Source of the DNA: Macrotrachela quadricornifera
Taxonomy: Eukaryota; Rotifera; Eurotatoria; Philodinida; Philodinidae
Direction: 5' to 3'
Length of the DNA stretch: 64,000 nt
Assembly (NCBI GenBank): GCA_022393335.1
Contig: JAJEKB010021389.1
Location: 73,443-137,442, forward strand
In this document: positions 1-64,000 of the stretch, piece by piece
How the letters are laid out: every line of letters starts with the position of its first letter
Position numbering within the stretch: position 1 is the first letter of the stretch
Notes under the pieces: model-generated
Told to the model about the DNA's origin: nothing
Databases searched by the model: none
What the model saw: the letters and a program-made list of their open reading frames with translations, nothing else
Made by a program: the position numbers and the translations under genes

Positions 1-557
1 TGTAATCGATCGAGAAATTGACGAAAAGTAATGTGAAGCAAAAAAAAACAGACTGATTAAAGATTGTTAACATCAGCACAAAACTGCCACTTTGAGTTTT
101 TTTTTTATTTGTGTATTTTTTTTTCAAATACATGGTCCATGAGGAAATCTATGCTATATATAACTCATATCCACATTGAATAGTTCTAATTTTTTGAGAG
201 ATGACTGATTCAAAATATTATAGTTGAAAGATTTTTATGATCTCTTGTCATTTAGTGACATCTTTACGCTGATTGGTGCATTGTACGAATCAATCCAAAT
301 GAGGACAAAAACATCCATCATTAAACTTTTAGTTAAATTTTTTTATGTCAAAAATATTACTAAGTATTCTTACGATCTTATTGATACTTTACATGTTATT
401 ATTAACACATTCGAGGCGATGGGGTCCACCGGTGGATCTCACTATATTTTAGCAAGAAATTGAATAGAAAAACAGTTCTTTCTCTTTCATTCTCAGGCGG
501 AAAGTTGCACGTAGTGTATGATCTGATTTGTATCTTCGCTATTTTCAAAATGATTTA
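1..557. other. Non-coding flank of the piggyBac copy
   Basis: No gene is recognised here. The stretch is AT-rich with poly-T runs. A short palindrome, TCCACCGGTGGA (425-436), lies about 120 bp beyond the end of the transposase reading frame. Its counterpart lies beside the second piggyBac remnant at 17811, so this end probably belongs to the transposon. Confidence 0.5.
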
Positions 558-2231
558 TTACATAGCATGATGCTTCTCATTAAAACAATCAAGACAAAAA
601 AAATTGTTACAATCAGAACAGAAAGTTTTAATTCTCTTTGTTGTCGAATGACACGCTTCTCTTAATTGATGTTCTCTGTTTTTTTCATAACAACCAACAC
701 ATCGTCTTCGAACATCACGGTCAGATCCTTTCTTTTCTTCCAGCTTATGATCAGCTAGTTTGTGCTTCAAATGACTCGTCGATTGTTGTCTCGAACCAGG
801 TTTCAGATTTTCGAAAGGCATACCAAGAAGTAAAGATCGCACGAGACTCTCACGAAACTGCAGAATGGTTATGTTGTTTGTTGTGTAGTTTTCTTTGTAT
901 ATCAAATAGCTATTCACTACTGCTGTTCCAAATATCAATTCAAACGCCACCTTTTGATACCATTTTATAGATCGTCTTAGACATGTGTAGTATGCAGATA
1001 GCTGATCCGACAAATCCGTACCTTGTCTTCCTTTATTATAGTCGAGCACCACTTGTGGCTTCATGATGCGTTCGCCAGATGGATTAGTTTTTCTGATATC
1101 CACAAGAGCAGTTGTATGGAATGGCTTGGTAGATATCATCAGAATGTCTCTTTTATCTGTCCACTTGATCAGCTTGACACCATCGCCATTCTGAAGTCCA
1201 TAAATCTCACTCTTCTTGAGTTTTTCCTGAAGAATTGCTTTTCCAGATCCAACACGATTACTTCTCAATGTTCCAATGAGGTAAGTATCATTTCCTAACA
1301 ATCGTTTCGCAAGATCGATACTCGTAAAAAAATTGTCAGCTACCACAGTTCGATAGCATCCGAAAAGATCTTCTAATAATTGCATGATACCTGTTTGAGT
1401 ATGAATAAGACCAGTCGTTGGATTCTGTTTTCCTGTATAAATTATAAAATTCTACGTATATCCATTTATGTCTGCCACTTTATACATTTTAACCCCATAT
1501 TTGTGGGCTTTGCCTGGAACGTATTGTCTAAAGGAGAGTCGACCTCATCAGGGCACCATTGTTTCATCGACGGCGGTGACAGAACCGGACGTATAAATCG
1601 ACTTAAATCTAGCTTTCAATAGGATCAAAAGTGGATTCAACTTAGCTAGTTTATCTTGGCTCGCATCCTGTTCCTCATTGTTAGAAAAATGCAAAAACCT
1701 GAGAAGTAATTCGAATTTGTCTCTCGACATTGTATTTTGAATGATTTCTGATCCATATAATTGACTTTTGCTCCAGTGGTAGTCTACTTTCTGCATTTGT
1801 ACTAAGCCCATCTTGATGACTATCCCCACGAACTTCAGCATTTCTTCGTTAGTAGTTGGTTCCCATTGAAGATTTTTTGATCGTTTGCTAAGTTTATGTG
1901 TTAGTAAGTATTGTTCTGCATATCTATTAGTTTCAAGAACCATAAGACTTAAAATCTCGTCAGTGATGAAATGTCGATAGCAATCGATAGGATTGACTGT
2001 ACCATCTTTGGAAGTTGATGTTACTTGTTGAATAAATCCATAATCTTCCAGAAATTCACCGTCAGATTCTAATTCTATTTCACTCCAGACATTTGAATCG
2101 TTCTCATCATCGGTGACTTCTTCATCGGAACTTGTAGATTCGAAGTGCATTCTAGCAAAATCATCATCCAAAGAACTCACTTCACTGAGTGAGTCAAGGC
2201 TATCTTCCGTACTGGTTTCTTTTGAGGACAT
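558..2231 (-). pseudogene. piggyBac-family transposase pseudogene
   Basis: This is a DDE transposase of the piggyBac (DDE_Tnp_1_7) family, which cuts and pastes DNA at TTAA sites. Reading the minus strand, an acidic Ser/Glu/Asp-rich N-terminus is followed by the core. The first catalytic Asp lies in VDETMVP, the second in VVADNFFTS, and the third in the YNKGRQGTDLSDQ block. A Cys-rich C-terminal zinc finger (CVGC, then FCSDC, FCLDC) is typical of the family. The whole protein lies in one frame but carries three in-frame stops: two adjacent TGA codons (1545-1550) directly after the first catalytic motif, and a TAG (1452-1454). There is no frameshift, so inactivation was by point changes and looks recent. 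Terminal inverted repeats and TTAA duplications could not be fixed by eye. Confidence 0.92.
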
Positions 2232-3732
2232 GTGAAATATTCAAGAATACGGACAATTTTGATCGCTTTTATATTGATGAGTAGCAATGCGCAGAATAGA
2301 CACGAATACAACAGAAAAATCTAGAAACTTTCTATCCTTATCTCACACGTAATGTATAATACACATTACAGAACAAAAAAGTAACTTGAGTCATTATACA
2401 GCTGGAGAGGAGATTCGATTCACTATTTAATTGTACAAAACGAAGGATAGTAAAAAAACTCGATAGAGCAGAAAGAAAAGGTCAGTAAGTGTATTCACTA
2501 GGAATTTATTCTTCATAGGAACGAATATCTCGATCAATTTCTCTACAAAACTGAATCGTCTCGAATGCGTTAATGTAATTGACGTTTTTGACTTTGTGAT
2601 GAATAGTAACTAATGATCAAAGTTAACGTTGTGATATGTTTTATAGTTACGAACGAATGAAAAGGTATTGTACAATATCTTGACATTATACATGAGTCAT
2701 TTTGTATTGATTTTGTTGGACACGAGGAAGAAAACATGAGATGGATGAATATTTTACCTTTGCTCATGAATAGCTATCGACAGAAGTAAAGATTGATCAA
2801 GCACGAAAATGAGTTTCAATCAGAGTTCGAATCGAATCGATTTAACCAAGATTTCATTTACTGTCTAGAAGAAAAAGCTTATAAACCTCATTCCATTCAC
2901 AGCTGTATCGTAAGATATCGTGGGGAAATACAACTTTTTAACTGAAAAGCTCAGTAAGTATATTCGTCTTTCTCAAAAGTATTATCAATTTGAAAAATTC
3001 GTAATTTAATGCGTTTCTTTGAAGACGTGCTCATTATTTAATATACTCATCTGTCCAACTAACAATAGTTTTACGAACGACGCATGTATTCGTTCTATTT
3101 CTCATACGATTTTTATCGGTCTTAGACACGCAGTTGCATCACGAATTAACGTGTTTGTTATCACAGTGTTCCTGACTTCTGAAAGAAAAAGAAGAGACAC
3201 TTATTTCAACGTTCACCCTCATGTATTCTGTATCTTTCTTGGACTTGCTCTAAACACTCATTCATTGTTATACAAGAGAGAAGTCAAAGAAAGAATGAGT
3301 GTCAGTCGACAAGGGCCAAAATAAACTATAATCTTTGAAATTAACGTAAAGAAATGCTTTATTGAAAGGTATATGATCCTAATTAAATTATCTTTTTTCT
3401 AATACATTTTTATGCTCTTCATTAGATCTGTTGTACACAGTAAATACAACATATTCTATATTCACTCCTTATTTATAATAAATTCCCAAACAGAAGAAAT
3501 AAAATCAATTGATTGCAGTAATATTAATTTCTCGACAAAATAACTGTTCATTCAAATAAGCATACGCATAAACGCGATGTCAAAAGTGACGAATTTAACA
3601 AAAGAATACATAATATTTCATGTGGCGTTTTCTTACACACTGTCTTTTATCTATGTTATTGATAAGCGATAAGACACACGTATAGTTACCATGTAACTTC
3701 ATAAAGCCCGAACCATTGCTGAGTTTATCAAA
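2232..3732. other. Intergenic, no gene recognised
   Basis: This is AT-rich sequence between the transposon and the hexosaminidase. The open frames here (for example 3019-3324) have no recognisable domain. The stretch just before 3733 presumably holds the hexosaminidase promoter, but I see no specific motif. Confidence 0.4.
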
Positions 3733-5881
3733 ATGACTCGAATAAATCTTCTGCTACTTCTACTGGTCATCAATATTGTGAATTTTTCAACTGTGCATAG
3801 TCATGAACGACGTGGTTTCCTCAATCCAATAAAAATTGAGCCAACTGTTGGAGAACCATGGCCAAAGCCTCAGTCAATTCAGACCACTCCTGAACGATTA
3901 ACTATCCATCCAAATACATTTCACTTTCTGATTAACGAGACTAGTCAACGTTGTGACTTACTGACTAATGCTTTTAATCGATACTATAGATCCATATTCT
4001 TTCCACAGACTTATCTATCTTATATTCTTCATTCATCGTCATCAATTCTAGCTGATGATGACATTCAACCATTGAGACAAAATCTACCCAATCCTGATAA
4101 TGTAACCATATTGGAGGAACTCTCCGTCTACATTGACCAGCCATGCGATCAGTGGCCCAGTCTGGAATCGAATGAATCTTGTAACAGACTGTTTTGATGG
4201 ATTTTTATCCATCCTATCGTTTTCTTTTAGACGTTCTTATCGTACGAAGCGGTCATGCTACTCTCAATGCTGCGTCTATTTGGGGTGGTCTACGAGGTTT
4301 GGAAACATTTAGTCAATTAATTCATACAGATGATGATCTCTTCGTATGCGTTCTTTTTTCATTCTAAACGATTTATCTATCTATCTAAAGAATAGTTTGC
4401 TATAAATGAAACAATTATCAACGATTTTCCTCGATTTCAACATCGTGGTCTTCTATTTGATACATCTCGCCATTATATTTCTGTTAATACGATTAAAATG
4501 AATCTGGTTTGTCATTGAATAATTTCTTTATGACTGATATCAATTCTTTATTCAATAGGAAGCAATGGCTCAGAGTAAAATGAATGTATTTCATTTTCAT
4601 ATTGTCGATGATCAATCATTTCCGTATCAATCACGGACATATCCTGAGTTAAGTGAAAAGGGTGCTTATAGCAAACAAGATGTTTATTCTCAAAGTGATA
4701 TTGCTGATTTGATTGAATTTGCACGTCAACGTGGTATTCGTGTAGTGATTGAATTTGATTCACCAGGTCATACACTTTCATGGGGTCGAGCAATTCATAT
4801 TTTGACTCAATGTTATAGTGAAGGAAAACCAAATGGAAAATTGGGACCTGTAGATCCAAGTCAAAATTCAACATTTATCTTTTTGAAAAACTTCTTCACT
4901 GAAATTGCCAGTGTTTTTCCTGATCGTTATGTACATTTGGGTGGAGATGAAGTGAATTTCGAATGCTGGTAATTTTTAATTATTTTTCGGGTAGATTGTC
5001 GATTTCAATAGAGATGTTTTTCTTCTAGGAGAAGCAATCCAGCTATCAATGAATTTATGCGTCAGATGAAATTTGGCATCGATTATGCTTTACTTGAACA
5101 ATATTATATGCAGACGTAAGTTCTAAATGAGAGAGAATATTTTTATATTGTTTTCGATAGTCTGGTAGATATTGTCAATGCCACTGGAAAAGGTTATGCT
5201 GTCTGGCAAGAAATTATCGATCATCATGTTAAAGTCAAAGCAGATACTGTAGTGGAAGTTTGGAAGGTTAGACTATTGAATTATTTCATCATATTAATCA
5301 AATTTTTACAGGAACCTAAGAGTCTGGAATTGGCTCGAGTAACAAGTCTTGGCTATCGAGCTATTCTATCAGCATGTTGGTAAGTGTACAATTATTGATA
5401 AAATTATCACATTGTATCTTTTCACACAGGTATCTTAATTTGATTTCTTACGGTCAAGATTGGTTTAAATATTATGAATGTGATCCACATGATTTTATTG
5501 GTAAATATCTTTTTAATCATTTCTTCTATACTCTTTACTTTTCTTTTTTCTGTTATATAGGCACAGAAAAACAGAAGAAATTGGTCGTTGGTGGTGAAGC
5601 TTGTATGTGGGGAGGTGAGTTAAAAGCTTAATTACTGATACTCTGTCGACTATTAATATCTATTTCATTATATAGAATATGTCGATTCAACCAATATTCT
5701 TCCTACGACTTGGCCACGAGCATCTGTCGTAGCAGAACGCTTATGGTCATCTGCTGATGTCAAAGAACCCCGAGCAGCGATACCACGACTTGAAGAACAA
5801 CGTTGTCGTTATTTGAAACGTGGTATTCCAGCTGCTCCTATCAATGGTCCAAGTTACTGCAATCCCGAGAGTCGCACTTAA
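3733..5881 (+). CDS. HEX: Beta-hexosaminidase, GH20, ten exons
   Basis: A lysosomal or secreted enzyme that removes terminal N-acetylhexosamine from glycans and gangliosides. My exons are 3733-4180, 4231-4343, 4396-4506, 4559-4968, 5029-5115, 5161-5266, 5312-5379, 5430-5500, 5561-5614 and 5676-5881. All junctions are GT-AG, the phases agree, and the product is 557 residues, close to human HEXA/HEXB (529/556). It has a signal peptide (residues 1-23), the GH20b N-terminal domain, then the catalytic barrel. [22 protein letters not shown] and [12 protein letters not shown] are visible, with the catalytic Asp-Glu pair at about 354-355. The motifs [15 protein letters not shown] and [13 protein letters not shown] follow. 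The start is the ATG opening the signal peptide. No key residue is missing, so it looks functional. Confidence 0.95.
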
Positions 5882-5909
5882 TACTTACTTTAGAGAAGAT
5901 ATTTGATCA

Positions 5910-5937
5910 AATAAATGATATTAGTAAAGGCAATAAA
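5910..5937 (+). terminator. Poly(A) signals of the hexosaminidase gene
   Basis: AATAAA occurs at 5910-5915 and again at about 5932-5937, 30-55 bp after the stop codon. This is the expected place for 3' end processing. Confidence 0.6.
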
Positions 5938-6294
5938 ATAATTCCAGATTGCCGAAAAATGTTTGAATAAATAAATATATGAAAATCATAAGTGAGCAAT
6001 AAAAACTTTGTATAATATCCGGAAGCCTTAAAACATGTGACCTAACTTCCATACTTTTCACATATTGTCAAATTCTCAAAATATTCATAGGAAAATCCTT
6101 CGAATGTTTCTTATTATTTGATTAATTTTGCAGAAGAAGTTATATTTTATTTCAAAAGCTACAGTTTCATCAAACTAGAAGAATTTTTAAGCGAACGAGA
6201 ACAAGAAAAACAATCGAAATGACAAATGTTGAGTTATAATCGATTATATGAAAAATTCTAAAATTTGAATATTAATTCTTTTCTTTACATATTC

Positions 6295-7025
6295 AGCATG
6301 ATGTAATCTAGAATCGGTCTGTATGTCCGTCCGTGTACACGATAGCTCTTCCCAATTACACTCGATTGAGATGATATATTGTGCACACAATTGTCTCATC
6401 AGTATCTCGGTCGAGAGAAGAAGATGAGAAGGATCCGTCAAGAAATACCTAAGATATCGAAAAAATTGCTATTATTTACCAGACCATACCTGAGAGGGGG
6501 TAAAGACATTTTTTCAAAAAAAATATTCTTTTCTCACAATTATTTGAAATATATATGAATCAACTCAGTTTTTAACGCTGATTCTGAATAAGATATTAGT
6601 TTTGAATCAAATCGTAGTTTTTTTTAAGTGAAAGTTACCTAAATATGTCTCAGGTGACTAGTGGTTTTGTCGCTACTAAAACGAATTATTAAATGGAACA
6701 AAATCCAAACTCTATAGCTATTTACAGTGGTGGATTATTATGAAAATACTGTTGCCTCTGTGTATCATACATCTCTAATAGATCCATGTGGTTACCTATG
6801 ATCATAATATCGCTAGATCCAAGCTGAAATAACTCCTTCTATCCAGTTTCTAAACTGAGCACGAATCTGAACTCGATTTCTGTGATTTCGAAAGATATTT
6901 AATCGGTGTGTCTTATAATTTAGTGAGAAAAGATGTGTCGTTGATGAGAACTATTCTTGTAGAAAAATAATCCTAGAATGTCGTGCACCAGATGAGAAAA
7001 TTCAAAATACCACTGTACCATCTTT
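6295..7025. repeat. Dispersed repeat, copy 1
   Basis: About 700 bp is similar in the same orientation to 26125-27000. Shared blocks include GAATCGGTC followed by GTCCGTCCG, a long ATCTCGGTCGAGAGAAGAAG block, AACGCTGATTCTGAATA, and a 3' block around CACGAATCTRAACT. Each copy has private insertions and deletions, for example about 75 bp present only in copy 2. No coding potential is visible. It is probably a decayed non-autonomous element of unknown class. Confidence 0.75.
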
Positions 7026-7395
7026 CTTATCTCGTAATGTCAAGGTTTGCCAAATATTCCAAATGTTGATAATCGATTGAATCTATAGTCTCAAGGATCT
7101 GATGTAAGAAAAATCACGAAACAATCCATCGGTAAAAGCTGTGTTTCTTGCCGATTTGAAATGTTTTGGTGTCAAAAGAACCCTTTGGTTAGATAAATAT
7201 ATGCGAGTTAAAGCTTGAAAAAAGCTTCTATTATTCAATATAGATCTACTCTCTCATTTAATCACGCAAAAAATATAATGTTTTGCTTAGATTAGTTGTT
7301 TACTTGTATTCATGTTAATTCAATAAAAATTTTCTCTTTCAACAATTGAATGGTAAAAACAAAAAATTTATTTGTCTGCGTAATGTACGAGTTTA

Positions 7396-9308
7396 CTAAT
7401 GATCAATATTGATTGAATCTACTTTATCATTATATTCATGACCAATGTACCATCGACTACCTTGCAACCAGGGAGTTTGACCAGCACCATTTGCTTTATG
7501 TAGAATCATTTGATGACTAGGCCCAATTAAGATCGCAGAAACCTAGAAAAGAAAAACATTTCAATGAATCAATGTGAATGAGCAACGATCATCAACTACT
7601 TTATCATGCCAATTATGACCGTTACTGGCAACTTTGTGACCCGAGTCAGTGAAACATTGCATGTAATGATCCGTCGGACAGCCAACATCTAAAGAGGATC
7701 ATTGGATAATATTGTAATTATTGATAGAGATAAAAGTGATTTACCATCACATACACATGCAGTTAATCCATAATGAGTGGCGTCAAATGGTAATAATCCA
7801 TTTACTGCTATATCAATATTGGGTGTGACAGGAGGAGCATATTTGTATTTATATACTTTTATCATAGCCGATGCAAGATTGAGATCACCAATGGTTACAA
7901 CAGTTAAATCATTGCCATGAAAGTTATTATTGTCATTAATTAAGGAAAGAGGATATCGACCATTTCTGACCTAGGTAAAGAAAACACAAATGAAATCGAA
8001 GATAATACAATTAACTAACGCGAGATAACATAGCAAGATAGGATGATTCAATGACTTGAGCGATACCTTCATCTCGTGTACGTTCATATAAACGAGCAAG
8101 ACCAAGATAAAATATTCCTAAGATCATAGTAAACACATAATTAACATCAAATTTACCTCTACAAAATCAATACCTCGAAATGCAATTTGATCTCCTGAAC
8201 AAGTGTTGCTCTCATCACATGATTCAAATACAATATTATTTCGTGTAAATTGTGCAATACCATTACGAATATAAGTAATGGCATGTGTAATATATTGTTG
8301 ATTACCAGTAGCATCAGCTAAAGCCATCAATGCTTGTACTAGAACACCATATTCATACGTTAAAGACTAAAAACAAGATAATGCAATAAGTGAAAGTTTA
8401 AATATTTTGTTTATTATATTTACACCACCATACAGTTCACATTTTCCACCAGCAGTATTCAAAAGATCTCTTTGATAGCCTGTTTGTGGATTGAGTAAAT
8501 CTGTAGAAACTAACCAATTGTATATATCAATTGCTCCACCACGAGCTCCACCCTGTAGTAATGTTCGATCATGTGTAATGGAATATTGTGTTGCCATGGT
8601 ATATATAGTTAATACATTAGATATTGTTGTTTTATCAGTTGTTGAAGGTGGTGCATTTCCATAATACCAAAAGACACTATAATCATAAAAGTTTCAGTTA
8701 ATAAAATTATGATATGAAATATTTACCCACCACCACATTCTCCCGTCTGATGTGCAACGTTATCATTGATAACAGCTTGTGCGGCATTAATTAGATCTTG
8801 TGCACTGTCACCTAAGGAACGAATATATTGTTCGAGACGAAGAGCACCATTAGCCCACCAAGCTTGATCATCTGTGAATTTCGTATGAACATAATTATTT
8901 CGTCTTTTTGCTGTTTCAATCGCAGCCCAACGTGTGGAAAAATATAATTTATCCGTTGTTAAAAAAGAATTTTTTTATTGATACAATCTACATTTATTTC
9001 GTTATACATTTACCTCTTCCACCCATGGAATGAAAAAATTCAGCCAATGCCCATAAACCTACTCCACTCGGCCACCAAATACTAGGACCTCCATCTGACC
9101 AAAGACCGAAACCTCCATTACGATCATACCAATTACCAGCTAGTTGTGTAGCAATATCATAGGCTACTGCATATGGACAAAGTCCACCTCGAAATCTGCC
9201 CAAACAGACATTACGTAAAGCATCAAATACATCCCTTGCCGGTGGGGCACTATCCAATGGAACAGTAATGAAGTGTAAAACAAAAGTAATCAGAATTATT
9301 CTATACAT
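7396..9308 (-). CDS. GH76 family glycoside hydrolase (alpha-1,6-mannanase type), eight exons
   Basis: GH76 enzymes act on alpha-1,6-mannan of fungal walls; they are typical of fungi and bacteria, not animals. My exons on the minus strand are 9308-9014, 8910-8727, 8676-8424, 8366-8174, 8117-8020, 7970-7745, 7688-7600 (or 7597) and 7542-7396, giving about 494 residues. There is a signal peptide (MYRIILITFVLHFITVPLDSA). A (alpha/alpha)6-barrel pattern follows, with WWPSGVGLWALAEF, then TDDQAWW, whose Asp-Asp pair (about 112-113) matches the GH76 catalytic pair. GECGGGVFWYYG, CELYGGSLTYEYG and FRGIFYLGLARLYE come next. About 120 further residues with several Cys and His follow the catalytic part and were not recognised. 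Introns of about 50-100 bp show that the gene is adapted to its host. The sixth junction allows two donors three bases apart. Confidence 0.9.
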
Positions 9309-9780
9309 CTATAGAATGAGAAAGAAAGTACAAGTCTGCTACAAGTGCACACGATTTTAAATAGTTTTTCAAAATGTGCGTTTTTTTTTTCAAAGACCCT
9401 TGATAAGAATAAAATATACGAATATTGTTAGTAAATCAATAGAAAAAAAAAGTAAATATTTGTTGTTTTCCTGTCGATATACAGACAGTACTTATTGATA
9501 CCATTGTCATTATCAACTATCCTCACTTTGTTCATACAATAGTCAAATCAGATTTCTTTTATTTCATCATTTCACAATATTTTTTCTTTGTAAAAATATT
9601 GTTTTATAGATGATCGTTTGATTATTTTTCTGTATCGATAACCAATGATAATAGCAGTAACATATTCTCACACTGTTTCAGTATACGATTCTTATCTCTG
9701 TGTTGATATTTTTGATGAGAATAAAACACAACTGCAAAATTTTTATATTTATTCAGTTCTTCTATTTACATATTTCATTT
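9309..9780. other. Upstream region of the GH76 gene
   Basis: AT-rich, no gene recognised. It presumably holds the GH76 promoter. Confidence 0.4.
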
Positions 9781-10060
9781 AGGGTGAGAAATTCGAATCT
9801 AATATGAATTGTTAACTAATTGGAAATTACTATTATTTTTCTATAAAATCTGACCAATAGATAATTGAGTGCAGAGAATTCGAATTTAGTATTAGTTTTG
9901 ACTAATTAATTATTAATTATTGCTTTTTAATATTTTTCTGTGAGATTTAAGTAGAGACAATTCAAAATGGGAGAATTGAAATTTGAGGTTAGCTTTTATT
10001 AGTTAGTTATCAATTAATTATGAGGTAATTATATATTAATCTTTTCGAAACTTGGCAAAA
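9781..10060. repeat. Degenerate tandem repeat, three units of about 95 bp
   Basis: Three adjacent stretches start near 9785, 9880 and 9970. Each begins with a GAGAATTSRAATTT-like phrase, continues with TTRACTAATTA-like text, and ends in a TTTTTCT-like block. They are too diverged to set exact borders by eye. Confidence 0.5.
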
Positions 10061-10094
10061 ACTAATTAGGAGTGGCCGATGCGTATCAGACGTT

Positions 10095-10225
10095 ACTCCT
10101 TGCTAATTAATAATTAATTTAATCAAAATAAATGATTTGCTGATAGTTTCAAAAACATCATGTCTACGAAAAAGAGTTGAGCAAGTCCTCAGACGAGCGT
10201 TACTTGTTTAAATGAGTATATTTTA
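10095..10225. repeat. Dispersed short repeat, copy 1 of 3
   Basis: Matches 42845-42975 and more weakly 58905-58980. Shared words include TTAATCAAAATAAAT, AAACATCATGTC, a GAGTTGAGCAAGTC-like block and TTACTTGTTT, in the same order. Non-coding and of unknown class. Confidence 0.6.
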
Positions 10226-11159
10226 GAACATGTGTTATTTTGTATAAAGCTTTTTTTGGTACATTTCGAAAGACATTCTTTCTCAATAAATATCAAGTAT
10301 TTCTAATAATAAAATATAAATAACTCAAGATACTAAAATATCTGTTCATATATATTTGACAACTTAATGGTTCCACGGTTCTATATAATATTTGTGGAAT
10401 CGCAAACCTTTACTGCCCAAAGATCCTCAGATCTCGATGGAACTGCTTTGAGCCAGTCCATTTCTTGATCAACTAGCGACCGCTCGAGAGATTTTCGAGT
10501 TACAAATAATCTATAGAAAAATGTATAAAATTTAGTATGTTGAATCGGATCGATTATATGTATCGTCACGAGTGATATGAAACGGTGAATGAATAGTTGA
10601 CATATAGCCAGAGACACATTTTATTTTAGTGTATACAATGATTAATCTAACCAAATTGAGATACCTGATAATAATTTTAGCATTGATTATTGTCAACGAG
10701 AATAATCATGTTCATCGTGTGTTGCATTAATCCAATCTGAGTAAACTTCTGTATGAAATAAAATGATCACAACTATAAATATTAATGGAAAATAATACGC
10801 CAATTATTCATTTTACTTTTGAAAGTCACGAGAAATTTCCATGTGGGCTTGAGAATGAAGGAAAATGACTCATTATATTGGATTTGTTTTTATTTTTCTC
10901 TTTTCCTTTTTGGTGATGAAAAACACTCTTATGATGAGTAATCATTCATTTCTACGCGTCTATAGCTTTGCTTTTTTCCTATTTCTTTTTATTTTTCAAC
11001 AACCAATTTGCAAAGATAGTATAAAACAACGATTTCATATGTATGTAATTGACATTATTGCCTAAAATTATGCTATGGATTGTAAGTCCGCTTTTAACGT
11101 CAACTGTTTTCAATACTTTTTACAATGTTTAAACAAAATTAATATTTACCTTTTTAATG
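10226..11159. other. Intergenic, no gene recognised
   Basis: A 30-codon frame at 10640-10732 (starting MINLTKLRYLIIILALII) has a hydrophobic start like a signal peptide. It has no other support, so I do not call it a gene. The frame at 10865-11065 is hydrophobic low-complexity sequence. Confidence 0.3.
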
Positions 11160-11335
11160 CAATGCGAAGTATAGACATTTATTTAGTCGATTGCGAGTTT
11201 TTTTCTTTCTTTTTTTCTTCATTAATGCGGTAAGAAGCACAGCATTTCTGTAGTCCTTTGCGAGTTTTTTCTATTTGAGATGCGAAGTATTTATATTGTG
11301 ACGCAGCACGAGTTTTCTCTATTCCCGTACGCATA
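11160..11335. repeat. Degenerate tandem repeat, three units of about 55-60 bp
   Basis: Three units share ATGCGAAGTAT- or GCGGTAAGAAG-like starts and a TTTGCGAGTTTTT-like end. They lie in the gap upstream of the calpain gene. Confidence 0.4.
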
Positions 11336-11944
11336 AAAAATAGTGTATTTATAACGCTATGATCTCGAAAACCGAAGGTCAGAAAATTATGATTGAAATG
11401 CCGTATGAAAATATGAAGACCAAATTTATACTAGTCGAAATCCGTTTGTAAATAGAGACTTTAGTTTGTTTACGGGAAGTGTCAAAAAATTTTTTTTCGT
11501 TTTGGCATAATTAAAACAAAAGAAAATTTAGGCGCCATTCTCTCTGTATAACATCTAATGATAGATAATAAATTAGACATATAATTAAAGCAATAATCGA
11601 TAGTATTTCGTTCGAATCAGGTTAATAAGTATTGATAGAGTTTTCATAGTGATGAATCTCGTTATATCTGCACTTTATTGATTGAAACTTTACTTTCTCG
11701 ACAATATTCAAAGACAGGAAATATGTTTCAATAAGTCTGACAAAGCTGCCTTTTTCGTTTGCGTTGAATCATTGAAACGAATATACATTTTTAATGAATT
11801 ACTGATATTCTCTCTTTCGCAGTCGAGTGTAACTCGAATGCCATCTAGTCTGATAAATGTTCCTCTCGTTTATATTCTTATAGTTTCAAAAAAGATTTTG
11901 ACGGTTTTGATAAAAAAAAACATCTAATATTTCAGATTTTTATC

Positions 11945-14309
11945 ATGGCTACTAATATTCTGGATACAGACATTGATCCAACATCGAGTTCAACCGATAA
12001 GGAATGGTCATGTCCTAAATGTACCTATAAAAATTCGGCAAGCAATTCTGCTGTTTGTCAGGCATGTGAAACAATCAATCCTCAATGTTTAGAAAAACTT
12101 TTCATTACTGATCGCTCGAGACCTATTTGGGAATGTCGTCAATGTACATTGAATAATGAAATTACTGATAATAAATGTAAAGTCTGTGGGGCATCCAAAT
12201 CACAAATAGTAAATAATTGATTTTCACAAATAATCAAGAAGAACTTTTTATGCTTTTCTAGGATGCTCAAGAAACAACCCTTATTAATTCGTCAGTAAAC
12301 ACACATGGAACTTCAATGTCTCTTGCTGTTCGTGAGCGGCGACATCAACATGAAATTGAAGCAGAAAATATATTTAAAAATATTGTCAAATATTGTAAAG
12401 AGGTATATATTTTATATCTGACATGTTCATTTCATATCTTGTTTGTAGCGTAATGTACAATTTGTTGATGATCAATTTCGTCCTACACAAAAATCCATCG
12501 GATCTGGATCTTTCAAAAATTTTGATCAATGGTTACGTATATCGAAGGTTGCTCCATTTTCAAATGAAGATCGTAAATTACCATGGACAATCTTTTCTTC
12601 CCCTCAAGCAAGTGATATTGAACAAGGTGCTCTAGGAAATTGTTGGTTAATCGCTGTTATTGCTTTAATATGTGAACAACCACGTCTACTTGAACATATT
12701 CTTTTGACAAAAGAAATTAATTCCGAAGGTGTTTATCTTGTACGTATTTGTCAAAATGGCTTATGGAAACCAATTATTGTTGATGATTTCTTTCCATGTA
12801 CTAAACATAAGCATTTATTATTTACTCAAGCTAAACATCGTCAATTATATGTTCCATTAATAGAAAAAGCATGTGCAAAAATCTTTGGTTCCTATTCAAA
12901 TTTACGAAGTGGAACTATGTATGAAGGTCTTCAATTACTAACAGGTGCATCCTGTGATTATATCGATTTAACATCTTCGAGTTTAGATGCAAATATTGCT
13001 TGGGCTAAACTTTTATCTGCTTGCGAATCAAAGTAAGTAGGAAAACGTATAGTAAGGAAGAAGAAATAGTTGATATGGATTATAGATTATTGATTGGAGT
13101 ATCTTCAGGTGGTACGAAGGTCAGTCACGCAGAATATGTACGCGTACATATTAATGATAATCATGCATTTTCTATTCTTACTGCATGTACATTATCAGTA
13201 AATGATGTTGTGGGTAATTTAAATCAATTTGTTCTTGTTCGTGATCCTCATTCTCGTTCATGGTATACAGAAGAATCTATAAGAGATAGTGTACTTGAGA
13301 AATTACGAACCATAAATTCTACACATCGTTCAACAGGTGCATTTTGGATTTCATGGCCACAATTTCTTCGCTACTTTTCTTCTATAACAATTTCAAGTTA
13401 TGATAAAAATCATTTTGATATACGTGAACAAGGAATTTTTACTCGATCATCTAAGGAATCTATTGTCAGTTATCGTTTACATGTTCCTAAGTAAGTTGAT
13501 ATTTCTAATTGACATTATATCTATCTTATATTTTAAGAAAATCATCGGTTAATATAAGTTTATTGCATCATCGATACGATCGGAGTACACGTGCTACTCA
13601 TACACAAGGATTTGTATTATGTGATGCAGATGAATTATTAACTACAGGTACGGTAGGAAAACGAGAATGTATTTTGGTATGTAAATCAGGAAGATTTTCG
13701 TATTGGAGTGGATTATTACAAGCTGGTTATTATGTACTTATTCCATTTTCTACGAGTTTCTGGAAAACTAATTTAGAAAATCGAAATTATACTATTGTCA
13801 TTCATTCCCCTATTCAATTGAATATGGATGCAAAAAATAGACCAGCAACATTTCTTGCTGATTGTTTAATAACAACTGTGACGAAAAATTATATTTCAAA
13901 ACATCGAGTATGTCCTCCTTCTTCATATTGTTGAGAAATATTCGATTTAACTAATGATATTTTCTTACAGGATAAAGATGTTAATTTCTACAAAACACCA
14001 GGTAAACTCGGTTTAAAAATTTTCATTGCAGAAAATCATTCAATAAAAAATCATCTAACTATTGATATCAATGTTAAAACAGCAAAAAATATTCGTCATT
14101 CTCGCTATTTTAATCATTCATGTAATACACATGATTGTATTCCTCCTCGTCATCGTCAAATTCTATTTTTCTCTGAATGGATGAATAAACATGATGGAGA
14201 AAGTCAATTTACTTATACTTATCAACATTATCATGATAAACAAATAACTAATCCAAATCCACCAATTGACATTTCTCAAGGTGATATTCATTCACCACGA
14301 GCTTTTTAA
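11945..14309 (+). CDS. Calpain-family cysteine protease with two RanBP2 zinc fingers, catalytic Asn replaced
   Basis: My exons are 11945-12208, 12262-12402, 12449-13032, 13086-13490, 13538-13907 and 13971-14309. All are GT-AG and phase-consistent, giving about 700 residues. Two RanBP2-type zinc fingers open the protein (W21/C23/C26/C38/C41 and W62/C64/C67/C78/C81). The calpain catalytic core follows, with QGALGNCWL (Cys about 200) and INDNHAFSIL (His about 356). The third catalytic position, normally Asn in a VRNPWG-type motif, reads VRDPHS, so it is Asp about 383 with the usual Trp also changed. FWISWPQFLRYF and a beta-rich C-terminal part follow. Zinc fingers plus core resemble the calpain-15/small-optic-lobes branch, which is intracellular and not Ca-EF-hand dependent. 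Activity is uncertain because of the Asn change; the Cys and His are intact and the frame is open. Confidence 0.92.
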
Positions 14310-15602
14310 ATTTAATTTATTAGTTATATAAATAAATCTTCTTAGATCATTGAAATTAGTGGAATTTTTACTAAAACAGAATGTTCGTCATTTTTGAGCG
14401 ATTGTTGATCAAATGTTACCGTTAATGTCGGCAGCAGAGAAGAAACATATGGATCTAATATTAGGTTGAGTAAGAATTTCGTGGTCACTTTTTTAATCGT
14501 TTTCGCTAAGAAACGGACCGCGAACTTTTTGCTCTTTGAGTATAAGAAAAGCTTGTGTAGGCCATCAAAGTTTTAAAAAATTGAAAATGACAACTAATTA
14601 GGAAACAAAAGTGGTTTTTTTATCCATCCCTGACGGTGATTCCCAGGAAAATTTTTCAAAATGATTGGTGGAACAAATCAAAACAAAAGAGATACTCGGT
14701 AGTGCTTTTATTTGTGATTCCATTAGTGATCAAGTATTTGAACATCTTCGTTGTGCACTCGAACTTCGATTAACTGATGATCTACTTAAACCATTAAGAA
14801 CAATGACAAATGAAATTTTCGATTATCATCAAGAATATCAAATAGTGGATGAACTAGAAAAAATTCATCGTACACGAATATCGTTATTCATTATGTTATC
14901 CAGGTGCTATTCTTGCTGGATATATGAATCGAGTTTGTATCAATAATATTCGGTTCCATTAGATCCAAAAACATTTATGTCGCTTTGCCTCATTGTTCAG
15001 TGGAAATGTTCATTAAAACGAAAACAGTATCGATGGAATCTATGCTGAAAATAGTAACAGCAACAACAGAAGAACTTGAACATGATTAAGGAGAAATTTA
15101 ATTCTAATTTTTATACTTTACTTCTTCTGATAATCATTGTCAGTCAAGTACAAATTTTCAAACATCAATGTTTTTATTCCGTCGAAAATATATTTTTAGT
15201 CTCCTGTGTGTGTCTTCAATTTCCAGACATTTTACAATCATCTTTATCGCATCAATCGCTGTCATTATATCATCTCAGATTCGTGCTTAGAACAACATAA
15301 AATGAATTTGCAAGCGTGTTGTAAATGAAAGAAAATCTATTTTCTTCCAGATATCCATATTTATCAACAATGGATCTACTTCTATAATGTGAAGCGGATG
15401 TGAATGCCTTCGATGTCATTGTCTCTTACAAATCTTCATGTAAAGAATTGATTAGTTTTTATAAAATAAAAAATGGATTGTGTTAACAGTGACACTACAA
15501 TGACGTATATTTGATTACGTCGATATGACACGTGTAACAGTACTCTATCTTGATATAAATATTTGTTGTTTCTCTTTCATTTCTTTACTACGCATACACA
15601 CA
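14310..15602. other. Gap between calpain and GNAT genes, with possible mariner remnant
   Basis: At 14461 the text TTAGGTTGAGTAAGAATTT follows a TA. This is close to the conserved mariner inverted-repeat start (TTAGGTTG). About 75 bp later, LLFEYKK and a short KWFF block recall the mariner transposase N-terminus in shifting frames. No partner end was found. The open frame at 14665-14946 is not recognised and may be unrelated debris. Confidence 0.3.
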
Positions 15603-16130
15603 ATGGTAGAACAAGAAAAATTTCATATTCGAAAAGCAGTTATAAGTGATCTACCAAAGATGTTATTACTAATGGATGAAGCTTTAGGTGAACCAACTCT
15701 TGATCAAGAAATGGATGAACGATTATCTCGTTGGTCAGTTAAATTGAATGATACTGCACAATTTATATTTTATGTAGCTGAAATTAATGGTGACAATTTA
15801 GTTGGATGGTGTCGTGGTGGAAAAACTATTAAAGAACATCAAATAGTAAATAATCAAATTTATGAATGTGAAATTCAACATTTATTTGTTCATCCACAAT
15901 ATCAAAGTCGTGGTATTGGTCGTAAATTATGGAAAGTACTTTGGAATGATCTTCTTCGAACATTTAAACCAAAGAATATTATTGTTTGGTCAATTAGAAA
16001 AGAGAAAACATACAAATTTTATCTCTCACTTGGTGGAATACAAAGTGAAACACGAGATTTCGGCGAAGACGCTATTCAAACAGCATTTATATGGAATGAT
16101 CCTCAATTATATGAATCTTCAAATTTTTAA
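15603..16130 (+). CDS. GNAT-family N-acetyltransferase
   Basis: An intronless frame of 175 residues with the GNAT fold. The acetyl-CoA binding motif A is visible as IQHLFVHPQYQSRGIGRKLW, with the R/Q-x-x-G-x-G loop SRGIG. It is preceded by the beta-4 strand (YVAEINGDNLVGWCRGG) and followed by VWSIRKEKTYKFYLSLGG, which is motif B-like. The substrate cannot be told from sequence; small molecules such as amines or antibiotics, or protein N-termini, are possible. The ATG at 15603 gives a start right at the fold (MVEQEKFHIRKAV); an upstream in-frame ATG at 15525 would add an unlikely hydrophobic leader. Single-exon GNATs of this type are often bacterial-like, but transfer is not shown here. Confidence 0.85.
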   Translation: MVEQEKFHIRKAVISDLPKMLLLMDEALGEPTLDQEMDERLSRWSVKLNDTAQFIFYVAEINGDNLVGWCRGGKTIKEHQIVNNQIYECEIQHLFVHPQYQSRGIGRKLWKVLWNDLLRTFKPKNIIVWSIRKEKTYKFYLSLGGIQSETRDFGEDAIQTAFIWNDPQLYESSNF

Positions 16131-16616
16131 TGTTTTTATATAAAATAAAATATTGAATATCTTCTCACGTAATACCGTTATTAGAAACCGTAGTCATAAT
16201 CATATTCTTTGTCTAAGTTCGTCAAACATAGATGTATTTGAATTGATGATCTAGTCTACCATTCAGCACCAGTGATGTGATACGTGTTTTTTGATAAATT
16301 CAACGTCGATTAAGACAGTACTGATACACGTTTTCTTTTCTTTCCATATGTTTTTATTGCTGTATCTTGATAACAATGGATCGATTAATATAAATCTTGA
16401 AAGTAATATGAGCATGTATCTATGGAAAATCCTATCTGATGAGAACTGTATGTAACCGAATGTTAACTTTTATAAAATACATTAAATGATACACAATATT
16501 ATGCATATGTTTTTTGAAGAAAAGTCGTAGCTTTGTATATCAATGTGTTTACAAAATCAAAATCAAACTATTGTAATAGTAATTATATCATATTTAGAAA
16601 TCGCATAGAACTATTT
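16131..16616. other. Intergenic, no gene recognised
   Basis: Contains AATAAA-like signals for the GNAT gene near 16143, and nothing else recognised. Confidence 0.4.
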
Positions 16617-17462
16617 ACGAAGAAATATATTTTGATTGTTCAAGCGTTTTAGAGACCATATTTTGCCCACAAACAGGTCTTAATAAGATGTGTAAAACCT
16701 AAAAAGAATTCATCCTCTTGCGCCTTTATTTGCGAGATATGGAATTTTCAAGATATATATGAAAGTAGATAATGAAACAATAAATAATTCTTTCTTGGAA
16801 AATAATAGAGTATTCAATAACACTTCTATTTATTGCTCATCGCGTCGAATAACACTCAAAAATCTATCATTTAGTCAACGGAAAAAATTCTTACTTATCT
16901 CGGACTGTTGGAAAGGACAGATAGACAGACGTAAAGGGATTATACGATCGTATTCTAAGATGTATAAGTCTTGAAATATCGAAGAAAACAACAGATCAAA
17001 TTCAACAATTGAATGTCTTTTTCAAAAGACAAATGAAAGTAATTCAACATCGATTATATGATCATATGTTGCTCGATGAACTTGCCATCAACAATGGCAA
17101 ATATAATAATATCATTCATCTCACATTTGTGAATCATGATCAACTCCCTTCTGAAACTTTTCATCGGATAATCTAATACGCTTCGTATACTATGATTCAG
17201 ATCTTTGTGATTTAAAATGATGCCATAAATGAACTGATGAGCAATAAATAGAAGTGTTATTGAATACGCTATTATTTTGCAAGAAAGTTTTATTTATTGT
17301 TTCATTATCTACTTTTATATATATCTTGAAAATTCGATATCTCGCAAAAATAAAGGCGCGAAGGGATAAATCCTTTTTAGATTTTTCATATCTCATTGAG
17401 ATCTATTATATGAGCAAAAGATGAGCTTTAAAAAGCTTGAATAACTAAATATGTTTCCTCAT
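16617..17462. mobile_element. Foldback element of the ACGAGGGAAC family, decayed copy
   Basis: The left end (ACGAAGAAATATA at 16617) and right end (reverse complement of TATGTTTCCTCAT) match the termini of 20026-20644. Long arms are visible: about 16690-16855 pairs with about 17230-17390, and both contain an AAATAGAAGTGTTATTGAAT-like block. The right end keeps the family phrase CAAAAGATGAGCTTTAAA. At 846 bp it is about 225 bp longer than its relatives, and the extra length lies in the middle (about 16860-17220). Confidence 0.75.
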
Positions 17463-17810
17463 AAGTATAGTCATTTGTGTCACGGTTATTATTTATCAAC
17501 AAATGTATGTTGATAGCATTACCGACAGATACAGATGGACGCAGATGGACTTAGGTTTTTAGATCCTAACATTTTACTATTTTTCTAAATCGATATTTTT
17601 CGATGTTGATTTCATTCAGCAGCTTCTCTCTCATAATTTTACTGTTTAAGAAAGGCCAAATTTGAATAGATGGAGGATTTTTATTTTTAGTGTTAAGAAA
17701 TGGATTATTATCAAAGTTAAACTTATCAGGGAGGATTTTATTTAGTATATTGTTCTCATAAACGCTATGTATCTTTTAATCTATTTTTTCTTTAACACAT
17801 TACATCTGAT
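17463..17810. other. Intergenic, nothing recognised
   Basis: AT-rich sequence between a foldback element and the piggyBac remnant. Confidence 0.4.
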
Positions 17811-18433
17811 GAGATTCACCGGTGAATCTCACTATAATTTAACAAGAAGCTTAGTAGAAAAATACTTTCTTTTCCTGTTTTCTTAGGCAGAATATTAGAC
17901 CATCATGTATCATCTGCTCTGCCTTTGCTCTTGTCAAAATCAATTATTGCATAGAGTGATGCTTCTCATTAAAACAATCAAGACAAAAACAGTTGTCATA
18001 ATGAGAACAACATTTTTTTTATTTTCTCCGATATCACATGATTTGCCTTGCATAACTGTCGTTATTGCCTAATTTGTTCATATCAACCAGTACAATGCCT
18101 TCGGACAGTGCGAGTAGATCCTTTCTTTTCTTCAAGATTATGATCAGCAAATTTACGCTTCTTGATTTTTGTTCAGGACCAGATTTTAACTTCACGATGG
18201 CATCTCAAGCAATAAAGATCGCACAAGACTTCTCATGAAACTGCAAAATGGTCACTTCACTTGTAGAATAGTCTTCCTTGTATATCAAATAGCTATGAAC
18301 TATTGGCTTTCCAAAAATCAAATTAGATGTCACCTTTTGGTACCATTTTTGTCACTGTCTGAGATATGTATTATATACTGATAGCTGGTCTAATAACTCA
18401 TTACTTTGTCTTCTTTCGTTATACTCTATGTAC
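17811..18433 (-). mobile_element. Second piggyBac remnant (C-terminal part)
   Basis: Colinear with about 420-1060: the same CCGGTG palindrome followed by ATCTCACTAT, the same GTGATGCTTCTCATTAAAAC block (end of the transposase), the zinc-finger region and the MPFENL-coding region. Many stops and indels make it non-coding. It is older than the copy at 558-2231. The 5' two thirds of the transposase are missing. Confidence 0.85.
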
Positions 18434-18520
18434 CTTGTCCGAAGATGCTGTGCTGGTTGATATGAACAAATTAGACAATAACAACAATCATGCAAAGCAA
18501 ATCATGTGACAGCAAAGAAA
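18434..18520 (+). mobile_element. Inverted piggyBac zinc-finger fragment
   Basis: About 85 bp is the reverse complement of 18038-18110 (shared words CTGGTTGATATGAACAAATT and GCAAATCATGTGA). The zinc-finger part is therefore present twice in opposite orientation, so a rearrangement or second insertion occurred here. Confidence 0.7.
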
Positions 18521-18805
18521 AGAATTTTTAAACAACTTTATGAAGATAGAAAACCAAATGAAACTTCTACAAACAAATCGAAACCTAAAATAAATAAAAA
18601 ATCAATTAAATGATGAAAATAAATCTCCAAAAGATGAATCTCATTTAAAGAAAAATTCAGATAAAAATCCAACAGATTTTTCGAAAGATGCTATTGCAAG
18701 TAATCCTCAAAATAAAATGGATCAATAAACATCACGAATTAATTAATATCTTTCTATCTTTTCTGAATTATTCATTTTATTCATGCCTTCTTTGTTCAAT
18801 TATAT
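18521..18805 (+). other. Possible decayed exon
   Basis: 18612-18728 is an open stretch in one frame coding a Lys/Asp/Asn-rich tail (DENKSPKDESHLKKN and onward) ending in TAA. Upstream the frame is interrupted by stops. It may be the end of a gene broken by transposon activity, or chance. Confidence 0.2.
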
Positions 18806-19120
18806 CCCATGTAAAAAAAGTGATTAAAATCTGATTAAAGATTAAAAATTTGATTAAAAACCGATTAAAATGACACTATTTTTATTGCTTAGCAATCAAT
18901 TAAACCGTAAATAATCCATAATAATCGATTTTTTTCGATTAAAACTAGTTAAAAATCGATTATAAACCAAAAAATATCTAATTTTTAATCGAAAAAAATC
19001 GATTATTATGGATTATTTAAGGTTTAATTGATTGCTAAGCAATTAAAATAGTGTCATTTTAATCGATTTTTAATCAAATTTTTAATCTTTAATCGGATTT
19101 TTTTCATTATTTTACATGGG
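18806..19120. mobile_element. Palindromic MITE with CCCATGTAAAA ends
   Basis: A 315-bp near-complete inverted repeat built from GATTAAA/TTTAATC words, ending in CCCATGTAAAA and its complement. The arms meet near 18965. Its ends and composition resemble the element at 36802-37131, so they may be one family. Confidence 0.8.
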
Positions 19121-20025
19121 TATGGAAACTATGCATATCTTGTTTGTTTTTCTATTACAAACTATCCGAGACTTTTCTATTTAATAAAAGATGATAGTTG
19201 TTCTTCCTTTTAACTAGATTCAATATTATTGTATTTTAATGTCAACTTCTATATTTAACTTAAATAAATCTTCACCAGACCAGATTGTAACATAGAAGAA
19301 AACCGGGTTGAGTCATTGAAGAGATATTATAGTTGTTCGAGAATTAGAAGATTGCACCAGGGTGACATATTATCATTTTTGCTTTAGTATTGTATGCTTT
19401 ATATCATTGATGATTTCCACTTATTAACTGACAACATTCTGAAAATTATCTAGTAGTTTAGCAAATAAGAAATCGTAATCCATAGGATAAATCTTGAAAG
19501 CACTATTCAAGCAAGAATGAAAAATGAGGAGCATGACGAATATATTTTTTGTAAGACCTTATCTTATGAGAAGTTGAAATAATTTTTCTTAAATGTTTGC
19601 CAAAAATGCATCTTTTGTATGAAAATAATTTCCATATGAGTGAAATAAAATAGAACAGATTTTGCTTTTGTTTACAGAATATAATCATAAGACAAGGATA
19701 GAAATAGAGCTTTTGAACTCGTTCAACAGTCCTCTTTTACTCTATGTTTACAGGAATAATCAAACTCTATACGAAAAACAAGATTCAGTCGATCAGATTA
19801 TACCACCGGCATATTGAGAGAATTAATACTCTGTTTGTATGGTTATTTTATCAGTAGTTCCTCTAGAACTGCTATGAGAGGTAAAAGGTTAATTTTACTT
19901 TAGTTTGCCAAAGTACAATAAAGATAAAAAGTCATCCATAGATTTTTATAAACAAGACAATTTACCTTCTTTTTATTTTTTAATTAAGAACATATTTATT
20001 CAGTTTAAAATTATTATTATGACTA
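19121..20025. other. Intergenic, nothing recognised
   Basis: AT-rich, no coding or repeat signal that I could support. Confidence 0.4.
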
Positions 20026-20644
20026 ACGAGGGAACATATTTAGGTGTTCAAGCCCTTTAAGGCTCATCTTTTGGCGATAGATAGACCTCAATGAGTTATG
20101 AAAAACCCCAAAAGGATACGTGCCCTTAAGCCTTCCTTCGAGAGTTATAGCCATTTTAGTAGAATTTCAGCCTGTAGCTCGGTATGTACCAACAAATCGA
20201 ATGACATTATTTCAAGCTAAAATTTAGCCCATAGATAGCTATACTTGTGACTAGAATGCGCTGAAAATTTCAGCTTAAAAGAATGTTTCCTTCATGGAAT
20301 GTTGTATTCCTAAAAAATATGAGATTCGGGCATCTTTTATAGCATACGAGTCAATTTTGTGGGTTTAATATCTCCTCAAAGGAATATTCTTTTAAGCTGA
20401 AATTTTCAGCGCATTCTAGTCACAAGTATAGCTATCTATGGGCTAAATTTTAGCTTGAAATAATGTCATTCGATTTGTTGGTACATACCGAGCTACAGGC
20501 TGAAATTCTACTAAAATGGCTATAACTCTCGAAGGAAGGCTTAAGGGCACGTATCCTTTTGGGGTTTTTCATAACTCATTGAGGTCTATCTATCGCCAAA
20601 AGATGAGCCTTAAAGGGCTTGAGCACCTAAATATGTTCCCTCGT
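20026..20644. mobile_element. Foldback element, ACGAGGGAAC family, 619 bp
   Basis: Near-perfect inverted repeat: 20026-20290 pairs with about 20383-20644, with a loop of about 90 bp. It ends in ACGAGGGAACATATTTAGG and its complement. No transposase is encoded. The best preserved copy in the window, so probably the youngest. Confidence 0.9.
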
Positions 20645-21378
20645 GAGTTATTCATTTTTCATTTGTTGATGTTGTCTCTTTTGAATTATAAAAATGAATA
20701 ATTGATCTTTTTTTTATAGAAAAATATATATTGACAATTGAGTCTTTGACATTTGAGCATCTCGTTCTATGTACCATTGATACTTGAGCTTCTCACAGGT
20801 AAGTTTTATTGAAAGACCAATAAAGTCGTGTGAAGTCGTTTTATACAATTAAAAAAAGTACTACCGAATTGATTGTCAGTTATATATTATGATCAAAAAT
20901 AAAATTCAATCACATTCAAAATTTAACTGAATTTTAATTATAACTACAATATATATTTATATATGCAGAAAAAAAAGCATATAGTTTCACTTATTATCGG
21001 TTGAACTAGGTTAAATGGCACTCTCAGTGTTTTGGGAATATCTCTTTGCCTTTCTAATTAGAACACTTAATTGTTTTTATGGAAAGATATATTGTGAAAT
21101 TCTCTGCAAAGTGGCATATTCCATTCTGGCTAAGTATCTTTCATTATTTTTTAAAATGAATTGGATTTGATTGACAAAATAACCAGTGCTTTCAAAATAT
21201 AATTATTTTTGGCTTTTTCCTAGTGTCGTTGTATTCGCTATTTCTATGTGTCTTTTATTGATATTTCATTTTAATTCTAACATTTACTGATACAGTCCAA
21301 GCAGCGCACTAAAAATGCAATATCTTACCAATAATAGACTATAGGCTCGAACTCTTTTCAGAGCACTTATAGTCACTA
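20645..21378. other. Intergenic between foldback elements
   Basis: AT-rich, nothing recognised. Confidence 0.4.
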
Positions 21379-22624
21379 ACGAAGGAACCTTCCTAGGTGT
21401 CAAAAAGCTTTTGAGCCCAAATTTTGTCCATAAGTAGAGAATATAGAAACTAGAAGAAGTCTAAAAGGATATGGACCCAAGTTGAGATTTGGCTGAGATA
21501 TTGGCTTTTTACTATAGGTTTCCTATGGAAATCTCATTTTTCCTATAAGATCAAAGTTTAGAGTTTTGACGTCAAACTTCGTCCATATCAAGACTTCAAC
21601 TAGAGCAGCTCATTTACAAAATTTGAGACTTTTTGGACTAACGAGGAAACCTATCCGACTGTCGGAACGCTTTTGAATCGGAACCTAGTGCATCTTATAG
21701 AGCTTAGTGAGTTATGCTTATGGTAAAAAGATTTCGAGCCCATGGATTGTTTCTGGCGAGATATCGAGATTTTAGTGAATTTCCTATATAGAACCCTACT
21801 TTTCCAGCACCACCTTATTCTCGGAGTTTTGACTTGAAACTTTGCCCACATATAAATCTCAGCTAGACTAGCTTGCAAAATAAATTTGAGAAGTTTTCAA
21901 CGAAGTCTTTTCGAAATGTGAAGATTTCAAAAAATCCATGGTTTATACGCTATCTATAGAAAAAAACCGATATCTTGCCATCTCCATATTTCGAAGAGGC
22001 TTCGTTGAAAACTTCTCAAATTTATTTTGCAAGCTAGTCTAGCTGAGATTTATATGTGGACAAAGTTTTAAGTCAAAACTCCGAGAATAAGGTGGTGCTG
22101 GAAAAGTAGGGTTCTATATAGGAAATTCACTAAAATCTCGATATCTCGCCAGAAACAATCCATGGGCTCGAAATCTTTTTACCATAAGCATAACTCACTA
22201 AGCTCTATAAGATGCACTAAGTCTCGACTCAAAAGCATTCCGACGGTTGGATAGGTTCCCTCGTAAACATTCCCGAGATATAATGTTTTCAAAATATTCA
22301 TACATACAACAATATTCCTGAAAAACTGTGTTTATCTTAACAGACTCATATCTTGAGAATGACTAATCCAAAACTTCTCAAATTTTGTAAATGAGCTGCT
22401 CTAGTTGAATTCTTGATACGGACAAACTTTGAGGTCAAAACTCGAAATTTTGATTTAATAGGAAAAATGAGATCTCATAGGAAACCTATAGTAAAAGGCT
22501 AATATCTCAGCCAAATCTCAACTTGAAGCCATATCCTCTTAGACTTCTTCTAGTTTCTATATTCTCTACTTATGAACAAAATTTGGGTTCAAAAGCTTTT
22601 TGACACCTCGGAAGATTGCTTCGT
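21379..22624. mobile_element. Foldback element, outer copy of a nested pair
   Basis: The left arm starts ACGAAGGAACC at 21379 and the right arm ends CTTCGT at 22624. Arms 21379-21640 and 22265-22624 pair, for example GTCAAAAAGCTTTTGA with its complement. Without the inner element it is 622 bp, the standard family length. Confidence 0.85.
21641..22264. mobile_element. Foldback element, inner copy, 624 bp
   Basis: Starts ACGAGGAAACC and ends GGTTCCCTCGT, with long arms meeting near 21960. It sits near the loop of the outer element, so it inserted later. Confidence 0.88.
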
Positions 22625-23895
22625 AAGTACAGTACACACTTTTATGTAAAAGCGAAAGTTTTCAGTAGTCATCGAAAGTCAAAGAGGAGAGAAGAAAAAA
22701 AGGAAAAAAGAAAATATACAATGATTCATAATAATGCAGATAATAACTCAGATGCATTCCTTCTTATGCATATATGGAATGAAGCACACTAAAAATAAAT
22801 ATATCGCACGAATGTGTCTAGATTATAATATTGCAACCTCAATGGAGAATATAAATCGTATATATATTTCTTTCGTTCTATCTGTTGATTATTCATTCAC
22901 CCTCTTGGGTCAAACATACAGCTACATATAAAAAAAACGTGATTGAACGTACAGAACTTGTGTATTTTTGTCTTAATTATTTTTTACAATTATTTATTTG
23001 TTGAAACTACGCCATTCTCGACCAATAATCGAGAGAGGATCACTATTAAGTGGTCTGATGGAGATCGGATCATTTCAAAGATGAATAGATCCTACAATCT
23101 CATCTCCTTGAATTTTCAACATGGCAACAATTGAATAGAAAAATATATCAATCACATGCTTCTGAGAAAAAAATTCAAAATTTGCCATATGGTAGATTTG
23201 AACCATGCTTTCAGAATGTGTCGTACTTTCAATGAAAGAAATATGCCGCAACGAGAACTTCGTGTCGCACTTGAATGTGACGTACACTGTGTTGCAAAGT
23301 GCGACATATTTTATCTTAGTATGAGTTGTAAAAAGTGATAATAAGAAAAGAATGAAAAAAAAAGAACGATGTATAGATGAAAATATAAGCTTCTGCTACC
23401 AAGGAGTTGTACGCAAAAAAAAGTTTTCTCGAAATTTCAGTAACTTGATAGAAAGCGAAGAATTACCAAATAGCATAAAAAATAGAATCAAACACGCTCT
23501 ATTTATTGGTAAAAAAAGACATTTTTTCTAACCTCTGCTTAAAGAAAAAAACTACCTCCCTCATTACTTTTGGTATGTCCCAAGTATTATGCTAGTTTCA
23601 CAAACATGGTTACTGATCAAGTGGAGCTTTAGGAACTGTTCCTTTTTTATTTGACGAAAATGTGATTGCTGAAAAGGGAATCGTATTTGACGAATGAATT
23701 TGCATAGAATTACATTTCTTTATTTCCTCCATAACTCTCTTTTAACAACGGATTTTTTTATCAAGATCATATAGAGCAAAATTACACATTAATTTAACTC
23801 CGAGATAAAAACGTCTGAAGCGGTTATTTATTTAGAACGAAATAACAAAAAATGCGTTAGATTCTTCTTATCGTATCGTAACAGTGACAAAGAAA
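22625..23895. other. Upstream region of the ART-TPR gene
   Basis: No gene is supported. A frame at 23156-23337 ends in a Cys-rich tail (CDVHCVAKCDIFYLSMSC), and 22943-23133 is hydrophobic at its start but begins with TTG. Neither can be joined by a GT-AG intron. The region probably contains the ART-TPR promoter. Confidence 0.3.
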
Positions 23896-25929
23896 ATGAC
23901 GGAAAATGAACTCCACACATCATCATCGAATCATAGTCCATCTCATCTTGCCGAAACCTTGTGTCTCCTTTGGCTTGATTCAAAATTCAATGAAACAATC
24001 GAAGATCCTAGACAACTTGGTTGCCTCTTCACTTCAATCGAAAAATTTCTTGATCCTGATCAATGCATTGATTTTCTAACAGATATTAAATCAAAGAAGG
24101 TCTTGATGATCATTTCGTATGATTTCGGTAAACAAATCATTCCACTGATTTATAACATTCCTCAATTCGATTCAATTTATGTGTTCTGCTCTGACCAAAC
24201 CGGCGATCGATCATGGTCGGATACCTATCGAACAGTCAAAGGCTTTTTTACTGAAATATCCTCCATTGGTGACTTGCTCATGCGTCACACTCGTCTATAT
24301 GACGAGAATTTTATTCCAATGAGCATCATGTCATCTTCGATCGATTACAAATTGAATGAACTTGATCCTTCATTTATGTATTCAAGATTATTACGAGAAA
24401 CTATTCTTGAACGTCTAGAATTCGATGATGAACAAGCAAAACGTGATCTGGTAGATTTTTATCGGTTACAGGATGAGGTGGACAGTCATCGAATTGATCA
24501 ATTCGATCGTGAATATGATCAGCATTCCCCAATTTATTGGTATACCAAAGAATCATTTATTTATTCAAGCTTGAATCGAGCATTGAGAATGCAAGATGTT
24601 GAAGTTATTATTAAATTGGCTTTCTTTATGAAGAAACTCCATCAACAAATCGAAGAAATTCATCGTCAAAATGATCTGTCGACATCAATCACTGTTTATC
24701 GTGGCCAAGCAATGTCTCTTACCGAATTTGACAAGTTAAAGCAGAGACCAAATGGACTCCTTTCATTCAATAGTTTCCTATCAACAAGTCTCGATCCACA
24801 AATATCTTACACATTTGCCGATAGTATTCGCCAAAGTCCTGATCCTAGTATAGTTGGTATTTTATTTCAAATGGAAATCAATCCGTCTTTAACTAATTCA
24901 TATCTCTTTGCCACTGTGTATGATATCAGTCATTTTTCAACTGAACAAGAAATTCTCTTTTCAATGCACACTGTCTTTCGTATTGTTCAAATTAAAGAAA
25001 TTGAGTCTCGATTGTGGCAAGTTGATTTGATATTAACCAGTGATCATGATGAACAACTACACCAATTGACTGAACGTCTACGAAAAGAAATTCTTCAACC
25101 AACCGGTTGGTTACAACTCGGTCAACTGCTGATTCGGATGGGACTTATTGATCAAGCCATACAACTTTATCAAACATTACTTTATTCAACAAATATTGAA
25201 ACTTGTAGTGAGCGTTCTTTTCTTCATCATCAACTAGGATTTCTCTATGCCAAACAGGATGAACAATTGGACAAAGCATTAGAACATTTTCTAATCACAC
25301 TACATATTGAATTATCACATGGACAAGAAAATAATGGTCGTATTGCTTCGATCTATAATAATATCGCAGCAATTTATTATCAATACAAGCGCTTCGATGA
25401 AGCTCTAGAATATTTTCAACGAAGTCTGAAGATTAATCTTAAACATGTCTTAACGGTCGATCCCGAATGGATTGCTTCTAGTTATAATAATATTGCCATG
25501 GTTCATTGTCAACGCAATGAATTCGTAAAAGCAATGGAGAATTATCAGTATTCACTCAATGTAAAATTGAATTATTTGCTTACGAATGATCCATCTTTAG
25601 CTCTAACCTACTCGAATATCGCTGATCTATACTATCTAATGAAAGATTATCTTCTCGCTCTCGATTTTCATCAAAAGGCACTCGAAATTCGGCAACGATC
25701 TTTACCAAACACTCATATTGCTCTCGCTCGAACATATTATGGACTGGCAACAACATTTAATAAACTCCAACGGAATGATGCCGCTATCAGCTATGCACGT
25801 CAAGCTCTTCACATCGCTCAACACATATGTAATTCTTCCTACAATTCAGAAATCATTCATTATCAAGAAGAACTTGAGCGTCTGCACAAAAAAGGAGAAA
25901 GCTCATTCAGAGATCATATCAGGCCATAA
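23896..25929 (+). CDS. ADP-ribosyltransferase with TPR repeats
   Basis: An intronless gene of 677 residues. It begins with an N-terminal alpha/beta region (about 40-130: KKVLMIISYDFGKQIIPL, then FDSIYVFCS) common to bdelloid relatives. The ART domain (about 210-380) has the R-S-E signature of arginine-type ADP-ribosyltransferases: Arg about 269 in VYRGQ, FLSTS at about 294-298, and EQE at about 350-352. The ExE form predicts transfer of ADP-ribose from NAD to arginine. Residues about 405-660 are TPR repeats, with repeating Y-N-N-I-A and AL-x-x-A/F patterns, which bind partner proteins. No signal peptide or membrane segment is seen, so it is probably cytosolic. The ATG at 23896 is preferred; the frame is open four codons further up but there starts with GTG. 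The next gene is convergent and also concerns ADP-ribose. Confidence 0.93.
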   Translation: MTENELHTSSSNHSPSHLAETLCLLWLDSKFNETIEDPRQLGCLFTSIEKFLDPDQCIDFLTDIKSKKVLMIISYDFGKQIIPLIYNIPQFDSIYVFCSDQTGDRSWSDTYRTVKGFFTEISSIGDLLMRHTRLYDENFIPMSIMSSSIDYKLNELDPSFMYSRLLRETILERLEFDDEQAKRDLVDFYRLQDEVDSHRIDQFDREYDQHSPIYWYTKESFIYSSLNRALRMQDVEVIIKLAFFMKKLHQQIEEIHRQNDLSTSITVYRGQAMSLTEFDKLKQRPNGLLSFNSFLSTSLDPQISYTFADSIRQSPDPSIVGILFQMEINPSLTNSYLFATVYDISHFSTEQEILFSMHTVFRIVQIKEIESRLWQVDLILTSDHDEQLHQLTERLRKEILQPTGWLQLGQLLIRMGLIDQAIQLYQTLLYSTNIETCSERSFLHHQLGFLYAKQDEQLDKALEHFLITLHIELSHGQENNGRIASIYNNIAAIYYQYKRFDEALEYFQRSLKINLKHVLTVDPEWIASSYNNIAMVHCQRNEFVKAMENYQYSLNVKLNYLLTNDPSLALTYSNIADLYYLMKDYLLALDFHQKALEIRQRSLPNTHIALARTYYGLATTFNKLQRNDAAISYARQALHIAQHICNSSYNSEIIHYQEELERLHKKGESSFRDHIRP

Positions 25930-26124
25930 TAAACAGTCAGACAGATAGTACAAGCGAATCCAGAAGGTGCAACGCGAAAAGCGCTACAATCACAGCGTGA
26001 AGCTTTTGTTAATTGTGTACCTTTTGTTTCAAAATAAATAGTATTCTGAGCAACGAATCCTAGATTATGTGAAAACTAGTCCAAAGAATTGTGCTTTTTG
26101 TGTACTCAAAAAGTGAGTACACTC

Positions 26125-27000
26125 TAGAATCGGTCAGTGTGTCCGTCCGCTCGTCCGTTTACACGATAATTCTTCACGATTACATTCGATTGAGCTGAAA
26201 TTTTGTGCACAGAATTGTCTCATCAATATCTCGGTCGAGAGAAGAAGATGAGAAAGATCCGACAAGAAATGACTGAGTTATCGAAAAAATTGTCATTATT
26301 CATCAGACCATCCCTGAGGGGGGGGGAGGAGTACAGAGATTTTTTCTCAGAAATATTTTAAATATATAGGAATCGATTCAGTTTTTAACGCTGATTCTGA
26401 ATATGATATTAGTTTTGAATGAAATCGTAATTTTTCAAGTGAGAGTTGCCTAAAAAAGGTCCCAAAATGCACAAAAACTCTATCTACAAACGAAATTGCC
26501 TAGATATGTGCCAGATGAGCAATTATTTTGGGATTTCCCAAATGCCTGATTTTGTAGCTAATTGAAAGGACTATCGAAAGGTAAAAACCTGAATCGATAG
26601 CTCTTAATATCGATGATTTATTATGAAAATACTGATGCTTGTATCTATCATATATCTCTTATAAATTCATGAAGTTGCTTACGATCGTAATCCTGTTAGA
26701 TGCAAACATAAATTTATTCAAAAATAACTCTTCTTACCAAGTTTCCCTAGCTGGACACGAATCTAAACTGAAATTTCTGTGATTTTTAAAGATATTATAT
26801 CACTCGGAGACTAGAGTAGTGATCACCGGATATGGATGGATACTGTGTGACCCATGCTAGCTTAGCACGCCTGTATTTTCTTGGAATTTAGTGACAAGGG
26901 ATGTATCATGATGAGATATATGTCTTACAGAAACAAAGAAATACAGGGCCTAGTGCATCACGTGAGAAAAGTCCAAATACTTCCTCTCGAAATATGCTAT
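26125..27000. repeat. Dispersed repeat, copy 2
   Basis: Same family and orientation as 6295-7025, longer. It contains a run of nine G near 26320. The open frame at 26881-27084 lies in its end and has no recognisable product. Confidence 0.75.
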
Positions 27001-27594
27001 ATCGCTGAGTTTACGCCGTTTCTGGCTTATAATGCTTTTTTATCCCATAACTTACTCCCTGAGTGTAATGAATTTATAGATTGAACTGTTTTCTATCCAA
27101 TTGAGACTTTCTTTAGCTCAAAGGGCCAAATCGTTCATGAGACAAAGTTATTTTCTATTAATTTTTCGTAAGCCGGAGGGGTGTGTGTGTGCCCACTGTC
27201 CCCCTTATTTACGCCCTTGGATGGAACAGTGACCAATAAAAATGAAGTTATGAGGAAAATGGTTTTTCATAAAGACAATTTGTCATGATAATTTTGGCGT
27301 TCAAACATTCCATAATGACTCATCTGATTCATACACTTTTTGCAGTACACAGAACTTTCGGATAAAATCCGAAGTTTTCGCATTTATTTTATATGACGTT
27401 CGGAATTTTTAGAGCTTTTGTGACCTGATCCGAGTCAGACACTGATAAATATGTTCAGTTGAAAACTTGATACAAGCATTATTTAAAAATCTCGATTATT
27501 TTCTAATTATCAAGTATATATGTTAGTCCTATTTTTATGATTAAAATAAAAAAAGAATCGTAGATAATAAGATGTTTATAGTAATTATAAATTT
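27001..27594. other. Intergenic between convergent genes
   Basis: A block at 27390-27450 (TCCGAGTCAGACACTGATAA and neighbours) is the reverse complement of part of 37520-37600, so another dispersed repeat is present. Otherwise nothing is recognised. Confidence 0.5.
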
Positions 27595-30500
27595 TTAATA
27601 AGTAGGATGTGAATATTTTGATAGATGTTGTGGATTTTTTATATCTTTACATTTGTTTCTATATCGACATGGAATCAAACGAGGTTTTGCTGCATTTCCT
27701 ATTAATGTTTTATTTTCTAAAGTAAAAAGCAAAAAATTAAATAGTTAAATATATCATCTGCCAAAAGAATCTCTTACTTTTTATTGATGGTAATTCTTCA
27801 CCATGAAAATATTTTATGCGATGTTCAGGAGATTTATCATAGCAAATTTTTTGATAACGACATGGAAAAAGATAATCAGGCAAATTAGTATGACGATATT
27901 GTGAACGATGTACAGGATCTATTTTTTTAGAACAATTTTTATCATTTGAACATTGAGGAACTTTATGATGTTCATGTACAAGATGAGGTTCATCAACTTG
28001 ATTTCGACATAATTCATTAAAACGGCAAGGATGTGAATATTTTTCAGTATGTTCTTTTATATTTAGATTTAAACAATATATAGAATCACGACAAGGAGGT
28101 AATTTTGATGAGGCTCTAATTGGTGAAATTCTTTTTAATTTATTTTTAGATCGATCCGGTGTTAATGATTCAGATCGTGATTGATTATTTTGAGTTAATT
28201 TTGATCTTGATCGATCGTATTTCGGTAAGTCCATTCTTGGTGTATCCGATATTGATTGAATAGATTGTAGTGGTTGATCTCTTAGCGATGAGCCACATAT
28301 TGCAAAAAATATTCTTCCGATGAAAGATTGATTTTTTTCTTTTGATGATGATGGCTTCCGTGATAATGGTTGAGAAGAAGCAAATCGTTTTCTATATGAT
28401 TTAGGTGAAACAGATCTGTTACGTATATCAACATATTGAGGAGCACGAACTATTTGATCATCATATGTTCGATGTTTTTTTAATAAAGTAGAGGTGTCCA
28501 CTTTAAAGTCCTTGTCAAAAGATGGATGTAAATCGGTTATTGGTTCGTGATTAATCGTCAAATTACGTATAGGTACATCTTGAGTTCCAGCACTAACATG
28601 AATATAATCAATTCTTGATAAATCTAATTCAGTTTTATTAAATTGATAATTAATTTTTTCATGATTATAAATTCCATTTGGACCAGCATGAAATAATGTT
28701 GCATGACCTGTTTTATGATTAAGTTTCAAACAAAAAGTTAAAAAATCATCTGTATTACAACCACGATAAAATACATTTGATTTCGCCTTAAAATTTTTTG
28801 TATAAATATTATTATAATGTTCATATGGATGACCAATATTGAGATATGAATACATTTCATGATAATTTTCTATAGATGTAGATGGTTTTTCAGCAAGATA
28901 ACAAATAAGACATCGAAGATTAGATTGATCTTTCCGATCAGTTTGAATTTTTTCATTGGATATAGTTAACATGAAATCACCATTCATTGCTTGCCAATAA
29001 ATATATGTAAATTCAAGATTATTTGTCGATTGACCATTATCAAGACAATATAAACCATATGATTGAGAAATTGTCATTGGTAAGACAATATGCTCTTCAA
29101 ATTTAGTTCCTGGAACAGTAATAACAATACCTCGTGAAATATGTGATATATTCATTTTCTTTTCAATTTGTTGACAGATTTTTTCAAGTACATATTTTTG
29201 ATAAAGTTTTCGAGATGAATCTAATGGAATTGTACCAGATGGTTTAATTAAACTAAGATCAATTTGATGATCAGTTATAATTAATGAATTATTAAAAACT
29301 GCTTTAGCTGATCGTTGAGCTTCGAATGTAAGAGAATCAAAGATATTTTTAGGCATATAAACATAATCAATATAATCTAATGGAATAAGTTGTGGTAAAT
29401 GTCCTTCGAATACTTCATGTGAATCGACAGTCATCCATCGATGAATTACATCTTCAAGATTAATATTCATTGTATTTTTATTTTTACCAGTTAAAGCAAT
29501 TAATTCTTTAGCTGCTGCATCTTCATAATGAGGAACAGAACAATGTAATTTTGATCGATAAAAATGTTCAACACGTTTTTCTTGATTACCAGGATCTTTC
29601 AACCATGGACGATGTATATAAGCATTTAAATGTGGACCAAAAGAAGTTGCAGCTTGAATAGAAAAATTTGCATCTGGATGAAACATAATTTCTTTTTTAA
29701 AAACAATAATTATATCACCATAATAATGACCAAGATGAGGTCCTAATATACTAAATACATGTTGATCTGTTCCCATTATTTGATCAACATCATATCCAAT
29801 TCCCATAGGATTACTATGTAAATCAATTGATGCTAAAGCAATTTTAATTGACCATTTACGAATAACTTCAATATCACGATCATCAAGTGGTGGTTTCAAT
29901 CTTCTTTCAATCTTATGAATATTATATTTATGATCAGGATCTAATGATGATGGAGTTCCATAACATCCTTTTTTTGCGAATTCACCTTCAACTAACATTT
30001 TAATAAGTTCATGAACATTTTGTTTAACTTCAAGAGTATTATGTTTAAGAAATATTAAACGTACTCGACCATGTTGTAATACTGCTTTAACTACATATTT
30101 AGGTCTTTTTAATAATTCCATATAATGACGACTCATAACATGACCATGAATAAGTATTGATTCAAAAATATGTTTTGAACAACGATGTGTTGGTTGTAAT
30201 GATCGTATCCATTTGAGGATTTCTGGAGATATTTTTCCTTTTTCCCATTTTAATGCATCAATATAATTATTTAGATTTCTAATCATTTGACCTTGATTAT
30301 AAAAAAAATTAACAGATGAATTAAGATTACTAGATGGAGCAACACTAAAATGATTGTAATTTTGTCCATGTCGATATCTTTTTAAATGATCATCTTTAAA
30401 TCTAATATGACATTTAAAACCTGGTTCTCTACAAAAAAGACGAATATCTCGTATACCTGAATGAGAAAATGATTCTAAATGATCTTCTTGAGTTAATTTT

Positions 30501-33343
30501 AAACATTTATCTTCATCAGGACAAAATTGACGAGCAATATGAATTGATGTAAGATAATGTGTTTCATCTTTATTTTTACATTGACGACCAAAAGGACATA
30601 CATGTGAATATTTAAGACAATGATTTTCTATTTCATAAGAAATATTTTCTCCATCATTAGCTTGAATATATTTAACAAATAATTCACAATTGTACGGTGT
30701 AAATGAACATGGTGTTCGAAATGAATGTATTGTATTTTTAATATGTTCTTGATCATGAAAATTAACACAACAATTATCATAAGGACAAATCGATCGACAA
30801 TGTCGAAATAAATTACAATGATCAGATTTATTTCTTAAATATTCAATACATTCAATTCCATTTCGACAAATAGGTAAATGTCGATAAGCAAATAAATGTT
30901 CTGAACTAATATCAATACAATGAGATTGATCTTTACAAAAATCTGGATGATCATATTCAGATAAATGTTTAGGATCTTTATTATCACATTCTCCACCTTT
31001 TTTACATAATGAATTATGAATAAATATAAACATATGTACTTCATCATTGATTTGATCACATGATGATATTTCATCTTGTAATGAACATATTGATGGATGA
31101 AAATATTCTTTATTATGTTGAATATTTTTTAAATCTCGACATGTCGAACCATGTTGACATGGAGGAAGATATAAAATACATACATCACTTAATGTTAATT
31201 TTCCATCAGATGATTTATCTAAAATCCTATATGGTCCACTAACTGTATTAATACGTATTGTTTTTGATGGATATACAATTAAATTATCAAGTTTATTTTT
31301 AAATGGAATAAAATTACCTTGTGGATTTAATTCATAACCTGTATTATGATCATCAATAATAGCAAAATAAATATATTTAAAATATCCAGCATATTGATAA
31401 ATAATTGATTTAAATAATAAAGCTATATGTTCAGGTGGATTTTTAAAAGCACCACAACCAAATGCTGATAAAACTAAACAATCATGTTTATGATGATGTG
31501 CAATAGAAAATATATTTTCTAATTTTTTATATGTATTAATCGCAAATTTATTTTGTAACATATTTTTTTTATTTAAATCAGGATTTCGATAAGCAGCCAT
31601 AGCAATAGAACAAACATTATAAAGAGGTTTATTCATATAATCATATCCATTTTCTTCTATTTGACGAAATACAGTAATACCAGATGTATAAATAGCTCCG
31701 AATTCTTCCATTGGATAGAAACTAGTATAATTTGTTGATCGTTTTAAATCACAATTTGATGTACAATAAAATTGTTCTGATCGATCTCTATCAGCAACTT
31801 CAATATCAAGACTTTGATAATAATCTGAACGACGAAAAAGATTTTCTTCTTGTGCTCCATCACCTTTTCTATAACCACCACCAGGATTAGTTGCATTAGC
31901 CATATTAAGTAATACTGGTTGATATCCTTGAGAAACTAATTTTTCATAAAGAATAAGACAATCTTCATTAATAACTTTAACAGTTGTTGATGAAAATGGG
32001 ATTTTAAAATCTATTTGAGAAATTTTTTTTCCATATGATAATTTTGATTTATGATCATAACCAATAGTTTTCAAACGTTCAGATTTTAATATAATTTCTT
32101 CATTATCTATTACATATTTTTTCTTTCTAACAGTAGCAATTGTATTAATCATAACTGTTACTCGTAGTAAATGTCGAATAGTATCGTATCTTTTTGAACG
32201 TTTATCTAATGTTCCAGTTTGTTGCATTTGTTCAAGCCAAGTTTTTGCATTCCATTTTAAATGTAATATTGGATGTTGATTATTATGTATAATAGTCATT
32301 ATATCTGGTTTAATATCAAGCATATCTGTTTCATACCAATTTATTGCATTTATTTCATTTCTTTCAGAATCATTAACGACAGTATGTGCTTTGATAGTCA
32401 TGGTTTGTCCATCTACAGCAAGAGCACCCATGTCTAAACAATATTCATAACTAGTCATATCATTGAGTTCGATTATAAGATGATCATTAATATGATTAGA
32501 TGAAATGACTTTATCATTAAATAATTTATGATTAAGAATACGATTAATGTTAGCATTACATGGTACAGGAGAGACAAGAACTCGATAAGCAAGTCTTGTC
32601 TTTTTTGATAGGGTTTGTCCATCAATTGTTAGATTACCTTCCAGAATCCATTTTTTAGCAGATTTTCCTGCTAAAACAATTGCATTACATGTTTGTTCAT
32701 TAAATTGTACATAAAATAATGTAGTCAACAAATCTTTTTCACCAATTTGAGCAGCAATTGATGATGAAATCTTATCATTACTAATATTTGATGGTAAATC
32801 TTCAAAAAAACTACATTCAGCATATGGATAAACAGTAGCAAAATTATTTTCAATTTTAAAATCTGGTGATTTAGTTACTGTATCAAGTTCATCAAATGTA
32901 TTTAAAACAATATGAAAAATATTAGGAAATTGAACAGAAATCGATTCACAAACACATGCTTCTTCTATATTATATGCATGTGTATAACGACGAGCTACTT
33001 CGTTTGATGACGGAATCCTAGACATATTTTGATCAACTACTATATAAGAATCAAGTTCTAATTTATCAACAAATGATATATTTAAGCCACGTTGTTTATC
33101 TAGAACGATTGATTCAACAGTGAAAACAAGATGCTTTTTGTCTTCTTCATTCATCATTCGAATTATACCTATACCAAGTTTAAAATAACATTTTATATCG
33201 TTTATGATCATACGTTGACTATTTTCTAAACGATTTTTAATCATTTGTATTAGTTCATCTTCTGGAATATCTAATGGTAAATCAGGTATGTAAACCAATA
33301 TATCTTTATTAAAGGATATTGATTGAGATCTGTCATCGGTCAT
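27595..33343 (-). CDS. Microbial-type PARG domain fused to about 14 PBZ-like zinc fingers
   Basis: Two coding exons, 33343-27778 and 27716-27595, give about 1,895 residues. Residues about 10-330 look like RRM-type repeats. About 440-690 is a macro-fold PARG of the bacterial/fungal type (DUF2263/TIGR02452), with GGG-x7-QEE at 488-500 and a late SAFGCGAFKNPP; this hydrolyses poly(ADP-ribose). About 729-992 holds nine Cys2His2 modules, and 1751 to the end holds five more. The best, CRYQKICYDKSPEHRIKYFH, has the exact C-x5-C-x6-H-x5-H spacing of PBZ poly(ADP-ribose)-binding fingers. About 1030-1600 is conserved-looking but unrecognised, and about 1630-1750 is Ser/Arg-rich. The 61-bp intron (27777-27717) has GTAAG...TTTAG borders. 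The start at 33343 is chosen because a TTTTTTCAG acceptor-like site lies just upstream, suggesting a 5' UTR intron; an ATG 20 codons earlier is hydrophobic. Confidence 0.9.
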
Positions 33344-33652
33344 TATTTGTTTCTTGAGAGTGAGTAAGATAATTCTGAAAAAATAATCAATAAAAAAGAG
33401 CATTAGAAATTATGGGTGTCATATTACTACTTGCCAAAGTAATACTAAATATTTTTATGATTGAAAAAAATGATATTTAACGATACTCACAAATTAGTTT
33501 ATTCATCAATTATTTCTTTCTAAGTGATAAGTGATAACTGGAACTTCTCAGGTCAAAACATTTGACGGTAGGATCAATGGTCCTTATAACTTTTCAAATA
33601 TTATAAAGGGGCGGTCTCTATAATTTTTCGAGAACTGTCTAGAACTGATACG
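33344..33652. promoter_or_regulatory. Probable 5' UTR intron and promoter region of the PARG/PBZ gene
   Basis: On the minus strand a pyrimidine-rich TTTTTTCAG lies about 30 bp before the chosen ATG, consistent with a 3' splice site. A transposon-like element starts at 33653, close enough to influence expression. No TATA box can be assigned. Confidence 0.35.
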
Positions 33653-34534
33653 TACCCAGGTGAAAGAATATCCCATCGTAAACGGCCTTAAACTGTAAAA
33701 AACGACGAAAAACGGTCACCCTGAGGCCATCATTTACGGTGAATCGTAAAACGGCTTGAAAACGACGTAAAACTACAGTCGTTTCCGTCTCATCTGAAAC
33801 GGCGGCCGTAAGGATTCCAATTTTTCACCGTTATTAAGCCACATCCCGCCGATAGATTAGAATCTATTGCCTTTTGCCAAAAAAAATGTTTTTTTAGTCT
33901 ATATATATATACGAAAGGTACCTCATTTTAAATACAATGATTTTTTTTTATTTAGATTGGTCCAACACCAATACAAATGGTGAGTTATTTTAAATAAAAT
34001 GATTATTTTTTTATTTAGGCTGATCTAATACCAATATGGATGGTAAGTTACTGTAAATAAAATAATTATATTTTTACTTAGAATTGCAATGTTATCCCTA
34101 AAATTGACGATTATTCGCCGATGTTTGCCCGATTTTGATCGTACGGGTACCACAGTAGCGAATTATAAATACGATAGTATACTATGATCGTACATCGTCG
34201 TATACGATCATATACGAGCATCGTAATGCTCGCCCTGAATAGTTATGATAGAGTCGACGAAATGAAAGCTACTACTACCTGGTGTAAAACGTCAAAAAAA
34301 CGGCGCGTTTTAGGCATGAAACGGCATCGATACGGTTCATGGTTATTCGTCGGAAACGGCGCCGTTTCTATTCCGGCGAAACTACATATACAAATCTGAG
34401 TTAACGGATTACGGTGTTAAACGGCGAAAAACGGCATCCATTCATGCCCGTTTCCTGCACGAGTTTAGCCGTTTTTTAGTCGTTTCATGCCTTATACGGC
34501 GTCGGAAATGGCGCTCGGAATCATCGACCTGGGT
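33653..34534. mobile_element. TACCCAGGT-ended element carrying a mini-exon array
   Basis: Starts TACCCAGGT at 33653 and ends ACCTGGGTA at 34534. Both flanking parts are packed with CGTAAACGG-, AACGGC- and CGTATACGA-like words, and the GC content is above that of the neighbourhood. The middle is AT-rich and holds the array at 33951-34085. No transposase. It lies just upstream of the PARG/PBZ gene. Confidence 0.7.
33951..34085 (+). repeat. Mini-exon array 1
   Basis: Units of exactly 63 bp: TTTAG acceptors end at 33955, 34018 and 34081. The first two are followed by 24-nt segments (33956-33979 and 34019-34042) ending in ATG, then GTGAGT or GTAAGT donors, then an AT-rich spacer. Confidence 0.7.
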
Positions 34535-34739
34535 AAAGAAAACAGAGTGACGGCTATGTATTCAATTTTGAATGGGTGGAGGATCAACTGCATCCATAGT
34601 AATATACGTAATAATGTATATTAAAAGTGATAATAGATGACTCTTGTATAAGATGTAGAAGACTGTTGATATTCAAAACAGCCGAGAATATCATACTTTC
34701 TTTTTTGATAAAGTTCAGGACCAAAAAAGTAGAGATGTC

Positions 34740-35116
34740 ACAGTTACTGCTTTTGGTAAGTAAATTGTTTCAGAGCTATATGATACTTTTTTGTGGTAAG
34801 TGAACCAACAAATTAATGTATCGTGTAGATTTTGATGCCCTCTACAATATTTGTTTCAAGTAGGTGATAAGAAATGTCCTTAGATGAAATGTTATTAAGC
34901 TCACAAGGTTAATAACGTCACTTACCAAAAAAATAAGTAGTACTATCACCTTGTGAGCTTAATAACTGTAACATGAGCACACTTACTACCACTTACCTGA
35001 AATAATTATTATAGAGGCCATAAAGATCTACACGACACATTAATTTGTTGGTTTCCTTACCATAGAAAAATATCAGGTAAGTCTAAAACAATTTACTTAC
35101 CAAAAACAGTAAGTAC
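34740..35116. mobile_element. Palindromic element, about 375 bp
   Basis: Inverted repeat: 34740-34920 pairs with about 34935-35116 (TTACTG...TTTTGGTAAGTAAATTG at one end, complement at the other). GGTAAGTA and TTTCAG words are present in the arms. Non-coding. Confidence 0.75.
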
Positions 35117-35212
35117 GAGACTCACGATTTATCATGCATCTCTTGCCAGCGTAAAACAAAACGCTAAAAAATGTCCAAAATATTGCACAACGCACTTGCT
35201 AATAGTATTATA

Positions 35213-35782
35213 CTTAGGATTGACCAAAAGTTCGTAGAACGGTTAAATGATCATGTCGGATAAGGTAATCCTATTCAGAAATAAAAATACTAAATATACC
35301 ATGTTGTAGAACTTTTCGAGGCGCGTCGAATGGTATATAGGAAATGCTGTTTCCAAAAGACTTTGTACGGACTAGAGTTAACTTACTGATAAACGAAGAC
35401 ACACCCACACTCACAACTACTTATGCGCACACTGACAAGATGACCGAAGATATTGCGTAAATGAGATTATAACCCGTCAAAAACTCTACCAAATTATATG
35501 TAAGAAACAATATTTTATAAATGTTTTTAACCAATACCGAGACCCACAATATTTAATGACCTACCATACTTGAATAAGGGTGTGAATATGGGTGTGTAGT
35601 CGTCTATCAGTAAGTTAACTCTAGTTCGTACAAAGTCTTATAGAAACAGCATTTCCTATATACCATTCGACGCGCCTCGAAAAATTCTACAACATGGTAT
35701 ATTTAGTATTTTTATTTCTGAATAGGATTACCTTATCCGACATGATCATTTAACCGTTCTACGAGCTTTTGGTCAACCCTAA
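35213..35782. mobile_element. Inverted-repeat element, about 570 bp, CTTAGG ends
   Basis: Arms of about 190 bp (35213-35400 and 35585-35782) pair almost perfectly. The ends are CTTAGGATTGACCAAAAG and its near complement, and the unpaired centre is about 185 bp. No coding capacity. Confidence 0.85.
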
Positions 35783-35856
35783 GCATTATTCAGTTTGATT
35801 CAGACTAAAACTTAAAAATCGTCTAGAAGAACTCTGAAAACAATATTCAATGTCTA

Positions 35857-36290
35857 TCAGGCGTACACGGGGCACAGTTTTTTACACCCCCGCTCCGCCC
35901 CGACCCCTGAGTATCTAGCTTCATATCCCGCAGAGCCCCGAGAATTTTTTAAAAAGAAGCTCCGCCCCACCCCGTATTAAGTTAGCTCTGTGCCCCGTTA
36001 TGACATTATATGACTTTATACATTTTTATGATGTCAAAATTGATCTAGTCATGATAGTTCCTGAGATATTACCTTCCTTGAGCAAATACACCACTTGATT
36101 GGTGTTTACACAAGTTGAGAGGGACTTATTTGTTGAGATTTCGAAAAAAATCAACATACTCTGTTTACAACAGATTTTTTCATCGCTCACTCGCCCCACC
36201 CTGCCTCGTCATACCCTGTGAACTTTTGAAACGATAGTCTCGTCCCATGAAAAATCACGAAGATCCGCGGGGCGCACCGTACACCTCTGA
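35857..36290. mobile_element. GC-rich MITE-like element
   Basis: Ends TCAGGCGTACACGGGGC and the complement of CGCACCGTACACCTCTGA. Unusually for this window it contains C-rich blocks (GCTCCGCCCC, CGCCCCACCC). 434 bp, no frame. Confidence 0.65.
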
Positions 36291-36747
36291 TTTCGACCGA
36301 TTTCAACTAATTCCAAGCCTGAAATCAGAATTGGAATTGGTACGTCCATTTATAGGACATTGACTGTCCTGATTCCGAATATGAGTATGAGACATCCTCG
36401 AATGTCTTTATAGGCTAGTTTCTTATATAGGGTGAGCTAGCTTTTTAAATTGGAGTAAGGTAATAAATTCTAATATCATATTATTTGGAGAAAAACCTGA
36501 TTTTAGAATGAATTTTATCTATATGTATGTTGATAATCATTTTTTCAGCTGTGTCAATTACCAGTTATTGTCCGTTGATGACATACCCATGATTTCCTAG
36601 AATACTAAAAAACTTCAAAAAATTAGTTTTTTGAACCGTCAGTAGTGACAAACTTGAAAGTTGAATTCAAGTATTGAACTATTACTTCAAGTATTAAACT
36701 ATTCAACTTTTCAACCATTCAAGTATTTAAGTATTCAATGAACCTCA

Positions 36748-37243
36748 GCTGCCCCTGTTTGGTACTTTTACGCCCTCCACCAGCATTGCGTCCTTACCCT
36801 TCCCACTGAAAAAAAGTAAGATTATGTAAGATTTTATTAGATCTCAATCGGATTTTTCTGCACCAAAATCAAAATTATAATTGATTGAAATCTTTCCAAA
36901 TCAACAATAATTTGATTTTTAATCAAATTAAATCAAGTAGAATTTTGATTAAAATCACATATTTTTTGATTAAAATTAAAATTATACCAGATTTTGAGAA
37001 TTATTTTTGATTAAAAATCAAATTATTGTTGATTTGGAAAGATTTCAATCAATTATAATTTTGATTTTGGTGCAGAAAATTCCGATTGAAATCTGATAAA
37101 ATCTTACATAATCTTACCTTTTTTCAATGGGTTAGCTGCCCCTGTGTGGTGCTTTTACACCCTCCATCAGCATTGCGCCCTCACTCTCAGTTGCCCCAGT
37201 GTGATGCTGCTACGCCCTTCGCCAGCATTACGCCCTCACCTGC
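36748..37243. repeat. 54-bp tandem repeat split by a MITE
   Basis: Three units of 53-55 bp (36748-36800, 37135-37189, 37190-37243). Each starts GCTGCCCC or GTTGCCCC and contains a CACCAGCATTGCGCCCTCAC-like block. Units 1 and 2 are separated by the MITE at 36802-37131. Outside lie inverted TTCAAGTATT-rich blocks (36655-36735 and 37290-37345). The frame at 37086-37319 is a by-product of this repeat. Confidence 0.8.
36802..37131. mobile_element. Palindromic MITE with CCCACTGAAAAAA ends
   Basis: 330 bp. The ends CCCACTGAAAAAAAG and its near complement are followed by paired AAGATTATGTAAGATTTTA blocks, and the interior is rich in GATTAAAAT. It inserted between two units of a tandem repeat. Confidence 0.82.
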
Positions 37244-37319
37244 AGGTGGCTCTGTGAGGTTCTGCGCTCCCAATGCCTCCCCTCTCCCTCTTCGAATACT
37301 TGAAAAGTTGAATACTTGA

Positions 37320-39229
37320 ATTCAAGTTTCAAGTATTACATATATGCAATCAAAAGCACAGTGGGGTAGCCAGGGATGACGCCATTGGGCAACTGCCCAG
37401 GAGTCCAATAGCTATCACTCAAGGATATTTTGAGATGGTATTAGCCGCCCAATGATAGGAACCTTCGATCAACATGCAAGTGCAGCAACTTCAACTTTAA
37501 TAATAAAATTTTTATAGATTATCTCTCAGTGTCCGACTCGGATCACAGCAGTTCTAAAAATTCCGAAACTCACATAAGAAAAGAAGCAAGTTTGGAGGAG
37601 ATAATTATTTCTTTATTTCGAATATCGACAGAATATCGTTTGATTTACTCAAAAAAGATTCTCAATGATTGAAAAGAATTCGCTTTTATTGGCTAAAAAT
37701 TATCCTTTACCTCGGGTCGGATCAGGTCAAGTCAGAAAAAAGTGACCCATGTCAGATATTGTTATCTCTTGTTCTGAGCTGATCAAATGATTTAAAAAGA
37801 TCGTTCCGCAATCTTTTCTCTTAAACAATAACTATGATGATGGTATGTCAATGGTATCTTGGTCAAAGCACTAATTCTTATACTGAAATGCGGTTTTTGA
37901 AAGAACATAGACGACTGCTTAGCCGTCTCTCCAAGCACATACGACTATGTGCAATGGTAACGGCTACAACACCTTAAGCTAAACACTTTGGCAATGTAAG
38001 TGTTGATATAACTATTATATCACACACATTAAAACAAATTTAATAAGCTACACAGAAATTCCGGAGAAAAATTGGTCGAACGTACGAATTAATGTACTTC
38101 GAAAGTACAACTTAGGAGTTCCCAACAGTGGCAAATAAAATGATAATTCGACATTTGTAGATTTCATAAATAACTAAGCATAAGAGGCACACAAGAGGTT
38201 TGTTTCATGTTTGAACAGAATCGTTAGGAATGAATGCGGAGTAGCGTTTGAAATTCTTCGACAAAAACAGAGCAGACTAAAGCTTAATGTTACTTCCGTG
38301 GCATAAAAACGGAGGAGAAAATAATTAGGAGTTCGTCCTTGTTCTGTCTAAAGAACGGATGGTAAGTGGCCGTTCTTTATCAAAAGACCTATAAACTACT
38401 TGAGGAAAATGTCTTAGTATAACGTTTATTCAAGTACAGTGCCATTGGAAGTTTGAATAACTTTCGTTTCGCAAGTAAGATTTTTTTAAGAACTTATTAA
38501 TTTGGTTAATTATCTATTTATTTCGACTTTCAAAGTAGTATATGTTTCTCCTATTTTAAACCGTTGTTGAACAAGAAAAGGGTTACATTATACCCAAATC
38601 AACGTTTTATCTTTCAGTGAGAATGTGAAAGTGTAGCTAGTTTCAGTGGCTGAGGATCGAATCAGGTAGATCATTTTTTACTGTTAATATTCCAAAAAAA
38701 TCGAATTTCCATTCACTGAATTCTAGGTTGATCCAATGGAAGATTTAGTTCTATTCTACAAACACACTGTCTTCGATTGAATGTTCTCCTCAACACATGC
38801 TTACTTTATAAGTCTAATACAATGTACTTGTCATCAAGAAACTCGAGATTTCACGAACATGAAAAATCTATTCACTTTGTACAGCATTTTTCGGAAATTT
38901 TGGCAAAAGAAAAATGGACTCAAGCGGGCAACTTTTTACATCTTTTCCGAATAAATTTTAACACTTGTTAGACTTCGCGGCCGAACACTCACCTGCGTTA
39001 CTCGATAAAAAAATATGCTCATCTTGATAATTTTCAAACAAAAGATGATAAGATAGTTTAAAGTTGGAGAATACCTTTGTGAAGCAGTGTACACAGATAC
39101 CGAACAGGCTCATCTCTCGGTTGAGGCTTGTTGACTTTCTCTTTCACAAACGTCGACTTGGAAAAGATAAGAACTTTTAAAAAAATTGTAGTCGTCTTGA
39201 GTTTACAGTTGCTCATGGATGCCTAAGCT
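37320..39229. other. Intergenic, no gene recognised
   Basis: 37520-37600 matches the reverse complement of about 27390-27450, a dispersed repeat. The remainder shows no domain-bearing frame. Confidence 0.4.
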
Positions 39230-39424
39230 TCAAAACAATTTGACTGACCAGATCGAACGATACGGTCCAAGTACATTCCGTTTACGGTTACTTGACACCT
39301 AAACGAACTGCATACGATCGTATGATCTGACGCAGAAATACTGCTCTATCGTAATGAAGTTACGACCCGTACATAGTGGTATACTGTAAAAATATGGATA
39401 GCCGTATTGATTGACCTGGGTGAA
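39230..39424. mobile_element. Solo end of a TACCCAGGT-family element
   Basis: Ends TGATTGACCTGGGT (39407-39421) and is preceded by words typical of the family (CGATACGGTCC, CCGTTTACGG, CATACGATCGTATG). No matching left end was found nearby. Confidence 0.5.
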
Positions 39425-41518
39425 GAACTATCTAATACACAAAAATTTCTGGATACACCATCACAAAAGCACCATATTTTTTTCAAGGAGCAAAATTTTA
39501 AAAAAAGTATCTTAGGTAATACAACTCGATGTGCTCTATCACTGGTAGAAATATCAAAATGTTTAAAAATCGACAAAACTCCCGAAAGTTTGTGTGCAGA
39601 AGGACCAAAAATCAGTATTTATAGTAAAAAAACGACAAGTTAAAAGTCTAACAAATTGAAATGCATAAGTTATTTTATTAAAGAAAATCGATTAAAAATA
39701 TATATTGAAAATTATGAAAAATTTCGTTTATATTTTGATTTTTGGTCTAGAAAAAAATAATCAAATCGAGCTGAAAATTTTATGAAATACTAAACTCACT
39801 ACCTTTTACAACATAAAAAAAAAATTACCGAATTCTGAGATATGACTCCATCGTCAATATCCTATAGTGACTGATTTTCTCAGACACTCACTCTTAAAGA
39901 GTTATACAAATCATCTTTAGATAACTCTTGAAAAGGTATAAGAGCCATTAATCCTACAGTCAAACATTTTGGTCAGAGCATTTCCAGCTGTCACTTACCA
40001 CTTACTAGTAATAGTAGTGAGAATATAATATCCCTACTATGAATAACGATTATTTGAAGTAAGAATATTCTTGCCTATACTGAAAAATTTCATCATTTTT
40101 TTGTGCATACGTGCATGATCTTTTTGAACTTCCTGAGCAAGATGATCATGTACTATGGACACATCTTGAGTCAGCCATTTGAAAAAAATTAGAACAGGGC
40201 AATGAAGGTAAAAAACTATCATCATATATATATTTCATGGAAAAATCACTTGAATTATTGATATTTTTTGATAATATATTTAAAAAAAACAATGTAATTT
40301 CTCAGCCACACCGGCAGCTTTGATGCTACTAGTATATTATTGTTGCTGCCATGGGTGCCAGGAATACACCTGTAGCAGTCTCCAGGTAATATTACTAGCA
40401 TATCATATATTCTAACTTTAAAACATAAGGTGCCACTCATGATGAACTTACTTCTAATAATTAACTGATACAGTGATCGGTTCGTATATTAAATCGTATT
40501 CAGCAACTATTAATATGATCGAAAAAAAGTAAAGTTGGAAATTTACAATGATTGTTCTCGTATCACCATCGTAAAAAGCTTTTTCACTGATAAGACAAAT
40601 CTTGACGACATGACGGAGGACAGAATAACACTTGGAAAGATAAAGCAAAATAAATTTTCTTAAGTGGCAATAATATAAAAGAAATAGACTTACAAAAGAA
40701 AAAAAACTCAGTAGTCAAAACAGAAAAAAAGAAAAAATATATTGAAGAAACCAAACGAAAAACAATCTTCCTATTTTTGATTGATCTCCTATTTTCTTAG
40801 GTTCTCTAGAAAAGATTCGATCTTTTAATAGAAACGATATGATATTCTCTATAAAGTCGTACTTAAATCTTAATTTCAGTTTTTTAATCAAGAAAAACAA
40901 ATCGAATATCTTCTTCTTCTCGTATTATTTTCGTGATAAATCTTAACAAGAATGAGAACTCAATTGGTCCGTGATATTTTGAAATACATTTTTTTCTTAT
41001 GACTTATAAAAAAGATATTTTTTGAGCAAATGATGTATTCATTAATGAAGAATGAGTGAGGAATGCGAAATAAGTAAATTCAATCGAAATTTCCATTATT
41101 TTTATCATATTATGAAACTTTTACTGAGATCGATATCATATGACTAAGATTTATGTTTAATTTTTCGTTTTTGTTAAGTTTATTTTTAAGCTTAGAAATT
41201 ATTTATTAAAGAAGCTTCCGATATTAATCAAAATTCATATTGTAGAGTATGATTTATTGCATAATTCCATTCTCAACGCAAATTTTCCATCATGTGTTTT
41301 ACTATAGAAAAAATTCATTTAGGATTTCTTATCCATTCTTCAGTCTATTCGTTACTTTTTCGTGATTACCGTGACAGTTACTAAAGATAGTTTATCTATA
41401 TCAGTGAATGATTCTTAACTATGATAAACTTAATAATGATACATTTGCTAAGAATATTTATTATTTTTATCTTTTTTAATTAATAAAAGATGGAAAGTAA
41501 ATAAGGTATATGATTGAA
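39425..41518. other. Intergenic, no gene recognised
   Basis: AT-rich; short frames on both strands have no recognisable domain. Confidence 0.4.
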
Positions 41519-41872
41519 TTAACCGCGCATTGGTACCGGTGGTATAACATATCCACGATCATCGACAGTTATACGCACACGATCATGTTTGAGATCGGCA
41601 GTCACCGGTTGACCTGGAGAAATAGTCTCTCCTTGAAGACCTATATACAAAGAAATTTTGATTGATAAAGAATACCAGATGCTTTGTTTTATTAACTTAC
41701 CCATTTGAACAATTTTTCCTAAAGCTTGACCTGCATTCATACCAATTAGTTCAGGAAATGTTGTTTTTAATGTTTGTGGCATTGGTGGAGGTACATCTGG
41801 TCCCATACCAAATTGACAATTTCCACTCCATTCATTGTGCATTTGTTGTCCAAAATAGTTTTGATCATCCAT
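41519..41872 (-). CDS. Potato inhibitor I family serine protease inhibitor
   Basis: Two exons, 41872-41701 and 41640-41519, separated by a 60-bp GTAAGT...TATAG intron, give 97 residues. The core FPELIGMNAGQAL ... VTADLKHDRVRITVD ... VPMRG follows the family pattern, which starts with (W/F)PELVG and ends VPxxG. Comparison with eglin-type members places the binding loop at PVTADLKHDRVRI, so P1-P1' is Ala72-Asp73. A small P1 residue suggests elastase- or subtilisin-like targets; this is inference. About 38 residues rich in Pro, Gly, Met and Gln precede the domain, with no signal peptide, so it is likely cytosolic. Disulphides are not expected. The gene stands alone among repeats. Confidence 0.86.
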   Translation of the reverse strand: MDDQNYFGQQMHNEWSGNCQFGMGPDVPPPMPQTLKTTFPELIGMNAGQALGKIVQMGKLIKQSIWYSLSIKISLYIGLQGETISPGQPVTADLKHDRVRITVDDRGYVIPPVPMRG

Positions 41873-42844
41873 GTTAACAATCGATTGATTTAAATCTACG
41901 AAAATCTACCTTTTTATATAGTTATATGTGAATAAGATAAAATATCGTCATTTTTCTCTCCCTCTTCATCTCACAATATAATTGTGTCTTATATTATTCA
42001 TGATTTAGTGACGCTTCATCGATTCATTCATCGTCTAATTTTGATGTACTGTGCTCTTGTTGGTTGTTATTGACGTCAAAATACAGATGCAATAATAACA
42101 AACACTTATTATCGCATATGTATCTTTTTTGATTATTTTATAACCAATCGTTGACTATATGAATACACTAATGAAAGAGGTAGAAAAAAAATGATCAAGA
42201 ATATCATGATAAATAAATATTGAAAAGTATTTAGTGAAGAATATTCTTAAAATGTTTATATGAATTTATTTCCTAAAAGAATTTTTAATAGATTTATCTT
42301 TCGACAAATACAATTATTGATCTTTTCAGTATAAGTTATCAGTTGTTTTTATTTGTATAATTATATAGATTGTTCTCGTTTATGTATAGTTGATTAATTA
42401 TTCATGTTTGTTTGTTTGTTTTCGAAGCTTTAGTTTTTATTCTTATTTTTAAATTAAAAGAATTGTAGACAAAAAGAAATAAAATAACTTAGATGTGATG
42501 TATAAAGATTCTATGATAATCACACGAGACAACAATTAAAAGAGACGATTGCAATGACAGTAAACAATATAGAAATCTTCTGTTCTTATAGTGACAAATT
42601 TTTTTTTTTGTCTTGATTATTTTAATAAGAAGATTTATATTATGAAATAAAGGTTTCAAATATGGCAAAAGGAAGTGTTTTTTCTAAAATGTAGTATAAA
42701 CCCATCGATGGGTCAAATTGACTCGAAAGGATTATAAGAATAATAAATTCAAATACTGTGTGTAAAAATGAAAACAAAAACGAATTTTATTTTTATATCA
42801 TAATAAAATATGTTTTATTTATTTTCTTTCTCGTATAGAATAAT
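41873..42844. other. Intergenic upstream of the inhibitor gene
   Basis: AT-rich; presumably contains the inhibitor promoter. No motif was assigned. Confidence 0.35.
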
Positions 42845-42975
42845 CCAAAATGATTAAACTGCTTGCTTAATTGTTCATTAATTAATCAAAATAAATCATT
42901 TATTGATAGATCCTAAACATCATGTCATTGAGAAAGAGCTGAATGAGTTCTAAAATGAATATTACTTGTTTGAAT
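42845..42975. repeat. Dispersed short repeat, copy 2 of 3
   Basis: Homologous to 10095-10225: shares TTAATCAAAATAAATCATTT, AAACATCATGTC, GAGAAAGAGCTGAA and ATTACTTGTTT in order. Confidence 0.6.
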
Positions 42976-43086
42976 CTTAAATAAAACAAATTCAATTCAT
43001 ATTAAAATATCAAATACTCTGCATACCAAATAATAGTGAAATCAACCCTAGAATATTCTATAAAATGACATAGGAGATTTTTTTGT

Positions 43087-43368
43087 CTATATATTCTGAT
43101 AATCTAAGTTGTACGCAGAGACGTCCATCGCGGTTGAGAATCTGGCTGCTGTCGCGATGGTATTTTTAAAAATCTTTTGATTATTCAAGGGCGTGACCGG
43201 TTTAAACAAGCGTTGATCATGATAATCGATCAGATTCGTCTCGATCCTTATCGTACAGCACTCATCAACATAGAGATTATGTGTAAATTCACGAATTTTG
43301 GAAATTTCTTTCATAGAAAAGCTAACACCATCGGCGCGGTGAAGATCTCTGGTTGTACGATATGATTC
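43087..43368. other. Possible exon or pseudogene fragment
   Basis: The stretch is less AT-rich than its flanks and open in both directions (plus strand RDRFKQALIMIIDQIRLDPY and onward to a stop; minus strand a 75-residue frame). No domain was recognised. It may be a relic of a gene. Confidence 0.2.
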
Positions 43369-43743
43369 TATAATATTTCATAAATATTTAAACGGTATTA
43401 TAATATTGAAATTATAGCAAAAATCGTGAGTCATTCATTAAAGAAAAAATCTTTTTTTGAAGCAAGTTTAGAAAGTTTTAATTATATGAAATGTTTAAAA
43501 TAATGATTTTAGTTGTTTTGCATAGACATAAATTGATTGAATGCATTTATCAAACGTTTTTTTTTTAAATACTCTTCTCTTTTCAACAACTACATAAATT
43601 TGATCACAGCTTTATATAACGATTCAACATCATTTTGATTGTCAAAATTGCATTCAATTACATCAAATAATCAAAAATTACATGAATTCAGATCTGAAAA
43701 ATTAGATGAATCTAATGTTGTTGATATACTTTCCAGGCTAGCT
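43369..43743. other. Intergenic, nothing recognised
   Basis: AT-rich sequence without supported features. Confidence 0.35.
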
Positions 43744-44465
43744 CTACTTTGCGGATACTTTTTTTCACTAATTAAGAAAAAATGTCCGCAAAGTAAAAAC
43801 GGGGGGGGGGGGGGGGGGGAGAGAATCTAAAATGTCTGCATAAGAGAAAGTGTCTGCAACGTGGAATCGAGGGAGAGGGGTAAACAAACAATGATGATGG
43901 CATCAACAGAGTAAGTGAACATAGATATCACATGATATCTGTAGATTTTGATAAACCGGAGTTCGGTATTTATTGTAGAAACAATAAGAGAACAGGAACA
44001 ACAAGAAGATGGAAGGGTCAACGATGGTTCGAGTAGAACAAGAACAAATTCAACAATGCATAACACGTCGTAGAAAACCAAAAACAGTGATCAATAAAAA
44101 TCTTCTGATTCAAGCAAAATACGAATATCTAGATTGTGTTTTGAACCTAACTGGCTATCAGAAGCAATTAAGCATTCTCTCTTATCGATATATCCAGGTG
44201 TTCGATGCTAATGAAAAAGACGATCTTGATTATTAACCAAAGTAAAACTGGTCACTCAATTGTCTGTTATGAATAAATTTTTCTTTACTTTTGGTATAAT
44301 AAACTTTGTTTTACTTTATGATGTGATCACATTGTTTCTCGTTCTCTCTCCTCCGATTCCACGTTGCGGACACTTTCTCTTATGCGGACATTTTAGATTT
44401 TCTCCCCCTGTTTCTACTTTGCGGATACTTTTTTCACCAATTAAGAAAAAATGTCCGCAAAGTAG
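43744..44465. mobile_element. Element with hairpin ends (CTACTTTGCGGA...TCCGCAAAGTAG)
   Basis: Each end is a block of about 52 bp that is itself a near-palindrome (TACTTTGCGGA ... TCCGCAAAGTA), followed inward by inverted repeats (AATCTAAAATGTCTGCATAA with its complement near 44370). The left side has a run of 19 G at 43801-43819. The interior holds a short plus-strand frame (44009-44236, ATG start) of 75 codons, rich in charged residues, with no recognised domain. 722 bp, so probably non-autonomous. Confidence 0.78.
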
Positions 44466-47139
44466 AAGACGCGACTTTCCAAATGAAAATAATTGACTAC
44501 ATCTATATAGATATATTTTTTTCCATTATTCTGATAAAATTTAATTGTTTGAATATTTAAGAAACGATGGTAATTTTTAATTTCATCAAGAGATAGTTAC
44601 AAACTATTATTTATTCAGATTTAATAAGTAATCTATAACCCATTAATTCGATTCGGATTTTCAACTTTTCAATTATTAAACTTTTAAAGAACTGGAGCGC
44701 ATAAGAGCACAAAATCGGCTCATTGATATTTTCCCTTCTAAACCCAATTAAATTTTATGTCAATAAAAAGAAAATATTAAGACGAGCATTTTTATGTTAA
44801 ACTTATGGTGTTTCGGTTGATTTTTGGAAGTTTACAACTTTTAACAAAATTGCTCATTTTTTATTATTTATTAAATAAACGATGTCTGAATAATGAGTTC
44901 AATTTTGCAATAAATACATAAGATAAAATGGAACGTTTGATTTAGTAGAATTTGATACTAAATTGTACCTATGCACTATTGATATAATGTCTATATTTGT
45001 GATCTAGAATGATTTTGTAACGAATAATTTGTCATAAAGATTGAAGGTATTAAAATTCTGGTCCAGCTCATTGAATAGATCTTTGAAAGAGCTACAAAAC
45101 TTTGTTTCCGAAAGTTTTTGAAAATATGTCTCCATAGAAATTTTTGAGTGAAAATGTCTTCGAACCACAATTTTTACACTTTTTATATTGGTTGTAAGGG
45201 TATTTAAGCAAAAGTTAGATTTTGTTGTTTTGTCTATCTGAATTTTGTTTTACTTTATTTATCCTTTAAAGAAATTCATTTTATCATTTTATTGTTAATT
45301 TTATAAGACGTAATCTATTCTTTTGAATCTTATTGCAAAATCTTTTTTAATCAATTGACATTTATTTCAAGAAATTGAGTAGACTCCAATTTACAGATAT
45401 AATATCTACTCATAGTTAGAAAATTATTTTAGTAAAAGTATGTCTTTATAAGAGAGATATTTTTTTCTCGGATGGATGTTTTCTATCTTAAAAAAGATAA
45501 AATAAAAATAGAATATGAAATGATCAAAAGCATTCATTATGGTTTGTTTAATTGAGTGACAGGAATTAAACTAACTATGTCTCTATATTCACCCAAAGAA
45601 TATTAAATAGTGATGTTGAGGAGTAGTTAAATGGTAAAGACATCAATGCCTATTAAAAATGATACTACGAAGAATATTATCATATTCTATTCAAAGACTG
45701 ACATTTACCTATAGAAGTTCTAACGGACGACTGAGTTAATGGTGATGTTTCTGTCAGAGTGCATTATCATTTTCTTCTTATTTTCTCTTTTATATAAATT
45801 GTGTTGTGCGCAAATAGATACATTCTAGAGATAGGAAATAGATTACGAAGAATCATTAACAACAATCTTGATAAATCTATTGCTCAGGTTTATCTTTACA
45901 TTAACATCTGCCATTCGTCAGGAATAAGAATACAGAATAAAAAATAACTCTATATTTACGTATAACGTATAGTTAAGAGAATTAATAAGATTCGTAATAT
46001 ATAATATTGACTCGTTGTTGATTCGATAGTGTGATAATCCCATATCGATTTTCCAGTATTTATTTTTATTTTACACTCTTTTTGATTAACATAAATACGA
46101 CCAAAAAGAAAATAGTTCTAGTCAGATTTTTCTTAAAAATATAGTTTTACAAAATTAATCCCATATAACGTTAGAAAATTTCCTGAAAAAATATTTCGAA
46201 AATAGTAAAGGCATTCTCATCCTCTGATTCTGACAAATCGAATGATTTGCCTTTTTCACGCATTTTTTTCAAAAAATACACCTTATTTTTCTGATTACTT
46301 CTCTTTACTTTTATCATTTGATCTCATATTTATATCACAGTTATATATTTGTTTATTTAATCTATTAAGTATTTCTTGAATTAATAGCTTTGAAACAGTA
46401 CTTTCTCGGTCATCGAATGTTAAATATATTTTTGAGCAATGACTTTTCGAAAAATTTATTTAGCAAAAAGGTATGCGAAATTGATCTGTTTTTGGAAGAA
46501 CCGCCAAAAGTGTAATGAAAAACTAAATAGATAGGTTTTTCGTAGAAACAAGTGAATGAAAATTTAGCTGCCTTCGATATCAGTCTCTGTGAAAATTTCT
46601 ACGACACGCCTATACTTGGTTGAACAACAACACATGGAACGAGTATAGAATAACGTTCAGTTTTTTGTAGTTAATGTTGATGCTCTAAATAATTATTTTC
46701 TTTACGAGATAATCAAGTCTGAAAACATTAATTCTGTTCCATTACTTTTCTCATCCAAAATTTTTTTTTTTACTCGTCTAGTGTGTATTTTGTGTGCATG
46801 AGATATCGTCTTTTCTTTTCCTATTCAACTAAATCATTCTCTACAGAATCTTATAAAATTTTGTAACATCGAAAGAGTAAGTGGGACAATTTGGAAACTA
46901 AACTCTACGTGTCAAACATTAATCGCTTTATCAAAGTGTGTTTCTCACAAAAAGTAGTACATTACATACTTAGGTCACTCCAAGAGTTTTTTTCGCCCAG
47001 CCCATCTAAAGCCCACAGTTCAAGTTAAAGTATTTTGTTATAATGCTTAGGCATATTCAGGATTATGTACAAAGTTTCAAACTTCTAACATTTGTCCCTC
47101 ATCCTCCAGCCCATCGTTGCTTTTATATTTGATACATGC
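44466..47139. other. Long AT-rich gap without a recognisable gene
   Basis: 2.7 kb. I read both strands and found no frame with a known motif, no tRNA-like T-loop and no clear repeat. Confidence 0.4.
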
Positions 47140-47650
47140 AACTTGCTATCCGATTAAGAAGATCTAGCGTGAAAAACTCTACAATTTACCTAAGACAGCT
47201 ACTTTTAAAGTTACACTTTTTATTTTGAAAATCGAGAAAATTCTAAACGACTAAATTTCAACTTGCGAAAAGTGGTTTTTTTCTTATCGCCTGATAAGTT
47301 TTATTTGAAAAAAAAATAAAGTAGACCATAAGATGCAGCATGAAAAACTCTACAATTTACAAAGAAGTTTATATTATATATGCAACTTTTGTTATTAAGA
47401 AAAAATAAAATTGTAAGAGAGAAATCTTCTAGCACACAAAAGTTCTCCACGAACGAAAACGTTCTTTGTTCTTATTTCATCTCTTTATCATCCAAGACAC
47501 TTTCTTTACAAAAAATAAAACATGATAAAAGATGCAGCGTGAAAAGATCTACAATCACAAAAGCAATTTCATTTTAATTTTTTTTTATCTTGGAAGTAAA
47601 ATCAAAATTCTCTAAACTACGTATCGCAGCATCGATAGTTGGTCACTCAC
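47140..47650. repeat. Tandem repeat, three degenerate units of about 170-190 bp
   Basis: The phrase GATGCAGCRTGAAAARMTCTACAAT recurs near 47160, 47332 and 47530, each time preceded by an AT-rich block. An inverted partial copy lies near 47705-47740. Confidence 0.55.
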
Positions 47651-47824
47651 GTCAGAATACTGTTTATTTTGAAAGAAAAAATACATAATCACTACAAGTT
47701 TTATATTGTAGATTGCAGAGCTTTTCATGCTGCATATTTTGGTATATTTTGTTTTTATTTTCACAAGTAACGCAGTATAATTGCCACTGACCCTCTACTG
47801 AATAGATGTGATCACATCGGTCAC

Positions 47825-49306
47825 TACCCAGGTCATCCAAAACGGCCTCGTTTACGGCCTGAAAACGAGCCGTAAATGTGATAAAAACGGAGTATTTACG
47901 GCAGTATACTGTGTATATACAGCTCGTTTTCGAACCGTATCGAACCGTATGAGTGGGCGCAGTATTACGGACCGTATTGTATCTGTTTGGTAAACGGTCC
48001 GTATTTGACCGTTTTTCTTAACTTTACGGATACAATACGGTTATGTGTATTACTACGTATTAACATCGTAAATGGTCGTTAACATACCGTATCATATCCG
48101 TTTACGATATGTTTCGTAGGATGAGCGTTACGAAAATAGGTCGCTGTCAACGTACAATGAACAGTAGATATTGTTTTAAACGAAATAATTCTTTCTTTTT
48201 TTATTTTAGATTTATCTAAACGGTACAATAAATAGTATATATTGTTTGAAATGAAAAAAATGAATTGTTTCATTTCAAACAATATATACTGTTTGTTGTA
48301 CCGTTTAGATGAATCTAAAACAAAACAAAAAGAGTTATTTCGTTTAAAACAATATTTGTTGTTCATTGTGCCGTCGATAGAGACCTAAATAAAGAAAAAA
48401 ATATTTTATTTAAAAAGGATACTTACTTTTGGTTGTGCCATTGAGATAAATCTAAAGAAAGAAAAAAATATATTGTATTTAAAAAAATACTTACTGTTCA
48501 TTGTGCCGTTGATAATGACCTAAATAAAAAAATGTTTCATTTAAAAGAAAATACTGTTGCGTGTGCCTTTGATAGTGACCTAAAGAAAGAAAAAAAATAT
48601 TGTATTTAAAAAAAATACTTACTGTTGGTTGTGCCGTTGATATGGACCTAAAAAATAATATTTCATTTAAAAAGATATTTACTGATTTACTGTTTGTTTT
48701 GCCGTTGATGGTGACGGAAATAAAGAATTATTGTATGTAAAAAAGAACTTACTGTCTGTTCTGCCATTGAGATAAATCTAAATATAGAAAAAGAACTATT
48801 TAATATTAAAATTCTATGTATTGTTCATTCTATTGTTGAGATGAATATAAAATAAAAAATATTATTTAATATTCAAATCATATTTACTGCTGAACACGAC
48901 AAAAGTACGATCGTGGATTATCAACCTTAGTTTATTTCTCATTACTTCATTTTTATTCCATGAGACAAAGACGTATTGTATCCGTATGTGTATTGTTAAC
49001 TGATATCGATATAAGATAAATGTTGGTTGCCTGTAAAGACATCGTTTTTGATCGGTTTACCACCGTTTACGGTCCGTTCTTATTGACCTGGGTAACTTTA
49101 AAAAATACGGTACAAAACGATACGTAAACGATGTCCGTTACGGAATCGTATACGATGTTCCGTATACGGGACCGAAAGCACTCCGTGATTCATCCGTAAG
49201 GATGTCGTAAACGGATATCAGTATACGAAAAATAGCGGATCTCCGTAAAGCCATCGCTTTTTACTCGTTTATTGGCGTATACGGACCGTATCATTCAACC
49301 TGGGTA
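47825..49306. mobile_element. TACCCAGGT-ended element with a head-to-head mini-exon array
   Basis: Starts TACCCAGGTCAT at 47825 and ends AACCTGGGTA at 49306. A further internal end (TTGACCTGGGTA) lies at 49083-49094, so the right side may be two joined copies. Both sides are dense in CGTAAACGG, CGTATACGG and ACGGACCGTA words. The centre (48160-48900) is the array. Confidence 0.72.
48160..48900 (-). repeat. Mini-exon array 2, mostly minus-oriented
   Basis: About ten units of 60-70 bp. Read on the minus strand: CTTTAG, then about 26 nt resembling GTCATTATCAACGGCACA + AYNAACAG, then GTAAGTATTTTT, then poly-A/T. The first unit or two (48160-48240) point the other way, so the array folds on itself around 48245-48270. 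Confidence 0.72.
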
Positions 49307-49981
49307 CGCTTAAGATACGATAACGACTTATTTTAATTCATGAATCGAATTATTTACCTAGTTCTCAAAAACTCTATTATCTTTTCTCATTTTATTTACT
49401 CTAAGTCTCTCAACTTAACGTCTAGTTGTTCGTTGGCCTCCCTAATGGTCGGCCACTCACGACTACCCGTTTCTGTGGAAGCCTTCATTGTGTCCTTCAA
49501 TTTTGGTTTACTTTCAAATCGAATAAATGGGTTTCATTTCATTCTCTTTCCGATAGCAATGATCTTCTACCAATACAATTCTAAAAAAGAAATTTAAAGG
49601 ATGAACTATCGTTTCATGAGCCGCTGAGAATAGAGCCTATTCGTCTAACGCAGTTCTTCACCTATTTGTGATGATTTTTTATATAGCTGATGTCTATAAA
49701 GATGCAACAGTAAGATCACAACCAGTTATTTATATTTTGCCTGCATGTTTCTGCTAAAAGTCTGACGAAAAATATAAGGTGGACTCGTCGAGAACGCAAA
49801 GACGTTTAATCAAAAATGATCCCACATTCGTACGTCTCCTTCCAATTATTTCATTTACAGCTTCTATAAGACAACCATTCGTAAACCTTAAACTTCAAAC
49901 TTCTAAACGGGTCTGAAGATACACATCACAACCTCGGCCATCCTACGATTTTACCTTTTATTAAGATTTGAAACAAAGAAA
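49307..49981. other. Intergenic, nothing recognised
   Basis: The frame at 49340-49597 is hydrophobic and unrecognised. Confidence 0.35.
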
Positions 49982-50149
49982 TACCTAGGTCAAACAAGCA
50001 TGATCGTAAACGATCATATGTTAAGCAATACAAAGATATACATGAAGTCGTGTTACGTTCGTGTATCTCCACGATCGTAAACAGAAAAATACGATCATTT
50101 ACGAAAAAAAAACACTTGTTCATGAAGTCTGTAACGATTGACCTGGATA
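49982..50149. mobile_element. Minimal 168-bp copy of the TACCCAGGT family
   Basis: Ends TACCTAGGTCAA and TTGACCTGGATA. The interior is only family words (GATCGTAAACGATCAT, CACGATCGTAAAC, TACGATCATTTACG) and there is no array. It looks like a MITE-sized deletion product. Confidence 0.72.
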
Positions 50150-50334
50150 CACAATCATTTCTTTTCGAAAGAGAAGGACAAAAAACAGCCAAGCACAATG
50201 CATTAGGACGAAATAATCTCAAATTCGTATATCTCACCATCGATAAACTTTGGTTAAGTTTTCAAAAAAAGCAATGATTTTTTTCGGGGGGAAGGGGGCG
50301 AGACCTAAAAGTAGACCAGGAACAATCATTCACA

Positions 50335-50395
50335 TAAACACCAACATCAGATTTGGATTCTTCGACCCCGATTACCTTTCGGTCAACCATTATAT
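50335..50395. repeat. Dispersed repeat (inverted relative to 58195)
   Basis: The reverse complement shares GGTTGACCGAAAGGTAATCG, AAGAATCC and AATCTGATGTT with 58190-58245. Confidence 0.65.
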
Positions 50396-50859
50396 AAATA
50401 TATAAATAATAATAGAAAAATGAATGCCAATGATGTGCGAACGGACGAACGCAACTAACTCACTCGGTATATACCCTCGTTTCAGTAGAGGGAACAATTC
50501 GTTTCTTTAAACATACTTATACAGGATGTTATTTTTCTTAAGATAGGCAAAATTCTAGTAGACTTCTTCCTTTTTTGTAATACTAAGCTAGAGATGGTAT
50601 TTATTTATCGTCCATTCAATGTACTGAGAATTAAATTTTTTTATTTAGTAAGGATAAGGAAAATTATTTTCTTTTCTTTTTCTATTCGAATAGAAAAATA
50701 GGCTTTCCGTATATATATACATAAGAAATAGTACTCTCAAATTATTGAGTCAACATAGATAAGAAAAACTCATTCAGTTTAACACAGTTAAATTCTATAT
50801 AGTATTCACTCACTTTACATAGATTAAATTCAAATTTGTTTTATCTCAGCCGAGTTAAT
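50396..50859. other. Intergenic, nothing recognised
   Basis: AT-rich; no frame or repeat supported. Confidence 0.35.
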
Positions 50860-51085
50860 TAATTATTTTTTTATTTTTTATTTTAGATTATTGACACTAG
50901 TAAGACGTAAGTATTTTAATTTACACTAATGGCACCAACAGGTGAGCATTATTTTAAAATAAATTATTTTTTATTCTCTATTTTCTGTTTTAAATTATTG
51001 ACACTAGCAACGCGTAAGTATTTTAATAAACTAAATTAATTTTTATTTTTTTTTATTTTAGACTAATGGCACAAACAGGTAAGTA
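50860..51085 (+). repeat. Mini-exon array 3, short and decayed
   Basis: TTTTAG followed by 20-25 nt (ATTATTGACACTAGTAAGAC, then ACTAATGGCACAAACAG) and GTAAGTATTTT donors, about three to four units. No flanking TACCCAGGT end was found close by. Confidence 0.6.
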
Positions 51086-51879
51086 TTTTGAGAGAGATCC
51101 ATATACTCCGAAAGAATTTATAAAATACTCATAATTAGTATATGAATGTCTCATGAAAACTTTTATGAAAATGATACGTACGGTAAAAAAGAGTTTATGA
51201 GACTTTGCACTTTCTTAAATCTTGTAAGGATTTATTATTCTACTTTCTTTTACAGCGCAGGCAAACAGATGTTCCATCAAATAGAGACCAACAGATCAGG
51301 CTAAAATTTTAAAATTCAGCCAATGTCTGCCACACGATCTCTGGTAGAGAGACGATTGAAACTTCTACCGGTATACTTCAACGCTTTTTTTTTATTATGC
51401 TAGTGGATGTGACACTCGGAAGTGTTTACATGATAATAGAAAGAGAAATCGTGATATTTAAGATGAAAGCCACATTATTAATGCAATGCGTCACTTAATT
51501 GTCGGAAATATAAGTAATTATGACAAATATGAGGACATGTTTGCAAGGATATAGAGGAAGTTAATGAAAAGTGATTAAAGTAAAAAAGAAACAGGAAAAC
51601 GAAGAGAATAGAAAAAAAATAAGAAGAAGAAGTAAAGAGAAAAAAATGAGGAAGAGTAAAAAAGAAGAGCAATACAGCAAAAAAGAGGCTGAAGTATTAC
51701 ACGTGCTACTAATCGTATCAATTCTTTTCAACAAAAAACAACTATTTTAACAGAAATGACTCGTGATGATCTATCAACTGTCGTACACGGCGCGATCGAA
51801 AAAATGATCGAAATGATCATTTTTCCATGTGTAATACACGTCTCAGACGAAAGCATCCTTATAGAAAAGTGAAGATCTA
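51086..51879. other. Intergenic, nothing recognised
   Basis: Includes a purine-rich stretch (51550-51670). No supported gene. Confidence 0.35.
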
Positions 51880-52499
51880 ACGAGGGAACCGATCCAACTG
51901 ATTAATCGTTTTAGAGTTTGGAGTCTGTGTATGTAGTGGACCCCAGTGAGGTATAAAAAACACCAAAAGGATAAGTACCCATAGGTCTTCCTTCCAAAGT
52001 AATAGTCATTATACTGGAATTTTAGCCTATGGCACAGTATACGTCAACAAATCGAAAGTCGGTATTTCGACCTGAAATTTTGCCCACAGATACGCCTACT
52101 TGTACATAGAATGCCCTGAAAATTTCAGCTAAAAAAATATTTCCTTCACGTAATATCGAATTTTCAAGGAACACGAGATTTTCGGATCTTTCATGGAACA
52201 ACATCGATTTTTGGAAATTCCATATCTCGTGAAGGAAATATTTCTTTTAGCTGAAATTTTCGGGACATTCTACGTACAAGTAGGCGTATCTGTGGGCAAA
52301 ATTTCAGGCCTAAATACCGACTTTCGATTTGTTGATGTGTACTGTGCCATAGGCTAAAATTCCAGTATAACCACTATTACTTTGGAAGGAAGACCTATGG
52401 GTACTTATCCTTTTGGAGTTTTTCATACCTCACTGGGGTCTACTACATACACAGACTCCGAACTCTAAAACGATTAATCAGTTGGATCGGTTCCCTCGT
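51880..52499. mobile_element. Foldback element, ACGAGGGAAC family, 620 bp
   Basis: Starts ACGAGGGAACCGATCCAACT and ends with the exact complement. The arms meet near 52190. The body phrase (AGGCTAAAATTCCAGTATAA, GGAAGGAAGACC, TATCCTTTTGG) aligns with the body of 20026-20644, so they are diverged relatives. Confidence 0.9.
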
Positions 52500-52590
52500 A
52501 AGATCAGTCGAATCATTGTTTTTAATTTTCTTTGAAGATACTTTTTTACATAAAACTCTAAAGGCTATTCTGCCGTAAAACTATAAAGGC

Positions 52591-53350
52591 TATCCAGGAC
52601 GAAAAGGCATAATCGTAAATGGTCGTATACGACGAGATGCGTCTAGAAGCGCCCGTCGTATATGATGAACATATACGCTCAATGTAAACGATTGTCATAC
52701 ACAACGGTAGTATATGATCGTATACAGCCGTAGATTAGTCGTAAACTGAGATTCATTTCTCGGCCATAGTATTAACTATTTAATTCAACACAGAATACAA
52801 TAGAACGTTGAACTCAATATGAGGCATTTTAAATCATATTATTTTAAACTATATATCGACCAGAATTAGTATTTATAGATTTAAATAAATTTTACTTTTT
52901 ATTTTCATATTATTGATGATAATAAAAGAAAACAGTTATGTTTTTTTATTTCAATATTTTCTTTTTGTTTATCTTTAGACTATTAATCGGGATAAAACAA
53001 GAGGTAAATTTTATTTTAAATTAAATTATTTTTTATTTTAGAATGAGCTCAACGACATAACAACAGAAAGGATTATTTAAAAATAAATTATTTTTTTATT
53101 TATTTTAGAGATTTTTCAACTGCACAGTGGACTGTAAGTATTGTTTTAAATTAAATTACTTTTTTTAATTTAGATTGAATCTAACGACACAATGAGCACT
53201 AAGAATTTATTTCAAATTAAATTATTATTTTTTATTTTTTAGTTTAGGTTTATATCACTAGGACAATAAAATATAAGCATTTACTTTAATATAAATTATT
53301 TTTTTTTATTTTAGATTTATCTGAACATCTCAATGAAGAGTAAATATTCC
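52591..53350 (+). mobile_element. Partial TACCCAGGT-family element with mini-exon array 4
   Basis: The left end TATCCAGGACGAAAAGGCAT is followed by CGTAAATGGTCGTATACGA words, then five to six units (52975-53350) of TTTTAG + about 26 nt + GTAA-like donor, several decayed. A possible right end (GCTTGTCCTAGGCA) lies only at 55504-55517, beyond a gene fragment, so this copy is rearranged or truncated. Confidence 0.6.
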
Positions 53351-53389
53351 TGGTATTGACGATAAGAGTAGAGGATAAAAAGGAAATAA

Positions 53390-53713
53390 TTATGCGAAGT
53401 GCGGAAAAGTAAATACAAAAAAGCAGTGGCGCAGAACTTCAGACGGTATACTTCGTCTAACTTTTAACCATTTTAGTTTACCCAAGGATTTTTGAATCTT
53501 TTTAATGTATTTCTTGACAGTGGGTCTCAAAGAAAGTTTATCAGCCCAAATAAATCCTAAATAGTGAAACTCCTTAACAAAACCAATTTCTTCTCCATTC
53601 ATTGTAATATTCGCTAGCAGTCGTTTCACTTGTGTATGAAATAATGTATCTTCTTTCTCTAGATATTGAATCGTTGGTGTTAGATGCGCCATAATAGAAA
53701 AAATTGATTGCAC
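53390..53713 (-). pseudogene. LINE-type reverse transcriptase fragment
   Basis: A frame of about 107 residues without a recognisable start. NGEEIGFVKEFHYLGFIW followed by DKLSLRPTVKKYIKKIQKSL and LRHCFFVFTFPHFA fits the segment after the RT palm in non-LTR retrotransposons, where F-x-YLG is the hallmark. The catalytic YADD part is absent. A 5'-truncated or broken copy. Confidence 0.62.
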
Positions 53714-54539
53714 CTATTTTTTTTTCAGACGTATATAACATTCATAGATGATATCTATCTTGTGACATTTTGTATATTATAATTCTATGCCAATAGAAAT
53801 GAATTCATCAGCAGTAGGGTTGTCAAATCAGTTCAATATAATTCAAACATACTTAACTCGTTATTTTATGGTACCTATTTATATTTTTGGTAACTTTGGC
53901 AATTTCGTAAATATTATTATGTTTTCTCAACGTAATTTCAAGTTGAATAACATCTGTGCCTAGTATTTTATCGGTTTATCATTATCCAATCTATTGTATA
54001 TCGACATAGGCGGTCTAACACGAAGTCTACCATTTCTAACTAATTTTAATTTAGAAACTACACACTAGTCGACGATCTTGCCTCACTTCTTTCCAGATTC
54101 TTGTTTTTCTTAATCATCAGACAAGATTCTTTATATTCATGATGTTCAGGCAAGATTCTTTTGAAAGGAAAGAAAAAAGATTCATACCAGAAATTCAAGA
54201 CAAGAAGGTTCTTGTCTGATTATTCAGAAGTAAAAGAATCAGACAAGAGTGACAAGATATTCAAGATATTTCTAAAGTTCAGACAAGAATCTTTTTCTTT
54301 TCCTCTCAAAAGAATCTTGCCTGAACATCATGAATAAAAAGAATCTTGTCTGATAATCAAGAAAAACAAGAATCTGGAAAGAATTACAAGAAATTTAAAA
54401 ATTTCTTGAAGTTCAGGCAAGCTTCTTTTTATTTCTTTTAAAAGATTCTTACTTGATCTTCAAGATCAATAGCAGGTGATCTCATGGTTCAAACACATAT
54501 AAATATAGACGTATGACCGTTACTTATTCATTTATAATT

Positions 54540-55190
54540 ATGACGATCGTATAACATCGTGTTAGTGTCGTTTAAACAGTAAGTTATTTTTAACAAAACA
54601 ATAATTTTTTTTCTTTCATTTAGATGCATCTCGACGACACAATCAACAGTAAGTATTATTTTAAATTAAATAGTTTTTTTTTTCTTTTATGTAAGTTGAC
54701 CTCAAAGGTACAAAATAATGGTAAGTATTCTTTTATTCTATTAAATATATTTTTTATCTTTTGTTTAGGTCTATTTCAACCCAATAATAATTGGCAAGTA
54801 TTATTTTAAATCAAACAGTTTTATCTTTCATTTAGTTATGTTTAACCCAATGTCACAAGCAATAAAAAATATTGTGATTCAATAAAATATTTTTTTTATG
54901 TTTCAAATTCGACTCAACGACATAACTAATGGTAAATATTTTTATTAAATAAAATAGTTTTCTTTTATTATTTTAGACAGAACTCAATGCTACAACTTGT
55001 GGTAAGTATTATTATTGAAGTAATTTTTTTTCTTCGTCTAGGTTCAACTCAACGGTACAATTAAAAGATAAGTATTATTATTATATAAAAAAGATCTTTT
55101 TTTTTTATTTAGATGCGACTCAACGGCTTATTCTATGGTAAGTATGTTTTCAATCCACTCAATATTTTTTTATCGTTTTAGATAGTTTTT
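54540..55190 (+). repeat. Mini-exon array 5, the longest plus-oriented array
   Basis: About nine units of 60-75 bp. Each has a pyrimidine-rich TTTAG acceptor, 25-26 nt resembling ATGCATCTCGACGACACA + ATCAACAG, then GTAAGTATT (or TAAGTATT after G), then AT-rich filler. Segments are mostly 25 or 26 nt, not multiples of three. Confidence 0.75.
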
Positions 55191-55531
55191 TTATTATAAA
55201 ATAAAAAATTATTTTGAATAATAAAAATATTATTTAAAATATTTATAATAAATTTTATTTTTTTAAAGTGGTCTTTTATGACGGCGGTTATTTTTGGAAA
55301 ACTTGTATTTTAGAAAATGAGAGGGAAAGGTGACAGAAACTCATCTCTCTCCTCCTTAGTTAGATGTTTATGTCTATACAATGACAAACGACGTCATATA
55401 CGACGATATAACGGTTGTTTACATTGGTCATGAATACATCGTATTCTATCGTATACGACACGACGAGATGCGATCGTATAGTGTTGTTTACGACTATCGT
55501 AATGCTTGTCCTAGGCATCTAGAGGCATCGA

Positions 55532-55913
55532 GTTAATATTAGCATTGCATTAATTTTATGCTAACACCAGTGCTTTTGTATAATGATTCTAAGGCAAAAA
55601 TATTACAGTTGGTATTAATTAATGTAGTGCTAAAGCGAAGCTCACATCTCTGACTGGTTTCAATACTTTTGTATTACAGTTTTGATGTAGAAACATTGTA
55701 GTTAGTATGAAATTAATATAGTTTGCATTAATTTGATGCTTGCTACAATGCTTGTACATCAAAACTGTAATACAAAAGTATTGAAATCAGTCAGAGATGT
55801 GAGCTTCGCTTTAGCACTACATTAATTAATACCAACTGTAATATTTTTGCCTTAGGATCATTATACAAAAGTATTATTGTAAGTATTAAATTAATTCAAT
55901 ACTAATATTAAGC
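55532..55913. mobile_element. Palindromic MITE, 382 bp
   Basis: Arms starting GTTAATATTAG and CTTAATATTAG (complement) pair almost fully, including the CACATCTCTGACTG block. It lies inside the 54063-56233 insertion, so it is the later event. Confidence 0.85.
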
Positions 55914-57011
55914 CCACATCACTATTTATATCGCAGGAATCATTCAAGAACTTCAAGAAAAAGATTCAGGCAAGAATTGCAAGAAAAAAAGAATCAGACA
56001 AGAATTGCAAGAAAATAAAGATTCAGGCAAGAATTCAAAAATACAAGAATCTTGCCTGACGAGACATTTCTTGCCTCGCCAGCCAAGATTCTGTCTACAA
56101 GAATACCGCAAGAAAGTCAAGATCTGTTTTTTCAGGCAAGAATCTTGTATAGAAGGAATGGCAAAAGAATCTTGACTGACAAACAAGAAAATCAAGAATC
56201 TGGCAAGACGAGAGGCAAGATCGTCGACTAGTGCATCGATTATATTCTGCAAATGTCGTCTTTATTTCGTTCATTTGTCATTGCTTCTTGGACGTTATTT
56301 TATCTGTCTTATTTCGATCGATCGATGGCTAGTAACATCATCAAATGAATCGATTCGACAATTGAGTTCTCGCAAAAATGCTCAATATTTCATTATAATC
56401 GGAACATCAACTTGTGTCATTTTTACCATACATGCTCCAATCGGATTTGAAATAAAGTTTAATCGATGCTATGCATATATGAATATCATCTATGGTATAT
56501 GGTTCAGTATCTACAATGCAACAAGTGTTATAATACCAATTGTCCTAATGATACTATTCAGCACACTTATCATTATTAATATTCGTCAAAATCGTCATCG
56601 TATCCATCCAATATCAGAAAATATAGCCCGTTCTCAGCAGACATATAGAAGACCTAACTATCAAAATGATATGAAACTCATACAATTAGCTCTAATACAG
56701 AGTCTTACATTTACAGTGTTAAACATCAGTTTTGTAGCTTATGTTATTTATGACTTTGCGACCAGTTCGCAAGTGAAAAGTTCTGATCAGTAAGCTATTG
56801 ATAATTTTTTTTATGCACTTTCAATTCATCCTTCTTATGTATTCGCCTCGGTAAGATAATAAGAGAACACATGAAGGTTAAAATTCTACTTTGATGAACT
56901 TGATTTTAGATTACATTTATTACATATACATTCGCATCGTCCATATTTCGAAAGGAATGCATTTCTACAAGTCGTCTATACATGAACGTATTACGATGGA
57001 TTGGTCAATAA

Positions 57012-57814
57012 TTTATGTGTAATGAATATTGTTAGGTGTTATTATATCCTATACATTTCTTAATTTTTTTCTGTCAACTTTATGATGTCATTAGGTATAT
57101 TCATATTCTATGTAGTAACTCCAAGTGCATATTTTTTTCCTTTTTTGTCTAAATATATACTCTATATCGAATTCCTCAAGTATTCTCTGATGAGTTCCTC
57201 TCTAGTCATGATTTTCTAAAAAGTTCCTTTTGCTTCTATGTACTCATTTATCTATATATCTATTCATTTATCCACAAGTAACGTTCGTCGCAATGACTCG
57301 CTCAATCCTCGGCTGAACGATTGAGGGCATTTATGCACTAATACACTTTATCGAGATAGTTACTGCTTGTGTGATATATAATCATCTATACTGGCTTGCA
57401 CATTTTTGTACGCTTTTATAACTATATAATCTATTAGAAGTTTATCAAGTTTCGTAAAGACAATTACACATAAACAACATCAACCTTCAAAATATTTCAT
57501 TTTCAAATGAAACCATAGATCATAATGATATTATTTTTTTTTATAAAAAACAACAAACTGATAAAATCAATCATACCGTTATAAACTCTTATAAAAGTAT
57601 GCTAGGAAATATAGCTGTCTCAATCAAGTTTATTAGTACATAAGCGCTCTCCATCGTTTATTTGACGATTGCTAAATACTTGAAATGATTCTAAATATCA
57701 CATCCCCCTGACCTCATGTAAACCAGGTAAAACTGTCACAAGTTTATTTCAGGCAATGATTTTTTGACCTTTGGCTTTTAGACGAACAAAACAAGCCGTT
57801 TTTTTTTCGTATCA
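57012..57814. other. Intergenic, nothing recognised
   Basis: AT-rich; no supported gene. Confidence 0.35.
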
Positions 57815-58790
57815 CTCTCTGCTCATGAGTGAACGTCCCCAAGTGCGAGTCTCCGTTTTGAATCGAGTATTTATCATTGTGTAGAGTTCAATGAGTACAG
57901 TAACCGCGTATAAAGGATTTGTGCCCATGGTGAACGTTTCAGAAACAACAAGGTTCCATACCTTCTGAAAAATCAGCATAAGACTCTTAACTAAAGGCTT
58001 GAATTTTAATACTGTAAGGACAAAACATAGTGTTGTTCGGAACAATCAGAAATTATTAATGATGCTCTTTCATGTGACCCGAATAACATCATATTTTGTC
58101 CTTATTCTCTTTCTCATAGAGAAGAGTCTTACAAACATAAATAGTCTGCTTGCTTACTTGCTTGTATGTCCGCAGAGGATCAAAAAACCATAAGGATTGA
58201 CCGAAGGGTAATCGGGATCAAAGAATCCTAATCTGATGTTAGTTTTTTAAATTTTTATTGAGGATCCATTTTTTTAAACAAAGGACCACTTCTTTACAAA
58301 AAAATTTTATTAGACTTGTTCGAAAGGTAATCAAGGACGAGAAATTCAAATCTGAAGCCAGTTTTCTAAAAATTTTTTGAAGATCAATTTTTTAAACAAA
58401 CGATAAATTTTTAACAAAAACTATTTGTTTTTATATATCTCAGAGAAAACAATGTTTTCTACCAAACACCAAAAAAATTCACTTTTCTACTATAAGGGCA
58501 AAACAAAATGTTATTCGGCCCACATGAAAGAGCATCATTGATAATCTCCGATTGATCCGAACAACACTATGTTTTGTCCTCACAATATTAAAATTCAAGC
58601 CTTCAGTTAAGAGTCTTATGCTAATTTTTCAGAAGGTATGGAACCTTGTTGTTCCCGAAACGTCCACTAAGGGCACAAATCCTTTATATACGGTTACTGT
58701 ACTTATTGAACTCTACAAAACGATAAATACTCGATTCAAAACGGAGACTCACACTTGGGGACGTTCGCTCGAGAGTAGTGAACGTTCCCG
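57815..58790. mobile_element. Inverted-repeat element with arms of about 275 bp
   Basis: 57815-58090 pairs with about 58505-58780 (shared GACTCTTAACT, AGGTTCCATACCTTCTGA and TGAACGTCCCCAAGTG on complementary strands). Arms are about 85-90 percent alike by eye. The loop of about 400 bp contains two copies of a GGTAATCRRGG block (58195-58260 and 58318-58385). Frames at 57812-58045 and 58552-58878 are mirror images of each other and not genes. Confidence 0.8.
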
Positions 58791-58832
58791 GAGTCGAAAT
58801 CGGAGTCGGAGTCTGAGTCGCAGTCGGGTTTC
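58791..58832 (+). repeat. GGAGTC hexanucleotide microsatellite
   Basis: Imperfect runs of CGGAGT/CTGAGT/CGCAGT following the right arm of the inverted repeat. Confidence 0.7.
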
Positions 58833-60150
58833 GGAATCAAAAAGTGTGATTTCGCTGATCACTACTCGTGAGATATAAAATTATAACAATCGAAAATATG
58901 TTCAGCGATAATCATACAAAATTTTCTTTTAGAAAAGGTTGAACGAGTCTGTAGAATGAGCGCTACTTGTTATAAACTACATCTGAACCATAGATGAAAT
59001 CGAACAGATGAAAACTAGGATCTATAGGAAAGAATATTTTTCTGTTAATGGTAAACATTAATATAATAGCTCCAGGTTATTACAAAATTCAAAGATATTT
59101 TTTTTTTATATTATGATACAAAATGAATGGTATATAATATTCAAATTTTCAAATGAAATGAGTAAAAGAAGTTGAATTTTGTATATTTTTCATTTCGTAT
59201 TGCATACTGACATCTGAAATAAAATAGCTTTATAGAGGTTCTCATGACAAATAGTTAAGAAAAAAGATTGAGATTGTCTGAAGAATATTCAAAAATAAAA
59301 AAAAAACTTATCATTGTTTTCTGCATTACTTAATCGAGAAAAAAAACAAACGATTTTTTTTCGTAATATGATTACAAATCGAAAAAACTTTCATCATTCT
59401 TGTTTCTTATTAAAACTAAGCGCCACATACTCAAAAGATGAATGAGTAATCGAATGATATAGTACATTTTTTCTTGATTGCTCTTAATGTTTTCCTTTCT
59501 CTTATCGATTAATAATAAAGCAAATAACAACTTCATTGTTAAATCATTCGATTTTTTCTCATTATAAGCACCAGTCTTAAGCAAACATAGTGTGTTATTT
59601 TCTTTGAAAAAAAAATTCGTATTGATTTCATGTTTGACAATTATTTATTTCTTTAAAGATTACAAGAAACATAAGGCTCAATCAATTGAAAGAATATCGT
59701 ACTATCGACCAGGGTCGCTTTTGGCTTCACACTGAAAAATTTTAAAATATCTTTGAAATATACTTTTGTTTCTCAGTCCTTAGGAACAACTAGTATTTCT
59801 TGCGAATATATATATGTTCAGTATACAACAAATATGTAATAAGAAAGGAGAAAAAGTAAAACTTTGAATATATAATCCAATGATTGATCCATTGAGAAAC
59901 ATTTTGTTGAATAGTTTCGAGCTATCTAATAACGATGATAGATGACTTATACCATTGTAGATAAAAAAGATGAGTTGCCTTTCTTTCTTGTTTTAGATTT
60001 TTATAAGATCATGATAAAGGAGATTAATTTTTTTATATTTAACTGTAATCGAGATGCTGCAAAATAGAACGAAAACAACATTTAAATTAAAGAAAAAGCC
60101 AATGTGAACTTACGTGATCACGTGGTTCTTTAATAGATATGTAAGGTGTA
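58833..60150. other. Intergenic with short-repeat copy 3
   Basis: 58905-58980 matches the dispersed repeat at 10095 and 42845 (AAAAGGTTGAACGAGTC, GAGCGCTACTTGTT). The rest is AT-rich with no supported gene. Confidence 0.45.
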
Positions 60151-61880
60151 TTACTCTTCTGATGATAGACTTGTTCGTCGATGATTGTTTTCTCTTCGTA
60201 AACAAATATGTAAAATAATGGTAAGAATCAAACTAGCAATTGTCATTCCACCACAAATAAGATGACCGCGTCGATAGATCGGTTTATCAATGTCTCTATA
60301 AATCTAAAAATAAAACTATTGTTATAAATACACTTTTTGAGTTCTTAATATGTCATAAATAGATGTCAAAGACTATCCTATAAACTATTACAGGCAAAAA
60401 AGTCTTACTAGAGGTGAAACAATACCTCCAATTTGAGCAATTCCAATAACGAAACTGATTGCCATTGCTCTTTCTGTATAACCATCAAAATTAATTGTTA
60501 ACCAAGAAAGTAATAAAGGAAATGCTGAGAGTATACCACAACAAGTAAGAGTAATGCTAATAGGGACTGCTAACTTGCTTTTATCGAATAGAGTTAACAT
60601 CAAAACAAATCCGAATAAACCAATCAATAGACAAAAAAGGACATGATAACCATGTTCATTTCGACGTGATGATGAATAATTAACTAATAAACAGAAAATA
60701 CATGTCACAATATAAGATGGTACCGTAATTAAATATGCTTCAGTTCTCGAATAACCAGTACTGTACATGAATGTTGAGAAAAATGTTGTCAGACATAGTA
60801 TAACGGATTCATTACCAATAGCAATTATTCAATAGAGATAGATTCGCCAATCGATAAAAATATAAAAGATTTGTCGCCATAAAAATCGATTAGTTAATGT
60901 CGGATTACGTTCATTTATATTAACATCATTTCGAAGAAGATTTGTTAACAACTGCTTTTCAATATTATTCAACCCTTTAATATTTAAAAGATATTTTCAA
61001 TATATCTGATTTCTCTTTCAACACTTACATTGAACAGCATTGGGTACATTATCAAGGAAAAAAGAAGTAATAAGACCCAATGGAATCGGTGGTAAACCTT
61101 CAAGTAGAAATAACCATCGCCAACTTTTTAAGCCGCCGATACCTTGCATTTTTTCCATAATGCAAGCCTATATTAATAACAATAGTAGATATTATCAGTT
61201 CAAAATACATAGTCTCTGATAACAACGTCAAGTACATACTAAAACACCAGCCAGAGCACGAGAAAAAATAGCTGCACTATATAGAATAGCTATTTTCATA
61301 GTTTGATCTCTTTTACAGTACCAAAGAGAGAAATAAATAATAATACCAGAAAAATATCCTGCCTGTGCCACTCCCTTCAAAGGTATGTTACAATTATATT
61401 ATTCTTAGTTGAGCTTTGTAAATTAACTTACAAGAAAAAATCGAAGAATGATTATTTGTCTAGCATTAGTTACAAAAGCCATTCCAACTGTAATACTACT
61501 CCATACAAGCATACTTAATGACAAATAACGAATCAAACCGATAAAACGTACGAGAAAATAGCTTGGAATATCAAAGAGAAACTAAAATAAAAAGTTATAC
61601 TAAAATATACTATAGTCGAATAACATCGTGTTTTATTTTTACATGAGCTATATAAAAAATCGAAATAACATGAGTATATTCTGAGTCTGACATATGTAAA
61701 TCGGTTTGAATACCCATTAGTTTACTATGACCTACATGAATATGATTAATGATCAATGATTCAAATGAAGAACACATACCGATGCTCACTCTATTAACGA
61801 ATGAGCTAATTTCCAATAAAGCAATGAAAGGAAGTAATCTTCGATCAAGCTTTCGAATTAGACGGCGAATAGCACTACTA
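60151..61880 (-). pseudogene. MFS permease, fungal allantoate/anion:cation symporter type, with premature stop
   Basis: Minus-strand exons: from about 61880 (5' end unresolved) to 61780, then 61731-61643, 61581-61432, 61374-61240, 61167-61029, 60974-60409 and 60303-60151, with GT-AG borders and consistent phases. Twelve-helix MFS pattern: NRVSIGHSKLMGIQTDLHMS, then LRFFLGVAQAGYFSGIIIYF, then MQGIGGLKSWRWLFLLEGLP, then TGYSRTEAYLITVPSYIV. These fit the fungal Dal5/Tna1-like branch, which imports allantoate, nicotinate or other organic anions, better than animal SLC17. One in-frame TGA (60829-60831) stands where a Trp is expected in the seventh helix. Everything else is intact, so it is either a very young pseudogene, a disabled allele or a sequencing error. 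No initiating ATG was found in frame; a further 5' exon is likely. Confidence 0.8.
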
Positions 61881-61917
61881 TGAAATTGTTGTTCATTATT
61901 CTGATCGATCGATTCCC

Positions 61918-62030
61918 CTGAATAACATCGAAAGGAAAAATGTCGAAAATAAAAATGCCGAAAGTATAATATCGAAAATAAAAATATCGAAGGAAAATGC
62001 CGAAAATAAAGTATCCGAAATAAATATTCT
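61918..62030. repeat. Minisatellite of about 14-16 bp units
   Basis: Six or seven imperfect copies of ATRYCGAAAATAAAA next to the first recognised MFS exon. Confidence 0.75.
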
Positions 62031-62284
62031 TCTGTTTGAACTTATGAAAGTTCAACATTGGAGCTAAGGTATTTAAAAAATATGAAAGGAGATGACACTA
62101 GCAGTCAAGAAATATCATGAAGTATGCTTGTTTCCAATCTTTCTGGTCTATTACGTAATTGGTCATGAGGATGGACAACGGTTATCCCACGAAGAACTGA
62201 AAAACAAACAAACGAATAAATACATATTGTACACATAAAGTTCATATAACACATCATCGTACATTAATTTAGTAGAAATCGATA
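62031..62284. other. Gap before the MULE-like gene
   Basis: AT-rich, no gene. It may contain the missing first MFS exon. Confidence 0.3.
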
Positions 62285-63902
62285 ATGACTACAATAACGG
62301 AATTATTGGATAAAGAAAATGTCAATATCAACTTCATTACATCTAACAAAGGCCAATTGTTACTGGTGTTACATAATTATTTGTTCAAATGTAATAAAAA
62401 GACCAACAGTAAAAAATACTGGGTGTGCATTAGTAATGGATGTAAAATTCACGTTCATACAGATACAAATAATGTGTATCTATTAGGTGGTAAAGCTCAA
62501 CATGATCATGAACCAAATCCTGAGATGATTGAAGCTAAACAAGTTCGACAAAAAATTAAAGAACGAGCCGTTAATGAAGTAACACCGATTTCAATGATTT
62601 TTGAACAAGAAATTTCTAAAACATCTATAAGTACAACTGTTGTAGCTATCTTGCCTATAACTCAAGAAATTTTGTACGTTATTTAAAGTTTATATTAATT
62701 AATTTTTTTTTCATATTTTACAGATCCATATGTGGCTAAAGCTCGACGAAAAATAACACCATCATTACCGCAGCCATGTTTATTTGATTTATCCGATGAT
62801 TATAAAACAACCGTTAATGGAAAACGTTTTTTATTAATGGATGAGCCACTTGTACGGCGTGAGCGTATTCTAATCTTTTCAAGCGACCATTAACTCAATT
62901 TGTTCTTTTAATCACCAATTATCTATGTTGATGGAAAATTTAGCAAATGTCCACCCCACTTTATGCAGATTTATATTATGCACGCAGTGCTTTTTGATAT
63001 ATGAAAGCACTGGTACCCTTTATTTAGAAATAATTTATAAAATTGTTTTTTTTAAGGTCTACCATGCGTTTTCTGTTTACTAGTGAACAAAAAAGGTATG
63101 ACCTACAGACATATTTTTGGTGAACTTAAACAAATAGCATTAGATCGTAGTAAAGTTTTTTCACCAATAATAATCATGAGTGATTTTGAATCTGGTGTTA
63201 TTCCAGTACTTAAATCGGAAGTAAGTAATATATGTTATGACAAAGATTTGCGTTTGATTTTTCACTTATTTGCTTTTTAGTTTCCTTCAACAACACACTA
63301 CGGCTGTTTCTTCCACTACTGTCAAAGTATATACCGTCATATTCAACATTTAGGAATGCAACAAGCCTATTCAACAAATGAAGCTTTAAGGTTATTATGT
63401 AGAAATATTATGGCATTGGCATTGGTGCCACGTGAGCAAGTTGCAAATGGTTTTAATGAAATACGAATTACTGCTGATCAATTACCAGATCGTCCAATGC
63501 AAGAGTTATTAATATATTTCGAAAAAAATTGGTTAAATGATATTAAATTGTGGAACATGTCTAGATTTAATACACGAACGAACAATGTTTGCGAAGGTGA
63601 AGTTGACGTACACAATTTTTAACTTATTTCTTTTTCAAAGGATATTATAACCGAATAAACAGTCGCATTTATCAAAATCATTCTAATATCTGGGCTTTTA
63701 TAAGATTCTTGTAAAATGAAGAAAAAAGGGTACAGTTCATCACAATTCAATGGGCTGCTGGTGCAGCAAGAAAAAAAATGTTCGAACAACAGCTATACAA
63801 CATCGTATTAATACTCTGTATAAGCGATACGATGATAATCTTATCAGTGCATCTGATCTTCTTACTGGGTTATCTTATGTAGTGGCAAAAAAAACTAAAT
63901 AA
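62285..63902 (+). pseudogene. FLYWCH zinc finger/MULE transposase, decayed
   Basis: The first part (62285-62673) is a FLYWCH-type finger: TSNKGQLLLVLHNYLFKCNK, then KYWVCISNGCKIHVHTD, then AQHDHEPN. After an intron come ARRKITPSLPQP and then the MULE domain: VDGKFSKCPPHFMQIYIMHA (first Asp), NKKGMTYRHIFGELK, IIIMSDFESGVI (second Asp), and CFFHYCQSIYRHIQHLGM. The end reads TNNVCEG, YYNRINSRIYQNHSNIWAFI, and RTTAIQHRINTLYKRYDDN to a TAA at about 63902. The frame shifts at least three times (near 62674, 62880 and 63000, and again near 63720), and the first intron gives an incompatible phase, so it is not functional. Introns at about 63221-63279 and 63595-63640 look intact. Terminal repeats were not found. 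Confidence 0.85.
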
Positions 63903-64000
63903 AAATACATTGATATGATACTAGTTCATTTATCCAATTGTCTATATTATTTTATTATTTTACATTTTTCTTCTTCGTCAGAAGCATTTTTTTTTTCTAA

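Follow-up and report, generated by a model that had tools for sequence, protein, structure and literature searches.

Arrays of mini-exon-like units, probably internal minisatellites, in at least two terminally unrelated kinds of DNA transposon of Macrotrachela quadricornifera

Arrays of a unit in which a short exon-like segment stands between a splice acceptor and a splice donor are hosted in Macrotrachela quadricornifera by at least two terminally unrelated kinds of transposon, one ended by CCCAGGT and the other by CACTA. They are probably internal minisatellites of non-autonomous TIR DNA transposons, with a unit that grew from an intron-exon-intron segment and carries no splicing function. 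The five arrays described here (A to E) and three of the elements lie in a stretch of 64,000 nt (the window; contig JAJEKB010021389.1, positions 73,443-137,442, forward strand), with the following features in window coordinates:

33653..34535, no strand assigned: element A, a non-autonomous TIR transposon of about 0.88 kb, TA + CCCAGGT ... ACCTGGG + TA
33925..34081, plus strand: array A, a pair of exon-like segments of 24 nt (33956-33979 and 34019-34042), 39-nt spacers and a terminal acceptor ending at 34081
47825..49306, no strand assigned: element B, TA + CCCAGGTCATCC ... ATTCAACCTGGG + TA, 1478 bp when the TA repeats are not counted
48137..48255, plus strand: inverted part of array B, two units in palindromic arrangement with the main part (inverted repeats I12 and I25)
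48260..48880, minus strand: main part of array B, eight 25-nt segments (first bases 48777, 48715, 48647, 48579, 48519, 48451, 48384 and 48314)
50870..51089, plus strand: array C, 20-nt and 17-nt exon-like segments in alternation (50887, 50925, 50994 and 51062)
52959..53355, plus strand: array D, six 25-26-nt segments with partly decayed borders
54063..56233, no strand assigned: element E, CACTAGTCGACG ... CGTCGACTAGTG, 2171 bp, with CACTA-like ends
54560..55181, plus strand: array E, a lone donor at its start (54579), then eight segments of 25-26 nt (54624, 54696, 54769, 54836, 54907, 54977, 55042 and 55113) and, at its end (55181), a lone acceptor
55533..55911, no strand assigned: large palindrome in element E, with arms of 185 nt, 91% complementary and 9 nt apart

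The unit consists of a T-tract with TTTAG, a 25-nt exon-like segment (ATTNATCTCAACGGCACAATNAACA), the donor GTAAGTATT and an AT spacer of 35-49 nt (22 spacers measured in arrays A, B, D and E); its period of 60-75 bp is the spacer plus about 25 nt. A sequence-only profile (R1) made from 22 window units has 28 matches in the window at E<0.001, every one of them within the five arrays, which confirms the original prediction as to their number and places. Because R1 was built from them, those 22 units match it by construction, and the informative result is the fall-off outside the arrays, where the strongest window match has E=0.0064. When only the borders were scanned for (a T-rich tract, TT[TC]AG, 18-34 nt and a GT donor), 17 sites were found in the window, 14 in arrays and three outside; 100 sequences simulated with a first-order Markov model had a mean of 2.0 and a maximum of 6. 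When three mismatches at most were allowed, a 35-base pattern of the unit matched the genome at 67 places and its backward control at none, and 324 profile matches are spread across 41 partly overlapping loci.

The predicted architecture of acceptor, segment, donor and spacer is present, but its extension to every unit was too strong: of the 28 window units, 24 have the AG, 20 the GT and 17 both. Among 48 units drawn from the window plus 11 loci and counted as distinct when less than 85% alike, both borders are present in 31. The predicted segment length of 24-26 nt applies to 47 of these (25 nt in 36 units, 24 in six and 26 in five, with 17 nt in the remaining one), but not to the 17-nt and 20-nt segments of array C, where two of the four segments keep both AG and GT. 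In array E, no donor follows the segment at 54836, and the main part of array B decays towards 48880. Array B is present where predicted, but only its inverted part reads on the plus strand. The constancy of the segments, set against spacers that range from 35 to 49 nt, counts against a minisatellite, as does the fact that no ancestral exon of the unit was identified.

Elements A, B and E belong to the MITE-like class of non-autonomous TIR DNA transposons by several features. The ends of element A are exact at 33653-33661 and 34527-34535; a query of 33655-34545 has at least 96 matches genome-wide (40 of 114 candidates scored), at least six of which, besides the window copy, span the query from position 1-3 to 880-884 with 77-81% identity. 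Both B and E are multi-copy with fixed inverted ends. The CCCAGGT/ACCTGGG ends of element B are sharp and common, with 11 complete copies among 13 loci examined, and a 2-bp direct repeat, mostly TA, flanks eight of the 11, where our own arithmetic from base composition gives about 8% by chance. The array B query has at least 78 matches (40 of 79 candidates scored), including at least 11 copies, the window copy among them, that align over 316 or more of the query's 327 bases and are 97-100% identical. Element E is complete by its ends in 13 of 24 loci examined, one or two variable end places being allowed. At the remaining loci of both elements the copy is cut or rearranged, or has no end within the stretch examined. 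CACTA/EnSpm transposons have CACTA termini and a 2-3-bp TSD; element E has the CACTA termini, but a 2-bp direct repeat flanks only five of its 13 complete copies, making target site duplication weaker than for element B. Among the matches listed, 24 of the 40 scored left ends of element E adjoin no array E match, but some of these may carry an array, since the array E list comprises 40 scored candidates of 74.

No transposase is encoded within A, B or E, as judged from ORFs of at least 100 aa. Element A has no such ORF in the stop-to-stop list, element B has one of 101 aa inside and one of 117 aa across its left edge, and element E has none wholly inside, with ORFs of 102 aa and 205 aa crossing its right edge. 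The 205-aa ORF has a weak 7tm_1 match. Element ends were looked for around arrays C and D and not found; these arrays may also lie inside TIR transposons. A query of 50560-51320, around array C, has 57 matches genome-wide; on one contig (C3768) they are spread over about 2 kb. One relative of array C starts shortly after an ORF with a weak, below-cut-off PHM7_ext match (18.6 versus 22.1 bits).

The array is the only sequence common to elements B and E. By their ends, A and B are of the CCCAGGT/ACCTGGG kind, and E is of the CACTA/TAGTG kind, i.e. CACTAGTCG-ended. In a BLAST comparison of B with E, the parts of element B that flank its array (48137-48911) have no match in element E at E<=1; in element E itself, matches beyond the array are limited to the AT-rich stretch adjoining it (E of 3e-4 or worse) and short matches (E of 0.06 or worse). 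Of the four possibilities put forward in the original prediction, the best fit is a minisatellite that grew out of an exon border, although the location of the arrays inside multi-copy transposons had been missed. Such a history would probably have started with the capture and tandem duplication of a short host-like intron-exon-intron segment. Thereafter the array may have lengthened, shortened and been inverted; recombination of one array with another may have carried it from family to family, and transposition, driven by enzymes acting in trans, may have raised its copy number. Its splice signals would be inherited, often good enough for use if an element is transcribed, and would not be maintained in the copies.

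The joined exons have no special reading frame. Their minimum number of stops is 0 in array B, 1 in array E and 3 in array D, and the same minimum is reached by 66%, 11% and 97%, respectively, of shuffles of exon order; one frame is open across the eight exons of array B, and none across those of arrays E and D. Only the 24-nt segments, in six of the 48 distinct units, have a length divisible by three, the other 42 being of 25, 26 or 17 nt. A coding micro-exon gene was rejected, as there is no special frame. The array might also be a relic of the micro-exon-rich gene of an autonomous relative, kept by non-autonomous derivatives, which we consider unlikely. The genome does contain 19 matches to PF02992 (CACTA-type transposase, Transposase_21), and one of them (C4598:168189) is separated by about 2.8 kb from a D-type array on the opposite strand (C4598:164848-165403), but this is the only one of the 19 within 10 kb of an array among the matches listed, none is on the contigs of the 40 scored left ends of element E, and the lack of a special open frame also argues against such a relic. 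No autonomous partner of the array-bearing elements was found in the genome search with PF02992, which counts against the minisatellite interpretation.

In the original prediction, splice borders no better kept than the rest of the unit were part of what would refute it. Between copies of element E this is mostly so: AG and GT are altered no less often than the spacers, although donor +3 to +9 is the class with the fewest changes inside the array (1.7% versus 4.1% for the spacer in the near group of copies and 13% versus 17% in the far group). Between the consensus sequences of subfamilies E1 and E2, changes affect 7 of 48 donor, 31 of 253 spacer and 25 of 201 exon positions; the acceptor, with 3 substitutions in 40 positions, is slightly better kept but has four indel positions in addition. 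Read by eye, both borders are kept in four of eight units of the E1 consensus and six of eight of E2. At the deeper level of unit against unit, in the 48 distinct units, the G's of the borders are retained modestly more often than the G/C columns of the exon (82/96 versus 175/287 for six core columns; nominal Fisher p=5e-6, unadjusted for relatedness and with profile seeds chosen largely for AG). Parsimony over 73 units, on a tree built without the border columns, gives 8 changes at G-1 and 11 at G+1 versus a mean of 14 over nine exon G/C columns, and only 1-2 changes per column in the TTTA before the border G. The best-kept border columns are A/T (TTTA, +3A and +4A), not the G's of AG and GT. 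Conservation of the border G's, of TTTA and of donor +3 to +9 was counted against a minisatellite.

These patterns bear on whether the arrays work as splicing modules, such that elements transcribed within genes are spliced into tiny exons and introns of 35-49 nt (acting as a sponge, as poison mini-exons or in partial removal from mRNA) and the array is kept because it lessens damage or alters expression. This is rather unlikely. It would accord with two borders that are near consensus, at a nearly fixed distance and retained together in over half of the window and distinct units, with an array common to terminally unrelated elements, and with the better-kept border G's and donor +3 to +9; it is opposed by AG and GT without excess conservation among E copies, by a donor without it between the E subfamilies, by E1 and E2 consensus sequences that lack borders at several units, and by element ends that are not splice sites, so that the whole element is not removable as an intron by them. 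Because the splice sites have decayed to much the same degree as the sequence around them, a passenger minisatellite is likelier than a working splicing device. A bolder version, in which the acceptor-25 nt-donor series is a transferable splicing cassette that unrelated transposon families acquired and kept, shredding or silencing their own or host-gene transcripts via the spliceosome, is improbable; if true, it would let elements be tolerated within genes by a route unlike that of introners. Fold-back removal of inverted-repeat transposons from mRNA was a further mechanism considered, and nothing pertinent to it was found in the literature search.

Mere resemblance, in which an AT-rich minisatellite happens to have TTTAG and GTAAGTATT 25 nt apart and was never an exon, is very improbable, although the genome is AT-rich and A/T border columns are the best kept. 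Both borders, on the same strand, match the splice sites of three host introns, those of a calpain-like gene in the window (picked by eye; 46-53 nt, GTAAGT/GTAAAT/GTATAT...TAG/AAG).

In the main text of a survey of bdelloid transposable elements (PMC7943196), the terms non-autonomous, tandem repeat, CACTA, EnSpm and splic- do not occur. Among the papers listed by searches of open-licence literature, none describes such arrays in its title or the start of its abstract, and prior description in print is possible. Here a segment resembling an exon, together with its two splice signals, behaves as a mobile minisatellite, multiplied, rearranged and present in two terminally unrelated kinds of transposon. 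If transcribed, the arrays would offer potential mini-exons, a few hundred at least, of out-of-frame length, and a natural test of the spliceosome on serial tiny exons and of transposon life in genes; even as passengers, they caution against taking repeated splice-site pairs for genes.

Several known systems share some of these features. Genes for spliced-leader RNA likewise pair a short exon with a GTAAG donor behind it, but the SL exon, with an Sm site downstream, has no acceptor before it, whereas AG precedes the segment in 40 of the 48 distinct units. An introner as a whole is an intron; here, in contrast, splice signals are internal and serial, and the ends are CCCAGG/CCTGGG or CACTA/TAGTG. 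Like the arrays, introners are DNA-transposon-like and tied to signals for splicing; PMC9860276 reports introner families that have TIRs and TSDs. Runs of very short exon-like segments recall the micro-exon genes of flatworms, whose exons are, according to PMC7653826, protein-coding and divisible by three in length; the segments here are of 24-26, 20 and 17 nt with no special frame, and the original prediction was right that the schistosome parallel does not fit. Tetris of Drosophila virilis (PMC4079207) is a non-autonomous inverted-repeat DNA transposon with internal tandem repeats and with ends common to another element, and arrays A, B and E are similarly tandem repeats inside non-autonomous TIR elements. 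The repeats of Tetris are of about 220 bp and lie in its TIRs, whereas the unit described here is of 60-75 bp, lies in the inner part, has splice-site-like borders and is common to elements with unrelated ends.

The five tandem arrays of the window (A to E), each unit of which comprises a T-tract with putative acceptor, a short exon-like segment, a putative donor and an AT spacer, are read as an internal minisatellite of non-autonomous TIR transposons, with a unit that probably derives from an intron-exon-intron segment. Both a border scan (T-rich tract with TT[TC]AG, then 18-34 nt, then a GT donor) and a 22-unit profile find the arrays where the original prediction had placed them: the scan returned 17 sites in the window, 14 within arrays and 3 elsewhere, versus a mean of 2.0 and a maximum of 6 in 100 simulations, and all 28 profile matches at E<0.001 lie inside arrays A-E. 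The consensus of 19 window units of the 25-nt type is a T-tract, TTTAG, ATTNATCTCAACGGCACAATNAACA and GTAAGTATTNTTTTAAA.

The middle segment measures 25 nt in 36, 24 nt in 6, 26 nt in 5 and 17 nt in 1 of 48 distinct units (similarity below 85%; window plus 11 loci); the predicted 24-26 nt thus describes 47 of these but not array C, where 20-nt and 17-nt segments alternate. L091, a single locus with a relative of array C, has ten segments of 17, 20, 16, 20, 17, 20, 17, 20, 20 and 17 nt, four with both AG and GT intact. Every unit had been thought to carry both splice borders, which is true of 17 of the 28 window units but not of the other 11; 31 of the 48 distinct units have both. Spacers of arrays A, B, D and E (35-49 nt) are similar to or slightly shorter than three introns chosen by eye in a calpain-like gene of the window (46, 47 and 53 nt), whose borders resemble those of the units. 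Array B reads on the minus strand, save a pair of units with which the remainder makes a palindrome. In L091 (4780-5001, minus strand), the C-type array begins shortly after an open reading frame that matches PHM7_ext weakly, under the cut-off, as if the array adjoined a gene end.

The genome searched comprises 450 Mb in 5695 contigs, 64 kb of which are the window. Array B has at least 78 matches, at least 11 of them at 97-100% identity with the window copy counted (lower bounds, the best 40 of 79 candidates having been scored). Alignment of 13 loci gave element B sharp ends common to the copies, at 47825 and 49306, with termini CCCAGGTCATCC...ATTCAACCTGGG; a 2-bp direct repeat flanks 8 of 11 complete copies. 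Element E (2171 bp) holds array E between termini CACTAGTCGACG...CGTCGACTAGTG, and 5 of its 13 complete copies in 24 loci have a 2-bp direct repeat. Two features belong here:
33653-34535: element A, with CCCAGGT/ACCTGGG ends as in element B and TA on either side.
55533-55911: near-perfect palindrome of 379 bp in element E, with a reverse-strand match in 17 of 30 compared loci, including the window copy.

Element A has at least 96 matches, and array length seems to differ among its relatives because several match the array part repeatedly. Arrays C (at least 57 matches) and D (at least 61) are also repetitive; termini of the elements around these two were sought and not found. At C4133:577676-580491, C4727:665713-668006 and C4293:77448-79852 the array E match is split in two, with about 1.6-2.1 kb between the parts, as though an insertion of other DNA had divided the array.

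By BLAST, elements B and E have strong array matches (best E-value 4e-39), and element B outside its array has no match to element E at an E-value of 1 or less. On the element E side, weak matches enter the AT-rich stretch just past array E (3e-4 or worse); others fall on 30 bases at 54429 (0.06) and on the palindrome (0.55). Elements A and B have the array and, weakly, the ends in common (best 5e-4), as elements A and E have the array and, weakly, a stretch beyond it (best 0.002). The left end of element E lacks an adjoining array E match, among the matches listed, in 24 of the best 40 of 412 candidates. By these alignments the array is a module common to two terminally unrelated kinds of element, possibly transferred by recombination between arrays or by capture.

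Transposase_21 has 19 matches in the genome, none on the contigs of the best 40 of 412 left-end copies of element E. One (C4598:168189-168533) and a D-type array (C4598:164848-165403) are about 2.8 kb apart, on opposite strands; this match is a candidate partner of an array-bearing element, offered as a lead only. A second array on this contig (about 104.3-104.8 kb) has no such match nearby among the matches listed.

Three tests of border conservation differ in degree. When 23 of 30 element E loci were compared with the window copy, substitution in the near group (12 loci) was 7.1% at AG, 5.5% at GT, 4.1% in spacers, 7.9% in exons, 5.3% outside the array and 1.7% at donor positions +3 to +9; the far-group values (11 loci), possibly inflated by misaligned units, were 20%, 17%, 17%, 24%, 11% and 13%. 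Among these copies AG and GT are not favoured but the rest of the donor is, so that the proposed conservation of borders beyond spacers fails for AG/GT and holds for +3 to +9. Subfamily consensuses E1 (9 copies) and E2 (3 copies), which with the single locus L077 used 13 of 30 loci, differ at 3/40 positions of the five acceptor bases (plus 4 indel positions), 7/48 of the six donor bases, 25/201 of the exon and 31/253 of the spacer; E1 and the more distant L077 differ at 5/40, 11/48, 40/201 and 27/253, the spacer with many indels besides. Read off the consensus alignment, both borders are intact in 4/8 units of E1 and 6/8 of E2. Among the 48 distinct units, the G of AG is intact in 42 and that of GT in 40, compared with 175/287 for six core exon G/C columns (five more G/C-majority columns, less kept overall, were left out). 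Parsimony on 73 units, with a tree made without border columns, gave 8 changes at G-1, 11 at G+1 and 13 at G+5, a mean of 14 (range 6-24) at nine exon G/C columns, 9.9 at exon A/T columns and merely 1-2 per column for the TTTA before G. In recent evolution no constraint is seen on AG and GT themselves, whereas older unit-to-unit evolution shows modest constraint on them, part of which unit choice may explain.

Joined exons have at fewest 0 stops in array B, 1 in E and 3 in D, minima equalled by 66%, 11% and 97% of shuffled exon orders, respectively. One frame of array B is open across all eight exons, yet most orders give the same. A protein from joined exons is rejected, since shuffled orders do as well.

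For the calpain-like gene (12.4-13.5 kb), 87 related proteins are known from the search. Eight of them carry a species name, five from bdelloid rotifers (Rotaria and Didymodactylos, at 58-62% identity) and three from nematodes (35-55%); the host is accordingly taken to be a bdelloid-like rotifer. Other features of the window include:
558-2240, minus strand: DDE_Tnp_1_7 family transposase, in two open frames, of piggyBac type.
23836-25929: single open frame for an ADP-ribosyltransferase and TPR protein.
27737-33409, minus strand: a single 1890-aa open frame, possibly of foreign origin, which includes a PARG domain of microbial type.
51874-52505, 57816-58781, 35207-35789, 36802-37131 and 34744-35112: other large inverted repeats, likely to be fold-back elements, whose arms of 126-290 nt are 82-96% complementary.

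The array-bearing elements differ from introners (PMC9860276) in that their own ends are not splice sites, and identity with introners is rejected on this ground. Flatworm-type micro-exon genes (PMC7653826) are rejected likewise: segment lengths are mostly not divisible by three and no frame is special, which bears out the earlier view of schistosome micro-exon genes as a poor parallel. Internal tandem repeats in non-autonomous TIR transposons are already known from Tetris (PMC4079207). New to us are an exon-like repeat unit with both splice sites, and the occurrence of such a unit in elements with unrelated ends.
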